A stretch of 64,000 bases of DNA, from the NCBI RefSeq assembly GCF_964186625.1, contig NZ_OZ075110.1:489501-553500 (forward strand), read 5' to 3'. Shown one piece after another: positions 1 to 64,000 of this stretch. The stretch is from Asticcacaulis sp. MM231. Its GTDB lineage: Bacteria; Pseudomonadota; Alphaproteobacteria; Caulobacterales; Caulobacteraceae. Numbering within the stretch: the first letter of the stretch is position 1; every line of letters begins with the position of its first letter. Both the position numbers and the translations under genes were made by a program. The notes beneath the pieces are model-generated. The model was not told where the DNA came from and did not search any database. It saw only the letters and a list, made by a program, of their open reading frames with translations.

Positions 1-1
1 G

Positions 2-424
2 GTGAACCATTGGAGACGCTCGACGGCACGGCCTATCGGCTTGATGGGCAGGGCCACATTAGTAGTGGCGACGTTTGCATTCGCGCTTCTTCTAGCGTCT
101 TGTGGTGCCGCCTCGCTTTGCCAGAACGATATTAAGGAGCGGTCGATTAGCCCAAATGGCAAACTGGCTGCGGTAGTTTTTTCGCGAGACTGTGGCGCCA
201 CAGTAGGGGAAAACTATCAAGTGTCTATCATAAGAGCCGACGAAACACCCGATGGGGCGGGTAACGCACTCATATTGGACCACGGCCCAAGTCATTCAAT
301 ATTGCCCAGCCCCATTTGGAGTAGTGACACGGAATTAGCAATCGCGGTCCCACACGGTGCACGTGTTTTCCGTAAAACTGAACGTGTTAACGGCGTGCGG
401 GTAACATTTTCCAACTCAAATTGA
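2..424 (+). CDS. Putative lipoprotein, function unknown
   Basis: The frame begins with GTG at base 2, and an internal ATG at base 44 gives a neater signal peptide. From that ATG the N-terminus is a short basic stretch, a hydrophobic segment and a lipobox-like L-L-A-S-C, which predicts lipidation at Cys34 (Cys20 from the ATG). The mature part of about 105 residues has S-P-N-G-K and P-I-W-S-S-D strings of the kind found in beta-propeller or TolB-like blades, but it is too short for a propeller. I do not recognise a named family. Because the window starts one base before the GTG, the true start could lie further upstream. The following 280 bases up to the methyltransferase contain only an unconvincing frame. 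Confidence 0.55.
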   Translation: MNHWRRSTARPIGLMGRATLVVATFAFALLLASCGAASLCQNDIKERSISPNGKLAAVVFSRDCGATVGENYQVSIIRADETPDGAGNALILDHGPSHSILPSPIWSSDTELAIAVPHGARVFRKTERVNGVRVTFSNSN

Positions 425-708
425 CGCTTGCTGTATAAATTTCCCTACCATGAGGCGCGTTTGCTGTAGACCTAAGCCGTGCGCTAAGTGCGTGCCAAGA
501 CAGGACAATTGTCGTATATCTTTGGCAATCATCGACCACTACCTAAGTTGGCAGAACGACCGCAACGGGCGCGCAACGGCCAACAGCAGACTTTGCATGT
601 CCGAATGTGACAAAGGTTTTCCAACTTTCCGATTGACCGAAGAGCATTGTTTTCCCAATGTTCAAACAGAATCCCCCATCCTTACCGGTGAGAAAATTGA
701 CGTAACGC

Positions 709-1296
709 ATGGCGATTGATCATTCTCTGGGTTGGGACAACATCGCCGAGCAGTTCATGGCGGCGCGTTCCAATATAGGTGCTGAGACGGTGCTGGCTTG
801 GGCACGAGATACCATATCACCCGGCAACTCCATCATCGATGTGGGTTGCGGATCGGGTGTGCCGATTTCTAAAGTACTAATAGATGGCGGGTTTGAAGTC
901 CTAGGTGTCGATGCATCGCCTAATTTGGTCGCAGCATTTGCTAATCGGTTTCCCACCGCTAAGGTAGCATGCGAACTGGCACAACATAGCGACTTCTTCA
1001 ACCGAAAGTTTGAAGCGTGCGTCTCCATTGGTCTGATTTTCTTGCTGAATGAAGACGATCAGCGAGTGGTCATTCGTCGAATTGGGGCAACTCTAAAACA
1101 AGGGGGGCGCTTTTTGTTCACCGCGCCGTATGAGCAATGCGAATGGCGAGACGTATTAACGGGACGAGAGTCGAAATCACTCGGTTTTGACGCTTATGAG
1201 CGACTCCTCTTAGACGCGGGACTGCGTTTAATTGGTTGTCACGTCGACGAGGGGCAGAACAATTATTATGATGCCATCAAGCCTCCCTCAGTGTGA
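709..1296 (+). CDS. Class I SAM-dependent methyltransferase
   Basis: This 195-residue protein has the Rossmann methyltransferase signature. Motif I is I-I-D-V-G-C-G-S-G near residues 42-50. An acidic residue after the second strand (V-L-G-V-D-A-S, about residues 64-70) should bind the ribose hydroxyls of S-adenosylmethionine. A later strand holds the G-G-R-F-L-F-T-A-P motif near residue 134. It should be a soluble cytoplasmic enzyme; the sequence does not reveal the acceptor. The length is close to the minimal size for class I methyltransferases, so little substrate-specific extension exists. It stands alone: the upstream lipoprotein is 285 bases away and the next genes run in the opposite direction. 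Confidence 0.85.
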   Translation: MAIDHSLGWDNIAEQFMAARSNIGAETVLAWARDTISPGNSIIDVGCGSGVPISKVLIDGGFEVLGVDASPNLVAAFANRFPTAKVACELAQHSDFFNRKFEACVSIGLIFLLNEDDQRVVIRRIGATLKQGGRFLFTAPYEQCEWRDVLTGRESKSLGFDAYERLLLDAGLRLIGCHVDEGQNNYYDAIKPPSV

Positions 1297-1539
1297 GCTT
1301 TTGGATAGGCTGACGCGCTGATATTCATCTCGGCCTAGGCCAACTTCGGAGCTACGTCGCTACGTCCGCTTACCCGGAAGCGGCGGTGCTTGATCCGAAG
1401 CGATCATCCTATTCTCTCCGAATTACTGGCGGGCGAGTAGTCTTAAGACATACCTGATGTCTTCGCGACCGGCGTCCAGCCGACGGTGTTCGGCGCCCAT
1501 TAAGAGGCCCAGCGGCCGAGGGGCCGACCAGGGTGACAA

Positions 1540-2079
1540 TCAGGTTAAGAATTCTTTCCGTAAGGTTTCTGCAGGGATGAACAGCCGCAGGGGCTGACTA
1601 GGCAAGGCCTGGAAGCCAAAACCTTCATAGATTGCTCTGTGGCGAACGACGGCTTCGGCATCTCCGTCGTCCAAGACGTCGAGTATGACCACGGCTATGC
1701 CCAGCTGTTCGGATATGTGCGCGATGCGGCGCATACAATCGACGAGCAGGTCGGCACCCAGACCGGAACCTTTGAAGCGGATGTCGCGACCGATCATGGA
1801 AATATAGGCAGCAGGAATGTTGCCATGACCCGGACGTGTTCGCGCGTATTTGGGGGGGAGATTCTCGTATGAGATCGAATGCGCATTTAGCGCATAGAAG
1901 CCTGCGACCGTGCCGGCGGCATCCGTCATGACAAAGACGCGTACATTGTCGGCGCGCGACAGCTTGCCAGCCGTTCGCTTGAAGAAATTGTCTACGGCCT
2001 CAACACCGCATGAAAAAGCCGCTCGATCGTGCTTCTCTGGATCGAGCGGCTCTATCTTAAAGCTCGGCGCGTCGGTCAT
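1540..2079 (-). CDS. GNAT-family acetyltransferase toxin (TacT-like)
   Basis: This 179-residue GNAT-fold protein has the order D-P-E-K-H-D-R-A-A-F-S-C near the N-terminus and an acetyl-CoA-binding stretch R-F-K-G-S-G-L-G around residue 103. Both are characteristic of toxins of the TacT/AtaT type, which acetylate the amino group of aminoacyl-tRNA and stop translation. The gene overlaps by 4 bp (ATGA) the 3' end of an upstream DUF1778 antitoxin gene, the standard arrangement for this class. Toxin identity follows from the pair and from family knowledge; the tRNA target is not known. The C-terminus (P-L-R-L-F-I-P) is complete and the length is normal. Confidence 0.85.
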   Translation of the reverse strand: MTDAPSFKIEPLDPEKHDRAAFSCGVEAVDNFFKRTAGKLSRADNVRVFVMTDAAGTVAGFYALNAHSISYENLPPKYARTRPGHGNIPAAYISMIGRDIRFKGSGLGADLLVDCMRRIAHISEQLGIAVVILDVLDDGDAEAVVRHRAIYEGFGFQALPSQPLRLFIPAETLRKEFLT

Positions 2080-2387
2080 ATCATCGACTGGGTCCGGCCT
2101 TTGTAGCGAGCGTGGGCGGCTTGCAAGACAGCAGTTGGTGTTGCCGGCGTATCCAGCGCTGTGAAGAAGGTATGGAAGTCCGCGGCCTGAAGCTGAGTTT
2201 GCTCGTGAGCCTTGATAGTCTCCATAGCGGATCTATAGGCGGCGCTGATCATGAACGCGGAATCGTCAACGCCAGACAGGGCTGCGGCGCGCTGAATTGT
2301 TTCCTTCACGCGCGCATTAGTGCGAAACTGCATGCGCGCATCATTCGGTTCGTCGACGGCATCGGCCGGGTTATTGAACGCTAACAT
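2076..2387 (-). CDS. DUF1778 (ribbon-helix-helix) antitoxin
   Basis: This is the antitoxin partner of the GNAT toxin that follows it with a 4-bp overlap. The open frame extends to base 2462, but I chose the ATG at 2387 because a strong AAGGAGG ribosome-binding site lies just upstream of it and the upstream part runs through the operator palindrome. The 103-residue product has the DUF1778 pattern: a short strand (A-R-M-Q-F-R-T) followed by helices (V-K-E-T-I-Q-R-A-A-A-L-S-G-V-D). Such proteins bind DNA as dimers through an N-terminal ribbon-helix-helix and neutralise the acetyltransferase through a C-terminal tail. It probably represses its own promoter at 2412-2436. Confidence 0.85.
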   Translation of the reverse strand: MLAFNNPADAVDEPNDARMQFRTNARVKETIQRAAALSGVDDSAFMISAAYRSAMETIKAHEQTQLQAADFHTFFTALDTPATPTAVLQAAHARYKGRTQSMI

Positions 2388-2411
2388 CTGGCCCTCCTTG
2401 GCACTTCCTAT

Positions 2412-2436
2412 AATGTACGGCAATCTGGCGTACATT
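2412..2436. promoter_or_regulatory. Palindromic operator of the DUF1778/GNAT module
   Basis: A perfect inverted repeat, AATGTACG-N9-CGTACATT, lies 25-49 bases upstream of the antitoxin ATG. DUF1778 antitoxins are ribbon-helix-helix repressors that bind such palindromes, so this is the expected autoregulatory operator. The assignment is by position and symmetry only. Confidence 0.6.
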
Positions 2437-2462
2437 TCAAGGCCTCCAAATACGACAAGCAT

Positions 2463-2815
2463 GTCTAGTTTAGCTGCCCGTCACACTGCCAATCGGCTTC
2501 CGCTTTCGGCATATGTCTCGTGACTGGCCGAATGTCCGTGTGGGCGCACAGGCGAGGTCGAGTTTTTCCCCATAATTGGATATAGCTCTGCGTCCGGACG
2601 AATAGGCTCAGCGCGGCTGTCCGCTTCCGAGCAAGAAATTGCAAACGGCAACGCTCGTGTAGCCATTTCCACATAGGGCGTCAGGCGGCCTTTCCGCTTT
2701 GCATCGCACCAATTGGAAACGGTCGCAAGGCAGGTATCCGCCCCGCGACCGCTGACATTACTTCCGTGAACGCTCTGTGCCGATCGTCCCTAATAAATAT
2801 AAGGGCAGCGTCCCA
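2463..2815. other. Intergenic stretch with one unassigned open frame
   Basis: No gene is assigned in these 350 bases. On the minus strand a stop-free frame runs from about 2789 to 2481 (about 103 codons) without a good ATG or ribosome-binding site. Its conceptual product contains T-V-S-N-W-C-D-A-K-R-K-G-R and reads like protein, so it may be a gene remnant, but I do not recognise the family. Confidence 0.3.
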
Positions 2816-3364
2816 TCACGTGACGCCATGGACAAGCGATCTGGCGATTGAGGGAATATCAGGGAAAACCTCAAAGCCTTGGCTTGTCGCCCAGGGGATA
2901 TGTGTATCTGCGTGCCCGCTACTGACGAGGAAGCCTCGCATCCCGAGATTGGCAGCAAGGAGCAGGTCTGTATCCTTGTCGCCAATCATAATCGACGCGG
3001 GCAGATCAATCATGAAGACGCTTGATGCCTGCTCCACGAGGCCAGGCCTGGGCTTGCGGCAGTGGCACAAGGCTTCGGGGGTGTGTGGACATATATAGAA
3101 AGCCGCAATATCAATGCCTTGGATGCGCAACATGTCATCAATACGTTGGTTTACAGAATGGGCCGCTGTCTCTGTGAAGTATCCGCGGCCTATGCCTGAC
3201 TGATTGGTAAGAACGACAAGGCGAAAACCCTGCGCTGACAGCGCCTTAAGGCCCTGCGCGACCCCGGGCAGAAGCATGGCCTGGTTTGGATCTGAGAGGT
3301 AGTTGCGCTCCTCGATCAACGTACCGTCCCGGTCAAGAAAAGCGCAGCGCTGACGTTCAGACAT
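2816..3364 (-). CDS. gmhB: D-glycero-beta-D-manno-heptose 1,7-bisphosphate 7-phosphatase
   Basis: This 182-residue HAD phosphatase has the nucleophile motif F-L-D-R-D-G-T-L (residues 8-15 from the chosen start), V-L-T-N-Q-S-G-I-G-R-G, the zinc-binding C-P-H.. and C-H-C-R-K-P-R-P-G loop typical of GmhB, and M-I-G-D-K-D-T-D. It removes the 7-phosphate from heptose 1,7-bisphosphate between the two steps catalysed by HldE, on the way to ADP-heptose. A longer frame opens at 3472, but the ATG at 3364 overlaps the hldE stop by 8 bp and places the nucleophile at the usual distance from the start. The gene is translationally coupled to hldE. It also resembles histidinol-phosphatase, but the zinc loop and neighbour favour GmhB. 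Confidence 0.9.
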   Translation of the reverse strand: MSERQRCAFLDRDGTLIEERNYLSDPNQAMLLPGVAQGLKALSAQGFRLVVLTNQSGIGRGYFTETAAHSVNQRIDDMLRIQGIDIAAFYICPHTPEALCHCRKPRPGLVEQASSVFMIDLPASIMIGDKDTDLLLAANLGMRGFLVSSGHADTHIPWATSQGFEVFPDIPSIARSLVHGVT

Positions 3365-4844
3365 GCGATCCGCCGCGCTTAGCCCTTTCAATGGTGTTGG
3401 ATGAGGCCTTGCCGGGTACGAGTTGGGCCAACAAAACCTTACCTTGGTGAGCCAATACGAAGTCAGCGCCAACGACGGTCTGCAGCGTATAGTCAGCCCC
3501 TTTCACAAGCACATCAGGTTTGATGGCCATAATCAGCTCAAGGGGGGTGTCGTCCTCAAAAATGACAACCGCATCCACAGCGCCCAATGCCGAAAGAACG
3601 ATCGCGCGGTCGTCCTCACTGTTTATGGGCCTGTCCGTGCCTTTAAGACGTCGAACCGAGGCATCACTGTTGAGACCTACGATCAGGCAGTCGCATTGGT
3701 CGCGCGCGTACATCAACAAGGAGATGTGACCGGGATGCAGAATGTCAAAACAACCGTTGGTGAAGCCGACAACCTTGCCTTCTCTGCGCCGGGTTCTCGC
3801 ATAGCGCTCAGCCTCTGCCGGCGTCAGCATGATCGGCGTGCCTTTGCGCGCGCCGCGCTCCCCCTCCAAGGCAAGGATGAGTTCGTCCGGTGAGGTGGTC
3901 GCTGTGCCGCGTTTGCCGACCACGATCCCGGCGGCCGCGTTCGCCATGTGCGCCGCCTCTGCCATGTCTGTTCCGCAGGCCATCGCCGCCGCCAGAGTAG
4001 CGATGACGGTGTCTCCGGCGCCGGCGACGTCAAATACCTCAGTGACCCGGCTGCGAATATGAAGAAGCGATCCGTCCTGTGACAGAAGGGTCATCCCCTG
4101 TTCACCACGCGTAATCAAAACGCCTCTGGCCTGGCTGGCCCCGAGGTAAAACTGAGCGGCCGCTTCGGCTTTTTCATCCGTATCCGGATATATCCCGCAG
4201 GCATCCCTTGCTTCCTGGGCATTGGGCGTTATGAGCGTGGCGCCGGCATATCTGCTAAGGTCTGGCGATTTCGGATCGATGATGACGGGTACGTTCAGGC
4301 TGCGGGCGCGTTGAATCGCCTGACCCAGCAAGCCCTCCGTCAAAACCCCTTTGGCGTAATCCGACAGAACCAGAGCATTATGTTTGGGCAGATGCTCTAT
4401 GACGGCTGAAAGGCATGCGGCTTCAGACAGGGAAGAAATAGCTGTCGTGACCTCCTGGTCGACGCGCAGCAAGTGATGGCCACGCACCCCAAACCGTGTT
4501 TTCACGGTTGTTGGCCGATCCTCTGCTACCACCATAATGGAATCGATGTCGCTGTTTTCGGCCAGGGTTCCCAAGAGCGTGGTTGCGGCCTCATCCTTGC
4601 CGATGACACCTATAAGCGTGCAATGGCCTCCCAAGGCGCTGATGTTGCGTGCGACATTAGCAGCGCCACCCGGCACGATCGTCTCGCCCTGATAATGAAA
4701 TACCGGCGACGCGCTTTCCGGGGAAATCCTCGATACCCGACCTTCAACAAAGCGGTCCATCATGATGTCGCCGAGACAGAGCACCTTGGCATAGGTCATG
4801 GCCTTGACCTGTGCCGCGAGGCCTTGCGTATCGTCTATGGACAT
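3357..4844 (-). CDS. hldE: Bifunctional heptose 7-phosphate kinase / heptose 1-phosphate adenylyltransferase
   Basis: This 495-residue fusion has an N-terminal PfkB/ribokinase domain (about residues 18-330). It shows P-G-G-A-A-N-V-A-R-N and the catalytic D-V-A-G-A-G-D-T motif near residue 277. The C-terminal cytidylyltransferase-like domain (about 350-490) has T-N-G-C-F-D-I-L-H-P-G-H near residue 363. HldE phosphorylates sedoheptulose-derived heptose 7-phosphate and, after GmhB acts, transfers AMP to give ADP-D-glycero-beta-D-manno-heptose in the cytoplasm. Length and order match the classical fused enzyme (RfaE). It forms an operon with gmhB, runs divergently from the giant autotransporter, and no other LPS core genes are nearby. 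That context raises the possibility that the sugar nucleotide serves adhesin glycosylation as well as LPS. Confidence 0.95.
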   Translation of the reverse strand: MSIDDTQGLAAQVKAMTYAKVLCLGDIMMDRFVEGRVSRISPESASPVFHYQGETIVPGGAANVARNISALGGHCTLIGVIGKDEAATTLLGTLAENSDIDSIMVVAEDRPTTVKTRFGVRGHHLLRVDQEVTTAISSLSEAACLSAVIEHLPKHNALVLSDYAKGVLTEGLLGQAIQRARSLNVPVIIDPKSPDLSRYAGATLITPNAQEARDACGIYPDTDEKAEAAAQFYLGASQARGVLITRGEQGMTLLSQDGSLLHIRSRVTEVFDVAGAGDTVIATLAAAMACGTDMAEAAHMANAAAGIVVGKRGTATTSPDELILALEGERGARKGTPIMLTPAEAERYARTRRREGKVVGFTNGCFDILHPGHISLLMYARDQCDCLIVGLNSDASVRRLKGTDRPINSEDDRAIVLSALGAVDAVVIFEDDTPLELIMAIKPDVLVKGADYTLQTVVGADFVLAHQGKVLLAQLVPGKASSNTIERAKRGGSHV

Positions 4845-5465
4845 TGGCGCTCCTTTAAAGACTCCGCGGAGCCCGATCCAGTGTCAGCCCGCGCGGTTAT
4901 GGGGCAAAGATTGCACTTCTCGGGCGGCAAACCATCGCCTAGCGTCTGAGTTGGCATAAAAGGCCTGGTGGATCAAGCGCATGCCATTCTGTCAAAACTG
5001 CACGAAGCGAGTTCACAGCCAGAGGTCACAGATCTAAGCTACAGCTTAACCGTCACGACCCGCATGGGTCGAGGTGATTCGTTTCGAGGCTTGAGAGTGC
5101 GAAATGACGTGCCGCTCCCGGGATGTCGAAACAAGCGCGGCAATACGACGATAACGCGCCTCAAAATTGTTTTGAAAAAAATATCTTTATAATCAAGACT
5201 GTATGGCGGGTTTTTCTGCTGCAGGCACAAGGCCTTTGCCAGAATTTTTATCGTGCTGAGCTTTTTTTGCATCCGCATTGTCACGGCGGCAGGGGCTGTA
5301 TATAGCCGGCGGTAATAAGGTAGTGTTTTTTGTCGAGCCTGAAGCAATCTATTAATGAAATGTGACCTATTGGATATCCCAACAACGCAACGTTGTTGTC
5401 TGCCAATGCAGCGGCTGCGCAAGATATAAAATCCTTTGTCCCTGAGCGTAATTAAGAGTTCTGAA
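4845..5465. other. Divergent intergenic region hldE / autotransporter
   Basis: About 620 bases separate the start of hldE from the ATG of the autotransporter. I see no coding frame I would support. The half nearer the autotransporter is AT-rich and contains the palindrome at 5380-5398. Both divergent promoters should lie here, but I could not assign confident -35/-10 pairs. Confidence 0.5.
5380..5398. promoter_or_regulatory. Perfect dyad upstream of the autotransporter
   Basis: CAACAACG-CAA-CGTTGTTG forms a perfect 8-bp inverted repeat with a 3-base spacer, 67-85 bases before the preferred ATG at 5466. It could be a repressor operator or a small hairpin in the leader. No T-run follows, so it is not an intrinsic terminator. 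Confidence 0.4.
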
Positions 5466-8400
5466 ATGCACCTGATTGTTCATCAACGACACGTTACGGT
5501 TAGCCAGAGCCTGTCGAGATCGCTGTTGAACAGTTGCGCTGCCATGGCTTTGGCCTTGGCGCCTGCCGTCGTGACTGTAGGCGTGACGCTCGCACCTACC
5601 TCTCAGGCTCAAGCCCAGACCAAGACGTTGCCGGGGACCAGTTCGGGCATCACACTCAGTAATTATCCCGGATACACCAGCTTTCTGATCACGCCATCAA
5701 CGACGGACAGTGCTATTTCCGGCAGCGCTGTCGCGGGCAGCGGTTCCAATATCTGGACCCTGACCAACCAGGGCACGGTTACCGGCAATGCTGTCCCTGG
5801 CATGTCCTTCGACGGCGGCGGTCTGGTGACCAACAGCGGCACCAGCTCGCAGATATCCGGCTCTATCGGCGTGAGCATTTTAGGTGCCCCAGGCACCGTG
5901 GTGAACGAGGGCACCATCACCGCCAGCAATCGGGGCATTTATTTCAATGCCGGCGGCACGGTCACCAATTCCGGCACCTCGGCATTGATCACCGCCGGCG
6001 GCTACGGCGTCTATATCCGGGATGGCGCCGGCACCGTCACCAATTCCGGCACCATCCGCAGTACGGGCGATCATGCCATCGCCATCTGGTATGCTGGCGG
6101 CAGCGTGACCAATGCCGCCACGGGCGTGATCGCGGGTGCCAACAGTGGCGTGACCTTCGGCTCCACCGGCGGCGTCAACGCCACGGTGACCAACAGCGGC
6201 TTGATTACCGGCACCAATTCATTCGCGGTGAATGTCGATCAGGGCGTCATCAACAACAACGCCACCGGAACCATATCGGGCAAGAGCGGCGTCCAGATCG
6301 GCACCACGGGCACGCTGATCAACGACGGCACCATCACCGCGAACGGGGCGTTCTCCGGGACGGTGGCCAACGATGCGAACAGCGCCGGCGTGCGCACCAA
6401 TCAGTCTGCCGTCCTGATCACCAACAACGCCAGTGGGACTATTACCAGCGCCGCCTTGGGTATCCGTTTGGGCAACGGCGGCCGGGTGACGAATGCGGGC
6501 ACCATCAGCGTGGGGGCCGCTGCGGGATTCGGCATCTATGCGGAGGTCGGCGTCGCCACCATCACCAATTCCGGGACGATTCTGGGCGGTTCCTCGGGGA
6601 CGGGTGTCTACCTCGCCGCTGGCGGAACGGTGACCAATAGTGCTGCTGCGGCGATCATCTCCGGCGGGGCCAAGGGTATCGCCATCAAGGGCGCGGCCGG
6701 CACGGTGTCGAACAGCGGTACGGTGATCAGCGCTTCTGGCGTCGGCGTCGCGTTGTCGAAGGGTGGCCACGTGACCAACAATTCGGGAGGGACCCTTTCC
6801 GGCACCGTCGGCGTGACGAGTACCGGTGCCGTCACCACGCTGATCAATTACGGCACCATCATTGGCAACAGCGGCACAGCCATCCGCCTGACCGGCGTAT
6901 TTAATGATTCGGTACAATTGCGGGCGGGTGCGGTGGTCACCGGCGTCATGGATGCCGGCTTAGGCACCGACGCATTGCAGTTCGGCGGTTCCACGGCAGG
7001 CACCATCGCCAATGTCAGTGCCATCAATTTCGAGACCGCCACGGTCACGACCGGATCGAACTGGACCTTTACCGGCTCTAATTCGCTGGGCACCGCCGCC
7101 TTGAGCAACTCAGGTCAGGTGGCGGTCGCCGCCGGCGGCACCTTTACCAATTCCGGCTCGTTCACCAATGCGCAGACGCTGACTGCCGCGGGGACCTTCA
7201 CCAACAGCAGCGTGTTGACCAACAGCGGTATAGCCAGCACCGTCATTGTTGCCTCCGGCGGCCTGTTCGCCAATAGCGGGACCGTCACCAACGGCGGCAC
7301 GGTCAATGTCGCCTCGGGTGGCTTGTTCAGCAATAGCGGAACCTTGACCAATAACCGCGTGCTCTCGATCGCATCGGGCGGCTCCTTCGCCAATAGCGGA
7401 ATTCTCACCAACGCCGCCACCCGGACGATCACCAATGCGGGCCTGCTGACGATCACGTCTGGCACCTTCACCAATAATGGTCTTCTGACCAATACCGGCA
7501 GCATCGCCGGTGCGGTGACGCTCACCGCCAACGGCACATTGAACAACCAACTCGGCGGCGTCATATCCGCCACGGGCAATGCGATCGTGAATGCCTCCAG
7601 CGTGACACCAACGCTCACCAATTTGGGCACCATCACCTCGTCCGGCGGCACCGGCATCGCCCTGTCCGCTGGCGGCAAGGTGACCAACAGTGGCAGCGCC
7701 TCCTCCATCGCCGGCAACAAGTCCGGCGTTAACATCTCCGGGGGCGCGGGCACGGTCATCAACGATGGTGCCATCAGCTCTTCGGGCGGCGCTGGTTACG
7801 CTGCCGTCAATCTGGCGGGCGGCGGCAGCATCAGCAATACGGGCGCCGCCAGCGTGATCTCCGGTGCCTATGGCGTCAACCTGAGCGGCGGCACGGGCAC
7901 GTTGGTCAATAGCGGCACCATTTCAGGCACCTCGGGAAATGGGGTGTTCTTCTCCGCCGGCGGCGCGGTGGCCAACCTCACCAATTACGGCACCATCATC
8001 AGCACGGGAGCCTCGGCCCTCTATCTGCAGAGCGGCGGCGTGGTTACCAACGCTGCGGGTGCGACGATCTCCGGCAAGAGCGTCGGCGCTACCATCCTGA
8101 ACGGCTACGGTGCCGGTTCCACCCTCACCAATGCCGGCACCATCATCGGCACCGATACGGCCTCCGGCATCGGCGTCTTCATTGATGTGTTTGGCCAGAG
8201 CAATACGGTGATCAACAGCGGCACCATCATCGGCACTGGCGGCACCGCCGTGCAGTTCGGTCGCAACACCGATGATCTGGTGCGGCTGCTGCCGGGCGGC
8301 GTCTTCACCGGCGTGGTCGATGGGGGCGGAGGCACTGATACGTTGGAGTTCGGCGGCACGGCGGCGGCCAATTTCAACGGGTTTGGCGGCTCGAGCTTCA

Positions 8401-11400
8401 TCAATTTCGAAGTGGCCAGTGTGTTGTCCGGCGCCGACTGGACCTTCACTGGCGACAATTCGGTCGCCTCGACCCTGTCCATGACCAACAGCGGCAACAT
8501 GACGGTTGCCACGGCTGGCACCTTCACCAATGCCGGGACCTTCACCAATGCCGGCACGCTGACCGCCACAGGCACGCTGATCAACGCGAACAGCATGACC
8601 AATTCCGGCACCATTGCTGGCGCCGTCACACTGACCGGCACAGGCGTGCTGACGAACAGCGCGACAGGCGCCATCACCGGCCCTGCGACAGGCGTCGGTG
8701 TCTTTGGTTTTGCGGGAGCCTCGGGGCCCGTCCAGAATTACGGGACGATCACCGGGTACGAGGCCGTCTGGATGGATGGCGGCGGCATCGTCAATAATTT
8801 GGGGACCGGGTCGCAGCTTATCGGCTCGTATATCGGTGTGGTCGGCTTCAGCGGCGCGGTCACCGTGACCAATGCCGGCACCATCCGGGCAACCACGCTG
8901 TCCACCATCGCCAGCCACGCCTACGGTATCTATGCGCGAGCGGGCGGCACCATCACCAATTCCGGCAGCGCGTCGCTGATCTCTTCGCCGGACATCGGCA
9001 TCGGCTCCGGCTCCTTCGGGGCCAACGTGGTGAACAATCAGGGCCAGATCATCGGCACCAACTATGGCGTTTGGCTGACCAACGGCACATTCAACAACAC
9101 CATCACCAATAGCGGCACCATTTCCGGCGGTACCAAGGCGGTGGCATTAGGCGCCGGCGACGACCTCGTGACCCTGCAGGCGGGCGCCACCTTCATCGGC
9201 GTGGTGGATAGCGGCGCCGGCACCAATACCTTGGCCTTCGACGGCACCGGCGGCAGCTTCACCGGCCTCGGCAGCGCCAGCTTCACCAATTTCGGCCTGG
9301 TCTCGGTCAATAGCGGCGCCAGCTGGACCTTCACCGGCGCCAATACCGTTTCCTCTGGCGTGGGGTTCACGAACAGCGGCACCCTGGCCAACATCGGCTC
9401 TCTGAGCAACGCATCTTCGCTGACCAATCAGGGTCTTCTGAGCAATACAGGCACCCTTTCGAACAGCGGGACTTTGCTGTCGTCGTCGGGCACCTTGCTC
9501 AACAGTGGGCTTCTGAGCAATACGGGACGTATTTCCGGCACGGTCACGACGACCGGCGCGGGCGTGGTGCGCAACCAGTCTGGCGGCAGCATCACCGGCG
9601 TTCTGGCGGGCATCACGGGCAGCGCGTCTGTGGTGGACAACTCTGGCACGATCAGCGCCAGCGGCGCCTCGGGCACGGCGGTCGCTCTGAGTTCTGCGAG
9701 CACGGTCAACAATACGGGCAGTACTGCGCTGATATCGGGTGGGCTGACAGGGCTGTCGCTTTCGGGTGGTGGCACGATCGTCAACAGCGGCAGCATCGCC
9801 GGGGTTCTTGGCCAGGGCGTGGTTCTGTCGCAGGGCGGCAGCGTCTCCAACAGCGGTCATATCAGCGGTGCGACGTCGGGCATTGAGATCACCGGCGGCA
9901 CGGCTCTGGTGACGAATACGGGCACGATCATCGGCAGCGGCGCTTCGGGCGTCGGCGTGCTGTTCTCGGGCGGTTCCGGCACGATTGACAACTTCGGTGA
10001 GATTTCGGGTGCAGGCGGTACGGCAATCAGGTTTGCCGGCGGCACCAACCAGTTGATCCTGGAAAACGGCAGTTCGCTGAACGGCATTGCTGATGGCACG
10101 CTCGGGGTCAACACCCTGCTGGTGAATGGCAGCGCTACGCTTGCCGGCGTGACAGCCATCGGCTTCCAGTATGTCGGCTTTATCAACGCGACTCAGGCCG
10201 TCGACAGCGCCTCGACCATCACCAACGCTTCGGTGATGTCAGGGACACTGACCAACCTGGGGACGCTGGACGGCGCTTTACAAATCACCAGTGGCGCCAC
10301 GCTTGTCAGCAGCGGTGTCGTGTCGGTGGATGATGACTCGGTCAACAATGGCATCTTTGCCAACAGCGGCGCATTACGTGTCGCCTCCGGTGCGTCGTTC
10401 ACCAACATCGGCTCTCTGAGCAACGCGTCTTCGCTGACCAATCAGGGTCTTCTGAGCAATACAGGCACCCTTTCGAACAGCGGGACTTTGCTGTCGTCGT
10501 CGGGCACCTTGCTCAACAGCGGGCTTCTGAGCAATACGGGACGTATTTCCGGCACGGTCACGACGACCGGCGCGGGCGTGGTGCGCAACCAGTCGGGCGG
10601 CAGCATCACCGGCGTTCTGGCGGGCATCACGGGCAGCGCGTCTGTGGTGGATAATTCTGGCACGATCAGCGCCAGCGGCGCCTCGGGCACGGCGGTCGCT
10701 CTGAGTTCTGCGAGCACGGTCAACAATACGGGCAGTACTGCGCTGATATCGGGTGGGCTGACAGGGCTGTCGCTTTCGGGTGGTGGCACGATCGTCAACA
10801 GCGGCAGCATCGCCGGGGTTCTTGGCCAGGGCGTGGTTCTGTCGCAGGGCGGCAGCGTCTCCAACAGCGGTCATATCAGCGGTGCGACGTCGGGCATCGA
10901 GATCACCGGCGGCACGGCTCTGGTGACGAATACGGGCACGATCATCGGCAGCGGCGCTTCGGGCGTCGGCGTGCTGTTCTCGGGCGGTTCCGGCACGATT
11001 GACAACTTCGGTGAGATTTCGGGTGCAGGCGGTACGGCAATCAGGTTTGCCGGCGGCACCAACCAGTTGATCCTGGAAAACGGCAGTTCGCTGAACGGCA
11101 TTGCTGATGGCACGCTCGGGGTCAACACCCTGCTGGTGAATGGCAGCGCTACGCTTGCTGGCGTGACAGCCATCGGCTTCCAGTATGTCGGCTTTATCAA
11201 CGCGACCCAAGACGTCGACAGCACCTCGACCATCACCAACGCTGCGGTGATGTCAGGGACACTGACCAACCAGGGCACGCTGGACGGCGCTTTACAGATC
11301 ACCAGCGGCGCCACGCTTGTGAGCAGCGGTGTCGTGTCGGTGGATGATGACTCGGTCAACAATGGCATCTTTGCCAACAGCGGCGCATTACGTGTCGCCT

Positions 11401-14400
11401 CCGGTGCGTCGTTCACCAACATCGGCTCTCTGAGCAACGCGTCTTCGCTGACCAATCAGGGTCTTCTGAGCAATACAGGCACCCTTTCGAACAGCGGGAC
11501 TTTGCTGTCGTCGTCGGGCACCTTGCTCAACAGCGGGCTTCTGAGCAATACGGGACGTATTTCCGGCACGGTCACGACGACCGGCGCGGGCGTGGTGCGC
11601 AACCAGTCTGGCGGCAGCATCACCGGCGTTCTGGCGGGCATCACGGGCAGCGCGTCTGTGGTGGATAATTCTGGCACGATCAGCGCCAGCGGCGCCTCGG
11701 GCACGGCGGTCGCTCTGAGTTCTGCGAGCACGGTCAACAATACGGGCAGTACTGCGCTGATATCGGGTGGGCTGACAGGGCTGTCGCTTTCGGGTGGTGG
11801 CACGATCGTCAACAGCGGCAGCATCGCCGGGGTTCTTGGCCAGGGCGTGGTTCTGTCGCAGGGCGGCAGCGTCTCCAACAGCGGTCATATCAGCGGTGCG
11901 ACGTCGGGCATCGAGATCACCGGCGGCACGGCTCTGGTGACGAATACGGGCACGATCATCGGCAGCGGCGCTTCGGGCGTCGGCGTGCTGTTCTCGGGCG
12001 GTTCCGGCACGATTGACAACTTCGGTGAGATTTCGGGTGCAGGCGGTACGGCAATCAGGTTTGCCGGCGGCACCAACCAGTTGATCCTGGAAAACGGCAG
12101 TTCGCTGAACGGCATTGCTGATGGCACGCTCGGGGTCAACACCCTGCTGGTGAATGGCAGCGCTACGCTTGCTGGCGTGACAGCCATCGGCTTCCAGTAT
12201 GTCGGCTTTATCAACGCGACCCAAGACGTCGACAGCACCTCGACCATCACCAACGCTGCGGTGATGTCAGGGACACTGACCAACCAGGGCACGCTGGACG
12301 GCGCTTTACAGATCACCAGCGGCGCCACGCTTGTGAGCAGCGGTGTCGTGTCGGTGGATGATGACTCGGTTAACAATGGCCAGATCAATTCAAACGGGCT
12401 TCTGATTAACACCACCACCCTGACCAGCAATGGCGCCATCGCGAATACCGGCACGCTCAGCAATTCAGGATCCGTGATTAATAATGGTTCGCTGAGCAAT
12501 ACCGGCAGCCTTGCCAATACTGGCATGATGACCAACAGCGGCGGTATGAGTAATACCGGCACCATCAGTAATTCCGGCGTTTTCAGTAACTCAGGGACGT
12601 TCAACAACAGCGGCGACGTGTTGGCATCGAGCATTGGCGTTACGGGCGGGGGAAGCGTCAATAACACCGGCACGATCATCGGCACCGATGATACCGGCGT
12701 AAGTCTGGAGGCGGGGGGTGTGCTCACCAACTCTAGCAGCGGCTTTATTCAGGGTGGCATTTTCGGTGTGCAGGTCGCCAGCGGCGGCACGGTCGTCAAT
12801 GCAGGCACCATTCTTGACGATGCGATTGCCGGTCTTGCACTCGGCAGCCAGGCTTCCCTTACCAACAGCGGCGTGATTGGCGGGGTTATCGGCCTTCAGT
12901 TTACCGGTCAAGACGCCAGCGCTATCAACAGTGGTACGATCTATGGCACGGGCGGTATCGCTGTGCAGTTCGGCAGCGGCGCGAATGCCCTGACTCTGAC
13001 CACCGGATCTGTCGTCAATGGAGATATAGACGGCGGTTATGGCGCGGGTCAGATCACACTTGCGGGTTCGGGAATTTTGGCCAGCCAACTGGCCAATTTC
13101 GGTGCCGGAAGTCGGCTATCCATTGCTGAGAAGGCTGTGTGGAGAGCCAGTGGCACTTGGACGATAGGGTCTGTGATGAACGCCGGAACGCTGCAGCCCG
13201 GTGCTGCCGGCAGTGCGTTGCAGGTCAAGGGCGACTTCATACAGACGGCTGGCGGTACGCTGCAGGTCGCTGTCAATGCGGCCGGCGAGAGTTCACAATT
13301 GCAGGTCTCTGGCAGCGCGACGCTCGACGGCACCTTGTCTGTGCTGGCGGCCAACGGCACCTATAACACCTCTACCGCCTACTCGGTCATTTCCAGCACT
13401 AGCCTGACCGGTGAGTTCAGCAGCGTGAAGACCGATCTTGCGTTCCTGACACCCCAGGTGACCTATAACCCGAACGGAGTCACCCTGACGCTCACGACCG
13501 GTCGTGAACCTGTGGACTTCTCCAGTGCGGCCAGCACCACCAACGAACATAACGTCGCCGTCGCTGTACAGGCGGGCGGAGAGGACACGACGCTTTATCA
13601 GGCAGTCCTGGGACAGAGCTTAGAGGGCGCCCGCAGCGCCTTTAACATGCTTTCGGGTGAAGCCTACGCCTCCGTCACCACGGCCTTGCTGGACGACAGT
13701 CGTGCCGTGCCAAAAACCATGCTGAACAGACTACGACAGCAGACCTATGGCGCTGCCGCCGGTGAGTTTGCCGCTCTGGGCACCGGCGAAGCGAGTACGG
13801 TCACGTCTGGAAGTGAGTCCTCAACCTCCACTGTGATCACATGGGCCGAAGCCTTTGGTGGCCGAGGCAAGATCAGAAACGACGGTAACGCCGCATCGCT
13901 GAGTCACGATCGATCTGGTTTCATGACCGGCATGGACGCGCGCTTCGGTCAGAATTGGCGGGCGGGGGCTGCGGCCGGCTACACAAGTTCAAGCCTCACC
14001 CTATCTGAGCGGGCGAGTTTCGCCGATGTCGATACCTATAACCTTGGCCTTTATGCCGGTCGCGCCTTCGGCCGTGTCAATCTTCGGTTGGGCGGCGCCG
14101 TTAGCTGGAGCCATGTTGACATGGGACGCCGGGTCACCTTCCCGAGCTTCGAGGACGCACTGATCAGCCATTACGATGCCCGTACAGCGCAGGTGTTTGG
14201 TGAGATGGGTTATGGCTTCGTCTGGAAAGGCGTTGCTATGGAGCCGTTCGCCGGCCTGTCGCGTGTCCACCAGACGCGTGGTGTCGCTCAGGAACAAGGT
14301 GGCGACGCGGCCCTGAACGTGCAGAGCGCCACCACGGAGATGACCTACTCTACGCTGGGACTGCGCTCAGGCAGCCACTGGATATTCAGTAACGGCGTCA

Positions 14401-14657
14401 GGCTCGTCCCACGCATGACCTTGGGTTGGCAGCACGCCTACGGGGATCTGAACCAGGCCAGCTATATGACCTTGACCAGCACAGGCAATAGTTTCAAGGT
14501 AAATGGTGTTCTGCTGGCAAGGGATTCGACTGTGGTCGAATTGGGCCTGGACTGGAAGGTAAGAGACGAAATCAAGGTGGGCCTCTCCTATCAAGGGACT
14601 CTCTCCGAAAACGCAGAGGACCATGCCGTCACCGGTGTCTTCTCGTGGGTATTTTAA
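5466..14657 (+). CDS. Giant repeat-rich autotransporter adhesin (type Va)
   Basis: The product is about 3,063 residues from the ATG at 5466; a TTG at 5436 would add ten, but it lacks a better ribosome-binding site. An extended Sec signal with a hydrophobic stretch at about residues 23-45 ends at A-Q-A-Q near residue 50. The passenger is built almost wholly of short Thr/Asn/Ser/Gly strings of the type N-S-G-T-I-S, as in beta-helical haemagglutinin-like adhesins. It includes three tandem copies of a 338-codon unit. Residues from about 2790 to the C-terminus form an autotransporter beta-barrel (W-A-E-A-F-G-G at its start) that ends in F-S-W-V-F. The terminal Phe is the signature recognised by the Bam machinery. 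It should be exported across the inner membrane by Sec and displayed at the cell surface for adhesion or aggregation. The two downstream TPR transferases and divergent hldE-gmhB suggest passenger modification. Confidence 0.92.
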   Translation: MHLIVHQRHVTVSQSLSRSLLNSCAAMALALAPAVVTVGVTLAPTSQAQAQTKTLPGTSSGITLSNYPGYTSFLITPSTTDSAISGSAVAGSGSNIWTLTNQGTVTGNAVPGMSFDGGGLVTNSGTSSQISGSIGVSILGAPGTVVNEGTITASNRGIYFNAGGTVTNSGTSALITAGGYGVYIRDGAGTVTNSGTIRSTGDHAIAIWYAGGSVTNAATGVIAGANSGVTFGSTGGVNATVTNSGLITGTNSFAVNVDQGVINNNATGTISGKSGVQIGTTGTLINDGTITANGAFSGTVANDANSAGVRTNQSAVLITNNASGTITSAALGIRLGNGGRVTNAGTISVGAAAGFGIYAEVGVATITNSGTILGGSSGTGVYLAAGGTVTNSAAAAIISGGAKGIAIKGAAGTVSNSGTVISASGVGVALSKGGHVTNNSGGTLSGTVGVTSTGAVTTLINYGTIIGNSGTAIRLTGVFNDSVQLRAGAVVTGVMDAGLGTDALQFGGSTAGTIANVSAINFETATVTTGSNWTFTGSNSLGTAALSNSGQVAVAAGGTFTNSGSFTNAQTLTAAGTFTNSSVLTNSGIASTVIVASGGLFANSGTVTNGGTVNVASGGLFSNSGTLTNNRVLSIASGGSFANSGILTNAATRTITNAGLLTITSGTFTNNGLLTNTGSIAGAVTLTANGTLNNQLGGVISATGNAIVNASSVTPTLTNLGTITSSGGTGIALSAGGKVTNSGSASSIAGNKSGVNISGGAGTVINDGAISSSGGAGYAAVNLAGGGSISNTGAASVISGAYGVNLSGGTGTLVNSGTISGTSGNGVFFSAGGAVANLTNYGTIISTGASALYLQSGGVVTNAAGATISGKSVGATILNGYGAGSTLTNAGTIIGTDTASGIGVFIDVFGQSNTVINSGTIIGTGGTAVQFGRNTDDLVRLLPGGVFTGVVDGGGGTDTLEFGGTAAANFNGFGGSSFINFEVASVLSGADWTFTGDNSVASTLSMTNSGNMTVATAGTFTNAGTFTNAGTLTATGTLINANSMTNSGTIAGAVTLTGTGVLTNSATGAITGPATGVGVFGFAGASGPVQNYGTITGYEAVWMDGGGIVNNLGTGSQLIGSYIGVVGFSGAVTVTNAGTIRATTLSTIASHAYGIYARAGGTITNSGSASLISSPDIGIGSGSFGANVVNNQGQIIGTNYGVWLTNGTFNNTITNSGTISGGTKAVALGAGDDLVTLQAGATFIGVVDSGAGTNTLAFDGTGGSFTGLGSASFTNFGLVSVNSGASWTFTGANTVSSGVGFTNSGTLANIGSLSNASSLTNQGLLSNTGTLSNSGTLLSSSGTLLNSGLLSNTGRISGTVTTTGAGVVRNQSGGSITGVLAGITGSASVVDNSGTISASGASGTAVALSSASTVNNTGSTALISGGLTGLSLSGGGTIVNSGSIAGVLGQGVVLSQGGSVSNSGHISGATSGIEITGGTALVTNTGTIIGSGASGVGVLFSGGSGTIDNFGEISGAGGTAIRFAGGTNQLILENGSSLNGIADGTLGVNTLLVNGSATLAGVTAIGFQYVGFINATQAVDSASTITNASVMSGTLTNLGTLDGALQITSGATLVSSGVVSVDDDSVNNGIFANSGALRVASGASFTNIGSLSNASSLTNQGLLSNTGTLSNSGTLLSSSGTLLNSGLLSNTGRISGTVTTTGAGVVRNQSGGSITGVLAGITGSASVVDNSGTISASGASGTAVALSSASTVNNTGSTALISGGLTGLSLSGGGTIVNSGSIAGVLGQGVVLSQGGSVSNSGHISGATSGIEITGGTALVTNTGTIIGSGASGVGVLFSGGSGTIDNFGEISGAGGTAIRFAGGTNQLILENGSSLNGIADGTLGVNTLLVNGSATLAGVTAIGFQYVGFINATQDVDSTSTITNAAVMSGTLTNQGTLDGALQITSGATLVSSGVVSVDDDSVNNGIFANSGALRVASGASFTNIGSLSNASSLTNQGLLSNTGTLSNSGTLLSSSGTLLNSGLLSNTGRISGTVTTTGAGVVRNQSGGSITGVLAGITGSASVVDNSGTISASGASGTAVALSSASTVNNTGSTALISGGLTGLSLSGGGTIVNSGSIAGVLGQGVVLSQGGSVSNSGHISGATSGIEITGGTALVTNTGTIIGSGASGVGVLFSGGSGTIDNFGEISGAGGTAIRFAGGTNQLILENGSSLNGIADGTLGVNTLLVNGSATLAGVTAIGFQYVGFINATQDVDSTSTITNAAVMSGTLTNQGTLDGALQITSGATLVSSGVVSVDDDSVNNGQINSNGLLINTTTLTSNGAIANTGTLSNSGSVINNGSLSNTGSLANTGMMTNSGGMSNTGTISNSGVFSNSGTFNNSGDVLASSIGVTGGGSVNNTGTIIGTDDTGVSLEAGGVLTNSSSGFIQGGIFGVQVASGGTVVNAGTILDDAIAGLALGSQASLTNSGVIGGVIGLQFTGQDASAINSGTIYGTGGIAVQFGSGANALTLTTGSVVNGDIDGGYGAGQITLAGSGILASQLANFGAGSRLSIAEKAVWRASGTWTIGSVMNAGTLQPGAAGSALQVKGDFIQTAGGTLQVAVNAAGESSQLQVSGSATLDGTLSVLAANGTYNTSTAYSVISSTSLTGEFSSVKTDLAFLTPQVTYNPNGVTLTLTTGREPVDFSSAASTTNEHNVAVAVQAGGEDTTLYQAVLGQSLEGARSAFNMLSGEAYASVTTALLDDSRAVPKTMLNRLRQQTYGAAAGEFAALGTGEASTVTSGSESSTSTVITWAEAFGGRGKIRNDGNAASLSHDRSGFMTGMDARFGQNWRAGAAAGYTSSSLTLSERASFADVDTYNLGLYAGRAFGRVNLRLGGAVSWSHVDMGRRVTFPSFEDALISHYDARTAQVFGEMGYGFVWKGVAMEPFAGLSRVHQTRGVAQEQGGDAALNVQSATTEMTYSTLGLRSGSHWIFSNGVRLVPRMTLGWQHAYGDLNQASYMTLTSTGNSFKVNGVLLARDSTVVELGLDWKVRDEIKVGLSYQGTLSENAEDHAVTGVFSWVF
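9391..10404 (+). repeat. Autotransporter tandem repeat, copy 1 (1014 bp)
   Basis: This is the first of three in-frame 1014-bp units inside the autotransporter passenger. It begins at the codons for I-G-S-L-S-N-A-S-S-L-T-N-Q. It differs from copies 2 and 3 by scattered substitutions, for example A-V-D-S-A-S-T instead of D-V-D-S-T-S-T and N-L-G instead of N-Q-G near its end, so it is the most diverged copy. Confidence 0.95.
10405..11418 (+). repeat. Autotransporter tandem repeat, copy 2 (1014 bp)
   Basis: This is the second 338-codon unit, offset by exactly 1014 bp from copy 1. At protein level it appears identical to copy 3 over the shared length, and the DNA differs at only a few positions. 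That points to recent duplication or gene conversion. Confidence 0.95.
11419..12380 (+). repeat. Autotransporter tandem repeat, copy 3 (partial, 962 bp)
   Basis: This third unit is identical in register to the first two until the codons for D-D-D-S-V-N-N-G. There it diverges into unique passenger sequence, so it lacks the last 52 bp of the unit. Confidence 0.92.
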
Positions 14658-14801
14658 GGTCGTCGCGCATCTTGACCGGCGTGGATTGCAACGCTGATCA
14701 ATAGTTTCTATCAGGTTCTGCCGCTTCACCAACAAAGGGATGGGGCGTCAGACCACAGGGCGGCTTAGTAGGAAAAGCCGGACCAGTCCGGGATACAATA
14801 T

Positions 14802-16628
14802 ATGAATCGTTTACAGCCAAATTTCTGTGCCTGTGGCAGCGGGCTCAGTGCATTGCGCTGTTGCCAGGCGGATCTTCAAAATTTTGCCGCCACACCCTCC
14901 AGCCGTCACCTGTTGCCTCTTGTTGACGAAGCCATTAGCCGACATGCCAATGGCGCTTTGAAGGAAGCGGAGGCCCTGTGTCTTGAGGTGCTGGAACTTG
15001 CACCTGGTCAGGGCGGGGCGTTGGCCGTCCTCTATCAGATACGTAAGGCCGAAGGCGCTATGGCGGCCGCTGAGGCGCTGGTAAAGCGCCTGGTGTCGCT
15101 GGATCCCAACAATATCTGGGCCACTCAGGAACTCGCTTTGCTATTGTTTGGCAGGGGCCATCTGGCGGAAGCGGAAGGCCACGCGCGCAATGCCGTGCGT
15201 ATTGCGCCCACCGATCCGGTTTCACATAATCTGATGGGCATGATTTTGACGGAAATGAACCGACCGCAGGTTGGCGAATTTCACTATCGAAGGGCGCTTG
15301 AACTTCTGGGGCACCGGCAGCCCATTCTTCTCGCCAACCTCGCCTGGAACCTGAAGAATCAGGGGAAGATGGCCGAATCGCGGGCGCTTTATGAAGAGTT
15401 GGTTGGCCTCGACCCATCTATTCTGCAGACCTTGCTCGGTTGGGCGCGCATGGAGGAAACCGACCGGGATTTCGCGCGCGCGGACGCGTTGCTTGATCAG
15501 GCTGAGGCCATGGCGCCTGGCCATCCCAGCATATGGTTGCATCGCGCGGTCGTGCGCGGGCGTACCAAACATTATGACGACGCCTTGGCCATACTTGATC
15601 GCATCGCTCTATCTAGTCCTGGAGCCGGGCTTGGCACCAATGAGATGCTGGAAAAGGGGCGTTTGCTGGACAAGATGGGGCGCTTCGATGAGGCTTTCGA
15701 GGCCTTTAGCAGCGGAAAACGTCTGAACGTGGACCAGGGTGGCCCGGTGTACATGGCGGCGCATGCCACGCAATTGGTTGAGCGACTGAAGGCCTACTTC
15801 ACCAGCAGCCGCTTACGCATTGTGCCCCGCGCCACGACGCTTAAACATGACCCGAAGCCCATTTTCATCCTTGGATTTCCGCGCTCTGGCACGACGATGG
15901 TTGAACAGACCCTGTCGGCCCATCCTAAGGTGTCCGCCGGAGACGAACTGACCTTCGTTAATGATGTGGCTGATTTGATGCCCCGTATGTTGAATAGCCC
16001 TCTGACCTATCCCGAGGCCCTGGCGGACCTATGGATGGGGGACCAATGCGAGGGGCTGAACAATCTGCGGGATTATTACCTGCAACGTGTGAAGCAACTG
16101 GGTATTGTCGAGCCGGGCGCCACGCGCTTTACCGACAAGATGCCTCTGAATGAAACGCACCTTGGGCTGATTGCGCTGATGTTCCCGGATGCGCCGCTTA
16201 TACATGTCCTGCGCCACCCTCTGGATATTGTTCTGTCGGTCTATTCTAATCACCTGACCCACGGTTTTTACTGTGCCAACCAACTGGAGACCATCGCTCA
16301 GCATTATGTTCTGGTGATGGATCTGGTGGCGCACTATCGGCGTGAAATGACGCTAAAATATCTGGCTGTAAGATACGAAGATATCGTCGAAGATCAGGAG
16401 CCCAATGTCCGTCAGATTTTGGCGTTCGCGGATTTGCCTTTCGACAAGGGATGCTTAAAGTTCCATGAAAATAAACGTTATGCGCGCACAGCGAGTTATG
16501 CTCAGGTAACAGAACAGCTCTATGACAAGTCGCGTTACCGTTACAGGCATTATCTGAAGCACCTGGCGCCGGTGATCCCGATTCTGGAGCCAACGATCGC
16601 GCGTCTGGGATATTCGATAGATGGCTAG
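14802..16628 (+). CDS. TPR-sulfotransferase fusion with N-terminal SEC-C-like cysteine motif
   Basis: This 608-residue protein has three parts. Residues 1-20 carry C-x-C-G-S-G-x8-C-C, resembling the zinc-binding SEC-C motif. Residues of about 40-330 are tetratricopeptide repeats (for example A-E-G-H-A-R-N-A-V-R-I-A-P-T-D-P). The C-terminal domain is a PAPS-dependent sulfotransferase of the Sulfotransfer_3 / tyrosyl-protein type: the 5'-phosphosulfate loop G-F-P-R-S-G-T-T starts at residue 358, and V-L-R-H-P-L-D-I-V-L-S is the 3'-phosphate-binding region. It should move sulfate from PAPS to a protein or glycan; the TPRs probably hold the acceptor. It lies 144 bp downstream of the autotransporter and overlaps the next TPR gene by 8 bp, so the passenger is a plausible substrate. 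That link is inference from position. Confidence 0.88.
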   Translation: MNRLQPNFCACGSGLSALRCCQADLQNFAATPSSRHLLPLVDEAISRHANGALKEAEALCLEVLELAPGQGGALAVLYQIRKAEGAMAAAEALVKRLVSLDPNNIWATQELALLLFGRGHLAEAEGHARNAVRIAPTDPVSHNLMGMILTEMNRPQVGEFHYRRALELLGHRQPILLANLAWNLKNQGKMAESRALYEELVGLDPSILQTLLGWARMEETDRDFARADALLDQAEAMAPGHPSIWLHRAVVRGRTKHYDDALAILDRIALSSPGAGLGTNEMLEKGRLLDKMGRFDEAFEAFSSGKRLNVDQGGPVYMAAHATQLVERLKAYFTSSRLRIVPRATTLKHDPKPIFILGFPRSGTTMVEQTLSAHPKVSAGDELTFVNDVADLMPRMLNSPLTYPEALADLWMGDQCEGLNNLRDYYLQRVKQLGIVEPGATRFTDKMPLNETHLGLIALMFPDAPLIHVLRHPLDIVLSVYSNHLTHGFYCANQLETIAQHYVLVMDLVAHYRREMTLKYLAVRYEDIVEDQEPNVRQILAFADLPFDKGCLKFHENKRYARTASYAQVTEQLYDKSRYRYRHYLKHLAPVIPILEPTIARLGYSIDG

Positions 16629-18024
16629 TGTGGCGCAAGGTCAGCAGCCGTCCCTTCAGGGGGGGGGATCTCGGACGGTCGACGCGTGGTTGGCGGAAGC
16701 TGAGGCGCACGTACAATCGGAGCGTTTCGACGCTGCCGAAGAGATTGTGTCACGCGTCCTGGACGCGCATCCCGCCTATGCGCCCGCTCTGCACCAGGCC
16801 GCTATCCTTGCGCACAGGCGAAAGCAGCCGCAGTTGGCTTTGCATTGGCTCGAAAAGGCGATTGTCAGCGCGCCCGATCAGCCGATTTTTCATCGCAATA
16901 TCTGCGAGCTCTATCGCAGTCAGGGGCGTTTGGAAGACGCGGTCATGCACGGCAGGAAGGCTGTGGAACTGGCGCCTGAAGACGCAGGCGCTCACTACAA
17001 CCTCGGTGTCATTCATTACGATCGCATGGAGATCGACGAGGCGATTGCCTGTGCGCGTCATGCCTTGTCACTCCAGCCGGACATGGCAGCCACACACTTT
17101 GAACTAGCGGAAGCCTTACTGTTGAACGGCGCGTTTGAAGAAGGGTGGAGGGAATATGAATGGCGGTTTGATATGCCGAATTCCCCGTCCTTACTGCCCC
17201 ACAAGGGTAAAACTCTGTGGGACGGTAAAGCCATGCCCGATGGCGCCTTGCTTCTGATCGGCGACCAGGGTTTTGGCGATACGATCCAGTTTTGTCGTTA
17301 TGTGTCAGAGGTGGCGAAACTTTGCCCCAACCTCATTATGGCGTGCAGTTCCGAGATGCGGCCCATCGTGGCCCAGCAAAATGGGATCGTCCATTATGCC
17401 GATCGTTGGGAGGAGGTGCCGGCATTTGACGCCTATTGCTCGCTTTCTGGTCTCCCGCGCCTCTTTGGCACGGATTTGCAATCGATCCCGGCGCCAGTGC
17501 CCTATGTACATGCCGACGCCTCTTTGGTGGCCAAGTGGCGGAAAAGACTAGAGGCTTTGATCCCTAAAGGGTTTCGGACCGTGGGGATTGTATGGGCGGG
17601 AAGGCCAACCCACGGCAATGATCTGAACCGCTCGATGTCGCTTAAGAAGCTTGCGCCTTTGAGCGCTCTGGAACAGACCGTCCTTGTGTCGTTGCAAATG
17701 GGGCCAGCGGCCGCGCAGGCGGCGGATTACTACGGCAGGGCACCGCTGATCAATCTGGGTGCTGAAATTGTCGATTTCACCGACACCATGGCCATTCTGG
17801 AAATTCTGGATCATGTGGTCGCAGTCGATACGTCCATTGTTCATTTGGCAGGCGCTATGGGCAGGCCGGTTTCGGTCTTATTGCCGTTCGCACCAGACTG
17901 GCGGTGGCTGCGTGATCGCTCGGACAGCCCTTGGTATCCGACTGTTGAGCTGTTCCGTCAGACCTTTCCAGCCGACTGGTCTGGTCCCGTGGCGCGTGTG
18001 GCCGCTCGCCTTAAGCTCATCTAG
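16621..18024 (+). CDS. TPR protein with glycosyltransferase-9-like domain
   Basis: This 467-residue protein starts with an ATG that overlaps the preceding gene by 8 bp, so the two are translationally coupled. The N-terminal 190 residues are TPR helices (A-E-E-I-V-S-R-V-L-D-A-H-P-A-Y-A-P is one repeat). The C-terminal part resembles GT-B glycosyltransferases related to ADP-heptose transferases (GT9): G-D-Q-G-F-G-D-T-I-Q-F, V-G-I-V-W-A-G-R-P, and V-D-T-S-I-V-H-L-A-G-A-M-G near residue 405. Such TPR-GT proteins often modify proteins. Dedicated heptosyltransferases of autotransporters (TibC, Aah) use ADP-heptose, which the divergent hldE-gmhB pair can make. The sugar donor and acceptor here are inferred, not shown. 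Confidence 0.85.
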   Translation: MASVAQGQQPSLQGGGSRTVDAWLAEAEAHVQSERFDAAEEIVSRVLDAHPAYAPALHQAAILAHRRKQPQLALHWLEKAIVSAPDQPIFHRNICELYRSQGRLEDAVMHGRKAVELAPEDAGAHYNLGVIHYDRMEIDEAIACARHALSLQPDMAATHFELAEALLLNGAFEEGWREYEWRFDMPNSPSLLPHKGKTLWDGKAMPDGALLLIGDQGFGDTIQFCRYVSEVAKLCPNLIMACSSEMRPIVAQQNGIVHYADRWEEVPAFDAYCSLSGLPRLFGTDLQSIPAPVPYVHADASLVAKWRKRLEALIPKGFRTVGIVWAGRPTHGNDLNRSMSLKKLAPLSALEQTVLVSLQMGPAAAQAADYYGRAPLINLGAEIVDFTDTMAILEILDHVVAVDTSIVHLAGAMGRPVSVLLPFAPDWRWLRDRSDSPWYPTVELFRQTFPADWSGPVARVAARLKLI

Positions 18025-18392
18025 TCCCCGCCCGTTCATTCATGGCGAGAGAACTCGCCACTCTATAGTATTGATTTTTCGCGGACCGGTTTGGTGGCTT
18101 AGTGTTTTCCGCCATGCGCCTAGGGGGTGGTCTTTCCCTAGGGGTAGAAAAGGACAGCGCCGGCCGTTGGGGCCATAGGCCGGCCTTTTGTGCTGTAGCC
18201 GGTTTGAGCACGGCTTTGATTTGGCAAAAGAGATTGGCCTCGGACAGGCGAGAGGATCTTACGCTGCGGAATGCTATTTTGATGAGCCGTTGACAGCTCG
18301 CCTGCGAGCCTGGCTAATTCGGCCACGCCATTCAATCCGTGGAAAAATTACCGCTCTACATCGCTTCTAACAACGGTATTGTCTGATAGGGA
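18025..18392. other. Intergenic region with two inverted repeats
   Basis: These 370 bases separate the adhesin locus from the toxin-antitoxin island. They hold the palindrome CCTAGGG...CCCTAGG at 18119-18142 and the terminator-like hairpin at 18159-18189. The remainder shows no gene I can support. Confidence 0.5.
18159..18189 (+). terminator. Putative intrinsic terminator of the adhesin/TPR operon
   Basis: The stem GCCGGCC / GGCCGGC is separated by a 12-base loop and is followed by C-TTTT. It sits 135 bases after the TPR-glycosyltransferase stop on the same strand. The T-tract is short, so termination may be partial. Confidence 0.5.
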
Positions 18393-19180
18393 TTACCCGT
18401 TGATCATCTCTTCCAGCTTGCTGATCGTCTTCATCACGGTATCGAAATCCGGACCATCACCCATGAACATTTCGCCCATCGCGGCGTAGTCGCGTTTTTG
18501 GTCATCAACCGGATTTCCTGTCGGCATGAGTTTAAGTGTGCCGAAGGCAGCGGTTTCATAGGATGCCTTGGCATCGCGGAATAGAAGGCTTTTGTTCCGT
18601 ACAACAGATGCCAGCAAGTCCGGCTTAGCCAATGCGGTATCTAAACACCGGCCATGACCAGCATATGCAAATCGTAATAGTGGCGCGACATCCGGTCACG
18701 CATCTTGGAGCCGTGATGCAGCGCGTGCAGGATCGTCGCTTTTTCCCAGAACGTGCGTTCAGCTGCCAGCGTTGAGAAAGCCGTCTCGGCATTGACCAAC
18801 AGATCAGGAAACCGTTCGGCCAAATAAGGCTTGATGACCCGCGTTTCGTTGGGCTCAATTTCACCGCGCGCGCCAAACTTCAGCTTGATTTGCGGCTTGA
18901 TATAGCCGATTTCACCTTCACCAAACCGTCCGACTCCATATCCACCACGTCCGAAACCCGTCCCGTAATTGGCCAGACGCGGATAGCGGAACAGGATCGT
19001 CTGTGCATCGTCTTCCGCAACAACCAGCTTCCAGCCATCCACAGTGCCAAGCGCCTCGCTAATGGACGTTGCAAGTGCGGGGAGGGCGACCTCGGAAATA
19101 TAGCGCTCTGCCGCTGCCGTCAGAGCTTCGGCACGGCGTTTGAGTTCATTTGACCCAATAGTTGCGCCTTTATCCGCAAA
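18393..19180 (-). pseudogene. AbiEii/AbiGii-family nucleotidyltransferase toxin, truncated and frameshifted
   Basis: Two minus-strand frames together read as the C-terminal two thirds of an AbiEii-type toxin (type IV toxin-antitoxin, abortive infection). The upstream frame is open from 19180 and contains L-F-R-Y-P, the K-L-K-F-G-A-R-G-E motif and R-H-Y-Y-D-L-H-M-L. It stops at 18641. The reading continues in another frame as L-L-A-S-V-V-R-N-K-S-L-L-F-R to 18393, so a single frameshift near 18640 splits it. The N-terminal nucleotidyltransferase core (G-G-T-S-L-S-K region) is missing; a stop at 19181-19183 and the unrelated hipBA control region replace it. No AbiEi antitoxin is present. It should be non-functional. 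Confidence 0.8.
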
Positions 19181-19199
19181 TTACGTGGGAATTTTAAAG

Positions 19200-19253
19200 T
19201 GCCAATTTTGGCGCATTGGGACCGTTTTTTACCATTAAGGTGCCAATTTTGGC
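19200..19253. promoter_or_regulatory. Two identical palindromic operators before hipBA-1
   Basis: The 13-mer TGCCAATTTTGGC occurs at 19200-19212 and again at 19241-19253, 41 bases apart (about four helical turns). Each contains the dyad GCCAA-N-TTGGC. A related GGCGCCAA half-site (19353-19360) lies just before the hipB start. HipB dimers bind such repeated palindromes cooperatively, so these are the likely autoregulatory sites. Confidence 0.65.
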
Positions 19254-19276
19254 AATTAATTGGATGTATATATTTT
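19249..19276 (+). promoter_or_regulatory. Candidate hipBA-1 promoter
   Basis: TTGGCA (19249-19254) and TATTTT (19271-19276) are separated by 16 bases. The -35 box lies inside the second operator, which would explain repression by bound HipB. Confidence 0.45.
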
Positions 19277-19362
19277 ACTCGCTATAAAAAGGACGTATAG
19301 GGCTGTTCGTAATTGGTCAAATATGGCATGTTACGCCCGAAAATCGTTTTAAGGCGCCAAAT

Positions 19363-19722
19363 ATGTCTACTAATAATGTGTCAATTGAAACGGTAGGTCA
19401 CTTCGAGGCTCAACTCGGTGATCGATTATCGAAACTTAGATTGAGCCGCAATCTGACACGCGCACAACTCGCAAAGGAAACCGGTACCTCCCAACGAACG
19501 CTAGCCAGATTAGAGGCGGGAGAGGGGGGATCGCTTGATTCTTTCATTAGGGTGCTGTTAGCGCTTAACCTGGAAACGAATTTACTCAGTGTGCTGCCTG
19601 ATCCGGCCGTTCGACCGATTGAACGTGTAAAGCTGCAAGGAAAGGAGCGTCAACGCGCGCGTCCGGTTCAAGCTGAGACTAAGCCTGCATCCGAATGGGC
19701 TTGGGGAGATGACGAGGAATGA
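19363..19722 (+). CDS. hipB: HipB-like XRE-family antitoxin
   Basis: This 119-residue protein has a Cro/C1 helix-turn-helix at about residues 20-75: L-S-K-L-R-L-S-R-N-L-T-R-A-Q-L-A then T-G-T-S-Q-R-T-L-A-R-L-E-A-G. It has a basic, disordered tail ending in W-A-W-G-D-D-E-E. HipB proteins bind their operator DNA and hold the HipA kinase inactive; the C-terminal Trp-containing tail may contact HipA as in other systems. Its stop overlaps the hipA start by 4 bp (ATGA). It is preceded by paired operators that it probably binds. Confidence 0.88.
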   Translation: MSTNNVSIETVGHFEAQLGDRLSKLRLSRNLTRAQLAKETGTSQRTLARLEAGEGGSLDSFIRVLLALNLETNLLSVLPDPAVRPIERVKLQGKERQRARPVQAETKPASEWAWGDDEE

Positions 19723-21581
19723 CAGACGCTCACGTCCGCCTGTGGGGCAAAAACATCGGTGCGGTCAGCTGGCTCAGCGATCGTCAGATTGGTGTCTTCC
19801 AGTATGAACCCGATTTCCTGGCTAGTAACATCCAACTTGCACCGGTTACCATGCCCCTAATTGCTGACCCGTATGAGTTTCCTGGCTTGCCCCGAGATGC
19901 TTTCAAGGGCTTGCCTGGCTTGTTGGCGGACTCATTGCCAGATAAGTTCGGAAATGCCCTGATCGACGCTTGGCTCGCCCAACAAAGCCGGCCGGCCAGC
20001 AGCTTTAATCCCGTCGAACGCCTATGCTACATTGGAACACGTGGCATGGGCGCTCTGGAGTTCCATCCGGTTATTGCGCAGGGCCAGAAGGGTTCGCGCA
20101 CGGTAGAAATTGATGCACTCGTCACACTCGCCAACCTCGTACTGAACAACCGAAAGCAATTGTCCGGTGTGCTCACAGGAATTGACGATCACGAGACCTT
20201 ACAGGACATTCTGCGCGTCGGAACTTCAGCCGGAGGCGCAAGGGCCAAAGCCGTTCTCGCCTGGAACCGGGAGAGCGGGGAATTTCGGTCCGGACAAATA
20301 AAGGCTGGGGAGGGCTTCACCTACTGGCTTATGAAGTTCGACGGCATCAGTAACAATAAGGACAAGGAATTGGCCGATCCTCAGGGGTTCGGCCGGATCG
20401 AATATAGTTTCTATCTGCTTGCGAAGGCCGCCGGCATCGATATGACTGAGAGCCGCCTACATCTCGAAGGGGGACGTGCTCACTTCATGACGCATCGGTT
20501 TGACAGAACTGAGAGCGGCCAGAAGATTCACATGCAATCCCTCGCCGGCATGAGGCACTACGATTTCAATGCGGCCGGCGCCTATTCATATGAGCAATCC
20601 GTCGAGACAATTCGCATGCTCTCCCTGCCGCAATACGACATAGAACAGCAATTCCGCCGTTCTGTTTTCAACATTCTGATCCGTAACCAGGATGACCACG
20701 TCAAGAACATCGCCTTCCTGATGAACCGTAAAGGGGAATGGCGTTTGTCGCCGGCGTTTGATGTCTGTTACGCCTATAATCCGTCTGGTCCTTGGACTAG
20801 CATGCATCAGATGAGCCTAAACGGTAAACGTGATGACTTCGAACTAAAGGATCTGCTCGATTTCGGCGAGTTTTGCGGTCTGAAGCGACCGACTGCTGAA
20901 AAGTTGGTTCGTGACATCCACGATGTCGTCGAGACATGGCCACAGTTAGCCGCCGAAGCGGGCGTTGACGATGACAGTATCAGGCGGATACGCGATACGA
21001 TGCGAAGAGAGTTGGTGCTTCCATCACGTACCTCCAAAAAAGCCGAAAATTCGGGCTCTGGCCGGCGAAAAGCCCCCGCCATTTTTAATATCTTGGTGAA
21101 GGACATGAAGGGGCGGCCGGTAAGCGGCGCGCAAATATTTCTCCAAGCTGATAATGGGACGACAGTTGATGGGGAGACCGACAGTGAAGGTAAATGCCAG
21201 ATCGAAGTGACAACACTGAGACCATATACGTTGCTCGCTGCGCATCCTGGTCACCCAGGCGAGATAGTAGAAGCTATCGATCCGACCACGCCAGTCTCCT
21301 TGGTGATGCGAGATATACCCGAGACGGGATCCCTGATCATCCGTTCAAACGGTTATATCCCAGGATTAAAAGGACGTCTGAATCCGGTCACGAACCCGAG
21401 CAGCCACTATTTCCTCTACGCTGACAATATTTCCATAGACGGTAACACAACCCAGCCCGCACCTTTTGAAATCGGCGCGCCGTTGGCACTGGAGGACGCT
21501 GAGGGCACGACACTCGATCTGACTGTCAGACGCTTTTCTGCGACTGTCGCCTTGCTGGATTATACTAGGTCAGATACCTGA
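19719..21581 (+). CDS. hipA: HipA-family Ser/Thr kinase toxin with extra C-terminal domain
   Basis: This 620-residue protein contains a full HipA kinase in about residues 1-435. Visible motifs are the G-T-S-A-G-G-A-R-A-K loop near residue 168, the catalytic N-Q-D-D-H-V-K-N starting at residue 323 (Asp325 as likely base) and the metal-binding S-P-A-F-D-V with Asp348. HipA kinases phosphorylate glutamyl-tRNA synthetase or similar targets and cause growth arrest. The usual family length is about 410-440. Here some 170 further residues follow, with I-F-N-I-L-V-K-D-M-K-G-R-P-V-S-G-A then a D-S-E-G-K-C-Q-I turn. This resembles the carboxypeptidase regulatory-like (transthyretin-type) beta-sandwich. 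The extension is intact, in frame and of unknown role. Confidence 0.85.
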   Translation: MTDAHVRLWGKNIGAVSWLSDRQIGVFQYEPDFLASNIQLAPVTMPLIADPYEFPGLPRDAFKGLPGLLADSLPDKFGNALIDAWLAQQSRPASSFNPVERLCYIGTRGMGALEFHPVIAQGQKGSRTVEIDALVTLANLVLNNRKQLSGVLTGIDDHETLQDILRVGTSAGGARAKAVLAWNRESGEFRSGQIKAGEGFTYWLMKFDGISNNKDKELADPQGFGRIEYSFYLLAKAAGIDMTESRLHLEGGRAHFMTHRFDRTESGQKIHMQSLAGMRHYDFNAAGAYSYEQSVETIRMLSLPQYDIEQQFRRSVFNILIRNQDDHVKNIAFLMNRKGEWRLSPAFDVCYAYNPSGPWTSMHQMSLNGKRDDFELKDLLDFGEFCGLKRPTAEKLVRDIHDVVETWPQLAAEAGVDDDSIRRIRDTMRRELVLPSRTSKKAENSGSGRRKAPAIFNILVKDMKGRPVSGAQIFLQADNGTTVDGETDSEGKCQIEVTTLRPYTLLAAHPGHPGEIVEAIDPTTPVSLVMRDIPETGSLIIRSNGYIPGLKGRLNPVTNPSSHYFLYADNISIDGNTTQPAPFEIGAPLALEDAEGTTLDLTVRRFSATVALLDYTRSDT

Positions 21582-22209
21582 CAATAAGGCACCGGAAATC
21601 TAGGTGTCATTCTCAGAGCGATGTAGGTTGGGATACGTGTTGGACCTTACCCTTCAGCGTGACGACAAACTGTAATTCCGCCAGCGATGGGAGCACAAGG
21701 CGCATATGGCCGTGGTAACCGCCGTCAGATGGGGTCCAGCAAAAAGCATCGCTCTCCACTTTTTCCGGGCAAGTCCATGTTGAACACCTCGTCGCTGCGA
21801 GAGGTCATGCGTCAGAAGCCTGCACATTCAGGGAGATCGAAGGGAGGCCAGGGTGAAGCACTGTCTAACTGTCCCTCGTTGAGGCCCCGAAATCCGGCAC
21901 GCTCAGGCTACCCGAATTTTCGGGCCTGACTGGACGGAGTAGGTTGAACTCTGGGGCTTAAGTGCCTTGCAGTGGGTGTTAATCGTCAATTCAGACGAAA
22001 TTGTCCCGGACTGGCTGCGGCGGATGCACATGCCGCCGTTGCTTGAGGCCATCAAAGAACGTGCCGTGCGCGAGGGATTGGAATTATCGCACTGACAGTC
22101 TGCCAAAGTCCCCCTAGACAAATGCCCATGAATAAAATGAAAGGTTGGTAATTTGCGTTGGGCGTGTAAAATCGCACCAATAGTATGACGACCCCGTGGA
22201 GGATTCGAC
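21582..22209. other. Intergenic region with an unassigned coding remnant
   Basis: No intact gene is supported in this 628-base gap. On the plus strand an ATG-less frame from 21943 to 22095 (50 codons plus the preceding stop) encodes a sensible C-terminus with I-V-N-S-D-E-I-V-P-D-W-L-R-R-M and L-L-E-A-I-K-E-R-A. It looks like the tail of a lost gene, family not recognised. The part at 21600-21930 shows nothing I can assign. Confidence 0.4.
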
Positions 22210-22455
22210 ATGGCGACCGTGCGCAAGACTATCACCATAACTGACCAGCAAGACGCCTGGGTTAAATCTCAGATCGAAAACGGCAACTACACAAACGACA
22301 GTGAAATAATCCGTGACCTGATCCGACGAGAACAAGAGAGAACTGCCGAGATCGAGAGCATCCGAGCCGCCTTGATCGAAGCCGAAAACAGCGGAGAACC
22401 TCAACTCTTCGACCCCGAAGCTTTCAAGCGACGGATGCAACAGGCACATGGCTAG
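22210..22455 (+). CDS. parD: ParD-like antitoxin (CopG/RHH)
   Basis: This 81-residue protein opens with the ribbon strand T-V-R-K-T-I-T-I-T and continues with the ParD pattern W-V-K-S-Q-I-E-N-G-N-Y-T-N-D-S-E-I-I-R-D-L-I-R-R. It ends in an acidic, helical tail that normally clamps the ParE toxin. ParD binds DNA as a dimer and neutralises ParE, which acts on DNA gyrase. The start has a GAGG-like ribosome-binding site. The gene overlaps by 8 bp a parE reading frame that ends after 21 codons, so this is an orphan antitoxin that could still repress or neutralise homologous systems elsewhere. Confidence 0.88.
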   Translation: MATVRKTITITDQQDAWVKSQIENGNYTNDSEIIRDLIRREQERTAEIESIRAALIEAENSGEPQLFDPEAFKRRMQQAHG

Positions 22456-22513
22456 ATTCCGCCTTGCACCAACTGCAGAGCGCGATCTGGAGCATATTTG
22501 GCGGTCCACCTAA
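22448..22513 (+). pseudogene. parE: parE toxin remnant, 21 codons
   Basis: ATG at 22448 overlaps the parD stop, as in intact parDE operons. It encodes M-A-R-F-R-L-A-P-T-A-E-R-D-L-E-H-I-W-R-S-T, the canonical ParE N-terminus, then a TAA. I could not find a continuation of ParE in other frames downstream, so the toxin has lost most of its body. Confidence 0.75.
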
Positions 22514-22662
22514 ATCAACCTTGGCGCATTATGTCGATCGGCATACGAAAATGGCCCAATGAGCTCTAAGCCGCGCAGGCTGGTATTAATCAAATCCACG
22601 CGCCTTGACTAATGGTACGCTTCGCACTAAATTGTGGTTTGGGTCAAAAGCGGGGTGAGCAA

Positions 22663-23535
22663 ATGAAAGTGCGTCTAATTCTAGCCTGCCTCGGTTTGGC
22701 GGCATTGCCTGCTTTGGCCGCGGCAGATGCGTCGTCTCCGCTCAAGCGATCCTATCGCGAGGGCGAGACGCTCACCTATCGCATGACCACTGTGAATGAA
22801 GGCGTCCACTACTCGGCGGTGGCCAAAAGCGTAGCGACGAGCCAATCTGGTGTATTTCAGGAAGAGATTACATGGTCAGGGCTCACGATGAACGGTTCGC
22901 CTTCTCCGATGACGCCGGCGATGCAGGCTTACCGTCAGCCACTGTCACTTGATCCTGATCACATGCCTTCGCCCCCCGATTTGTCGGGTGTATCCCCTGC
23001 CCTTGTCGGGCCGGTTACCGATTTGATGACGGTGTATGTCGATCTGTGGCTGGCCAACAAGTTCAACGCTCTCCATAAGCCCGGTGACCACTTTTACTTC
23101 CCAAATCCAATGACGGCGTCTTGGGCCGACGGTGAGGCGGTGGTAATTGGCGAGGATGCTGTTGATTTCGATATGACCCTTGAAAGCGTTGACGACGCCC
23201 AAGGAACCGTTGTCTTGCTGGTAAGGCACGTCCCGCCACCGCAGCCGAAGATCCATATGCCCGCGCCGTGGATGCAGGCCCCTGTTGCGGATACGGCCAA
23301 TAACTGGGTCGAGGTTCGGAAACTACCTGACGGATCCTTCAAGGCTGCCGTGGGGCAAGAACGGTTTGACGTACGCATTACACTCGATCGCGCCAATGGC
23401 CGGATTCTAAAGGCCCATATGGATAACCCCGTCACCACCTCTGAACGGGTCTGCAAGGATGCCGCCCTGACGCAGTGTGGCTCTCCAACGCCACGGCCCA
23501 TTTTGCGCAAGGTAGATCTGGAGCTGGCGCCTTAG
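22663..23535 (+). CDS. Exported protein of unknown function
   Basis: From the ATG at 22663, preceded by a GGGGTGAG ribosome-binding site, the product is 290 residues. An upstream ATG at 22612 is less likely because it disrupts the signal peptide. The N-terminus M-K-V-R-L-I-L-A-C-L-G-L-A-A-L-P-A-L-A-A is a good Sec signal, so the protein is probably periplasmic. The mature part is soluble, with Y-R-E-G-E-T-L-T-Y-R-M near its start and two cysteines near the C-terminus (V-C-K-D-A-A-L-T-Q-C) that may form a disulfide. I do not recognise the family. The next gene (PadR regulator) converges on it from the opposite strand, leaving 16 bp between the stops. Confidence 0.7.
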   Translation: MKVRLILACLGLAALPALAAADASSPLKRSYREGETLTYRMTTVNEGVHYSAVAKSVATSQSGVFQEEITWSGLTMNGSPSPMTPAMQAYRQPLSLDPDHMPSPPDLSGVSPALVGPVTDLMTVYVDLWLANKFNALHKPGDHFYFPNPMTASWADGEAVVIGEDAVDFDMTLESVDDAQGTVVLLVRHVPPPQPKIHMPAPWMQAPVADTANNWVEVRKLPDGSFKAAVGQERFDVRITLDRANGRILKAHMDNPVTTSERVCKDAALTQCGSPTPRPILRKVDLELAP

Positions 23536-23551
23536 CGCACGTCCACGCCGG

Positions 23552-24100
23552 TCATGATTTCGGATAAGAGGCGGCGGAGTCGATCAGACGGTCACCGCGT
23601 GCCCATTCGGCCCAGTTGGCCGCGCTTTCGAGGTTTCTGATACCGTAAATCACCGCCACTTGGCTTTGTCTCGACAGGGATTGCCCAGCAGGACTTTCGA
23701 TAAATTCCTGCAGGGCCTGCTTCTCGGACAAAGCTGCGGTTTCGAATGACGTAAGAAATGCGGCCGTCAGGTCTGGGCGGCCTTCCAGAAAGGGAAAGCG
23801 GAGCATCGCGGTTGACAGGTCTTTCGGATCGACGGGCAGGCAGAGCCAAGATTCAAACGCGCGCCTTCCGGCGTCAGTGATATGGAAGAGCCCCTTACCG
23901 CGCTCGCCTTTTATCGTCTCAATAAGGCCTTTGCGCACAAGGCTTGCCATGGCCGGGTAGATACTGCCCTGACTGCTTGAATAGTTTCCTATGGGGGTGG
24001 TTTCGAAGATCTTGCGGATAGCATACCCCGTCGCCGGTTTGCGCAGGACCAAGCCAAGAAGGGCGTAGTTTAGCGGCGTAAGTTTTTGACGTTCAGTCAT
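23552..24100 (-). CDS. PadR-family transcriptional regulator
   Basis: This 182-residue protein has an N-terminal winged helix (L-N-Y-A-L-L-G-L-V-L-R-K-P-A-T-G-Y-A-I-R-K) with the S-Q-G-S-I-Y-P-A-M-A-S-L-V-R-K-G-L-I recognition helix, and a C-terminal helical dimerisation domain of the Vir_act_alpha_C type (residues ~95-170). PadR proteins repress genes for phenolic acid metabolism, efflux or other stress functions and often respond to small aromatic ligands. No typical target such as an efflux pump is adjacent; the convergent gene encodes an unknown exported protein. Length and domain content are normal. Confidence 0.88.
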   Translation of the reverse strand: MTERQKLTPLNYALLGLVLRKPATGYAIRKIFETTPIGNYSSSQGSIYPAMASLVRKGLIETIKGERGKGLFHITDAGRRAFESWLCLPVDPKDLSTAMLRFPFLEGRPDLTAAFLTSFETAALSEKQALQEFIESPAGQSLSRQSQVAVIYGIRNLESAANWAEWARGDRLIDSAASYPKS

Positions 24101-24261
24101 TCAGTCATCCTGCGGCATCATTTACGCATTTGTTAAGTTAGAGCACCGAGTAGGAAGCTAACCGAAATGCCATGTGTTTGTTGCATTGGAGCCCGTTTTG
24201 GGTGCAGAAAATGATAGCCTGGCTTTAGGCTTTAGGGCCACGAGTTTTTCGACATTCGATA

Positions 24262-24301
24262 ACGGGCAAGAAGGTCGTCGGTTCAAATCCGCCCCTGTAC
24301 C
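24262..24301 (+). other. Possible tRNA 3'-end fragment / attachment-site remnant
   Basis: The string GGTTCAAATCC with flanking partial stem bases looks like a T-arm, but the T stem has one mismatch. No acceptor 5' half, D-arm or anticodon arm is visible upstream. Such fragments arise when elements integrate into tRNA genes. The rest of 24101-24520 shows no gene; the part after 24360 is probably the left end of an IS110-type element. Confidence 0.25.
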
Positions 24302-24520
24302 CTTTCTGAGCGGTTTGGATTATTCTAGCCGTCACGGGTCGGCTGGTCGAGATTAGCCTTTTGCCCCCTGCGTCCTTGAACGCGTGGGGGGACATGCACC
24401 TCGATCGGTTGACTGCGGAGCACGCCCAGTGGGGAGTTGCGCCAAGGCTATATAGCCTGGAGCGCCAGTACAGGGAACGGCGAAGCGACGCAGCGAACTC
24501 GACATTGACAGGAAGCGCAA

Positions 24521-24613
24521 ATGTTAGACGAGCCGACTTTATTTGTCGGTGTAGATTGGGCAAGCACAGAACATCAAGTTTGTATTTTGGGACCTTCAGG
24601 TCTGGAAATCTAA
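24521..24613 (+). pseudogene. IS110-family transposase N-terminal remnant
   Basis: ATG at 24521 after a GGAAGCG ribosome-binding site encodes 30 residues with L-F-V-G-V-D-W-A-S-T-E-H-Q-V-C, the first DEDD-transposase strand of IS110 proteins, then a stop. The remainder of the transposase is absent. Confidence 0.65.
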
Positions 24614-24680
24614 CTAAATAACGACGCAGGACTGGCACAAAAACCTTCCCCGCTGGCGGGTGCCGTGGTTGCTTTCTGAA

Positions 24681-24896
24681 ATGCCCGTTCAAAAAAAACC
24701 TAAAACCATTAAAACTTCCGCCAACTCGCACGTGCTTGGCCGCAAGGCATTTGCAGCAATTAGTGCAGTTGAAGGTCTGAAGTTGAACCGCGAAAGCTCA
24801 AAACGCTTAAACAGTCTTCGATCGGAAGATGTGAGCCCTGAAGAGAGACGGCAAGCTGTTATAAGGGCGTATTCCGAGAGCAAAGTTCATAAATGA
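24681..24896 (+). CDS. Antitoxin of a Fic system (VbhA-like)
   Basis: This 71-residue protein starts at the ATG at 24681. It carries V-L-G-R-K-A-F-A-A-I-S-A-V-E-G-L, similar to the inhibitory helix of Fic antitoxins in which a Glu blocks ATP positioning. The spacing is S-x-x-E-G here rather than the classical S-x-x-x-E-G, so the match is suggestive. A second helix L-S-P-E-E-R-R-like (V-S-P-E-E-R-R-Q-A-V) follows. It overlaps by 4 bp the start of a fic gene that is truncated after 36 codons, so the antitoxin is now an orphan. Confidence 0.6.
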   Translation: MPVQKKPKTIKTSANSHVLGRKAFAAISAVEGLKLNRESSKRLNSLRSEDVSPEERRQAVIRAYSESKVHK

Positions 24897-25003
24897 GTTT
24901 CGGAGGCTACGACGCCTTCGACGATCCCTATGTTTACAAGGGGACAACTGTTCTGCGGAATAAGCTGAATATACGAGATGAATCAAAACTTGAGAGTTTT
25001 TGA
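24893..25003 (+). pseudogene. Fic-family AMP-transferase toxin, truncated to 36 codons
   Basis: The frame begins M-S-F-G-G-Y-D-A-F-D-D-P-Y-V-Y and continues T-T-V-L-R-N-K-L-N-I-R-D, the standard start of Fic/DOC proteins that transfer AMP to target hydroxyls. It stops at 25003, before the catalytic H-x-F-x-D/E-G-N-G-R region. The break coincides with the truncated 3' end of an IS110 transposase on the other strand, so insertion and deletion probably destroyed the toxin. Confidence 0.7.
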
Positions 25004-25446
25004 GTTAGAGATGGCGCCGACCTTCAAACCAAAGCCTCGAAGAATGCCGCGCAGGCTTGTCTCGATATCCAAAAGCTTCGTTTGCAGAAGTTTACGGGCT
25101 GTCAGGATCGCACGAACTTCCTGAGCCGGTTGAGATTTGCAATGCACTGGCCGATACCAGCCTAACCGCATTAATTGGGCAATCCCACGAGCATCCTTTT
25201 TGTCAGTCTTGACCGGCATAATCTTGAAGGCTGTGCGCACATGCCCGTCTCGATCAGTTGGCACACCTGCCCCTGGGTGGTCATTTCGGCGTAAAGCCAT
25301 TGCGACAACGGCCCGGCTTCCAGACCGACGAGTTCGAGCTCAATTCCGAAGGCCGCGAACCACGCCATCAGCGCTTCAGGGTCGCTCAGCGCGTCACCCT
25401 CACGACAAATTTTATGTGGAGGCGTTGATGCTATCCCGTCAACCAT
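24983..25446 (-). pseudogene. IS110-family transposase, frameshifted and truncated
   Basis: Two overlapping minus-strand frames together read as an IS110-type transposase. The first (25446 downwards) has L-S-D-P-E-A-L-M-A-W-F and V-G-L-E-A-G-P-L-S-Q-W-L. The second (to 24983) has V-K-T-D-K-K-D-A-R-G-I-A-Q-L-M-R-L-G-W-Y-R with D residues of the DEDD core. A frameshift near 25200-25250 separates them, and the C-terminal serine-containing domain is missing. The element is therefore dead. The stretch from 25447 to 25615 shows no gene. Confidence 0.75.
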
Positions 25447-25615
25447 TGCTCTGGCTCTACGGCCGTACTCACGAATGCGATGACCACATGTTAGGCCAGA
25501 CGCGGATCGTGTCCAATCAATCCGGCTATCCTAAGGCGCGAGGCCGTTTTGAGTGCGCCGATTTCGATCTGGCTGGACGGGTCGTAGGGGTTTGATACTC
25601 AACTAAAAAGTTAGG

Positions 25616-26866
25616 TTACGTGCTGAAGCCCTCGTACGCGAATGCCCCCGCCAGGGTTTGAGTATCCCCTTCGGATACCCCGCATCTGCGGCAAACTGCA
25701 TACCATTGCTGCTTGAGGGTTTGCGTCATCGTGTCGATCAACGCTTGGGCTTCCCTATCCTGCATCAGGAACCGCGCAGCCTGCGTCAGCATGTTTCTGC
25801 CATTGGCGAAGCGCCCCATGTCACCGCACTCCATGGCGAGGTCACGGCGCTCTATCGAGATAGCCAGCGAAGGCGTCAGGTCATAGGCTGGTGACAATGC
25901 CCAATCGCGTTTTTTGGCAATCAGCGCATGGTTACGCGGGTGATCGTCGATATTCGAAATCAGGCCGTTGAAAACCATCCGCCGGAATAGCTCTCCTGCA
26001 TCGCCCTTCGGCTGTGCAACCACACGCCGCAATTCTTCCGCCAGCAGTACATACGACCAGCGTTCGCGCTCCTGCGGGCTGTCACCCGCGCGCAGCAATG
26101 TTAGCGCGGAGACCATGCGCGCCCGCGCATAACCGTCGCCTGCCTTCTCTCGGTCAAAGCGTTTGACCATCAGCACATCCTTACCGGCGACCGTCACCAA
26201 TTTGCTTTCCGCCGCTTGGATGCCGCATTGCTTCGCCAGTTCCAGCATCGCGTGCTCAACGCGGGCGCTGTTCCACCGGTCATCGTCACGGTTAAATTTG
26301 GCCAGCCATAACCCGTCTTCATCTTCAACTACCGCCTTCGGCCTCGCACCGCCCATCGATGTACCGAGAAGCAGCAGGTCTTGCACCTGTGCAATGTCCG
26401 GGTTAGCCCCGTCCGCGTGGGACGCAATCAGCTCATCGGCCAAGGTCTGTAACTTGGCCAGATCAATAGTTTTGTTGAAGGCGCGCATTGGTGCGGGTGG
26501 CACGGCATTTAGCCCAAAACCCAGCGCTCCCGCCCGGTCGTCTGGGGAGTGCAGCAGGTAATCGAGTTCGCCCATTGCCACCTGGCCGGAGTGCTTTTCA
26601 ATTACGCGCCGTCCCCAAAAGTCGGGGCCCGAATCACGCAGAGCGCCAAACATGCCGTTGAGGCGTGTGGTTTCATACGTCGTGTCGGCCAGTTTCAATT
26701 CCAGCGGATCGAAGGCAACGGCGTTGGGATTATCCAGATAGCGCTTACCGTACACGAACCGGCCAAGCGCGTTGCCGCTCCTGTCTTGATCCAGCACCAG
26801 CCTGCCTGCCGTGATCGCTTTGGTGGTTCCGGGCAACGTAATGTAAACAAAACACTCAGAAGTCAT
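25616..26866 (-). CDS. hipA: HipA-family Ser/Thr kinase toxin (second HipBA module)
   Basis: This 416-residue protein has normal HipA length. It shows the G-T-S-M-G-G-A-R-P-K-A loop near residue 165, I-S-N-I-D-D-H-P-R-N with the catalytic Asp near residue 310, and the metal-binding S-P-A-Y-D-L-T-P. HipA kinases arrest growth by phosphorylating aminoacyl-tRNA synthetases; the target here is unknown. The N-terminal subdomain begins V-Y-I-T-L-P-G-T. The start overlaps the upstream hipB gene by 11 bp. It has little similarity to the HipA at 19719 outside the motifs and lacks that protein's C-terminal extension, so the two modules were acquired separately. Confidence 0.9.
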   Translation of the reverse strand: MTSECFVYITLPGTTKAITAGRLVLDQDRSGNALGRFVYGKRYLDNPNAVAFDPLELKLADTTYETTRLNGMFGALRDSGPDFWGRRVIEKHSGQVAMGELDYLLHSPDDRAGALGFGLNAVPPAPMRAFNKTIDLAKLQTLADELIASHADGANPDIAQVQDLLLLGTSMGGARPKAVVEDEDGLWLAKFNRDDDRWNSARVEHAMLELAKQCGIQAAESKLVTVAGKDVLMVKRFDREKAGDGYARARMVSALTLLRAGDSPQERERWSYVLLAEELRRVVAQPKGDAGELFRRMVFNGLISNIDDHPRNHALIAKKRDWALSPAYDLTPSLAISIERRDLAMECGDMGRFANGRNMLTQAARFLMQDREAQALIDTMTQTLKQQWYAVCRRCGVSEGDTQTLAGAFAYEGFST

Positions 26867-27191
26867 TGTCTAAACCCTTTCCCGTGCGGGCGCGTTTCTT
26901 TTCTTTTCTGGCAGCCAGCGCGGTGCCTTCCTTGTCTTGTAAAGGATCGGCCAATTGTTCAAACGCAGGCAGCAGGTCATATATCCAAAGCAAGGCAGCA
27001 TAGGTTGCCACACCGGTAGAGGCTTTTCCTTTTTCTGCATCCATCACCGCGCGCACACCTGTGCCGATGCGCGATGCCACTGTTTCCAGCGTCAGGTTGC
27101 GGCGTAGCCGCGCCGTGCGCAAATTATCGCCCACCTTTCGCAAGGCTTTCTCGACGTCATAGGGCTGTGTCGTGAGTAGCGCGTTGCGCAT
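26856..27191 (-). CDS. hipB: HipB-like XRE-family antitoxin (second module)
   Basis: This 111-residue protein has a helix-turn-helix at about residues 18-75 (L-R-T-A-R-L-R-R-N-L-T-L-E-T-V-A-S-R-I-G-T-G-V-R-A-V) and a basic C-terminal tail. It is translated just ahead of, and overlapping, the hipA gene and should act as both repressor and HipA inhibitor. A cluster of ATGC..GCAT repeats immediately upstream probably contains its binding sites. Confidence 0.87.
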   Translation of the reverse strand: MRNALLTTQPYDVEKALRKVGDNLRTARLRRNLTLETVASRIGTGVRAVMDAEKGKASTGVATYAALLWIYDLLPAFEQLADPLQDKEGTALAARKEKKRARTGKGLDNDF

Positions 27192-27200
27192 ATTTCCCTC

Positions 27201-27315
27201 AAGGGCATGTTATCGCTGTCAATGTACTTTTGAGAGCATACCTGAATCTAACTAACATTTCAAGAAAGATGCTCTTTAGGGCATGAATAGCGCATTTATA
27301 TGCCTTTAAGAGCAT
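27201..27315. promoter_or_regulatory. Repeated operators upstream of hipBA-2
   Basis: Two palindromic 16-mers, ATGCTCTTTAGGGCAT (27269-27284) and ATGCCTTTAAGAGCAT (27300-27315), lie 31 bases apart. Two half-sites, AAGGGCAT (27201-27208) and GAGAGCAT (27232-27239), are also 31 bases apart and nearer the hipB start. The regular three-turn spacing is typical of cooperative HipB binding. Confidence 0.6.
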
Positions 27316-27420
27316 AAAATTTAAGTAGGGCTGCGCTCCTCGCGGTCAAGACCTTAGGGCAAGCGGATGCCAAAACCGTGTCGTCGCTGCGCTACAGCCC
27401 GCGCCATTCATGGTATCCGA

Positions 27421-28263
27421 TCATTGACCGCTTTCCCCCCTCATTGCCGGGTGCAAGACTGGAAGTCTTACCTTGAAGTCGCGTGCATAAGGATCGCCAA
27501 GCCCTTCAAGTGCACCGCGTTCTACCAAGGCGTGGACCCGTGCGAACAGCACCAGATCGCCGCACTGGAATACCCCGCGTTCCCGGAAGCTTTCAACCAT
27601 CATATCACCCAACACTTGGCCGACTAAGGAGCGATCAAAGGCCCAATCATTGGTGGCATGCTTCAGTAACTGCTTGTCGAAATAGTCGATCTGCGCCGAG
27701 ACCAGACCTTCTGGTGTCATAACGCGCAGTGGTGCATTTTCGGTTCGCAATTGTTCCCATAAACTCGCCCAATTTGACAGGCTTTGCCGATCCGGGGTAA
27801 TGGCACGATCCCACAGGGCGTACTTTGCAAAGAGCTCTCCACGGACCAATGAGACGCATTGCACTGGGGAAGTTATCCCAGGTGTACGGGGATCGGGAAG
27901 TGAATGATCGGTTAGATTGACCAAATTGAAGGCTGCATCACCGTTGCGCCGAAGCCATTCGAGGAATCCGCAATATTCCATAGTTGACCATTGCGAGAGC
28001 CACACAATTCGCGGATGCGTTGGATTGAGGGCCTTCTGCCAAAAAATCTCGATGCTGGTTCGATCGTCTTGGTCGATCTCTATTTCCAGTAAATCTTCAA
28101 CGACATCCAATCGCGCATTCAGATCTGTATTGTCGAGCGGCCCTTGAGACCAGTCGTCTTGAAGGCCTACGACCTCCTCGTTACGTCCAGCTATAGCCAA
28201 GCCTTCACGTAGGGAGCCAGCGGCCGATAACGTGAAAACCACATGAAGGGCGGTATTGGTCAT
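27421..28263 (-). CDS. DUF1835 / DUF3658 protein
   Basis: This 280-residue soluble protein begins A-L-H-V-V-F-T-L-S-A-A-G-S-L-R-E-G, the start of the DUF1835 domain. The C-terminal part (W-A-F-D-R-S-L-V-G-Q-V-L-G and G-D-L-V-L-F-A-R-V-H-A-L-V-E-R-G-A-L) matches the associated DUF3658 helical domain. The family has no established biochemical function; it is widespread as a lone gene. It sits downstream of an exonuclease fragment on the same strand with an 8-bp gap. The gap of 230 bases to the hipBA-2 operators holds no gene. Confidence 0.75.
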   Translation of the reverse strand: MTNTALHVVFTLSAAGSLREGLAIAGRNEEVVGLQDDWSQGPLDNTDLNARLDVVEDLLEIEIDQDDRTSIEIFWQKALNPTHPRIVWLSQWSTMEYCGFLEWLRRNGDAAFNLVNLTDHSLPDPRTPGITSPVQCVSLVRGELFAKYALWDRAITPDRQSLSNWASLWEQLRTENAPLRVMTPEGLVSAQIDYFDKQLLKHATNDWAFDRSLVGQVLGDMMVESFRERGVFQCGDLVLFARVHALVERGALEGLGDPYARDFKVRLPVLHPAMRGESGQ

Positions 28264-28271
28264 GGCGCTCC

Positions 28272-28484
28272 TTATAGCTTTGAATGATCATCGTGCCTTT
28301 GCGCCATAGCCTTACCATGCGCTGCCGCTCCACTAATAGTGGCGCTAATACCCGCCTCGTTGAAGCTGAACGCCACGACGCCAATTTCGATGACTTCGTC
28401 GGTCCGATGACTGAGCCCTGTCGTCTCGGTGTCAATTAACAAGCTGTTGATTATTGAACTGATGGGGTGGATGCCCCCTCCCAC
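28272..28484 (-). pseudogene. DEDDh 3'-5' exonuclease N-terminal remnant
   Basis: The frame contains L-L-I-D-T-E-T-T-G-L-S-H-R-T-D-E-V-I-E-I-G-V-V-A-F, the first metal-binding motif of DnaQ-like exonucleases with the catalytic D-x-E. It runs into unrelated residues and stops after about 40 further codons. The second and third exonuclease motifs are absent, so only the N-terminus survives. Confidence 0.65.
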
Positions 28485-28855
28485 TGGGCAGTGTATAATG
28501 CCTGAACATCACATGGTGCGGTGGATACGCAAAGCGTCTGGAAAAATCTCAGTTTATCTGGCCCAGGGTTGGGCCTGCTCGTATCTAGCTCAACCACGTT
28601 CAGGCGCTTGCCTTGCTCGATGGTCTGGACTGGAAAAAGGTTCGAATGATGGCGGTCAAAACCCCTGAAATCCTTGGTTAAATCCGTGAAATTGTTCGGC
28701 GAAACGGCGTAAAAACCTAGGCAAATCAAGCCGATATGTGCTATGTTCGGACCCATGCAGACCCCCTATAAGTCAACGTCAATCAGACCCGATGGCGATT
28801 TTCCCTTACGAAGCGCAGCGTCAATGTGACGTATCGGGGGCACAAAGTGTGTCCA
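28485..28855. other. Intergenic region, no supported gene
   Basis: A 101-codon minus-strand frame (28451-28756) exists, but it has no recognisable motif or ribosome-binding site and overlaps the exonuclease fragment. I see no terminator or RNA gene. Confidence 0.4.
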
Positions 28856-30328
28856 TTATTCGCGCTGCGTCGCAAACAAAGTGAAATCAGGCAGGGGGTG
28901 TGCCTTCAGCTCTGCCTCATTCCCGATGCGAAGCACCGTAGGATGGGATCCGTCGTAGGCGGGCCAAGCGGCTAGGGCAGGGCCATTGGGGGTACCCGTC
29001 CGGGCGAAATGGAGCCAGGTATCTGCGAGTTGCGTTGCCAGTTGATGGTCTTTGGCAGTCCAGGGTCGCGGATCGGATTCAAGATTGTAAAACACGTATG
29101 GGACTTCGGCGCCGTGCCCCGCGCCACCGCCATAGGAGCAGGGAACCAGCGGTTCAGCGGGCTGGTGCGCAAAGAAGTAGAGGTAAGATTTGGACCGGCC
29201 GTACTTCGCCTGTAGGCCTGCCCAATACGCGATGCGCCACCCCCACCAGTCGTTCATAAGTTGATCGATAACGGCCCTTTCAGGTGTAGCGGCTATAATT
29301 CCCGGATAGGCCGCCAATAGAGCGGCGGATGGCTCGCGGCCCAGAAGCCTTTTCACCAGTTCCTGGACTTGAGAAGGCGTCAGATCATCGATTCCGTTGA
29401 TCTCTTGGGTGAGGTCCTTGCCCTCTTCGGCATTCCACCCTGCCAACAGAGGCACATCGTTTTGATGGTGATTGCGATAAGTCGTTGTGAGGTCGTCGTG
29501 CAATACATATCCGTCGACAACCGTACGCGGCGAAAAGAAAGCTGCGTGGAGACTCTCGACGCTCATCTTGCGTAAATCCGCCAAGCTATTCGCGCCAAGG
29601 CTTTCGGCATACGACAGCCCCGTAGCTTCGGCCGCCGCCTGTTGATCGAACCGAATGTAATCGTCGGTATTAATCGGCAGAGAGTCATTACCACTCTGAG
29701 AGATGGCCCGATGAAAGAGCCCTTTGGCCAGCGGAGAAGCGATCAAGATCGCCACGGATTCACCACCAGAGGACTGGCCCATGATGGTTACTGAGCCCGG
29801 ATCGCCACCAAAGGTGGTGATGTTGTGCTGCACCCAGTGCAGCGCGGCGATCTGATCCTGGAGCGCCTGATTGCCTGATGCGTGGTGCGGCGATTCCGCC
29901 GTGAGTTCGGGATGAGAAAAGAACCCTAGAACGCCGAGACGATAGTTCATAGAAACTATAACGGCGCCGCGCCTTGCCAAGTTGTCACAGCTATACTTTC
30001 CGGAACCTCCGTAATATCCACCCCCGTGAATCCAGACAATGACAGGCAGATTCTCGGCATCCTCAGGCGCCCAGACGTTGAGATAGAGACCGTCTTCGCT
30101 TTTGGTTTCGTTTAACCACACCGCAGTCTGGGCACACGCAGGAGAGAAGCTCGTGGCTTCTTTTATACCGTCCCATGGCACCACAGGCTGAGGTGCGCGC
30201 CAGCGTAAATCTCCGACCGGAGGCGCGGCAAAGGGAATGCCCAAGTAGGTTTTCAAACCTTCGGCATGTACGCCCACAATGGTGCCGCCCGTGACAGTTA
30301 CCGGACTGGTGCGCATCAAAGTCTCCAT
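28856..30328 (-). CDS. Type B carboxylesterase (cytoplasmic or unprocessed paralogue)
   Basis: This protein of about 490 residues has the alpha/beta-hydrolase plan of carboxylesterase B / p-nitrobenzyl esterase: Y-L-G-I-P-F-A-A-P-P-V-G-D-L-R-W, the oxyanion loop I-H-G-G-G-Y, the nucleophile elbow M-G-Q-S-S-G-G-E-S and the late catalytic His in G-A-G-H-G-A-E-V. It hydrolyses carboxylic esters; the natural substrate is unknown. The best start is ATG at 30328 (TTG at 30337 extends it by three). No signal peptide is present, unlike its tandem paralogue upstream. The usual S-E-D-C-L-Y-L-N motif reads S-E-D-G-L-Y-L-N, losing a conserved cysteine, which fits a reducing cytoplasmic location. Confidence 0.88.
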   Translation of the reverse strand: METLMRTSPVTVTGGTIVGVHAEGLKTYLGIPFAAPPVGDLRWRAPQPVVPWDGIKEATSFSPACAQTAVWLNETKSEDGLYLNVWAPEDAENLPVIVWIHGGGYYGGSGKYSCDNLARRGAVIVSMNYRLGVLGFFSHPELTAESPHHASGNQALQDQIAALHWVQHNITTFGGDPGSVTIMGQSSGGESVAILIASPLAKGLFHRAISQSGNDSLPINTDDYIRFDQQAAAEATGLSYAESLGANSLADLRKMSVESLHAAFFSPRTVVDGYVLHDDLTTTYRNHHQNDVPLLAGWNAEEGKDLTQEINGIDDLTPSQVQELVKRLLGREPSAALLAAYPGIIAATPERAVIDQLMNDWWGWRIAYWAGLQAKYGRSKSYLYFFAHQPAEPLVPCSYGGGAGHGAEVPYVFYNLESDPRPWTAKDHQLATQLADTWLHFARTGTPNGPALAAWPAYDGSHPTVLRIGNEAELKAHPLPDFTLFATQRE

Positions 30329-30386
30329 GAATCTCAACGTTGTCGGCGTCCTGAACGAGAGCCGCTCCTAAGCAGACTTAAGACAA

Positions 30387-31922
30387 TTAATCGGTCTGTT
30401 TCAGAAAGACGGAAAAATCGGGCAGGGGATGCGCCTTCAGTTCCGCTTCGTTACCGATGATCCGAATGGAGCTTTTTGATCCGTCGAATTCAGGCCATGT
30501 CGGTAACCCCTCGCTATTCGGGCGGCCGGTTTTGGCAAACTGCACAACGGTGTCGGCCAGTTGCGTCGCCAATTGACGATCCTCCTGGCTCCAGTTGCGT
30601 GCATCCACATCGAGATTGTCAAAAAGATACTGCAGTTCGACGCCATGACCGGCGCCGCACGCCCAATAGCAGGTGGTCGCGGGCTCCGTGGGACGGTGCG
30701 CGAAGTAATAGACGTAAGGCTTTGCGTGACCATATTTGGCTTGCAACTCAGCCCAATGCACTGTGCGCCAACCCCACCAGTCATTGGTCAATCGTTGAAT
30801 AGAGGCGGTGGCCTCCGCATCGGTGGCGCCAGGGTAAGCCGCAAGCAAGGCCTGAGAGGGTGGGGCACTCAGCAAGGACGTCATATGCTCGACGTGCTTA
30901 GCTGCGGTGAACTCATTGGTACCGAGATAGATGCCGGCCAGGTCCTTGCCTTCCTCGGCGGTCCAGCCCGCCAATAGGGGGACGTCGTTTTGCAGATGCT
31001 TTTGGAAGAGCGTCGTCATATCCGAGGTGAGGACATAGCCGTCGACGTAAACGCGCGGTAGCCATGTCTGCGCCTGCAAGTCCTTGACGCTGAGTTTGCG
31101 CAAGTCCGCCAAATGCTCCGCGCCCGCGGCCTTGGCCAGGGTCACTCCATTCGCTTCAGCGACTACCTTGGAATTAAATCGGTGCGTATCGCTGGGATTG
31201 ATCGGAAAAGCATCGTTACCGCTTTCGGCTACGGCGCGCTGGAAGAGGCCCTTGCCCAAGGGAGAGGATACCAGAATGGCCACTGACTCAGCACCTGATG
31301 AGCCGCCCATAATGGTTACACGCTCCGGGTCGCCGCCGAATTTTGCGATATTCGCCTTGATCCATTTCAAGGCGGCCACTTGGTCCAGAATGCCTTGGTT
31401 CCCCGAAACGTGCTGCGGGGATTCTTTGCTCAACTCCGGATGCGAGAAGAAGCCGAATATGCCGAGCCGGTAATTGAGGGTGACCACAATGGCGCCACGC
31501 TTGGCCAGATTGGCACCATTTTGAACCGGGACAGCGGCTGTGCCGCCCTCATAGGCTCCGCCATGAATCCATACTAGCACCGGCAGTTTCGTGGCTTTTT
31601 GCGGCGACCAAATGTTCAAATACAGGCAGTCCTCGCTTTTGGGACTCGCAATCCAGTCGACCTTTTGCGCGCAGGCTGCCGAGAACTCCGTCGCCGTTTT
31701 GACGCCTTTCCATGGCACGACAGCTTGCGGGGCGCGCCAGCGCAAATTCCCGACAGGAGGCGCGGCGAATGGGACGCCGAAGTAGGTCCGCAGCCCGTCT
31801 TTTTCCGCGCCGATTATCGAACCGCCCGTTACCGAAACCGGCGCTGTCGTTAGTTGTGCTTGAGCCTGTCCTGTCGAGAGCACGATCATGGCCATGCCGA
31901 ACGCGATAGCGAGTTTACGCAT
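30387..31922 (-). CDS. Secreted type B carboxylesterase
   Basis: This 511-residue esterase has a Sec signal M-R-K-L-A-I-A-F-G-M-A-M-I-V-L-S-T-G-Q-A-Q-A and mature sequence starting Q-L-T-T. Motifs match the carboxylesterase B family: F-G-V-P-F-A-A-P-P-V-G-N-L-R-W, S-E-D-C-L-Y-L-N, I-H-G-G-A-Y, M-G-G-S-S-G-A-E-S around the nucleophile and G-A-G-H-G-V-E-L with the catalytic His. It should act in the periplasm or outside. It lies 58 bp upstream of, and reads into, the signal-less paralogue, so the pair is an operon formed by duplication. Regulation may involve the LacI-like palindrome at 32146. Confidence 0.9.
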   Translation of the reverse strand: MRKLAIAFGMAMIVLSTGQAQAQLTTAPVSVTGGSIIGAEKDGLRTYFGVPFAAPPVGNLRWRAPQAVVPWKGVKTATEFSAACAQKVDWIASPKSEDCLYLNIWSPQKATKLPVLVWIHGGAYEGGTAAVPVQNGANLAKRGAIVVTLNYRLGIFGFFSHPELSKESPQHVSGNQGILDQVAALKWIKANIAKFGGDPERVTIMGGSSGAESVAILVSSPLGKGLFQRAVAESGNDAFPINPSDTHRFNSKVVAEANGVTLAKAAGAEHLADLRKLSVKDLQAQTWLPRVYVDGYVLTSDMTTLFQKHLQNDVPLLAGWTAEEGKDLAGIYLGTNEFTAAKHVEHMTSLLSAPPSQALLAAYPGATDAEATASIQRLTNDWWGWRTVHWAELQAKYGHAKPYVYYFAHRPTEPATTCYWACGAGHGVELQYLFDNLDVDARNWSQEDRQLATQLADTVVQFAKTGRPNSEGLPTWPEFDGSKSSIRIIGNEAELKAHPLPDFSVFLKQTD

Positions 31923-32145
31923 ACATATCTCCCCTTGTGATTATAGATTTTAGGTCTCCACTCCGCCCGGGTGGGCCTATTTGTAGGCCCGTCCTTTCGT
32001 GGTGTTGCGAACCTCGTGGTGGCGTCATGCCATCGCACCGTGCCGGTCACATGGATCGATAGGTCTCACTGGCACGCTCACGGTCCACCTGGCCGTGGTG
32101 GATACAAATCGATTGCGATGAATTCTGAACCGCATATCAGTCCTC

Positions 32146-32159
32146 TGACAACGTTATCA
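32146..32159. promoter_or_regulatory. LacI-type operator-like palindrome
   Basis: TGACAACGTTATCA is a 14-bp palindrome with one mismatched pair around the central AACGTT. This central CG symmetry is typical of LacI-family operators. It lies 224 bases upstream of the secreted esterase start and 460 bases before the biosynthetic cluster. No LacI-family gene is in the window. Confidence 0.35.
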
Positions 32160-32345
32160 TTTTTTTCACAACTTATCCGGTGGAGGCTTGCCGTCAAGCT
32201 AAAATCATATAAATTGGCAAGAACTTGGGGCGAGGCGAATAAAAATAGGTTCATTTTCAGATGTGAAAAAGAAACATTTGCAACAAATGTAACGCGTTTG
32301 GCTATGTATACTGTATTTTGTGCGACGCAATTGTGATTACATGCG

Positions 32346-32374
32346 TGAAAAGTTGCACAAAATAAGTGTATAAT
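32346..32374 (+). promoter_or_regulatory. Candidate promoter of the biosynthetic cluster
   Basis: TATAAT (32369-32374) is a perfect -10 box. The -35 at 17-base spacing is TGAAAA (32346-32351), a poor match. If used, it leaves a leader of about 240 bases before the first gene. Confidence 0.3.
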
Positions 32375-32620
32375 TTATTTCGTGAAAATTAGTAACCAAC
32401 CGACAAAAGTGCATCTCTAAAGACGGAAGGTTAACCGCTTAAATCTTAGCCGAACGACCATCTGCTTTGCGTATGCAAAAACTACCATATGTGGAACTGT
32501 CATCTGCAAAATTTGTTTCGCCTGCGAAATGCATCAAAGCAAAAATATGGGCGTTACTCGTAACGCATAAATACAAACGGCGCCGCAAGGCGTGTAGGGA
32601 AAAAAGAGGGAAGCGGCGCC

Positions 32621-33151
32621 ATGGAAGAAAAGGTGAGGACCTATGAATACCGCGAAGGTTTGGAGATGTTCTATAATGGCGAAGTTTTGGGAGAAGCCGT
32701 TTACTCGGCCCTGATCGCCTCGACCGAGGATCTGACCATTCAGTTGAAGCTTTCCTATCTTTTGCAATTGGAAACCGAAACCAAAGCCTGGCTTCGCCGG
32801 TACCTCCTCGCCGCCGGTATGAATGTCGTCGAACCTGATGATATCCGCACCATGGGCGCCTCACTTGCCGCCACGATGAACGCGATGTCATGGAAGGAAG
32901 GGATGCAGGCGATTTACACGATCGCGACAGACGACCTCCTACCGCATTATCGCAGATACGCAGACGAAAGCCGTTTGCGCGGCCGGCCAGACGAAGCGGC
33001 GGTCTGCGATCACATGGTCGAACACGAGGAGGCACAGGCCGAGTTCGCCCGACGGGAACTCGACGGGAAGGACTTCGCCTATTCGGTCGAACCCTTGACG
33101 CGCCACAGCAAGTATCCGCTCGAAGCGTTGGCCGTGACGGGCATGGGCTGA
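32621..33151 (+). CDS. Small helical protein, possibly ferritin-like; first gene of the cluster
   Basis: This 176-residue protein is predicted to be all-helical. Helix-like segments carry E-V-L-G-E-A-V-Y-S-A-L (about residues 21-31), L-L-Q-L-E-T-E-T-K-A-W and, near residue 132, H-M-V-E-H-E-E-A-Q. The spacing of Glu and His residues is reminiscent of four-helix diiron proteins (ferritin-like, rubrerythrin-like), although no textbook E-x-x-H pair is complete. I do not recognise a named family. It begins 14 bases after a run GGGAAGCGG that can serve as ribosome-binding site and ends 3 bases before the phosphopantetheinyl transferase, so it belongs to the biosynthetic operon. A role as an oxygenase or as a metal-dependent accessory protein is possible. 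Confidence 0.6.
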   Translation: MEEKVRTYEYREGLEMFYNGEVLGEAVYSALIASTEDLTIQLKLSYLLQLETETKAWLRRYLLAAGMNVVEPDDIRTMGASLAATMNAMSWKEGMQAIYTIATDDLLPHYRRYADESRLRGRPDEAAVCDHMVEHEEAQAEFARRELDGKDFAYSVEPLTRHSKYPLEALAVTGMG

Positions 33152-33154
33152 GCC

Positions 33155-33895
33155 ATGGCCCTAACCGCCTTGACACTCGAAGATCCTACGCTGCCCGCCG
33201 CGGCCATTATTGCCGTACTGGAGAGCGGCCGACTGTTTCCGCCGGGGGCGAGCCTTGTTGCCGGGCGGATTCCAGATGTTGCGACCGTGGTCTATCCCGA
33301 GGAAGAGGTGAGCTTGGCGTCCGCGTCGGCAAAACGCCGCCGGGAGTTTTCGGCGGGCCGGACCGTGGCGCGCCGCGCAATCCGTGCCTTGGGGATCGAG
33401 GTTGAAGCCATTCCCGCGCGGGCGGACCGGTCGCCGGTTTGGCCGGACGGCATAACGGCCTCGATCAGTCACTCAGGGGACATCTGTGCGGCGGTTGCAG
33501 CCCGCAAAGGCGTTCTTCTCAGTATCGGTCTCGACGTTGAAATCACAGAACCGTCCGGCCGCGGACTAGCCCGATATATAGCAGGCGAGGAGGAGTTGTG
33601 CCGTGCATCGGGGGCTCTGGGTGAAGACGGCCTGGCTCTTCGTGTCTTGTTTAGCGCCAAGGAAGCGTTCTTTAAGGCGTGGCATCCGCTTTTCGGCACA
33701 TGGCTCGACTTTCATGATGTTCGCGTGGGGCTCGGGCAAGGGGCACAAAATGGAACTGACGCTTCAGCCCTTAGCTTTGATGCGCCCAACATGAGCACGG
33801 TCAGACCGCTAAATTTTCAAGGTCGATGGCAGCTTGTGGAACGGGCAGTTCTCGTTGGCGTCACCTGTTCTCTGTCAGGCTCGGACACAGGTTAG
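33155..33895 (+). CDS. 4'-phosphopantetheinyl transferase (EntD/Sfp-type)
   Basis: This 246-residue enzyme loads coenzyme A-derived phosphopantetheine onto carrier protein serines. Motifs in order are R-R-E-F-S-A-G-R (about residue 63), S-I-S-H-S-G-D (about 105), the magnesium-binding G-L-D-V-E (about 124) and F-S-A-K-E-A-F-F-K (about 165), which together define the EntD-like branch. It would activate the ACP and PCP domains of the two megasynthases downstream (Ser588, Ser1623 and Ser509). Its presence inside the cluster supports a self-contained pathway. It starts 3 bases after the previous stop; a 240-base gap without a supported gene follows. Confidence 0.93.
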   Translation: MALTALTLEDPTLPAAAIIAVLESGRLFPPGASLVAGRIPDVATVVYPEEEVSLASASAKRRREFSAGRTVARRAIRALGIEVEAIPARADRSPVWPDGITASISHSGDICAAVAARKGVLLSIGLDVEITEPSGRGLARYIAGEEELCRASGALGEDGLALRVLFSAKEAFFKAWHPLFGTWLDFHDVRVGLGQGAQNGTDASALSFDAPNMSTVRPLNFQGRWQLVERAVLVGVTCSLSGSDTG

Positions 33896-34082
33896 GGGTG
33901 GCAGCCCGGATGCGTCGCCTTCGTGCCTGTTCTCTAAATCCCGCCAAATCTTATGGAGCTGCGCAATTTGGAAAAGTGGACGAATTGGAAAGGTTGCCAA
34001 CAAAAATCGCCGTTATATCAAAGGCTTGCTAAATCCTAAGCTGAGTATCGTTACAACCGCAACCGTGTCGGGAAAAATAAGC

Positions 34083-34111
34083 TTGACAGCGATGTCAGGG
34101 GCATTTTACCA
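34083..34111 (+). promoter_or_regulatory. Possible internal promoter
   Basis: TTGACA (34083-34088) is a perfect -35 box, with a weak -10 TTACCA (34106-34111) at 17-base spacing, 25 bases before the next gene. It may give the main biosynthetic genes separate expression. Confidence 0.3.
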
Positions 34112-34135
34112 ACTCCACATATAAAAATTTATTCC

Positions 34136-35005
34136 ATGATAAAAATGGAAAGCCGCTTGCGGCATCGGGGGACTATGCTCAATTTTCGACCACAGGCTTA
34201 TTGGGACACTGGAATTGTGTCTGTCGCAAGCGCGCTGAGCGCACAGGATATTCGCGAGATCAACGCCAAGGTTGACCTTTATCTCGCGAACCATACCTAC
34301 GGCGTGGTAAGGGAAGACGGAGGCGATAGCGTCCGCGCGGTGCATGGCTTGCATCTGGTGGACCCTTTCTTCGGATCGCTTTCTGAACGTCCAGATTTCG
34401 TCGATAGCGTCGAGGAAATCCTTGGCGGATCAGTCTACGTCCATCAGTTCAAGATCAATCTCAAAGTCGCCCGTTTCGGTGAGAGCTGGCCCTGGCACCA
34501 GGATTACATCTTCTGGAAGGAGCTGGACGGTATTGGCAGGCCCGACCTCGTCAACCTGGCGATTTATCTTTCAGATGCTGACATTGACGCCGGCCCACTG
34601 CGGTTTTTACCGGGCTCCCACCATTGGGGGGATGTGTGTCAACGGGTGACACGAGACGCGGGGGCGAACGGCTCTGGGATTGACAGCGACTGGCAATCGA
34701 ATGTCGCACGGAACCTGACCTTTCAGGTGCCTGCGCCGGCATTGCAGACGCACTTGGCACAGGTCGCGCCGATCACCGCGATCCGGTCAGCCGGCGACGC
34801 TGACATCTTCCATCCCCAGCTCGTCCACGGGTCTGGACCGAACACCTCCGCGTTCGACCGAAGGCTTCTTATTATCACTTATAATCGCACCGATAACCTG
34901 CCTGAGCTAGGCGCACGCCGGCGACCGGACTTCCTGTGCTCGCAAAGGTTTGAGCCTATTCGCCTTCCCACAAAAAAAGAAGTTTCAGAGGACGTGCGCA
35001 TATGA
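34136..35005 (+). CDS. Phytanoyl-CoA dioxygenase-like Fe(II)/2-oxoglutarate oxygenase
   Basis: This 289-residue PhyH-family protein has the facial triad expected for non-haem iron: W-H-Q-D with His121 and Asp123, and the distal H-P-Q-L-V-H-G-S-G with His231. A conserved G-P-L-R-F-L-P-G-S-H-H lies between. Such enzymes hydroxylate an unactivated carbon using 2-oxoglutarate and oxygen; in natural-product clusters they commonly modify amino acid or acyl building blocks. Several starts are possible (34136, 34145, 34175), and the last gives the usual family beginning. Its stop overlaps the transporter start by 4 bp. Confidence 0.9.
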   Translation: MIKMESRLRHRGTMLNFRPQAYWDTGIVSVASALSAQDIREINAKVDLYLANHTYGVVREDGGDSVRAVHGLHLVDPFFGSLSERPDFVDSVEEILGGSVYVHQFKINLKVARFGESWPWHQDYIFWKELDGIGRPDLVNLAIYLSDADIDAGPLRFLPGSHHWGDVCQRVTRDAGANGSGIDSDWQSNVARNLTFQVPAPALQTHLAQVAPITAIRSAGDADIFHPQLVHGSGPNTSAFDRRLLIITYNRTDNLPELGARRRPDFLCSQRFEPIRLPTKKEVSEDVRI

Positions 35006-36336
35006 AGGCTCTCAAGCTTAAGGAACTGGTGAGCTACGGCGTCGGAGACGCCGGGCAGGCCCTAATCGGTACGTTGATCGGTTTCTATCAACTCTACTAT
35101 TTCACGGACATTCTGAGGCTTCCGCTTGGCAGCATCGCGGGTCTCTTCATGCTGACCAAGATTTTGGACAGCGCGAGCTTTCCCCTGTTCGGGCTTATGC
35201 TTGATCGCGTTTCGGGCGGCGTCGGCGCCTTCCTGAAATGGCGTCTTTGGCTCGTCATACCGTTCTTCGTCGTCTCTGTGCTTTTGTTCACCTACGATCC
35301 CAATTGGAGCACCGAGTTCAGGATCATCTACGCCTACGCCGTCGTGAGCCTTTTCGTGGTCCTAAGCGCCCTGATTTCGGTCGTTTACACGAGCCTGGTG
35401 TCTTCGATCGCGACACAGGCCAGCGACCGCGCCAGACTGTCGACCGTACGCTTCGTGTTCGCCTTCGGCGCCAGCACGCTTGCAACCTTCTTCATTAAAT
35501 ACCTGGTCGATTATCTCGGCGGGAAGACGGGCGGCGGTTTTCAGTCGGTGGCGTTTATCTTTTCGATTATGGCGACCGGCCTTCTCTATATCACCATGTC
35601 CGCGACCCGGAACCGGACCGTGGCGAGACCGGACGAACCTCCCCACGGTATCGGCAGCGCGTTCGCTATTGTCAGGAACCCGATGTTTCTGGGCCCTGTC
35701 GTCGCGACCTTTTTCGCAGGGCTTTTTGTCGCCTTTAAATCGCAGATGACGCTCTATTTTATCAACTATGCCATGAACCGAGAAGACATCGGCAACTTCA
35801 TGCTGGCGGGCGGTACGATCTCTTGCGCCATCGGCGTCGGCTTGGTTGGATTTGTCATCAACCGCATCAATCGGAAATCTCTCTATGTTGTCCTGATGGC
35901 GCTCAACGCGCTTTTTGTCGGAGCGATCTATTTTGTCGACAGGTCCAATATCTACACCATCATCGCGTTCCATTGCCTGAACTCGGCCCTGGGCGGCGCA
36001 TGCTCACCCGTCATCTTTTCCATCTATTCCGATGTCGTCGACTACCTGGATGAAACCTTGAATTTCAGGGCGCCGGCCCTGGTCAATTCGGTGGCCATGC
36101 TGGCGGGGCGCCTCGGCGGATCACTGGGCATGGTGCTTACGCCCGTGGGACTGGCCATATCTCAGTACCACCCCAATCAGCAGCAAACTTCAGGGTCGAT
36201 CCTGGGAATCGCATTGATGTTCACGCTGGTTCCCGGCCTCTTCGCCTTCATTTCGGCCATGGCGATGGTGACCTATAAGCTCACGAACAGGGCCTCAGAG
36301 GATATTTCGGAGCGACTTGCGGGGGAGGCCGGGTAG
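35002..36336 (+). CDS. MFS transporter of the GPH / MFS_2 type
   Basis: This 444-residue protein has about twelve hydrophobic segments. It starts L-V-S-Y-G-V-G-D-A-G-Q-A, the typical opening of the glycoside-pentoside-hexuronide:cation symporter group, and has L-F-G-L-M-L-D-R after helix 2. Members move sugars or other organic solutes with sodium or protons; relatives in natural-product clusters may export or import a precursor. It is translationally coupled to the oxygenase (ATGA overlap) and is directly followed, without a gap, by the NRPS gene. Substrate is unknown. Confidence 0.88.
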   Translation: MKALKLKELVSYGVGDAGQALIGTLIGFYQLYYFTDILRLPLGSIAGLFMLTKILDSASFPLFGLMLDRVSGGVGAFLKWRLWLVIPFFVVSVLLFTYDPNWSTEFRIIYAYAVVSLFVVLSALISVVYTSLVSSIATQASDRARLSTVRFVFAFGASTLATFFIKYLVDYLGGKTGGGFQSVAFIFSIMATGLLYITMSATRNRTVARPDEPPHGIGSAFAIVRNPMFLGPVVATFFAGLFVAFKSQMTLYFINYAMNREDIGNFMLAGGTISCAIGVGLVGFVINRINRKSLYVVLMALNALFVGAIYFVDRSNIYTIIAFHCLNSALGGACSPVIFSIYSDVVDYLDETLNFRAPALVNSVAMLAGRLGGSLGMVLTPVGLAISQYHPNQQQTSGSILGIALMFTLVPGLFAFISAMAMVTYKLTNRASEDISERLAGEAG

Positions 36337-39300
36337 ATGGGGAGTGGGTCCAGAGCCAAGGTTGGCGCAACGACGATCCTTGACAGCCTGATAGCGAACG
36401 CCGTGGCCAGACCCGATGATGTCGCATGGGTGTTTCCTCAGGACGTGCGCGAGCTTTCGAACGCGGCCCTGCTGTCAGAAGTTCGCAGGCTTGCGGCCGG
36501 ACTCGCGCGCTTTTGTGAGCCGGGCGACCGGCTAGCCATCCAGCTCCCTCAAGGTGCGGATTACGTGCTGGTATTTTGGGCCTGCATTTATGCGGGAGTG
36601 ATAGCCGTACCACTTTATCCCGGTTCCAAGCGTGACGTTAAGGCACGTCTGTCAGCGACGATCGCCGATTGTGGGGCCAAATACACAATGGTCGCTCAGG
36701 CCGTCGATCCCAGCCATCTAACGGTCCGGGACCTCCAGGGCAGCGCCGATACAGTGACTGAACCTTCATCCGCACACTCTGGACTCGCCTATATTCAGTA
36801 TAGTTCGGGATCGACCGGTGCGCCGAAAGGCGTGATGATTTCTCACGATAATATCCTAGCCAATGTCACTATGATCGCTGAGTTGGCGGCGGTGACATCG
36901 GATGACGTCTTTATCAGTTGGTTACCGCTGCACCACGACCTGGGGCTCGTAAACACCGTCCTGTTGCCGGCCTTTATGGGATGCAGGTCCGTGATTTCCA
37001 CGCCTTTGTCGTTCATGCGCAATCCCCAATCCTGGCTTGGCCTGATGACGCAATATCGGGGAACCGTGTCCGGCGCGCCGAATTTTGCCTATCAGATGTG
37101 CGTCGACCGTATGCGAACAGGCGCGCTTGAGGGCCTCGATCTCCGTGCATGGCGCGTGGCTTTCAACGCTGCTGAACCTGTGCAGGTGGAGACGCTTCGC
37201 GCGTTTGCACAAGCCTACGAACCCGCGGGCTTCAGACGGGAGTCCTTCTTTGCTGCCTATGGGATGGCTGAGGCGACCGTTTTCGTGAGCGGTGCGTTCT
37301 GGAATCAATCCCAGGAGACAACCAACGCCCAAGGCGACAACGGCGGGGTGGTCGCGCATACCATCAATTGCGGAACCGTCCCTCCGGATGACCTGGTCGT
37401 GGTGGATGAGTCCCGACAGGTCTGTGCGGATGGGCAACGGGGAGAGATATGGATACGAGGCCGGCATGTCTCCGCCGGATACTTTGGCACAGACCAGGGA
37501 GAGGCCTCGCCCTTCGCCGTTTTCACTGCGGACGGTCGCGGACCCTTTTTCAAAACCGGCGACAACGGCGCGATCCTGGGCGGGCGTCTTTACGTCCTCG
37601 GGCGAATCAAGGAAATCATCATCCAAAATGGCCGTAATCTCTATCCAACGGATCTTGAGCATGTCGCGCACAACGTCCTTGCCGGGGACAAGCGTTTTGG
37701 CGTCGTCGCGGTCATTGGCAAGGCCTGGAAAGGGACTGAGGTTCCGCTGGCGGTTGTCGAGCTTCGCGACGCATCGGACGCAAATGGGGCGGAGGACCTG
37801 CGCCGTGTGGCCGGTGCGGTCTTTGACGCACTCGACGTGGTGCTGTATGATGTTCTGACCGTTCCGGCCGGCTCCATACAAAGAACCTCGTCTGGCAAGA
37901 TCAAACGTGGCGAACTGCGCCGGATGCTCGAAGAAGGCCTTGTCGAGGGGCGCAGCCAGATGGAGCTTGGCGCGACCGGTACACCTGACGCGAACACAGC
38001 CTATGCCTTTGAACCACGCCTGATCGAACTGGTGCAAACTCTTGCCAATGAGGAGGTTATCGACCCCAACAGGTCGCTGCTCAGCTACGGCCTGTCCTCC
38101 CTCCAACTGAGCCAGCTCGCCGTAGAAGCCGAGACGATCTCGGGCGTGGCTCTGGCGGCGCGAGACATATTCGAGACACCTACGGTACGGCATATCGCCA
38201 GACTGATCCAGGCCCGCTTGTCCAAAGACGTTGTCACCGCAACGCCCGCGGCGCCGATCGGCCTGACCTGCAATCAGCAGATGATGCTTTCCGTCGATGT
38301 GTTGTCGCCCGGACATCGGGGCTACATTCTGCCGTTGGCGCTGCGACTCTCCGGAGATCTCGATCAGGCGCGCCTAGCGGCCGCCATGCGTCAGGTCGTT
38401 GCCCGCCATGACATCCTGCGAACAATCTATCCCTTGACGATAGAGGGCGTGCACAGCTCTGCCGTCTTGGAGACCGCGCTTGAGATTTCTCAAGAAACCG
38501 TCCCGGAGGCATCAATTTCGGCGGCGGTCTGCGCGTTTGCCAGTCGTGCCTTTGACCTTGCCGCCGATATACCGGTGCGTGCGAAGATATTCAGCCTGGA
38601 TGAATCTCGGGACATAGTTCTGGCGCTCGTCATTCATCACATCGCCGCCGACGGCTGGTCACTGCACCTCCTGGCGCGGGACATCGTCAAGGCCTGTCTT
38701 TCGCTGGCGGAAGCAGGGCCTTGCGTGAGGTTCGATCCGCCTCAGATCGATCAGAACGTGGTCACAAGCAGCTTGGACTATTGGCGCGCGCATTTGGCCG
38801 GATTGCCATCGGTCCACAGCCTTCCTGTGGATGCCCCCAGGCAGTCGCATCGGGAGAAGAACGGTCGGCGGTATGATCTGGTTTTGCCGCCCAGGGAGGT
38901 CAATGCGCTGAAGGGTTTGTGTGCAGCGGAGGGTGCCACCCTGTTCAGTGGCCTTCATGCCCTCTTTGCCCTGGCCCTGGCGCGGGCAGGTAATGAACCG
39001 GACATTGTGCTGGGGACATTCCTCAGTGGCCGGGACCGCTCGGGCGACACGGTACGGATCGGTTTCCTTGCGGAGACGACCTTATTGCGCACCCGGGTCG
39101 ATCTGGGTCGATCACTGCGGGACGTCATAAGATCATGCCATGGCGTCTTGCAGGAGGCTCGGCGACATCCCGGTGTCTCTTACATGGACCTGCTACGGGA
39201 ATTGAAGCCTGCGCGCGAGGCCACCCACAATCCACTGTTTCAGGTTACGCTGAATCTTCATGACTATGCGTTCGATTGCCTCACTGAACAGGAGGCAGGG

Positions 39301-41415
39301 AAAAAAATAAACGCGAAGCGATTGCCGGTGGATCTCGGTGTGACGCGATTCGACCTTGGCCTCGACGTCTATGCCGAAGCGGACGCGATGCGCCTCTCGC
39401 TTGAATACGACGTCGACCTGTTTGAGGAGGCCTCGATCCATCGTTTGGCCGACTACATGTACGAACTGCTCCAGGCCGGTTTGGCGCAGCCGACCATTCC
39501 CACCGGGCTTTTGCGGGCCGGAGGGCTGCTTTCGTTTCCCGAAGCGGTCACGGAAAGAAGTTGGAGCAACCTTTATGACGCCTTCGATCGCGTGGCCCGT
39601 GAGAAGCACGAAGCGCCGGCAATCCGGTTCGCCGGGCAAACCTGGACATACGGTATGCTCGGTGAGGAGGTCGCAAGGATAGCAGAAGGACTGCGTGAAG
39701 GGGTGCGCGCGGGGGATCGTGTCATCATCTTCATGCGCCGTTCGCCGGCGTATATTGCGTCGCTTCTGGCGATCCTTTCCCTCGATTGCACCTATGTTCC
39801 GATTGATCCCGACTTCTACCAAGACTCAATCGGCGCGAAGATCCGCCATATTTCCCCGGCCTTCGTGTTGGTGGATGGCCACACTGCCGAGATGGTTGAG
39901 GATCTGAGCAACTCCGTAAAGTTGGTCAATGTGGCAGACCTCTCGCATCCAGCTTCTTTGTCAGTTCCGCCCGATCGAGGCGCGCAACATGCGGCCTATA
40001 TACTGTTTACCTCGGGTAGCACGGGCGAGCCCAAGGCGGTGTCGATGGGCCATATACCGCTGCTCAATCTGATAGACCAAATTGCAAGCACAGCGGATTT
40101 GTCATCGCCTGTGGTTCTGAACTATTCGTCGATCGCCTTCGACATGCACTTTACCGAGGTGTTCAGCGCCCTTCTTCTTGGCGGTGTTGTCGTTCTGGCC
40201 GATGAAGCGACACGGTTGGATTCCTTAGGCTTGCTTAGGTTGGTAGCGGAGGAAGGTGTCACACTGCTAAACCTGTCCTATCCGGTACTTTGTGAGCTCG
40301 CGAGCGCATCCAATCAAAGCCGGATCGAACTGACGTCGGTCAATACGGTCTTCTCGACGGCGCAGCAGTTGAAGATCACGCCCGTGCTGAGGTCTTTCTT
40401 CCAGAGACATGGCCGGGCAAGACTTTATAATCACTATGGGCCGACCGAGACCCACGTGGTCACCATCGCCGCGCTGAAGGGGCCTTCGGAAGCCTGGCCC
40501 GACATTCCGGACATTGGTCAGGCAATCGGCGGTTGCCACTGCTTTGTCATCAATGCCTCCGGCACGCCGGAACCGCAGGGTATGGTCGGTGAGCTTTGCG
40601 TGGCGGGCCTGCCGCTAGCGGAGGGTTATTACGCCAATCCGACCATGACGGCCTCGCGCTTCATTTCCATATCTGACGCGTCAGGCAAGCCTGTGAGAGC
40701 TTACCGGACGGGCGACTTTGCTCGCAGGGCGCTTGATGAGAGATGGCAATATTTAGGCCGGAAGGATCACCAACTCAAGATACGGGGCTTGCGCGTTGAT
40801 CTGCCGGATATCGAGGCGTCGATCCTGCAATGCACGGGTGTGTTGCAGGCGGCTGTGGTGGCGCGTGAGGTGGGCCAAGGCCACCGCCTTGTCGCTTATG
40901 TCCAGCCAGCGGATATGGACGCGACCGCGGCTGAAGCATTGCCCGTTCTGATTGAAGACACGCTTCGCCGCAGTCTTGCCTCCTATATGATTCCCGACAT
41001 CTACATTCTTGTCGAGCGTTTCGACCTCAATCAGAACGGCAAGATCGACGTGTCACGGTTGCCTGCGGCCGCGTTTGGGGACGAGGTGTCCTTCGAAGGG
41101 CCGGCCAATGCGGAAGAAGCGTTTCTCTACAGTGTCTGGCGACGCGTGCTGGGGCATGACCAATTCGGGCGGCGGACCAATTTTTTCGAAGCGGGCGGCG
41201 ATTCCATGGCGCTGATGTCGGTCAAGCGCGAACTCGATCTCCAGTTTGGCTTCGAGGTCGATTTGGTGGCCGTCTACGGTAGTCCTACCATTGCTGACCT
41301 AGCGTCCATTGGATCGCGACAAAGCGATGATCGTGACTGGCGCGGCCCGCGCCGGAAAAACCTGAACATACTCCGTCGCCAACGCGCGGTGCCCCAACGA
41401 CAGTCCGGAGGATAG
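36337..41415 (+). CDS. Hybrid synthase: fatty acyl-AMP ligase-ACP-C-A-PCP
   Basis: This 1,692-residue protein has five domains. Residues ~1-540 are a fatty acyl-AMP ligase (Y-S-S-G-S-T-G-A-P-K-G-V, W-L-P-L-H-H-D-L-G, Y-G-M-A-E-A-T), activating a fatty acid. An acyl carrier (Y-G-L-S-S-L-Q, Ser588) follows. Next is a condensation domain with intact H-H-I-A-A-D-G (His767-His768). A second adenylation domain (~1075-1565) has L-F-T-S-G-S-T-G-E-P-K and N-H-Y-G-P-T-E-T. My hand alignment to GrsA gives pocket residues D-M-T-Y-F-T-H-V-V-K, which I cannot assign to an amino acid; Asp235 suggests an alpha-amino acid. The last domain is a peptidyl carrier (G-G-D-S, Ser1623). It should make an N-acyl aminoacyl thioester. 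No thioesterase is present; the next protein starts 1 bp later. Confidence 0.93.
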   Translation: MGSGSRAKVGATTILDSLIANAVARPDDVAWVFPQDVRELSNAALLSEVRRLAAGLARFCEPGDRLAIQLPQGADYVLVFWACIYAGVIAVPLYPGSKRDVKARLSATIADCGAKYTMVAQAVDPSHLTVRDLQGSADTVTEPSSAHSGLAYIQYSSGSTGAPKGVMISHDNILANVTMIAELAAVTSDDVFISWLPLHHDLGLVNTVLLPAFMGCRSVISTPLSFMRNPQSWLGLMTQYRGTVSGAPNFAYQMCVDRMRTGALEGLDLRAWRVAFNAAEPVQVETLRAFAQAYEPAGFRRESFFAAYGMAEATVFVSGAFWNQSQETTNAQGDNGGVVAHTINCGTVPPDDLVVVDESRQVCADGQRGEIWIRGRHVSAGYFGTDQGEASPFAVFTADGRGPFFKTGDNGAILGGRLYVLGRIKEIIIQNGRNLYPTDLEHVAHNVLAGDKRFGVVAVIGKAWKGTEVPLAVVELRDASDANGAEDLRRVAGAVFDALDVVLYDVLTVPAGSIQRTSSGKIKRGELRRMLEEGLVEGRSQMELGATGTPDANTAYAFEPRLIELVQTLANEEVIDPNRSLLSYGLSSLQLSQLAVEAETISGVALAARDIFETPTVRHIARLIQARLSKDVVTATPAAPIGLTCNQQMMLSVDVLSPGHRGYILPLALRLSGDLDQARLAAAMRQVVARHDILRTIYPLTIEGVHSSAVLETALEISQETVPEASISAAVCAFASRAFDLAADIPVRAKIFSLDESRDIVLALVIHHIAADGWSLHLLARDIVKACLSLAEAGPCVRFDPPQIDQNVVTSSLDYWRAHLAGLPSVHSLPVDAPRQSHREKNGRRYDLVLPPREVNALKGLCAAEGATLFSGLHALFALALARAGNEPDIVLGTFLSGRDRSGDTVRIGFLAETTLLRTRVDLGRSLRDVIRSCHGVLQEARRHPGVSYMDLLRELKPAREATHNPLFQVTLNLHDYAFDCLTEQEAGKKINAKRLPVDLGVTRFDLGLDVYAEADAMRLSLEYDVDLFEEASIHRLADYMYELLQAGLAQPTIPTGLLRAGGLLSFPEAVTERSWSNLYDAFDRVAREKHEAPAIRFAGQTWTYGMLGEEVARIAEGLREGVRAGDRVIIFMRRSPAYIASLLAILSLDCTYVPIDPDFYQDSIGAKIRHISPAFVLVDGHTAEMVEDLSNSVKLVNVADLSHPASLSVPPDRGAQHAAYILFTSGSTGEPKAVSMGHIPLLNLIDQIASTADLSSPVVLNYSSIAFDMHFTEVFSALLLGGVVVLADEATRLDSLGLLRLVAEEGVTLLNLSYPVLCELASASNQSRIELTSVNTVFSTAQQLKITPVLRSFFQRHGRARLYNHYGPTETHVVTIAALKGPSEAWPDIPDIGQAIGGCHCFVINASGTPEPQGMVGELCVAGLPLAEGYYANPTMTASRFISISDASGKPVRAYRTGDFARRALDERWQYLGRKDHQLKIRGLRVDLPDIEASILQCTGVLQAAVVAREVGQGHRLVAYVQPADMDATAAEALPVLIEDTLRRSLASYMIPDIYILVERFDLNQNGKIDVSRLPAAAFGDEVSFEGPANAEEAFLYSVWRRVLGHDQFGRRTNFFEAGGDSMALMSVKRELDLQFGFEVDLVAVYGSPTIADLASIGSRQSDDRDWRGPRRKNLNILRRQRAVPQRQSGG

Positions 41416-41416
41416 A

Positions 41417-44400
41417 ATGGCTTCTGCAGCGGATCTCGACATTGCTGTGATCGGTGTCTCGTGTGAATTCGGAGGCGCGTCAGGCCTCGATGAATATTGG
41501 CGTATGATCGCCAACCAACGATCGTTCATTCGTCAGCTCGATGTAGATGAGATGGAAGACCGGGGCGCCCTACAGCAATTCGGTGCCGAGGATGTCGTGT
41601 TTCGGATATCGCCGTTAAAGGACATCGCGATTTTTGATAATCGCAAGTACGGCATTTCCAATCGCGACGCGAATATCGTCGATCCGCAGCTGAGGCTCCT
41701 GCTCAAGCATGCCAGCCTGGCGTTACGCAACAGCGGCTACGACCCAGCGCTCTACTGGGGACAAATAGGCGTGTTCGGCAGCGCTTCCATTTCCATGGAA
41801 TGGGCTTGGGAGGTTCGTGACAGCCTGGGGGCCGGAAAGACGATGGCAATCAGTGAAGTGCCCTATGTTGAACGCGACTTCTACATGACGCGTCTCGCGT
41901 ATCACCTCGGACTTCGCGGACCGGCGATCCTCTTGAATTCGGCGTGTTCATCCTCGCACGTAGCGATCCATACAGCCATCCAGTCTCTACTGGCCGGCGA
42001 TTGCGACATCGCGCTGGCCGGTGCTGGGTCGGTGCGACCTTTCTGGGCCGGCTACCACCATCAGGAAGGTGGGTTCTTCTCGCCGACAGGCGTCTGCGCG
42101 CCGTTTTCGGACGCCGCAGATGGCACCGTTCCAGGCGAGGGCGCCGCGTTTGTCGTGCTTAAACGTCTGGAAGCGGCCCGGGAAGACGGTGACAAGATTT
42201 TTTGCGTGATCAAGTCGACCGCGATCAATAACGACGGCAATCAGAAGCCAGGCTACGCAGGGCCGTCGGAGCGGGGCCAGGCCGAGGTCGTCGAGGCGGC
42301 ATTGGCGGGCGCCAACATCTCGCAAGACCAACTGGTCTATATCGAGACCCATGGCACCGGCACCAGGCTTGGAGACCCCATCGAAGTGTCTGCGCTCAAC
42401 CGGGCCCTGAAGCGCTGGGGTAAAGCCGACCGCATCCACATCGGTTCCGTCAAGGCGAACATTGGACATACGGATGTGGTGGCGGGGCTCGCCGGCCTGA
42501 TCAAGGCGGCCCTCATCCTGCGTCACGGCGAAGTGCCTCCCGAAATGCCCATCGACACGCTCAATGACCTGTGCCGTTTCGAGGAGACGCCTTTCGACCT
42601 GGCGCAGATCGCGACCGAATTGCCCGAAAAAGAAGGTCCGTGCGCCGGGATCAGCTCCTTCGGCATCGGCGGGACGAACGGGCATATTATCATTGAAGTC
42701 GGCCAAAAAGACTTCCCGCTGTCTTCACCGGTGGTGGAGGCGGGAACGCGGTTCGATGGCATCCTTCGCAAGCGCAATGCGCGCCGCACAGATCGGGCTT
42801 CCGGAGGCGCGACTATCGTCGAAGACGATTCCGGCGACGGTGCCGCCCCTGAAACGGAGACCATTCTCGCGATTTTGCGGGAGCATGCCTCGAAAGCCGA
42901 TATTTCGCTCAGCGCGCCCTTACAAGACCTCGGCATAGATTCCATCGGTGTTGTCATGATTACCGAGGAATTGGACAACCAGTTTGGCCACACGCTTTCG
43001 GCTGCGCGGTTCGCAGAGTTGACGACAGTCGCGGACCTGATCGATGCCATGCGATCACCGGAGGGGCCGACAACAGAAGGGGGTTCCGAACGGCCACCGA
43101 CCGTCATTCAGGACGTCTTCCTGGAGGGCTTTCCGGAAAGTTCCAAGCTGACCCTCGGCCAGAACAGGTTTTTCTATCCCAAGGTCGCCAACCCGTCGTC
43201 AGAGATGTGCGCCTCGATCATGGAGCTGATTGGAACCGTTCTCCCCGCGAAGGTGAAAGCCGCCATCGCCAAGACAATATTGCGCCATCAGGCCTTGCGG
43301 TCCCGATATCTGCAAGATTCCACAGGTCAGTGGTCCGTGCACTACGACGACTATCCCGCCGATGGCTATTTCAGGCACGTCAACATGGGGCCGTACGAGA
43401 CGTTTGATACCGCTGTCTATTGCGACACGGTCTTCTCGAATGTCGATTTCTCCTTCGCGCCGCTCTTCTTCGCTCACATGCTCCAATTTGAAGGTGGTAA
43501 GTGCCTGCTGATACTGTTTTCGCATAAGGTGATGCTGGACGGCACCTCCTTCAGACTAATGATGAACGATTTCGCGGCCTTCTATCAAGACGAAAATCCC
43601 AACCTGCCATCGGCTACGCCGATTTCAATTTATGCTCAGTACCAGAACAACTGGTTTGAGACGTTCGACATCGAGCAGGACCGCGCCTACTGGCGACGGG
43701 ACGAATGGGCACTTTGCGGCAATCTCCCGGTCGACCAGGAAGCCGGCATCGGGGGAAAAACCGGGGAGGAGACCGAAGCACGCGAATACGTGTCCGTTGA
43801 CGACAGTGCCGCCCTGTTGAGCCGGCTGAAGGCGCACAGGGTAGGGCTGATGGATCTGATCCTCACCGCGGTGTCGACATTTGCAACGACCCAAGCCCGA
43901 AGCGATTGGACACAGATGTCCTGTACCTTTGGCGGCAGGTCGGATGTCCTGGGCGCTACAGGCCGCGACTTTTCCAGTACAGTCGGCTTGCTTGCACTGA
44001 ACGGTCTTCTGCTGTTGCAAAAGCCGTCGGGGAAGACCGTGCTCGATCGGGTCGAGGATATGAAACACCAGTTGTCCGCCATTCCGTCTAAAGGACTGTC
44101 CTACTTCATCGGGTCCGATGCGCCGGTAAAGCTTGGTGTGGAGCGCGTGAACGTCGATAGCATGCCGTTGTATAACCGCGAGCTGACGGTCAATTTCCAC
44201 GGCTACGAAGGTTACAACGTGCCGCACATCGAGACGGCTCAGGTGGTGCCTCTAAGCAATCATATTAACGTCCCGCCTGAATATGACCGCTGGTGTCGTC
44301 TCGAACTTAATTTCGGCTTCGAAAACAGCAGATTCTACATCAGCTGCAAGTATTCCGGGGTTCAGTACCGGGGAGAAACGATCGCCTCTTTCGTGGCTGA

Positions 44401-44434
44401 AATCCGCAACGAAATCATGGCCTTACCGGAATGA
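41417..44434 (+). CDS. Ketosynthase-ACP-condensation-like protein
   Basis: This 1,005-residue protein starts with a beta-ketoacyl synthase (residues ~8-435) with complete catalytic residues: Cys177 in N-S-A-C-S-S-S, His312 in E-T-H-G-T-G-T and His351 in N-I-G-H-T. No acyltransferase or ketoreductase follows. A carrier domain has G-I-D-S-I-G (Ser509). The last ~420 residues look like a condensation-superfamily domain, with L-T-L-G-Q-N-R-F near its start, but the H-H-x-x-x-D-G motif reads H703-K704-V-M-L-D-G. The normally catalytic second His is therefore Lys. The KS could extend the acyl-aminoacyl chain using an extender loaded in trans. The terminal domain may release, dock or transfer the product; its chemistry is open. 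Confidence 0.9.
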   Translation: MASAADLDIAVIGVSCEFGGASGLDEYWRMIANQRSFIRQLDVDEMEDRGALQQFGAEDVVFRISPLKDIAIFDNRKYGISNRDANIVDPQLRLLLKHASLALRNSGYDPALYWGQIGVFGSASISMEWAWEVRDSLGAGKTMAISEVPYVERDFYMTRLAYHLGLRGPAILLNSACSSSHVAIHTAIQSLLAGDCDIALAGAGSVRPFWAGYHHQEGGFFSPTGVCAPFSDAADGTVPGEGAAFVVLKRLEAAREDGDKIFCVIKSTAINNDGNQKPGYAGPSERGQAEVVEAALAGANISQDQLVYIETHGTGTRLGDPIEVSALNRALKRWGKADRIHIGSVKANIGHTDVVAGLAGLIKAALILRHGEVPPEMPIDTLNDLCRFEETPFDLAQIATELPEKEGPCAGISSFGIGGTNGHIIIEVGQKDFPLSSPVVEAGTRFDGILRKRNARRTDRASGGATIVEDDSGDGAAPETETILAILREHASKADISLSAPLQDLGIDSIGVVMITEELDNQFGHTLSAARFAELTTVADLIDAMRSPEGPTTEGGSERPPTVIQDVFLEGFPESSKLTLGQNRFFYPKVANPSSEMCASIMELIGTVLPAKVKAAIAKTILRHQALRSRYLQDSTGQWSVHYDDYPADGYFRHVNMGPYETFDTAVYCDTVFSNVDFSFAPLFFAHMLQFEGGKCLLILFSHKVMLDGTSFRLMMNDFAAFYQDENPNLPSATPISIYAQYQNNWFETFDIEQDRAYWRRDEWALCGNLPVDQEAGIGGKTGEETEAREYVSVDDSAALLSRLKAHRVGLMDLILTAVSTFATTQARSDWTQMSCTFGGRSDVLGATGRDFSSTVGLLALNGLLLLQKPSGKTVLDRVEDMKHQLSAIPSKGLSYFIGSDAPVKLGVERVNVDSMPLYNRELTVNFHGYEGYNVPHIETAQVVPLSNHINVPPEYDRWCRLELNFGFENSRFYISCKYSGVQYRGETIASFVAEIRNEIMALPE

Positions 44435-44480
44435 TGGGGCGCAGCGATCCTACCGTAAAGTGTGACAGGGCGGAATTTTG

Positions 44481-45578
44481 ATGGACTGGAGCCTTTTTCT
44501 CATAAACGCACAGCCGCCGGGCATGAGCGCCACTGAAGTCATCAGCAATGGCGTCGAGTATGCCGTGGCGTCGGAGGGGCTCGGCTTTTCAACGGCCTGG
44601 GTGCTGGAGCACCATTTCACCCAGTTCGGACTTGTCGGCTCGCCGCTGTTTTACGCGTCCTTCCTGCTGGGTCGTACGACGTCGCTGAAGGTCGGTACGG
44701 CGATCCAGGTGATTACCCTCGACCACCCGGTCCGACTGGCCGAGCAGGTTGCGCTAATCGACCAAATGAGTGGTGGGCGTCTGATATTTGGTTTTGGTCG
44801 GGGCTATTTTTTGAAGGATTTCGTCGTTTTCGACAAAGACCGCCTGAAGACCCGCGAGATTGCGGACGAATGGCTGCGGATTATGAAATCGGCATGGACG
44901 ACCGGCCGCGCTTCGGCGGATGGTGAGCATGTTCGCTTCCCAGAGATCAATGTGTATCCGCGGCCGTACACGAAGCCGCACCCGCCGCTCTACACCGTCG
45001 CCCAAACCGATCAGACCATCGATTGGGCGGCAAGACAGGGAATTCCCCTGTTGTTGCCCTATGGATTCTCGGATCAGGATATCCTGGATATTCTCAATCG
45101 GTATAACGCCTTTGCCGAAAAAGCGGGTCTTGATCCGACAGGGCTGCCGCACGTTCTCACAGCCCTCGCCGGTGTGTCCTCCGACGGACGCCGGATCAAG
45201 GAGGCCGCGCGAGAGCGAACACTATGGTGGGAAGAAGCGAGCGAACGCGCCATGAAGTTTGGGGACACCTTGGCCTTCGAGCGATATGGGCGGCGCCCGA
45301 CTGAGGGGACCACTTGGGGGGGGGGCGGGCTCTTCGACAGAGTGAACGCCTACATGGCCAATAGCCCTATTGGTACGCCCCAGGAATGTATCGATAAGCT
45401 GAACCGGACGGTGGAGACGACGGGTATTCGCCGAATTGCCTTGGCGGTCGAGGGCGCCGGCTCGAAAGCCGCGGTTCTGCAATCGCTGCGCCAGTTTTCG
45501 GAAGAGGTTATCCCGTTTGTCGGCGATGGCGGACAGGTAAGGGGAGGGCGGGCATGTCCGACCGAAACGGCGACGTAA
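44481..45578 (+). CDS. LLM-class flavin-dependent monooxygenase
   Basis: The 365-residue product starts at the ATG at 44481 (GGGCGGA precedes it). It is a bacterial-luciferase-like TIM barrel with T-A-W-V-L-E-H-H-F at about residue 40, V-G-T-A-I-Q-V-I-T-L-D-H-P-V-R-L-A-E-Q near 75 and G-R-L-I-F-G-F-G-R-G-Y near 100. Such enzymes use reduced FMN and oxygen; close relatives act in NRPS/PKS pathways as hydroxylases or Baeyer-Villiger-type oxygenases. The 25-bp overlap with the following dehydratase gene shows tight coupling. The substrate is probably a carrier-bound or released intermediate. Confidence 0.9.
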   Translation: MDWSLFLINAQPPGMSATEVISNGVEYAVASEGLGFSTAWVLEHHFTQFGLVGSPLFYASFLLGRTTSLKVGTAIQVITLDHPVRLAEQVALIDQMSGGRLIFGFGRGYFLKDFVVFDKDRLKTREIADEWLRIMKSAWTTGRASADGEHVRFPEINVYPRPYTKPHPPLYTVAQTDQTIDWAARQGIPLLLPYGFSDQDILDILNRYNAFAEKAGLDPTGLPHVLTALAGVSSDGRRIKEAARERTLWWEEASERAMKFGDTLAFERYGRRPTEGTTWGGGGLFDRVNAYMANSPIGTPQECIDKLNRTVETTGIRRIALAVEGAGSKAAVLQSLRQFSEEVIPFVGDGGQVRGGRACPTETAT

Positions 45579-46018
45579 GTCGGGAGGAGATCCTGCAATT
45601 CACGCCCCACCGTGATCCCATGTTGTTCCTTGATCGTGGCGAAGAGTATGTACCCTTCAATCGCATGGTGGGCATCAAGACCATCGCAGTCGACGAGCCC
45701 TTTTTTCAGGGCAGCCAGCCCCACGATGGCTGCTTTCCCAACACGCTCATTCTTGAGGCAATGGGGCAGGTGGGCGGCGTGCTCATGTCAAAATCTTTTG
45801 GCGCCGATCTTTCGGGCAAATTTGTCGCCTTTATTACCATGGATAATGTTCGTTTTCTGCGCCGGGCCCGGTTAGGGGACGTGCTGCGAATGCCGGTATC
45901 CATTACGAAGTTTCGCGACAATTTTTTCCGTTTTCATGCCGAAGCCTATGTGAGTGACCGCCTTACCGCCGAATGCGATTTTTCCGGCATTGCGGTCGAT
46001 GCGCCGGTGAAAGCGTGA
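45554..46018 (+). CDS. FabZ-like 3-hydroxyacyl thioester dehydratase
   Basis: This 154-residue hot-dog-fold protein has the FabZ motifs T-P-H-R-D-P-M-L-F-L-D (catalytic His19) and F-P-N-T-L-I-L-E-A-M-G-Q (catalytic Glu). It should remove water from a beta-hydroxyacyl carrier intermediate, or act as an isomerase-like hot-dog protein. The cluster has no visible ketoreductase, so the beta-hydroxy substrate must be made by a reductase from elsewhere, or this protein has another role. It starts inside the 3' end of the monooxygenase gene after GGGGAGGG. Confidence 0.85.
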   Translation: MSDRNGDVSREEILQFTPHRDPMLFLDRGEEYVPFNRMVGIKTIAVDEPFFQGSQPHDGCFPNTLILEAMGQVGGVLMSKSFGADLSGKFVAFITMDNVRFLRRARLGDVLRMPVSITKFRDNFFRFHAEAYVSDRLTAECDFSGIAVDAPVKA

Positions 46019-46023
46019 GTACC

Positions 46024-47880
46024 ATGTCCCAGCCGCGGATCGAACCAACGACGAAGCCGCCGACAGTCGACACAGCACCAACGCGCGGGTCTCGTTCTGA
46101 GGCAAAACCCGATCACAGAGTGTCATATTTGAAAATCTGTCGGCGCATCTGGGCAGATTATTTGAGTGCGAAATCCGGGCCTCTTATAATCGCGGGAGGA
46201 TGCGCGGTTGTCGCTGCGCTGGCGACCGGCGCGTTCGGCTGGTTTTTGGAGCCAGCTTTGGATCTTCTGTTTCGCGTTCCGGAATCTAAGTACCGCTCTC
46301 TGCCTGCATGGCTTCAAAATCATGCGCAGGTCGCTGTACCCCTGTGCCTTTTTGCGATCGGCGCGGTGAGAGTTCTGGCACAGGTAGGCTTAGCGCTCTG
46401 TGTCAACACCGCCGGGCATACCTTGGTCGGGCGCTTGCAATCGCAGTTGTCGTCGCGCTTGATCGAGGCCGATCTTAAGCATCTCCGTAAAAACCATTCG
46501 GGACAGCTCCTGTCGTCAATCTTATTCGACACGGGTTTGATGCGCGAGGCGGCGACCAACGGCTTCGTCTATTACGTCCAGCATCTCCTAATTGTCGCGG
46601 CCTCCTTGTTTGTGATGATCTCCATCGATTGGCGTATCACGCTTGTCGCCATAGGTGTGGGACCTCTGGTCGGCTACATCTTTTCGTGGGCAACGGCCTG
46701 GCAGAGGCTTGCGTCTGATGGCGCTATGACGGCGACGGCCAGCCTGAGTGAGCGGCTGAAAGAGGCCTTCGACGGCATAAAGATCATCAAGATCAACAAC
46801 CGGCAGGCCGCCGAGCGAGCGCGCATCGATGCCATCATAGCCGAGCGCAGCGGGTTTATGATCAAGGGTGCCAATACCTATGCAGTTGCGGCGGCGCTCA
46901 TGGAGGCCATGGTCCAAGCGGTTATCGCCTTGGTCTTTGCCTATGTCGGTTGGCAATCCCATTCCCAGAATATTACGCTGAGTGGCTTTCTGGCGTTTAC
47001 GGCGGCGCTGGCCCTGGCGGGCCAATCCATGCAGCAACTCGCCAGCCTCCAAACGGTGATGATCGAAGGTCTGACCGCCGCCGACAAGCTTTTCGCCATC
47101 CTCGATGTGGCGCCCACGACGGCGCACGCCTCCCTGAACAAAACCTTGAGGGCCGATTTCAGGACGATCGAATTCCAGAACGTGTCATTCGCCTATGACG
47201 GCAAGCCCGTCATAAAGGATTTGAGCTTTACGGTTGAGCGAGGTCAGAGCGTTGCCATCGTCGGCCAGTCTGGGGCGGGAAAATCGACGCTTTTAAATTT
47301 GCTGGCGCGCTTCGATGATCTGACCGGCGGCCGTATTCAAATCGACGACGTCGATCATCGCGACTACACTCTGGCGTCCCTACGCGATCAAATGTCCTTC
47401 GTGACGCAGGAGACATTTTTGTTCGACGACACCATCAGCGCTAATATCGCGTACGGTCGCTCAGGTAGCAGCCCCGAGGACATTCGAAAAGCCGCTGAGC
47501 AGGCCAGCGCCCACGCGTTCATCGAAGCGCTGCCAAAGGGATATGATACCCGCGTTGGCGAAGCGGGGGTATCGCTTTCGGGTGGGCAGAGACAGCGTAT
47601 CGCTATCGCGAGGTCGTTTCTGAAGAACGCGCCGCTGTTGTTGTTGGATGAAGCCAGTTCTTCACTCGATTCCGAAGCGGAATGGCAGGTTCAGCAGGCG
47701 CTTCAGAGGTTGATGGTGGACCGTACGACCTTTATCGTTGCGCATCGCCTCTCAACGGTCCGCAACGCCGACGAAATTTTGGTCTTGAGCGACGGAAGTA
47801 TCGCGGAGCGGGGGACCCACAGCCTACTCATGGAACAGAAGGGCTTGTATAGCCTGCTCGCGAAACGGCAGTTTTCATGA
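46024..47880 (+). CDS. ABC exporter, fused membrane and ATPase domains (MsbA-like)
   Basis: From the ATG at 46024, five bases after the previous stop, the protein is 618 residues; a frame from 45973 overlaps the dehydratase gene and is less likely. The N-terminal half has six hydrophobic segments (residues ~40-330). The ATPase has Walker A G-Q-S-G-A-G-K-S-T near residue 413, signature L-S-G-G-Q-R-Q-R, Walker B L-L-L-L-D-E-A-S and the switch His in V-A-H-R-L-S. It is a half-transporter that works as a dimer and exports lipids or amphipathic compounds. In this setting it is the likely exporter of the lipopeptide product and may confer self-protection. Confidence 0.92.
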   Translation: MSQPRIEPTTKPPTVDTAPTRGSRSEAKPDHRVSYLKICRRIWADYLSAKSGPLIIAGGCAVVAALATGAFGWFLEPALDLLFRVPESKYRSLPAWLQNHAQVAVPLCLFAIGAVRVLAQVGLALCVNTAGHTLVGRLQSQLSSRLIEADLKHLRKNHSGQLLSSILFDTGLMREAATNGFVYYVQHLLIVAASLFVMISIDWRITLVAIGVGPLVGYIFSWATAWQRLASDGAMTATASLSERLKEAFDGIKIIKINNRQAAERARIDAIIAERSGFMIKGANTYAVAAALMEAMVQAVIALVFAYVGWQSHSQNITLSGFLAFTAALALAGQSMQQLASLQTVMIEGLTAADKLFAILDVAPTTAHASLNKTLRADFRTIEFQNVSFAYDGKPVIKDLSFTVERGQSVAIVGQSGAGKSTLLNLLARFDDLTGGRIQIDDVDHRDYTLASLRDQMSFVTQETFLFDDTISANIAYGRSGSSPEDIRKAAEQASAHAFIEALPKGYDTRVGEAGVSLSGGQRQRIAIARSFLKNAPLLLLDEASSSLDSEAEWQVQQALQRLMVDRTTFIVAHRLSTVRNADEILVLSDGSIAERGTHSLLMEQKGLYSLLAKRQFS

Positions 47881-49058
47881 GCAGGGGCGAGCGAGATTTT
47901 GTCAAATCGTCAGATGCGGCGCCAAGCACAAGGGAACCTGCCAGGCGGGCAATCCTTGTCACGACGGGGACGCGTGGCGATGCGGCCCCGTTTGTCGCTT
48001 ACGCTAAGGTCCTGATGGCGGAGGGTTGGGACGTCGTCCTTTTGGCAAATTCCGACCATGCCGGTATGGCCGAACTCCACGGCGTTCCCTTTGAAGCTGT
48101 CTCCCCGCCGGACTGGCCACAGATCGGTCGAGATGGGAAAGCCTTTTTCCGTACTCAGGTCATCCCAGCATATGACCGGGTTTTCAGGTTCATAGCAAAT
48201 GAAGCTCGCGATAGAGGCCGTCCGCACATTTTTAGCCGTACAGGCCATTGGGGCGCACAGTTTGCTGCCGAGGCATTGGACGTGCCCTTCACACGCATTG
48301 CCTTGCAGCCCTGTGCTATTCGGCGATATGGCCACCCGATCGCGTTCGGAGATCTGGCCATCATAAACGACTGGCGAGAAACACTGGGTTTGAACCGGTT
48401 GCCATTTCGCGGCTTCTTGAAGGAGAGATGGCAGAATACCTTGTCGTTTTTCCCTCAGGCGTATGGCGAGCCGCAGAGCCGGTGGGCGCAGGCAGGGGAT
48501 TGCGTCGGTTTTCATTATCTGGACGATCCCGCTGAGCCTGCCTCCGATATCCGCACGTTTGTGGAGCAGGGGCGTCCCGTTGTTATGTCCCTCGGAACCG
48601 GCATGCAGGATACCGCAGTGTTCCTGCGTATCGCTGAAAATGTGGCCAAAAGGACGGATGTACCAGTGCTGTTTCTCAGCCCGTTTGTTGAAACCGAGGA
48701 CACGCGACAGGATGGCCGCCTTCTGTGCCGAAAGCGGGTAGACCACGGTTATCTTCTGCCCCACGCGAGACTCATGATTCACAACGGTGGCATTGGGGCC
48801 GTTGGCCAAGGCCTAAGGGCCGGCATTCCCCAGGTGATCGTCCCGAGGCTTTATGATCAGCCGGACAATGCACGCCGGGTTCTGCGTATTGGTGCCGGCG
48901 TTCGTATTCTCCCGCCGCTGTTCTGGAAGGGTCCCGGCCTGGCCGTATTCGAAAACCGTTTGATCGCCCAGATCGAGCACCTGCTCGGGACATCATCCAC
49001 CACGACGGCACACGCAAGTGTACTCGACAGCATGTCGAGCCAGAGAGACGGGGCGTGA
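47877..49058 (+). CDS. GT1-family (UGT-like) glycosyltransferase
   Basis: This 393-residue GT-B enzyme has V-T-T-G-T-R-G-D-A-A-P-F near residue 29, typical of sterol glucosyltransferase-like and macrolide-modifying enzymes. The C-terminal donor-binding motif is H-N-G-G-I-G-A-V-G-Q-G-L-R-A-G near residue 301, with D-Q-P-D-N-A after it. It transfers a nucleotide-activated sugar to a small lipophilic acceptor. The start overlaps the ABC exporter stop by 4 bp. It implies that the mature product carries a sugar. Sugar identity is unknown; no deoxysugar genes are in the cluster. Confidence 0.9.
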   Translation: MSRGERDFVKSSDAAPSTREPARRAILVTTGTRGDAAPFVAYAKVLMAEGWDVVLLANSDHAGMAELHGVPFEAVSPPDWPQIGRDGKAFFRTQVIPAYDRVFRFIANEARDRGRPHIFSRTGHWGAQFAAEALDVPFTRIALQPCAIRRYGHPIAFGDLAIINDWRETLGLNRLPFRGFLKERWQNTLSFFPQAYGEPQSRWAQAGDCVGFHYLDDPAEPASDIRTFVEQGRPVVMSLGTGMQDTAVFLRIAENVAKRTDVPVLFLSPFVETEDTRQDGRLLCRKRVDHGYLLPHARLMIHNGGIGAVGQGLRAGIPQVIVPRLYDQPDNARRVLRIGAGVRILPPLFWKGPGLAVFENRLIAQIEHLLGTSSTTTAHASVLDSMSSQRDGA

Positions 49059-49104
49059 AAATGCCACACCGACACAGTGCATATGAGTTGCCATCAAGGG
49101 GACT

Positions 49105-50019
49105 ATGGGGATGATCGAACGCGAAGGACGGCCCGCACGGGGGAGGGGTGAAAAATGCGAAGTCTGTGATCGCATCTGGCAGTGGATCGGATCGCCATTC
49201 TGGCTATTGTCACGCGTCTATGTCTTCATCTTCGGGCGTGTGTTATTCCAGAGTTTCAATGACTTCGTTTTCGAAACGCTGCTGAAGGCGCGCGGCTACA
49301 ACAACTGCTGCGACCTTAAGACGACGGGTGAACGCAACTTCCTCAAATTGGTCGCTCGCCTGAATCCGACCCATTGCATAGATGTCGGGGCTAATGTTGG
49401 AGCATTCTCACAACGTCTTTTAGAGACAACCGGCGCGTCCGTGCTCGCTTTCGAGCCTTTGCCTCTGGCTTTCGACAAACTTCGCCAACTGCAGGACCGT
49501 TACCCAAACCGGTTTGTCCCGATATCTAAGGGACTTGGCAGCGTACCTGGCATGTTCGATCTGGCCTTTGGGAAGGAGAATATCGAGCTTGCGACCTTTA
49601 GTTCCGATGCCCGGAAAATTGATTACGTAGAGTTTTTCAATAACGACACGGTTAAAGCAGAAGTGGTCACATTGGACGCGTTTATCGAGAGTACAGACAT
49701 CGATTTTGACTTTTCAAACGTTGACCTCCTCAAGATCGATACGGAGGGCTTTGAACAACATGTTCTGCTGGGCGCCAAGAACTTCATTGCCACCCGTCGA
49801 CCCAAGCTTATTCAAATTGAGTATAACTGGCATCAGTTGTTCACGGGGCATACCCTCTATAGCTTTGCAGCCTTGCTCTCAGGCTACGAGGCTTTCGTAA
49901 TATTGCCGTATGGCACGAAGCTAAAAAAGGTGGACCCGTCAAAGCCCGACAACAACATCTTTCATTTCTCCAATTTTGTCTTCATTCGGAACGACGTAGA
50001 GTTTAGTCGCTATTCATAG
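49105..50019 (+). CDS. FkbM-family methyltransferase
   Basis: This 304-residue protein has a short N-terminal hydrophobic stretch and an FkbM methyltransferase domain: C-I-D-V-G-A-N-V-G-A-F-S-Q near residue 92, A-F-E-P-L-P near residue 114 and L-L-K-I-D-T-E-G-F-E-Q near residue 208. FkbM enzymes O-methylate sugars or hydroxylated polyketides with S-adenosylmethionine. Following the glycosyltransferase, it may methylate the attached sugar. It is the last gene of the cluster; its stop is directly followed by an IS91-like transposase remnant. Confidence 0.9.
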   Translation: MGMIEREGRPARGRGEKCEVCDRIWQWIGSPFWLLSRVYVFIFGRVLFQSFNDFVFETLLKARGYNNCCDLKTTGERNFLKLVARLNPTHCIDVGANVGAFSQRLLETTGASVLAFEPLPLAFDKLRQLQDRYPNRFVPISKGLGSVPGMFDLAFGKENIELATFSSDARKIDYVEFFNNDTVKAEVVTLDAFIESTDIDFDFSNVDLLKIDTEGFEQHVLLGAKNFIATRRPKLIQIEYNWHQLFTGHTLYSFAALLSGYEAFVILPYGTKLKKVDPSKPDNNIFHFSNFVFIRNDVEFSRYS

Positions 50020-50039
50020 TGCCTATTCAATATCAAAAA

Positions 50040-50225
50040 CGCCTTCGCCTTTTGGAGGCAAGAAGACTGAAGCACATTGAGCAATTTGCGTGCCCGCGCG
50101 ATATTCTCAGTCCGGCCACCATTGGCGAACAAGCCGCAATGGCGGATGCGATGGAAGCCACTGGGAAGCACATGGATATGGCACGCATTTCTCCTCAACG
50201 GGGGATGAAGATGAAATGCAACCAT
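50040..50225 (-). pseudogene. IS91-family transposase C-terminal remnant
   Basis: The minus-strand frame reads I-H-V-L-P-S-G-F-H-R-I-R-H-C-G-L-F-A-N-G-G-R, followed by E-N-I-A-R-A-R-K-L-L. This is the well conserved C-terminal segment of IS91/IS801-type rolling-circle transposases. The rest of the transposase is gone. It borders the biosynthetic cluster. Confidence 0.75.
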
Positions 50226-50267
50226 AAGAATAAGATACGGTTTGCTATTATGGTTACTGGAGGATGG

Positions 50268-53200
50268 CTAACCGAACAGGTTTTCAATATCAGCATCCGA
50301 CAACATATCAACGGCCTGTGCGTCCTCGTTAAAGAGGGCATCCGCGATCCCTTGCTTGCGCGCTTTCATCTCGTCCATCTTGTCTTCTATAGTGCCCTCA
50401 GCACATAGCCGGTAGACAAAGACGGGCTTGTCCTGCCCGATGCGGTAAGATCGGTCAATCGCCTGGGCCTCTACGGCGGGATTCCACCAGGGATCGTAGA
50501 GAATAACGGTATCTGCATGCGTTAGATTAAGACCGGTGCCGCCGGCCTTGAGGCTGATCAGGAAGATCGAGCTACGGCCTGACTGAAAACCATCTACCTC
50601 CTCTCGGCGATTTTTAGTTTTGCCAGTCAACATACCAAATGTCAGACCGGCATTTTCGAGGCGCGCGGCGATCAGGTCGAGCATGCTGGTGAACTGCGAA
50701 AAGACGATGATGCGTCGACCTTCCTCTGTGAGGGCGCTCACCATTTCCATCAGTCTATCAAGTTTGGCCGAAGGCGCGCTTTCGGCACCAGGCACGTCCA
50801 GAAGGGAAGGGTCACAACAAACCTGTCTGAGTTTTAACAGCGCGTCCAAGACGATGATATGACTTTTGGCGAGCCCACGTTCGGAAATGGCCTGCCGGAC
50901 CTTCTTGTGCAGGCTTAGCCGGATGGTGTCATAGAGATCGCGCTGTTTGCCCTGCAGGGTGATACGCTCGATGATTTCCGACTTTGGTGGAAGCTCTTTG
51001 GCGACATCGGCTTTGGTCCGGCGCAACAGGAATGGCTTTACGCGCCTGACAAGGAGTTTCTGGACAGAAGAGCTCGCACTTTTTTCGATGGGGGTGCGAA
51101 AATCGCGGGCAAAATTGGAGCGGTCGCCCAGAAAACCCGGATTAGCGAAGTTCATCAACGACCAAAGTTCGCCTAGGTGATTTTCCATCGGCGTACCGCT
51201 AAGGCAAAAACGGTGATCGGCCTTAAGCTTGCTGATGAGACGTGTTGTCGTAGCGGCAGGATTTTTGATAGCTTGTGCTTCGTCCAGAATAAGCGCGTAC
51301 CATTGTATGTTTTCCAGCCATGCGTGGTCACGGGAGACCAACGGGTACGTTGTCAGCACGATATCAGCCGTTGGGGCCTCTTCTTGCAAGGCACGCCGGT
51401 CTTTGCCGTGAAGCACCATCAGTTTAAGGTCGGGGGTGAATTTAGCGGCTTCGGCCTGCCAATTGGCAAGCAGACTTGTGGGCGCCACGATAAGGGCGGG
51501 CCGGGTCAGCCTGACGCAGGCTTTTTCATGGGCCAGAAACGCCAGTACCTGCACCGTTTTGCCCAGTCCCATATCATCGGCTAGAATGCCCCCGAGGCCG
51601 GTCTCTCTTAAAGCATTGAGCCAGGCGACACCCGTTTGCTGATACGGTCTCAGGTCAGCTTTGAAACCGTCTGGCAAGGTCAGAGGCGCAAGCGTCTCCG
51701 GCACGCAGAGCTGGCGATAGGCGCTCTTGACGGTGCCGATATCGGTCGAGCCTGAGCCAGTATCGCCATCAAAATCGAGAAAGGCTCTGGACGCCTTATG
51801 GAGGCGGAATGCTCCAGAACTTGTCACCGAAAAGCCGCCCAGACGCAGTTCGTGCAAAGAGATGATCAGTGGCAACAGACGGGTGATGGCGACTGAGAAG
51901 TAGCGGCCCGCCCTGTTTCTAAAGAAGTAGTTATGGTCGAGATCGGCCATGGATCGCAGATCGTCAAGGTCAAGAGCAGGGTTCGATATGAGATCAGCCA
52001 GCAGGGGGGCCAGATTGACCTTTTCACCGTCGACTTCGATACCCACATCCAGCTCTAGCCAGTCCAAGCCCGAGCTTTCGCGGAAGTCAAAATCAAGATC
52101 GCGCGTAACCTTGCCAATCTGAAAGGGGAAATTCCTGTCGATCTCGATCTCAACGCCCTGGGACTGAAGCGCGGGCAAAATCTCGTCAAGAAACGCCAAC
52201 CACTCCAGATCGTCTTCGAAGGTCAGGTGGTGTGCGTAGGTTTTGGCAAGTGTAGGATAAATGGATGTGGCCTTTATAGCATCGCACTGAATGAGGGCGG
52301 TAATCAGAGAGGCCTCGTAGTCGAAATGGCGAAGGGCTCTTACGATGCGGCCATCTTTAACGGCTTCGACGTGGGTCCCCACGTCGTTTGCAAGGGCGCT
52401 CCACGTTCTGCGAATATTGGCGTAACGCATGGCGATTTCGATCAGTGGCACACTGTAGCCTTGGCCATAGCTTCCCGCTTTCGCCGTCATCAGTCTCAGG
52501 ATGCGCACGGGTGGCTCCTCAGTTTCAATTGACGGCAAGGGTGGTTTGGGTAAAAGGTCGCGCCCCTGTGGCAGGGCCGTTTGCAGGGCGATAGCGACTT
52601 GGGCGGCATGTTCGGGTTTGAGCGCGGGGGCCTCAAGGAGGGCCTTGGCCTGTTTCAGGCCTATCGGGAACTCTATATCCCCGATCCGGCATTGCTCGGT
52701 GTCAACGTAGACCATGAACTCACCGCTAAACGCACCTGCGCCTTTGACCCGCAATCTGGGACGAAGTTTGTAGTCTCTGTCGCTGAGCTCCCAGTCAATC
52801 TCTCCGGGCAGGGGCTCGCCGCGATGCAAGGGACCAGTTTCCAGATCCTCCCAGTAAAGCCGGCCCGTCGCTATAAGCCGCTCAAGCGTGTCGACACTTG
52901 GGAGGGTGAGCCCCGTTGAGGTATTGGAGTACCAATAGCTTTGAACCTTCCTGTTGAGCGAAAGGTAGAGATCGATATCCTCCTGTAGAATGTAGCCGGG
53001 CCTGACACCTCGCTCAGCCCGATCAAAATTAGCGCGTTCGAGACGCTTCGAAAGTGCCCCAGACCTGTTCTGTCGTGACACCATGACATCGACGCAGAGA
53101 CCGGCGGGGCCTTTAGGCAACAGAACGGGGCGTAGGATGTAGACCACACGTTTATTGACGCTGGGAGGATAGGTATGCGGTGTAGCTGCCGTGATCACGC

Positions 53201-53624
53201 CGTTCATCCAGATCTGCGTCTCGTAGGGTAGGGCGGCTGCTTCAAGCTCAAGCGCGGTGCTGTCCGGCGTGGCTTCGTGCGCTTCGTCTGACTGGAAATA
53301 GGTGATCAAAGTCGCTGCGACGTGTTTACAGTTATAGCCGACCGGGCAGGTACAGGAGCCTCGAAGCGCCGGGGACGGGCTCATTATTGCCTGGAGGCTG
53401 ACCTCGGTGATGTAAGAACTGCGTCCTGAGCCTTTGACGCGAGATTGCAGGAAATTCTCAGAGGTCTTGCTTATGTCGAGGACGTGTCCATCCAGCGCAT
53501 AGGCAAGTCCCGCCTGAAAGGTACGGGTGTCTATCAACCGCTTTAGCGTGCGGACGTGATCAATGGGCGCGTTCAAGTGGTCTCGCAGGTGTGGTGTGCA
53601 GGCGTCCAGGCTATTGAGCAACAA
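50268..53624 (-). CDS. SWIM zinc finger SNF2-family helicase
   Basis: This 1,118-residue protein has a SWIM zinc finger (C-T-C-P-V-G-Y-N-C-K-H, about residues 91-101), a long middle region of the bacterial SNF2-associated type (about 300-600) and an SF2 ATPase core. Motif I is D-D-M-G-L-G-K-T near residue 683 and motif II is L-D-E-A-Q near 781. The helicase C-terminal lobe has F-S-Q-F-T-S-M-L and the arginine motif S-Y-R-I-G-Q. It is a DNA or nucleoprotein translocase; bacterial members are linked to transcription recycling or DNA repair, without a firm role. Length is typical. It converges on the biosynthetic cluster and is unlikely to be part of it. Confidence 0.92.
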   Translation of the reverse strand: MLLNSLDACTPHLRDHLNAPIDHVRTLKRLIDTRTFQAGLAYALDGHVLDISKTSENFLQSRVKGSGRSSYITEVSLQAIMSPSPALRGSCTCPVGYNCKHVAATLITYFQSDEAHEATPDSTALELEAAALPYETQIWMNGVITAATPHTYPPSVNKRVVYILRPVLLPKGPAGLCVDVMVSRQNRSGALSKRLERANFDRAERGVRPGYILQEDIDLYLSLNRKVQSYWYSNTSTGLTLPSVDTLERLIATGRLYWEDLETGPLHRGEPLPGEIDWELSDRDYKLRPRLRVKGAGAFSGEFMVYVDTEQCRIGDIEFPIGLKQAKALLEAPALKPEHAAQVAIALQTALPQGRDLLPKPPLPSIETEEPPVRILRLMTAKAGSYGQGYSVPLIEIAMRYANIRRTWSALANDVGTHVEAVKDGRIVRALRHFDYEASLITALIQCDAIKATSIYPTLAKTYAHHLTFEDDLEWLAFLDEILPALQSQGVEIEIDRNFPFQIGKVTRDLDFDFRESSGLDWLELDVGIEVDGEKVNLAPLLADLISNPALDLDDLRSMADLDHNYFFRNRAGRYFSVAITRLLPLIISLHELRLGGFSVTSSGAFRLHKASRAFLDFDGDTGSGSTDIGTVKSAYRQLCVPETLAPLTLPDGFKADLRPYQQTGVAWLNALRETGLGGILADDMGLGKTVQVLAFLAHEKACVRLTRPALIVAPTSLLANWQAEAAKFTPDLKLMVLHGKDRRALQEEAPTADIVLTTYPLVSRDHAWLENIQWYALILDEAQAIKNPAATTTRLISKLKADHRFCLSGTPMENHLGELWSLMNFANPGFLGDRSNFARDFRTPIEKSASSSVQKLLVRRVKPFLLRRTKADVAKELPPKSEIIERITLQGKQRDLYDTIRLSLHKKVRQAISERGLAKSHIIVLDALLKLRQVCCDPSLLDVPGAESAPSAKLDRLMEMVSALTEEGRRIIVFSQFTSMLDLIAARLENAGLTFGMLTGKTKNRREEVDGFQSGRSSIFLISLKAGGTGLNLTHADTVILYDPWWNPAVEAQAIDRSYRIGQDKPVFVYRLCAEGTIEDKMDEMKARKQGIADALFNEDAQAVDMLSDADIENLFG

Positions 53625-53799
53625 CCGCTCACCGAGACAAGCCGGAAAAAGGAAGAAAAACCTATTTCAGCCACGCGACTATTTCAATTTGAATTTCTTA
53701 TGGCCGTGTTTCAGTGGCGGGCCGGACGACCGGGTTCATCTGTCCTCACTTTCACCAGTCGCGCGCTCCCCCAACGGAAGTCTGCAAAAAAAGACGGTT

Positions 53800-53997
53800 A
53801 TGGAGCGAATTATACAATCTCGCTTTGGCGGGACGCAGCGCATTCGCGAGATAAAATGCGATCCAGAAAAAGATGAAGTAGCGGCGATCGTGACGCTATC
53901 GGCCGCACGGGTTCGTGAAACCACACTGGATGGTCGATCGAATTCGGACGCGTGGTCATGGAGAATGAGTGGCTATGAGACGCTAAAAAATAGATAG
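53800..53997 (+). CDS. Possible small protein or gene fragment
   Basis: ATG at 53800 opens 65 codons (M-E-R-I-I-Q-S-R-F-G-G-T-Q-R). The frame extends upstream to 53563, but that part overlaps the helicase start. Composition is protein-like, with no recognised family, and the ribosome-binding site is weak. It may be a fragment of a larger gene lost with the nearby IS110 insertion. The rest of 53625-54261 shows no gene. Confidence 0.25.
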   Translation: MERIIQSRFGGTQRIREIKCDPEKDEVAAIVTLSAARVRETTLDGRSNSDAWSWRMSGYETLKNR

Positions 53998-54261
53998 CCA
54001 GGAATTGAGGGTCATTAACCGGCCCAATTTAAGATAGGGGCGGACATATCGCGCTCGTAGGATGTACGCTGTTTTCTATTTTCCAAAATGGTATCGACAA
54101 TTTTCTCATATTTTGTCGTTGCCTGGAACAAGTTTTTCGCCACGCGAGGCCACATTTTCACCCAAATTCAATACGAATTTTTTTATCGTATTGAATTGAC
54201 AATCTCCCGGGGAATAAAAACTTAGCGACGAAAAAAAACTCGCGCTGTGAAAGAAATCTGA

Positions 54262-54372
54262 CAAGTGAGTTCCGTAAAACCGAACGTCTGCACCCGCGGC
54301 TCCATCAACCTGAGCCACTGCGATCGTTTTTTTATGTACGTCCAACCCGACAAAGAGTGTAGTCTGTTCCAT
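54262..54372 (-). pseudogene. IS110-family transposase N-terminal remnant
   Basis: ATG at 54372 encodes M-E-Q-T-T-L-F-V-G-L-D-V-H-K-K-T-I-A-V-A and about 17 further residues typical of IS110 transposases. It then diverges into AT-rich, unrelated sequence. The stretch 54373-54470 is probably the element's leader. The two other IS110 pieces in the window (24521 and 24983) belong to different elements. Confidence 0.7.
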
Positions 54373-54492
54373 GGTCCGCCTCCAGTGTCTGGGGATAGGC
54401 TCCCTATGAGCAACCCCCGTTGCGCTTGACGCCTTAGTTGACACTTCGAGGCGGGCCACTTCAATTGGCTAAGGCCTCACGGACATGATGGT

Positions 54493-55998
54493 CTAAGTCC
54501 TTTGAGCTGTCTTTAATGCGACGGTGTGGGCGGGCATTTCGCTCAATGCCTGCAGGCATGTTTGATGGATTTGTTTCAGGGCTGCCAGCATGCCCGCTTC
54601 TGGGACCCCACCGACCAGTGGATCAAAGGTTTGCGGCACGAGGCCTTGGCCCAGCATGACGGACATCCAGTTCTCCTCCTGAAATACGGTTTGATTTGGA
54701 AAAGAGGTCAGCCCCCGCTCACAAAACAAGTCTATTTTTTCGGCCAATGATGGGGGAATGCTCATATGACGTAGATAATCCCACATCGGTTCGCCGTGGC
54801 GACCATTGACGTGATAATGAAAGATCAGAAAATCGCGGATCGTTTCAAACTCCTCGCTCATGACGCGATTGTAAAGCCTCGCGGACACGCCATCTATCCG
54901 GCGCGTCGGAAATACCGTGGATAATCGCGTGAGTGCGTTCTGAATCAGATGAATACTGGTCGATTCAAGGGGTTCGAGAAAGCCTCCCGATAGACCTATC
55001 GCCAGGCAGTTTTTTACCCAAAAGGCTTGACGACGCCCTGTTGTGAATTTCAGGACGCGCGGATCTGCCCTAGGGGGCGTATCAAGGGCTTGAATCAAAC
55101 TTGCCGCAGCGGCTTCGTCGCTGATGAAGTCGCTGGCGTAGACGTAACCGTTCCCCGTGCGATGCTGTAAAGGGATACGCCAGTGCCAGCCGGCACTTTG
55201 CGCGGTCGATTGGGTATAAGGTTTAATGTCCTCGCTCCGCCCTGACGGTATGGCCACGGCGCGATTGGCGGGCAGGTGGTTCGACCAGTCCTCAAAGGGG
55301 ACATTCATTGCCTCGCCGATGAGTAAGGCGCGGAAGCCTGAACAATCGAAAAAGAAATCGCCCGCCACCTCGCGGCCATCGCTGAAACACAAGGTGTCGA
55401 TACCACCGTCTTCAACATTTCTTTTGGCCTTGGTAATGGTCGCTTCTAGCCGCTGCACGCCGCGTGATTCTGACAGACGACGCATGTAGGCGGCATAAAG
55501 GCCTGCATCGAAATGATAGGCATAGGCCAGGGTGGATTTGGGTGATGCAGGATCCGCAGAGGGCCAGTCGAATTTACCGGCATAGGCAGCCAGGGTGTTC
55601 AGGCTGTAGTCGGCAAAGGCATGCCCCTGACCCATTTGCCGGGCTCTGATCCAGAAGGGGTGAAATGAATGGCCATTAATTTTGGCGCCTGTGTATCCGA
55701 ACGGATGCATATAGCTGTGGCCGGGTTCACGCCAGCCACAAAACTCGATGCCGAGCTTGAAGGTGGCCTGCGTGGCGCGCATAAACTCGGCCTCGTCTAT
55801 GCCGAGGCTGTGATTAAAAGCGCGTATGGGAGGGATGGTGGCCTCACCCACACCGACCGTGCTGATGTCGGCGGATTCAATAAGGGTGATGGTCGTCTGA
55901 TGGGGGGAAAAAAAACGCGTCAGAAACGCGGCTGTCATCCATCCCGCCGTACCCCCGCCAACGATAACCAGCCTTTTTATCTCAGAATGATCAGGCAT
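54493..55998 (-). CDS. Tryptophan halogenase-like flavoprotein
   Basis: This 501-residue protein has the FAD-binding G-G-G-T-A-G-W-M at residues 14-21, the halogenase G-W-H-W-R-I-P motif and Lys81 (A-T-F-K-L-G-I) at the place of the catalytic Lys of PrnA. It also has E-P-L-E-S-T-S-I-H with the conserved Glu. Flavin halogenases use reduced FAD, oxygen and halide to make a lysine chloramine. In Caulobacterales and related groups such genes often lie beside TonB receptors and glycosidases, where the substrate is unknown. It follows the GH76 gene at 9 bp, so it belongs to the carbohydrate locus and not to the lipopeptide cluster. Confidence 0.88.
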   Translation of the reverse strand: MPDHSEIKRLVIVGGGTAGWMTAAFLTRFFSPHQTTITLIESADISTVGVGEATIPPIRAFNHSLGIDEAEFMRATQATFKLGIEFCGWREPGHSYMHPFGYTGAKINGHSFHPFWIRARQMGQGHAFADYSLNTLAAYAGKFDWPSADPASPKSTLAYAYHFDAGLYAAYMRRLSESRGVQRLEATITKAKRNVEDGGIDTLCFSDGREVAGDFFFDCSGFRALLIGEAMNVPFEDWSNHLPANRAVAIPSGRSEDIKPYTQSTAQSAGWHWRIPLQHRTGNGYVYASDFISDEAAAASLIQALDTPPRADPRVLKFTTGRRQAFWVKNCLAIGLSGGFLEPLESTSIHLIQNALTRLSTVFPTRRIDGVSARLYNRVMSEEFETIRDFLIFHYHVNGRHGEPMWDYLRHMSIPPSLAEKIDLFCERGLTSFPNQTVFQEENWMSVMLGQGLVPQTFDPLVGGVPEAGMLAALKQIHQTCLQALSEMPAHTVALKTAQRT

Positions 55999-56007
55999 CT
56001 TATGATC

Positions 56008-57063
56008 CTATTGCAAAGCGTTAAACAGATCCAGAACGCTGTGCTGCCGGCCGGCGCTCCTGATATCAAACGGTCCGGCCCAATGCAGACCGTAGGCGCT
56101 GGCGCCGTCGTTATTTTGTCGGGTGACCGTTTGTGCCTGGGTCATAAGGTAGGTTCGATAAGGGTGATGGCCGATGACGCGGCTCAATTCGCCGAGATTG
56201 CGCACAAAGATGCCCTTGAAGGATGTGCTGTCGAGGTCGCAGGTCGAAAGCGGCTCGCAAGGTTCCGTAAGAATGCCGCCCGGCGAGAGATGCGGGCTGG
56301 CAATGACGGCATCGGCGATTTTCTGTGCCTCTTTCAGATAGGCTTGATCTTCAGTGGCGATCGCGAGTTCGGTCAGGCCACCCAGAATAACGCCTTGATT
56401 GTAGGTATAGGTGGCGCCCGCATTGTTGGTGCATGTAGGGGTATCAAGGCCATCATTGACCAGGCTATTTGGGTTGACCATGCCGCTGGCTTGCAGCCAC
56501 CGCCAAGTGGCGATCGCGCGATCAAGATAGACGGTGTCTCCTATCGTCCGGTTATGGAGCGCCGCGGTGAGTTTTATATAGAGCTCATTGCTGATGGCAT
56601 TTTTGTAGGTCTTGGTTACATCCCACCAAATACCGCCGCCACAAACCTCATCCCAGTAGCCACGAATATAGGCTTCGTCTGTGCGTGCCAGATCGAGATA
56701 CATAGGGTCATGAGTCAGATCGTACATATCTATCAAGGCTAAAGCCCACCAGGCCGTATCATCGGTTGAGTCCCCCTTGAAGTCACCGAACTGATAGGAC
56801 TGATTTTTCCTGAAGCTATCCTTCACGATCAGCAGGTAGGCCTCCGTACCAGTGGCCTGCATATAATCTATAAGGGCCGTCAACACATTGGCAGATTGCC
56901 ACCAGTTGACATCCTGCCATTGACCCGTCTCGTTATTGTAGTCAACAGACAGAACTTTTGCTGCGCCATCTGCAGCGTGTGTAACCGAGACATCGGCGCT
57001 TTGGGTCTCATGACTTGCAAAGAGCGTCAGAGCAAGAGAAGTCAGAATAAGCCATAAGCGCAT
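56008..57063 (-). CDS. GH76 family alpha-1,6-mannanase-like glycosidase
   Basis: From the ATG at 57063 (GGAAGAA precedes it) the product is 351 residues. The N-terminus M-R-L-W-L-I-L-T-S-L-A-L-T-L-F-A-S is a signal peptide. The mature part has N-W-W-Q-S-A-N-V-L-T-A-L and S-T-D-D-T-A-W-W-A-L-A near residue 101. The Asp-Asp pair corresponds to the catalytic acids of GH76 endo-alpha-1,6-mannanases. Y-T-Y-N-Q-G-V is another family motif. It should cleave the backbone of yeast-type alpha-mannan or a related mannoside in the periplasm or outside. It lies between GH2 and the halogenase-like gene on the same strand. Confidence 0.87.
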   Translation of the reverse strand: MRLWLILTSLALTLFASHETQSADVSVTHAADGAAKVLSVDYNNETGQWQDVNWWQSANVLTALIDYMQATGTEAYLLIVKDSFRKNQSYQFGDFKGDSTDDTAWWALALIDMYDLTHDPMYLDLARTDEAYIRGYWDEVCGGGIWWDVTKTYKNAISNELYIKLTAALHNRTIGDTVYLDRAIATWRWLQASGMVNPNSLVNDGLDTPTCTNNAGATYTYNQGVILGGLTELAIATEDQAYLKEAQKIADAVIASPHLSPGGILTEPCEPLSTCDLDSTSFKGIFVRNLGELSRVIGHHPYRTYLMTQAQTVTRQNNDGASAYGLHWAGPFDIRSAGRQHSVLDLFNALQ

Positions 57064-57153
57064 TATGTTCTTCCATCTCCATAAGGGCCAGACGTCATGT
57101 ACGAGGCCGACTTTAGGCCGGTGCGGCTGATGCTTTCTGCGCACGGTCATGAC

Positions 57154-60003
57154 TCAGAACGCTTGGAACCGCTGACGGACAATCACGTTTTGCTGAAAGG
57201 CATAGGGCATATTTGCCAGGGTTCTAAATAGCAGATTGATGCGCCGCTCGCCTGCCCTGGGTGGCAAGCTAACGCTTAAAGAACCTTCGGCAGGATCGGC
57301 TTTGGTGCCGATCAAGGTGGTGTCGTCATAAACGTCCACGGCGCCGGTTAGGCGGGGAAAGTCGATGATACCGCCCTCGGCCTGCACCTTGGCGAACGGC
57401 GTGTAACGGGCAGAAACGAGTGTATAGCCATCTTGGGGCTGCCCGGCTTGCAACTCACGCGGCCCGAAATCGTGCCACAACGTCATATCAATAAGTCTGT
57501 TCTTGAGCGCGTCTTCCCGCGTAATCTCTGGCGGAGCGTCATACCAATAATCAAGGACTTGAACAGATGTGGTGGTCGCCTGGCGCGCCGGGGCTTGCAG
57601 TGGCGCGATCCCGACACGAGATGTCGCGGCTTTTAGCCCTTCGGCTTGTGCCTGTAAGATCAAATCACCTGCGTGCGCCTGCGTCAGTACGATCACCTGA
57701 GCCAGGCCGTTGAAGAGGGCGCGTTGGTTACCCTTTTCCGAGGCCGCACTATTGGGATCGCCATTGCCAAGACCAATAATTTCGCCGTTGGTTACGGAAA
57801 AATGCACAAGGTTTTGCGCGATGGGGACGGCGCGTCCACGGGCGTCCACCGCCTCAATGCGAAAAGCCACCGCGTCAAGTCCGTCGCCCTTGGCGGTTTT
57901 CCGGTCTGGCGTCACCTTAAGCGCCACCGCTTCGCCGGTGGTCGCCACGCGCGTTCGGGCGACGACCTTACCGGCCTGATAGGCCAACGCCTCAAGGCGC
58001 CCTGGTGCGTAGGGAACCTGCCAAAAATTCATCTCGTACGTATCGACCACCTGTCTTCCGAGTGAGTGTCCATTTAGAAAGAGCTCAACATCATCGCTGT
58101 TGGCGCACACCATGACCTTAATCGGCTGGCCCTCACGGCCCACCCAGTTCCAGTGTGGCACGATATGAAGAACCGGCTGTGTCTTTATCCATTGCGTCTG
58201 GTGAATGTAGAAGGCATCCTTTTCAAAGCCGCACAGGTCCATAATACCGTACATCGAAGAATTGGTCGGCCATCCCCAGGGTGAGGGTTCACCATGGTAA
58301 TCGAAACCGGTCCACACAAAGCCACCAGCGATGAAGTCACGTTCTGCGATCATCTTCCAGGATCCACGGTGCGTGGCCCATCCCTTCGGAGGATCGTCAT
58401 AGCCAGACGTCAGCCGTCTGTCCTTATCCGTGACATAGGCACCGCGGACACTGTAGTTGCTGGTATCCTCTGACGAGGTCAGCGCAATATCGGGATGCGC
58501 CTTGTGGAAAGCGTCATACTTGTCCTGCTGATAGTTAAAACCGACAACATCGACGGCTTGAGAGACGTTTATCGCAGAGAACATGCCGCTGTTCATGGCG
58601 GCCGTCACGGGGCGCGAGGTGTCGAGCCGTTTCACCTCGTGGGCCATGCGCCTCACCATTTCATATCCGGCAGCCGAGCCCTGCATCGGTTCTTCGTTGA
58701 ACACTGACCACAGGATAATGCTCGGATGGTTGCGATCACGCCGCACCATCCAGCGTACATGATCCATGTACTCCGGAGAGGGATTAAAGAGGCGGTTCTC
58801 GTCCATGACCAGCAAACCATACTGGTCGCAAAGATCAAGAACGACGCTGGAGGGCGCGTTATGGGTGCAACGCACGGCGTTGCAGCCCAGCTCTTTAAGA
58901 CGCCGAATACGATAATCCCAAAGGGCATCGGGTATCGCGGTGCCTACACCGGCATGATCCTGGTGGATGCACACACCCTGAATTTTGAGCGGCTCGTCAT
59001 TCAAATAAAAGCCTGTTTGTGCATCGAACCGCGTCGTGCGAAAGCCGCAGGTCGTTACGAGCCTGTCCACACATAGGTCGCCGTCCATGACGCAGGTTTC
59101 GACGGTATAGAGCGTCGGGCTCTCTACACTCCATAATGCAGGACTATCGTGTCTGAGGCTTAGCTTAGCCAGGCTTTGATCGAGGGCCGGCACCGTGACG
59201 GATAGGGTCTCGGTGTCGATGATCGTACCCTCTTTATCTTTCAAGCTGACCTTTACAGATAGGTTTCTGTTGTCTTTTGCCGCGCTATAAAGCGTGACCT
59301 CCACAGGCAATGTCCAGCCGGACGCCAGTTTTACAGGATGGGCAAAGACCCCATCGGTGATGATATGAACCGGATGGCGCTTGACGATGCGCACCGTACG
59401 ATAAAGGCCCCCACCTTCGTACCACCAGCCCTCCATAGCCTCGGCATCAACGCGTATGGCTAAGGTGTTGAGCGCGCTGCCGTAAGTTGTAAAGGGGGTC
59501 AGGTCGATGTAGAGACTGTTATACCCGCTCCAGTTATGGGCGATAACGTTACCGTTGTACCAGATGGTTGCGTGGGTGGCGACGCCTTCAATCTGAAGTT
59601 CAATGTGCTTAGCCGTATCGTCGGGCTCAAAACGCAAGACATTACGATACCAGGCTATGCCGCGCTTTCGATAGCCCTGGGCGCGATTGAAACCTTCTTC
59701 AATGGGCTGGAAACTGACAAAATCATGGGGCAGGCGTACAATGGGCCACTCTGAGTCGTCAAAGGTCGGCGCCGCAGCGCCCCACGCCTTGCCGGCCTTG
59801 GCATTATCGTAGGAATCGTCCTGAGATAAAATGTCGGGGAAGGGCACGTCGCCCTCATGAAAGCGCCAGCCGCTATCGAGCAGGAGGCTCTCCCGCGGCG
59901 AAGCCCCCTGGGCTTCAACAGCCAAAGCCGGACGCCCAAAGGCCAGACCTGCCGCAACCAGAGTACTGCCACCTACCAAAAGGTCTCGTCGGTTTATAGA
60001 CAT
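57154..60003 (-). CDS. GH2 beta-galactosidase/beta-mannosidase-like enzyme, Tat-exported
   Basis: The open frame reaches 60291, but the ATG at 60003 begins a twin-arginine signal (M-S-I-N-R-R-D-L-L-V-G-G), so the protein is 949 residues. The GH2 order is visible: sugar-binding jelly roll (L-L-L-D-S-G-W-R-F-H-E-G-D), immunoglobulin-like domain, TIM barrel with the acid/base Glu in V-F-N-E-E-P near residue 435 and a likely nucleophile Glu in T-S-S-E-D-T-S-N-Y near residue 510. C-terminal DUF4982/Ig-like domains follow, with a last part resembling a further beta domain. It cleaves beta-linked galactose, mannose or glucuronic acid; exact specificity is not readable. Gene order with GH76 indicates one operon. 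Confidence 0.9.
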   Translation of the reverse strand: MSINRRDLLVGGSTLVAAGLAFGRPALAVEAQGASPRESLLLDSGWRFHEGDVPFPDILSQDDSYDNAKAGKAWGAAAPTFDDSEWPIVRLPHDFVSFQPIEEGFNRAQGYRKRGIAWYRNVLRFEPDDTAKHIELQIEGVATHATIWYNGNVIAHNWSGYNSLYIDLTPFTTYGSALNTLAIRVDAEAMEGWWYEGGGLYRTVRIVKRHPVHIITDGVFAHPVKLASGWTLPVEVTLYSAAKDNRNLSVKVSLKDKEGTIIDTETLSVTVPALDQSLAKLSLRHDSPALWSVESPTLYTVETCVMDGDLCVDRLVTTCGFRTTRFDAQTGFYLNDEPLKIQGVCIHQDHAGVGTAIPDALWDYRIRRLKELGCNAVRCTHNAPSSVVLDLCDQYGLLVMDENRLFNPSPEYMDHVRWMVRRDRNHPSIILWSVFNEEPMQGSAAGYEMVRRMAHEVKRLDTSRPVTAAMNSGMFSAINVSQAVDVVGFNYQQDKYDAFHKAHPDIALTSSEDTSNYSVRGAYVTDKDRRLTSGYDDPPKGWATHRGSWKMIAERDFIAGGFVWTGFDYHGEPSPWGWPTNSSMYGIMDLCGFEKDAFYIHQTQWIKTQPVLHIVPHWNWVGREGQPIKVMVCANSDDVELFLNGHSLGRQVVDTYEMNFWQVPYAPGRLEALAYQAGKVVARTRVATTGEAVALKVTPDRKTAKGDGLDAVAFRIEAVDARGRAVPIAQNLVHFSVTNGEIIGLGNGDPNSAASEKGNQRALFNGLAQVIVLTQAHAGDLILQAQAEGLKAATSRVGIAPLQAPARQATTTSVQVLDYWYDAPPEITREDALKNRLIDMTLWHDFGPRELQAGQPQDGYTLVSARYTPFAKVQAEGGIIDFPRLTGAVDVYDDTTLIGTKADPAEGSLSVSLPPRAGERRINLLFRTLANMPYAFQQNVIVRQRFQAF

Positions 60004-60120
60004 GTGCGCCTCAAACTTTCGCATGATAGTTGCCACAAGATAAGCATGTCCAGCCAGCGAACCCCATCTGGTGTTGGGCCACAAAGCGTTATCGACTTTT
60101 TTAACAAAGAGAGACAGGCC

Positions 60121-60167
60121 GCGCAATAAATATTCCAATTTAATAATTCGTAGAATATTGATTGCGC
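60121..60167. promoter_or_regulatory. Long imperfect dyad between GH2 and the EamA permease
   Basis: GCGCAAT-A-AATATTC and GAATATT-G-ATTGCGC form 15-base arms with one mismatch, separated by 17 bases. The dyad lies 118 bases upstream of the GH2 start and 148 bases before the divergent permease start. It could be a two-site operator for a dimeric regulator or a leader hairpin. The remainder of 60004-60314 is AT-rich and must hold both promoters. Confidence 0.5.
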
Positions 60168-60314
60168 AATGCGGGTATGTGCCATAGTCTAGACGCAGCC
60201 TTACCTTATCGCCTCCACCAATATGTTTAGTCCCTTTTGCACCCCTTTTTTTCATGGCCACGCTGACCCCAGACTTGATACGGCTCGGCATGTAAGCCCT
60301 GGTCCGATCACGTT

Positions 60315-61208
60315 ATGAGGCGGGTAGGATCATTCTTAGGCTCAGGCATAGCCTTTGCGCTTTTGGCCTACGCGGCGTTCGCTTTGAGTGATGCCTGCGT
60401 CAAGGCGCTGCAGGGGCGTGTTGTGCCCTGGCAGCTTGGCTTTTATGGCAGTGCCTTGTCATTTCTGATTTTACCCTTGATGTGGCGACCCGGTGACAGG
60501 CTCAGTGATCTTATACGCCCGCGGCGGCCGGCGACCTGGTGGTTGCGAGGCGGGCTTGCGACCGTCAATATGTTCGCCAGCATCATAGCTTTTAGCCATT
60601 TGCCAATGGCCGAGGCCTTTGCTTTGATTTTCCTGATGCCGCTCCTTATCACTATTCTGTCCGTGCTGTTTTTACGAGAGCGGGTCAATGTGAAGGCGTG
60701 GTTCGCGGTTATCCTGGGCTTCGTCGGCGTAGTGACAGTTTTGCGACCGGGATTCCGTGACATTGGCATTGGCCACATAGCTGCCATGCTGTGTGGCTTA
60801 TCGGGGGCAGGGCTGTTCGTGCTTTTGCGGCACACGCGGGACGGTGAAAAGCGGATCACCTTGTTTGGCGCCGGTGTGCTGTGCCCTATGATGGTAAGCT
60901 TCTTACTCATGCTGCCTGGCTACACCCCGCCTGACCTTTGGGAATGGGTGATTGTTAGCGGATACGCCCTGCTGGCCGCCCTGGCTAACATGCTGATGAT
61001 GTACGCTTCGCGACTCTCGCCGGCCAGTCATCTGGCGCCGACACAATATTCCCAAATGCTCTGGGGTGTTGGCCTGGGCTATGTGCTTTTTGGCGATCAT
61101 GTCGATGCCTGGACCTATGTTGGTATCGGCTTGATCTGCTTCGCCGGGCTGTGGCGTTTCCTGCCCAAGCGCTGGCTACGCGCCTTACTGCCCGTAGCCC
61201 CAAGGTGA
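60315..61208 (+). CDS. DMT-superfamily transporter (EamA)
   Basis: This 297-residue membrane protein has about ten hydrophobic segments in two EamA repeats, beginning G-S-G-I-A-F-A-L-L-A-Y-A-A-F-A-L-S-D, with H-L-P-M-A-E-A-F-A-L-I-F-L-M-P at the end of the first repeat. EamA proteins export amino acids, nucleosides or other metabolites. It is the only plus-strand gene in the carbohydrate locus and sits between two glycosidase genes, so it may be unrelated to sugar use. Length is normal. Confidence 0.88.
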   Translation: MRRVGSFLGSGIAFALLAYAAFALSDACVKALQGRVVPWQLGFYGSALSFLILPLMWRPGDRLSDLIRPRRPATWWLRGGLATVNMFASIIAFSHLPMAEAFALIFLMPLLITILSVLFLRERVNVKAWFAVILGFVGVVTVLRPGFRDIGIGHIAAMLCGLSGAGLFVLLRHTRDGEKRITLFGAGVLCPMMVSFLLMLPGYTPPDLWEWVIVSGYALLAALANMLMMYASRLSPASHLAPTQYSQMLWGVGLGYVLFGDHVDAWTYVGIGLICFAGLWRFLPKRWLRALLPVAPR

Positions 61209-61234
61209 TGCGGCGCTGACGGCGCCTTGTCACC

Positions 61235-63538
61235 CTAAACCACCGTGAACGAGGGGGGCCTATGCGCCTTGTCCGCGCCAAACTTAAGATTGGGTTTGGG
61301 GCCCATTTCGAACATCAGCACGCCGCCTGACATGAGGTCGGCATGACTGATCCAGGACCGTGAGTGCGGTTTGCCATTCCATTTAACGCTTTGAATGTAG
61401 ATGTTGGCCTCATTGGTTTGCGGTGCCAGAATACGCAGTGTCTTGCCATTGGCGAGCGGAATCTCTACGCGCCTGAAGAGTGGTGATCCGAAGACATAGA
61501 TACAACTGACCGGATCGACGGGATAAAAGCCCATGGCGCTGAGAATATACCAGGCGCTCATCTGACCACAGTCTTCATTGCCAGCCAGGCCGTTGGGATC
61601 GGCGCGGTATTGCGATCTTAACAACATGCGAACCCGTGCCTGGGTTTTATAATGTGAACCGGTATAGGCATAGAGATAGGCGATATGGTGGCTGGGCTCG
61701 TTGCCGTGAATGTACTGACCGATCAGGCCTGTCATATCCGGTGGGGCATCAGATGGCAGGTCGGAGGATGCATTGAACAGGGCGTCGATCTTGGCTTCAT
61801 ACTGCGCATCGCCCCCGAACAGCGCCATATAGCTATAGATATCATGCTGGACGCCAAACGTGGCTTGCCAGCTATTGCTTTCTGTATAATCCCACCAGAC
61901 CTTAGGGTCATGCCCCATGCCGCGAGGGTCAAAAGGCTCGGCCCACGCGCCTGTTTTTAAGCGGGGCCTCGCGAACTGCGTGTTCGTGTCAAATACATTC
62001 CTGTAGTTTTTGGAACGGAGGCGAAGGGCGGAGGCCGCCGGCTTATCGCCCGCCGCGTCAGCGATCTGTGCCATCGACCAGTCATCATGGCAGTATTCGA
62101 TGGTTTTTGAAACCGACTGATCTTCCTGGTCCGCAGGGATGTAGCCCTGAGCACGATAGGCATCCAGACCTGAGGTTGAGGTCTTGAAGGCAAGCTCTTT
62201 ATAAAGGCGCCAGGCTTTTTGCACGTCGATACCTGGCAGGCCCTTAACGATAGCTTCGGCGATGACCGAGTCAGAGTGCCAGCCGATCATGCAGTGGGTT
62301 TCTCTTCCCTGCAATGGCCATACGACCGGACCATAGGGGCTCTCCACACCCTGGTCTATCAGGTTTTGCGCGAAGATCGCGGCCCGTTCCGGGGCTATGA
62401 GGGTCATCAGGGGATGCCAGGCACGATAGGTGTCCCAGAGGGAATAGGTCGAAAAGTTGTTGCGCCCTGTCGGCAGCTTGTGCACGGCCGAATCCATGCC
62501 GCGGTAACGTCCATCGGCATCGCAGAAGAGGGTTGGCGCCATGTGGGCATGGTAAAGAGCTGTGTAGAAGATCTTGCGGTCTTGATCATGGGGCGTTTCG
62601 ACCCGGATACGTGACAATTCGCTTTCCCATGCCCTGTCCGCCGCTTGACGCAAGCTTTCGAAATCCCAGTCTGGAATGTCGTGCGTCAGATTGTTCAGAG
62701 CGCCCGCGATATCCACCGCCGACACCGCCACCTTGACCATCAGAGGAGCCGAGAGGCCTTCACCGTATTTGAGCACGGCCTTCAGGCAATCGCCTTCAAC
62801 ACGCTCGCCGTCTACCCGCTCATCTTTGCTAAAGAGCTCCAAAGAGTCAAAGGGTTGTGAGACCTTAAGGGCAAAGTGGAGAATCCGGCCGTCAGCCCAC
62901 TGATTGACGCAACGTGTACCCACAATCGTGTCATTTGAAACGCGTTCCATGTGAGCGAGATAGACGACCGGGCGCTTGTAGACATCTTCCCGCGCCCCGT
63001 GTTGCCAGTCCAGCAGCACATGGGCGGGCCGTCCGGCCGGAAAGGTATAGCGGTGCAGCCCGGCGCGGGCAGAGGCCGTCAGTTCGGCGTGAATGCCGCT
63101 ATCAGGGAGGGTAAGGCTGTAATAGCCCGGCGCGGCCGTTTCCTGCTCGTGGCTCACGCGCGCGCGATAGCTGCCTTCCGGCGCCTCAAGCGTGCCTGGC
63201 TTGAGGCTGACCTCGCCTATCCGCGGCACCACGAGCAGATCCATCATATCACCGACGCCCGTACCGGAGAGGTGGGTATGGGAAAAGCCAAGGAGGCTTT
63301 TGTCCTCGATATAGTAGCCCGAAGAGGCGTCCCATCTGGCGTTGTCCGTATCGGGCGAGAGCTGCACCATGCCGAAGGGCAAGCTGGCCCCTGGATAGAC
63401 GTGCCCGTGCCCGCCCGTGCCGATCATCGGGTCGACGAAGGACGTATAGCGTAGAGGTTTCGCGCCGGCGATGGCGTGAAAGGGCAGGCTGGCGGCCACG
63501 CCTGTTGCGGTGGCTAGGAGTTGGCGGCGTGAGATCAT
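61235..63538 (-). CDS. GH92 family alpha-mannosidase, Tat-exported
   Basis: From the ATG at 63538 the product is 767 residues with a twin-arginine signal (M-I-S-R-R-Q-L-L-A-T-A). An upstream start at 63589 would lie inside the terminator hairpin. The N-terminal beta-sandwich starts F-V-D-P-M-I-G-T-G-G-H-G-H-V-Y-P-G-A-S, the GH92 hallmark. The helical domain has G-R-N-N-F-S-T-Y-S-L-W-D-T-Y-R-A and G-N-E-D-C-G-Q-M-S-A-W-Y-I-L-S-A-M-G, with the acidic residues of this calcium-dependent family. GH92 enzymes release mannose from alpha-1,2/1,3/1,4/1,6 mannosides of N-glycans or yeast mannan. It fits with GH76 in the same locus. Confidence 0.94.
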   Translation of the reverse strand: MISRRQLLATATGVAASLPFHAIAGAKPLRYTSFVDPMIGTGGHGHVYPGASLPFGMVQLSPDTDNARWDASSGYYIEDKSLLGFSHTHLSGTGVGDMMDLLVVPRIGEVSLKPGTLEAPEGSYRARVSHEQETAAPGYYSLTLPDSGIHAELTASARAGLHRYTFPAGRPAHVLLDWQHGAREDVYKRPVVYLAHMERVSNDTIVGTRCVNQWADGRILHFALKVSQPFDSLELFSKDERVDGERVEGDCLKAVLKYGEGLSAPLMVKVAVSAVDIAGALNNLTHDIPDWDFESLRQAADRAWESELSRIRVETPHDQDRKIFYTALYHAHMAPTLFCDADGRYRGMDSAVHKLPTGRNNFSTYSLWDTYRAWHPLMTLIAPERAAIFAQNLIDQGVESPYGPVVWPLQGRETHCMIGWHSDSVIAEAIVKGLPGIDVQKAWRLYKELAFKTSTSGLDAYRAQGYIPADQEDQSVSKTIEYCHDDWSMAQIADAAGDKPAASALRLRSKNYRNVFDTNTQFARPRLKTGAWAEPFDPRGMGHDPKVWWDYTESNSWQATFGVQHDIYSYMALFGGDAQYEAKIDALFNASSDLPSDAPPDMTGLIGQYIHGNEPSHHIAYLYAYTGSHYKTQARVRMLLRSQYRADPNGLAGNEDCGQMSAWYILSAMGFYPVDPVSCIYVFGSPLFRRVEIPLANGKTLRILAPQTNEANIYIQSVKWNGKPHSRSWISHADLMSGGVLMFEMGPKPNLKFGADKAHRPPSFTVV

Positions 63539-63567
63539 GGTGGCGCTCTTGAACACTGCTAATGGCG

Positions 63568-63600
63568 AAAAAAAGCTCCGGACAGCCATGCTGCCCGGAG
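63568..63600 (-). terminator. Intrinsic terminator after the TonB receptor
   Basis: On the minus strand the stem CTCCGGgCAGC / GCTGtCCGGAG (one internal mismatch, 3-base loop) is followed by CTTTTTTT. It lies 49 bases after the receptor stop and 30 bases before the GH92 start. That leaves almost no room for a separate GH92 promoter, so partial read-through is likely. Confidence 0.8.
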
Positions 63601-63648
63601 TTCCGGTGACCTGGCCTGGCTGTTCAGGCCCTGGGAGACGGTGCCGGA

Positions 63649-64000
63649 TTAGTAGGCGTATTTCAAGGTCAGCAGAGCCGTACGTCCCGATTGAATGATA
63701 TCGGAAATGGCTTTGGATTTTTCTCCGATATGGGAATAGTAGGTGTAGTTCTTGAACAGGTTGGCGATGGACAGATCAAGCTGAACGACGCCAAAATCAT
63801 AGCCTGCGTGCACATCGAGATGCTGTACCGGATCAACCCACAGATTGTCCCATGAGCCGCCCTTGCCCAGAACGTCGTAATTGGCAACGTAGGCACCGGA
63901 GTAATGGTAGGTGATATCGACCGTAACCTTTTCGCGGGCGTAGTAAAGACCCAGATTGGCCGTCACGTCCGGAGCGTTCTGCATACGCTCATCATGGCCC
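63649..64000 (-). CDS. TonB-dependent receptor, C-terminal part (runs off the window)
   Basis: The frame is open through base 64000 and ends at 63649. It shows the last strands of an outer-membrane beta-barrel: N-L-G-L-Y-Y-A-R-E-K-V-T-V-D-I-T-Y-H-Y, L-D-L-S-I-A-N-L-F-K-N-Y-T-Y-Y, and the C-terminus L-L-T-L-K-Y-A-Y with a terminal aromatic residue as used by the Bam complex. These features match TonB-dependent receptors that import oligosaccharides. With the downstream glycosidases it probably takes up mannose-rich glycan fragments. The plug and most of the barrel lie outside the window. Confidence 0.85.
   Translation of the reverse strand, partial: GHDERMQNAPDVTANLGLYYAREKVTVDITYHYSGAYVANYDVLGKGGSWDNLWVDPVQHLDVHAGYDFGVVQLDLSIANLFKNYTYYSHIGEKSKAISDIIQSGRTALLTLKYAY

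What the first reader, a model, noticed from the sequence alone, without database searches (positions are those of the whole stretch)
32621..50019. Undescribed oxidised, glycosylated lipopeptide/polyketide gene cluster
Eleven co-directional genes, many overlapping, encode a complete-looking route: PPTase, fatty acyl-AMP ligase-ACP-C-A-PCP, KS-ACP-C-like protein, two oxygenases (PhyH and luciferase-like), a FabZ-like dehydratase, MFS and ABC transporters, a GT1 glycosyltransferase and an FkbM methyltransferase. Domain content is read from motifs. The predicted product is a short acyl-aminoacyl chain extended by one ketide, oxidised, glycosylated and O-methylated. I know of no characterised cluster with this gene set.
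Basis: partly seen in the sequence, partly recalled or inferred. Interest (0 to 1): 0.88.

Follow-up and report, generated by a model that had tools for sequence, protein, structure and literature searches.

The report
Orphan oxidised glyco-lipopeptide/ketide gene cluster
A bacterium carries an intact 11-gene assembly line that probably joins a fatty acid, one amino acid and one malonate unit, then oxidises and glycosylates the product; it resembles known tetramic-acid pathways but has an odd degenerate end domain and a luciferase-like enzyme, and no close relative was found in the searches made.

Summary

Corrections: (1) The 'KS-ACP-C-like' protein is KS-ACP plus a degenerate epimerisation-type domain: it groups with E domains (100/99, long branch), reads HKxxxDG for HHxxxDG and lacks the EGHGRE glutamate. 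(2) It has no AT; the genome's one AT hit is on another contig. (3) The 'MFS' protein is a GPH sugar-symporter type; the exporter is the MsbA-like ABC protein. (4) The luciferase-like enzyme is nearest to true LuxA (38%).

The closest characterised logic is mutanocyclin/reutericyclin (C-A-PCP plus AT-less KS-ACP-TE), giving an N-acyl tetramic acid. Here FAAL-ACP is fused in front and the TE is absent, so it is not a member.

Best reading: an N-acyl-aminoacyl ketide, possibly cyclised, oxidised by two or three oxygenases, glycosylated and exported. Release and ring closure are inferred. No close relative was found in the plasmid collection, genus, family, class and phylum samples, or one genome-contig scan. 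MIBiG and antiSMASH were not available. New variant of a known kind.

The parts
32621..33151 (+). P0003, 176 aa, probable ferritin-like (helical bundle) protein, candidate metal oxygenase or accessory
   Evidence: No Pfam or NCBIfam hit at E 0.001; at E 10 Pfam gives only Chap-C, E 0.063, and PDB sequence hits are unrelated chains, best E 0.024. Single-sequence model all-helical, mean pLDDT 55. Top Foldseek hits sulerythrin, rubrerythrin, bacterioferritin, best E 0.15, TM only 0.33-0.42. Relatives L126/L127 at 27/25% share E21, E25, E51, E134, H135, E136; L126 has a sub-threshold rubrerythrin match E=0.14, L127 none.
33155..33895 (+). Sfp/PptT-type 4'-phosphopantetheinyl transferase
   Evidence: 4PPT_N and ACPS; motifs IGLDVE and FSAKEAFFK; one of two ACPS-family hits in the genome.
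34136..35005 (+). PhyH Fe(II)/2-oxoglutarate dioxygenase; HQD motif, so hydroxylase rather than halogenase
   Evidence: PF05721 111 bits; HQD at 121. Plasmid relatives at 39.8% and 36.9% sit in NRPS or A-domain/ACP clusters.
35002..36336 (+). GPH-type (MFS_2) sugar:cation symporter-like transporter
   Evidence: PF13347 162 bits; TIGR00792 222.5 bits against cut-off 231.
36337..41415 (+). P0001, FAAL-ACP-C-A-PCP loading and elongation protein, 1692 aa
   Evidence: Pfam, FAAL NCBIfam models below their cut-offs, motifs.
36373..37926 (+). FAAL domain
   Evidence: PRK05850 fatty-acid--AMP ligase 310 bits, cut-off 775; aligns with the N-terminal region of the Nostoc protein.
37999..38211 (+). ACP, Ser in GLSSL at residue 585
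   Evidence: Two PP-binding stretches in the protein, motif.
38263..39498 (+). Condensation domain, HHIAADG
   Evidence: PF00668 196 bits; motif.
39583..41046 (+). Adenylation domain; pocket read by hand as D-M-T-N-F-T-H-V-V-K, substrate not assignable
   Evidence: AMP-binding and AMP-binding_C. Pocket positions taken from recalled PheA numbering, not from a tool.
41125..41304 (+). PCP, GGDSM
   Evidence: PP-binding, motif.
41417..44434 (+). P0002, AT-less KS-ACP with terminal epimerisation-type domain, 1005 aa
   Evidence: Pfam; no Acyl_transf_1 match.
41438..42709 (+). KS with Cys-His-His triad (ACSSS, THGTGT, KANIGH)
42887..43048 (+). ACP, GIDSI
43190..44407 (+). Degenerate epimerisation-type (condensation superfamily) domain, HKVMLDG
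   Evidence: Groups with E domains at 100/99 among 55 domains; EGHGRE glutamate absent; two alternative placements rejected; TIGR01720 18.4 bits, cut-off 74.2, E=0.0015.
44478..45578 (+). LuxA-like FMN-dependent monooxygenase (likely start ATG 44481)
   Evidence: PF00296 184 bits; luciferase alpha model 264 bits against cut-off 600; 38% to LuxA; beside the LuxA/LuxB stem, support 93/81.
45554..46018 (+). FabZ-like dehydratase, catalytic His and Glu present
45973..47880 (+). MsbA-like ABC exporter (likely start 46024)
   Evidence: ABC_membrane and ABC_tran; TIGR02203 469 bits, below its cut-off of 602.
47877..49058 (+). GT1-type glycosyltransferase
   Evidence: EryCIII-like_C and Glyco_transf_28 narrowly above cut-off; MGT subfamily 48 bits, far below its cut-off of 260.
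49105..50019 (+). FkbM-family SAM methyltransferase
   Evidence: PF05050 65 bits; TIGR01444 75 bits, above cut-off.

Best explanation
The operon is a self-contained hybrid NRPS-PKS line for a small N-acylated amino acid-ketide. Shown by sequence: the domain order and the intact catalytic motifs. Inferred: the FAAL adenylates a fatty acid and loads the fused ACP. The C domain joins it to one amino acid on the PCP. The separate AT-less KS-ACP extends it by one malonate, with malonyl supplied by the housekeeping malonyl transferase (FabD). This gives an N-acyl-aminoacyl-beta-keto thioester, the intermediate that MucE closes to an N-acyl tetramic acid. The terminal E-type domain sits where MucE has its TE and where epifadin's EfiE has a CT domain; it most likely binds or positions the ACP-bound chain for release, possibly by lactam closure. 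The FabZ-like enzyme probably sets a double bond, in the acyl chain or after FabG reduction of the ketide. The PhyH, the LuxA-like enzyme and perhaps the ferritin-like protein oxidise, the GT1 enzyme adds a sugar, FkbM methylates an oxygen and the MsbA-like protein exports. My confidence in the N-acyl-aminoacyl-ketide backbone is about 0.6, and in tetramate or pyrrolinone ring closure about 0.3.
For: Domains and motifs. These are the only two condensation hits in the genome; the one AT hit lies on another contig. An A-PCP region lies just upstream of the KS in 7 of the 13 other KS loci fetched, whose flanks are about 1.5 kb. Two plasmid PhyH relatives are assembly-line associated. A Nostoc plasmid has FAAL-ACP-C-A-PCP (30% identical) followed by a protein starting with KS. 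Precedents: MucD (C-A-PCP) and MucE (KS-ACP-TE), with in vitro extension and lactam closure (PMC10161427, passages); MucE needs an AT from the host (PMC6694145, passages); AT-less PKS with a terminal condensation-like domain in epifadin (PMC11310079, passages).
Against: There is no TE, reductase or other recognised release domain among the eleven ORFs, and the terminal domain has lost the catalytic His and the E-motif Glu. No KR is encoded, so the FabZ-like enzyme lacks an obvious substrate on the assembly line. MucA-C-type acetylation genes are absent from the eleven. The A-domain substrate could not be assigned. Single-sequence models were poor (mean pLDDT 55 and 33).
Confidence: 0.55

Rival explanations
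1. The product is a cell-envelope aminoglycolipid rather than a diffusible metabolite: a lipo-amino acid is built, glycosylated and flipped by the MsbA-like transporter.
For: The exporter scores highest with lipid A flippase MsbA models (TIGR02203 469 bits, below cut-off) and also with a HepA-family model (343 bits). GT1 and FabZ suit lipid chemistry. No resistance gene or regulator was recognised among the eleven ORFs.
Against: MsbA-like ABC proteins also export lipopeptides (recalled). Two or three oxygenases plus a methyltransferase, and absence of the first ORF from the 24 other genus genomes searched, look more like specialised metabolism.
Confidence: 0.2
2. The chain is released linear: the KS-ACP protein makes a beta-keto or vinylogous N-acyl amino acid (after FabG and FabZ action) that leaves by hydrolysis or decarboxylation, without ring closure.
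For: FabZ-like dehydratase with catalytic His and Glu; no recognised cyclase; terminal domain lacks catalytic residues.
Against: No KR or hydrolytic TE among the eleven ORFs; in mutanocyclin the same type of intermediate is closed to a lactam (PMC10161427, passages).
Confidence: 0.25
3. The terminal domain is a divergent condensation or CT-type cyclisation domain and its placement with E domains is a long-branch artefact.
For: Its branch is very long (2.68) and its letter make-up is odd. Five of the nine loci behind the tree were fetched because they matched this domain, so E domains like it were favoured. Epifadin and, as that paper reports, malonomycin have terminal condensation-like domains (PMC11310079, passages). 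Neither of those CT domains was in the tree.
Against: Placement with E domains 100/99, although every one of the five loci also supplied C domains to the tree; two alternative groupings, chosen after seeing the tree, were rejected (AU p 0.005 and 0.028). In the five genomes whose surroundings I fetched, a hit of the ACP-plus-terminal-domain query falls on an E-clade domain and not on a C domain (coordinates compared by hand).
Confidence: 0.15

Closest known systems
Mutanocyclin (muc) and reutericyclin (rtc) N-acyl tetramic acid clusters, MucD/MucE
   Same: Two-protein line: C-A-PCP NRPS followed by an AT-less KS-ACP PKS that adds one malonate to an N-acyl amino acid (passages read).
   Different: Here FAAL-ACP is fused in front, the terminal TE is replaced by a degenerate E-type domain, mucA-C are absent from the eleven genes, and PhyH, LuxA-like, FabZ, GT and FkbM genes are added.
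Epifadin cluster (EfiE)
   Same: AT-less PKS modules and a C-terminal condensation-like domain proposed for tetramate formation (passages read).
   Different: In epifadin the last amino acid is joined after the polyene chain and a discrete AT (EfiB) is encoded; here the amino acid precedes the single ketide and no AT gene is in the cluster.
FAAL-initiated lipopeptide and lipoketide clusters (jamaicamide, hapalosin; Nostoc sp. UHCC 0926 plasmid pn1)
   Same: FAAL loads a carrier protein (review PMC11837247, passages). The Nostoc plasmid has FAAL-ACP-C-A-PCP then a KS-first protein.
   Different: Only 30% identity to the Nostoc protein. In the reviewed examples the FAAL is stand-alone (JamA) or a FAAL-ACP didomain (HapA), not fused to C-A-PCP.
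Bacterial luciferase LuxA
   Same: Nearest sequence family found for the 366-aa enzyme: 38% to LuxA, 37% to the Enhygromyxa homologue. H45, H46, R108 and H225 shared across four aligned rows.
   Different: No LuxB-like gene next to it; the only LuxC-family hit in the genome is a weak 32-bit match; it sits in a biosynthetic operon.

Membership tests
Hybrid NRPS-PKS lipopeptide cluster | Acyl-activating enzyme plus C-A-PCP module plus KS-ACP, with PPTase | tested here: met
muc/rtc tetramic acid clusters | C-A-PCP NRPS paired with AT-less KS-ACP PKS | tested here: met
   precedent.
muc/rtc tetramic acid clusters | Terminal thioesterase on the PKS | tested here: not met
   Terminal domain is condensation superfamily, E clade.
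muc/rtc tetramic acid clusters | MucA, MucB, MucC acetylation genes | tested here: not met
   None of the eleven ORFs is of that kind; the rest of the genome was not searched for them.
muc/rtc tetramic acid clusters | Product is an N-acyl tetramic acid | not testable with these tools
   Needs expression and NMR.
NRPS epimerisation domain | Groups with E domains in a tree | tested here: met
   100/99 with 8 other domains of 55 in all, 7 of them labelled E by context; long branch.
NRPS epimerisation domain | HHxxxDG with second His, and EGHGRE Glu | tested here: not met
   HKVMLDG and CTFGGRS in the alignment.
trans-AT PKS | No AT in the module | tested here: met
   No PF00698 match in P0002.
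trans-AT PKS | Dedicated discrete AT in the cluster | tested here: not met
   One PF00698 hit in the genome, on contig C1.
Bacterial luciferase (LuxAB) | LuxA with LuxB partner and acid reductase genes | tested here: not met
   Only one luciferase-family gene among the eleven; the LuxC-family search gives one 32-bit hit, and the same search rings in 9 of 14 control genomes, E. coli and B. subtilis included. LuxB, LuxD and LuxE were not searched genome-wide.
PhyH halogenases | HxA/HxG in place of HxD/HxE (recalled) | tested here: not met
   HQD; chlorinating-enzyme model 25 bits against cut-off 226.

The most novel reading that the evidence does not exclude
The terminal epimerisation-type domain, stripped of its catalytic His and Glu and placed on an AT-less KS-ACP, is a new kind of release or cyclisation domain for acyl-aminoacyl ketides. 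The neighbouring LuxA-like enzyme is a biosynthetic oxygenase from the lineage next to the origin of bacterial luciferase.
Probability: 0.15. Interest if true: 0.75.

Novelty: new variant of a known kind. Interest (0 to 1): 0.5.

Why it matters
Orphan NRPS-PKS clusters are common, so the cluster alone is not startling. It adds two testable oddities. One is a KS-ACP protein whose usual release domain is replaced by a catalytically stripped epimerisation-type domain. The other is a LuxA-like monooxygenase in a biosynthetic operon, on a lineage beside the luciferase stem, relevant to the question of what bacterial luciferase did before it made light. The line is short (one amino acid, one ketide), which makes in vitro reconstitution realistic.

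Tried and rejected
Close relatives of the cluster were sought and not found. A genome-contig scan with P0002 gave 6 pattern matches and 0 relatives; the own or a very near genome may be left out of that collection. P0002 gave no full-length match at the E limits used in 299 family genomes (E 1e-60), 385 class genomes (E 1e-90) or 72,556 plasmid records (E 1e-40): 8 other family and 5 other class genomes matched, over the KS part only, and 0 of 665 matching plasmid records covered 80% of it. The ACP-plus-terminal-domain query hit 11 genomes besides the own one, of 398, at 24-28% identity. P0003: 0 of the 24 other genus genomes, 2 genomes besides the own one, of 398, at 25-26%, none in plasmids. 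The LuxA-like protein at E 1e-45: 1 genome besides the own one, of 289. The genome searches are samples, and the short-pattern scan finds close relatives only.

Considered and rejected: PhyH as halogenase (HQD motif); a lux light-producing operon (LuxC search); a canonical condensation reaction by the last domain (tree and motifs). A similar cluster around LuxA-like genes elsewhere: none of the 80 loci had a P0002-like or NRPS-like gene beyond weak matches at E 1e-8 (KS 26-27% in L039, L040, L042; A domain about 25% in L047, L088; ABC protein in seven loci, up to 47% over the ATPase part in L059).

Led nowhere: AlphaFold of the terminal domain (mean pLDDT 33; not searched further); 16S retrieval to name the organism (0 matches, although the search rings in controls); flank comparison to plasmids (one match over 1% of the query). 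The organism is not identified; a Caulobacteraceae source is only a guess from weak hints (GH92 relatives in Sphingomonas, Asticcacaulis and Novosphingobium, 50-56%). Paper searches: 0 papers for 4 of 5 cluster terms; in the listings (listings and abstract starts only, several cut to the best 9-12) I saw no such cluster. One paper found there, PMC10100984, lists an Asticcacaulis isolate with one NRPS cluster (passages); its relation to this window is unknown. PMC3940840 was opened for one passage and not used.

Full report
OBSERVATION. The eleven ORFs are all present, on the + strand, at the stated coordinates. Pfam supports PPTase, PhyH, an MFS-superfamily transporter, AMP-ligase/carrier/condensation/AMP-ligase/carrier, KS-carrier-condensation superfamily, a luciferase-like monooxygenase, a FabA/FabZ-like protein, an ABC exporter, a GT1-type glycosyltransferase (narrowly) and an FkbM methyltransferase. 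NCBIfam points the first AMP ligase to FAALs and the dehydratase to FabZ, both below those models' cut-offs. Motifs searched for are intact: GLSSL in the first ACP, C HHIAADG, A-domain SGSTGEPK, YGPTE and NGKI, PCP GGDSM, KS ACSSS, THGTGT and KANIGH, ACP GIDSI, PhyH HQD, FabZ PHRDP and LILEAMGQ, Walker A and LSGGQ in the ABC protein, DVGANVG in FkbM.

THE FIRST ORF. The 176-aa protein has no family hit (at E 10 only a Chap-C match at 0.063; PDB sequence matches are unrelated, best E 0.024). Two relatives from a 398-genome phylum sample (27 and 25% in the alignment) share conserved acids and a His. One of them has a sub-threshold rubrerythrin match (E 0.14); the other has none. A low-confidence all-helical model (pLDDT 55) has ferritin-superfamily proteins as its top Foldseek hits, but the best E is 0.15 and the TM-scores are 0.33-0.42. 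Ferritin-like is therefore probable, not shown; a di-iron oxygenase role is a guess.

THE KS-ACP PROTEIN. No AT is present in it, and the genome has a single AT-family hit, on contig C1, presumably FabD. I compared its last domain with 54 other condensation-superfamily domains: 53 from nine fetched NRPS loci and one from P0001. By domain context 42 of the 55 were labelled C and 7 E; six were unlabelled, this domain among them. Five of the nine loci had been fetched because of a match to this domain; four had been found with P0001. It groups with the E domains at 100/99, reads HKVMLDG where they read HHLVVDG or HHLVVDA, and lacks the glutamate of EGHGRE. Two alternative groupings, chosen after the tree was seen, were rejected by AU tests (p 0.005 and 0.028). 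The branch is long (2.68) and no CT domain was knowingly included in the set, so some doubt remains. TIGR01720, which I recall as a model of the C-terminal part of E domains, matches it weakly (18.4 bits against a cut-off of 74.2).

INTERFACE. The best KS matches in the family and class samples include KSs of hybrid lines: in 7 of 13 such loci, whose flanks are about 1.5 kb, an A-PCP region lies just upstream; in the other six it was not seen at E 1e-8 in that form (one of them, L013, has an AMP-ligase and carrier domain before the KS). A Nostoc plasmid has a FAAL-ACP-C-A-PCP protein, 30% identical, followed by a protein that begins with a KS. This supports a PCP-to-KS hand-over.

TAILORING. 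The PhyH protein has 39.8 and 36.9% identical relatives in an Alteromonas NRPS cluster and a Streptomyces A-domain/ACP cluster; these are two of the three relatives whose surroundings I fetched, the third being unannotated. The luciferase-like enzyme is nearest to LuxA: 38% to the best LuxA, 37% to the Enhygromyxa homologue, 27-35% to LuxB. The tree had 45 rows, taken from 33 loci chosen by me out of the 83 (L033-L115) then at hand that held such genes. In it the enzyme lies beside the branch that separates LuxA, LuxB and the Enhygromyxa protein from other luciferase-like proteins (support 93/81, not starred). LuxA and LuxB are joined there as two long branches, and its own branch is long (0.98), so its exact place is unsure. 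The GPH-type transporter is a sugar-symporter type rather than a drug exporter. The A-domain pocket, read by hand against recalled PheA positions, is D-M-T-N-F-T-H-V-V-K and matches no code that I can assign.

DISTRIBUTION. The two condensation hits in this cluster are the only ones in the genome. None of the 24 other genus genomes searched has the first ORF. No full-length relative of the KS-ACP protein was seen in samples of 299 family and 385 class genomes, in 72,556 plasmids, or by one genome-contig scan. The NRPS protein's top-ranked plasmid match is 31.9% identical; 148 of 513 plasmid records with a match cover 80% of it. The shared protein database was off, and no MIBiG or antiSMASH was at hand, so a known cluster could have been missed.

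MECHANISM. The closest characterised logic is mutanocyclin. There MucD (C-A-PCP) makes an N-acyl leucine and MucE (KS-ACP-TE) adds malonate and closes the lactam, shown in vitro (PMC10161427, passages read). MucE also lacks an AT and relies on the host (PMC6694145, passages read). Epifadin has an AT-less PKS and a terminal condensation-like domain proposed to form its tetramate (PMC11310079, passages read). The window's line would make the same type of intermediate from a FAAL-loaded acid. Because the TE is absent and the terminal domain has lost its catalytic residues, release and ring closure are inference only.

VERDICT. Observation confirmed; interpretation partly supported. It is a new variant of a known kind, not a member of the muc/rtc family, with an unusual terminal domain and an unusual LuxA-like oxygenase. 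Interest 0.5.

Noticed in passing
window 19719-21581 (+) and 25616-26866 (-): Two HipA-like kinases; the first has an extra C-terminal part matching CarboxypepD_reg and Big_1 below cut-off, an odd fusion.
   Followed up: no
window 5436-14657 (+): A 3073-aa ORF with no Pfam hit and higher GC (0.59-0.64), followed by a TPR-sulfotransferase and a TPR protein.
   Followed up: no
window 54493-55998 (-): Tryptophan halogenase family protein (594 bits) next to GH76, GH2 and GH92 glycosidase genes; probably a sugar-utilisation locus.
   Followed up: no
window 28856-31922 (-): Two adjacent carboxylesterases near the operon's start, on the other strand.
   Followed up: no
L119 19836-31100 approx: Nostoc sp. 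UHCC 0926 plasmid pn1 carries FAAL-ACP-C-A-PCP followed by a KS-first protein, the same order as here.
   Followed up: partly
L059 from 10001 on: A Dehalococcoidia MAG locus has two neighbouring luciferase-like ORFs that group together.
   Followed up: no
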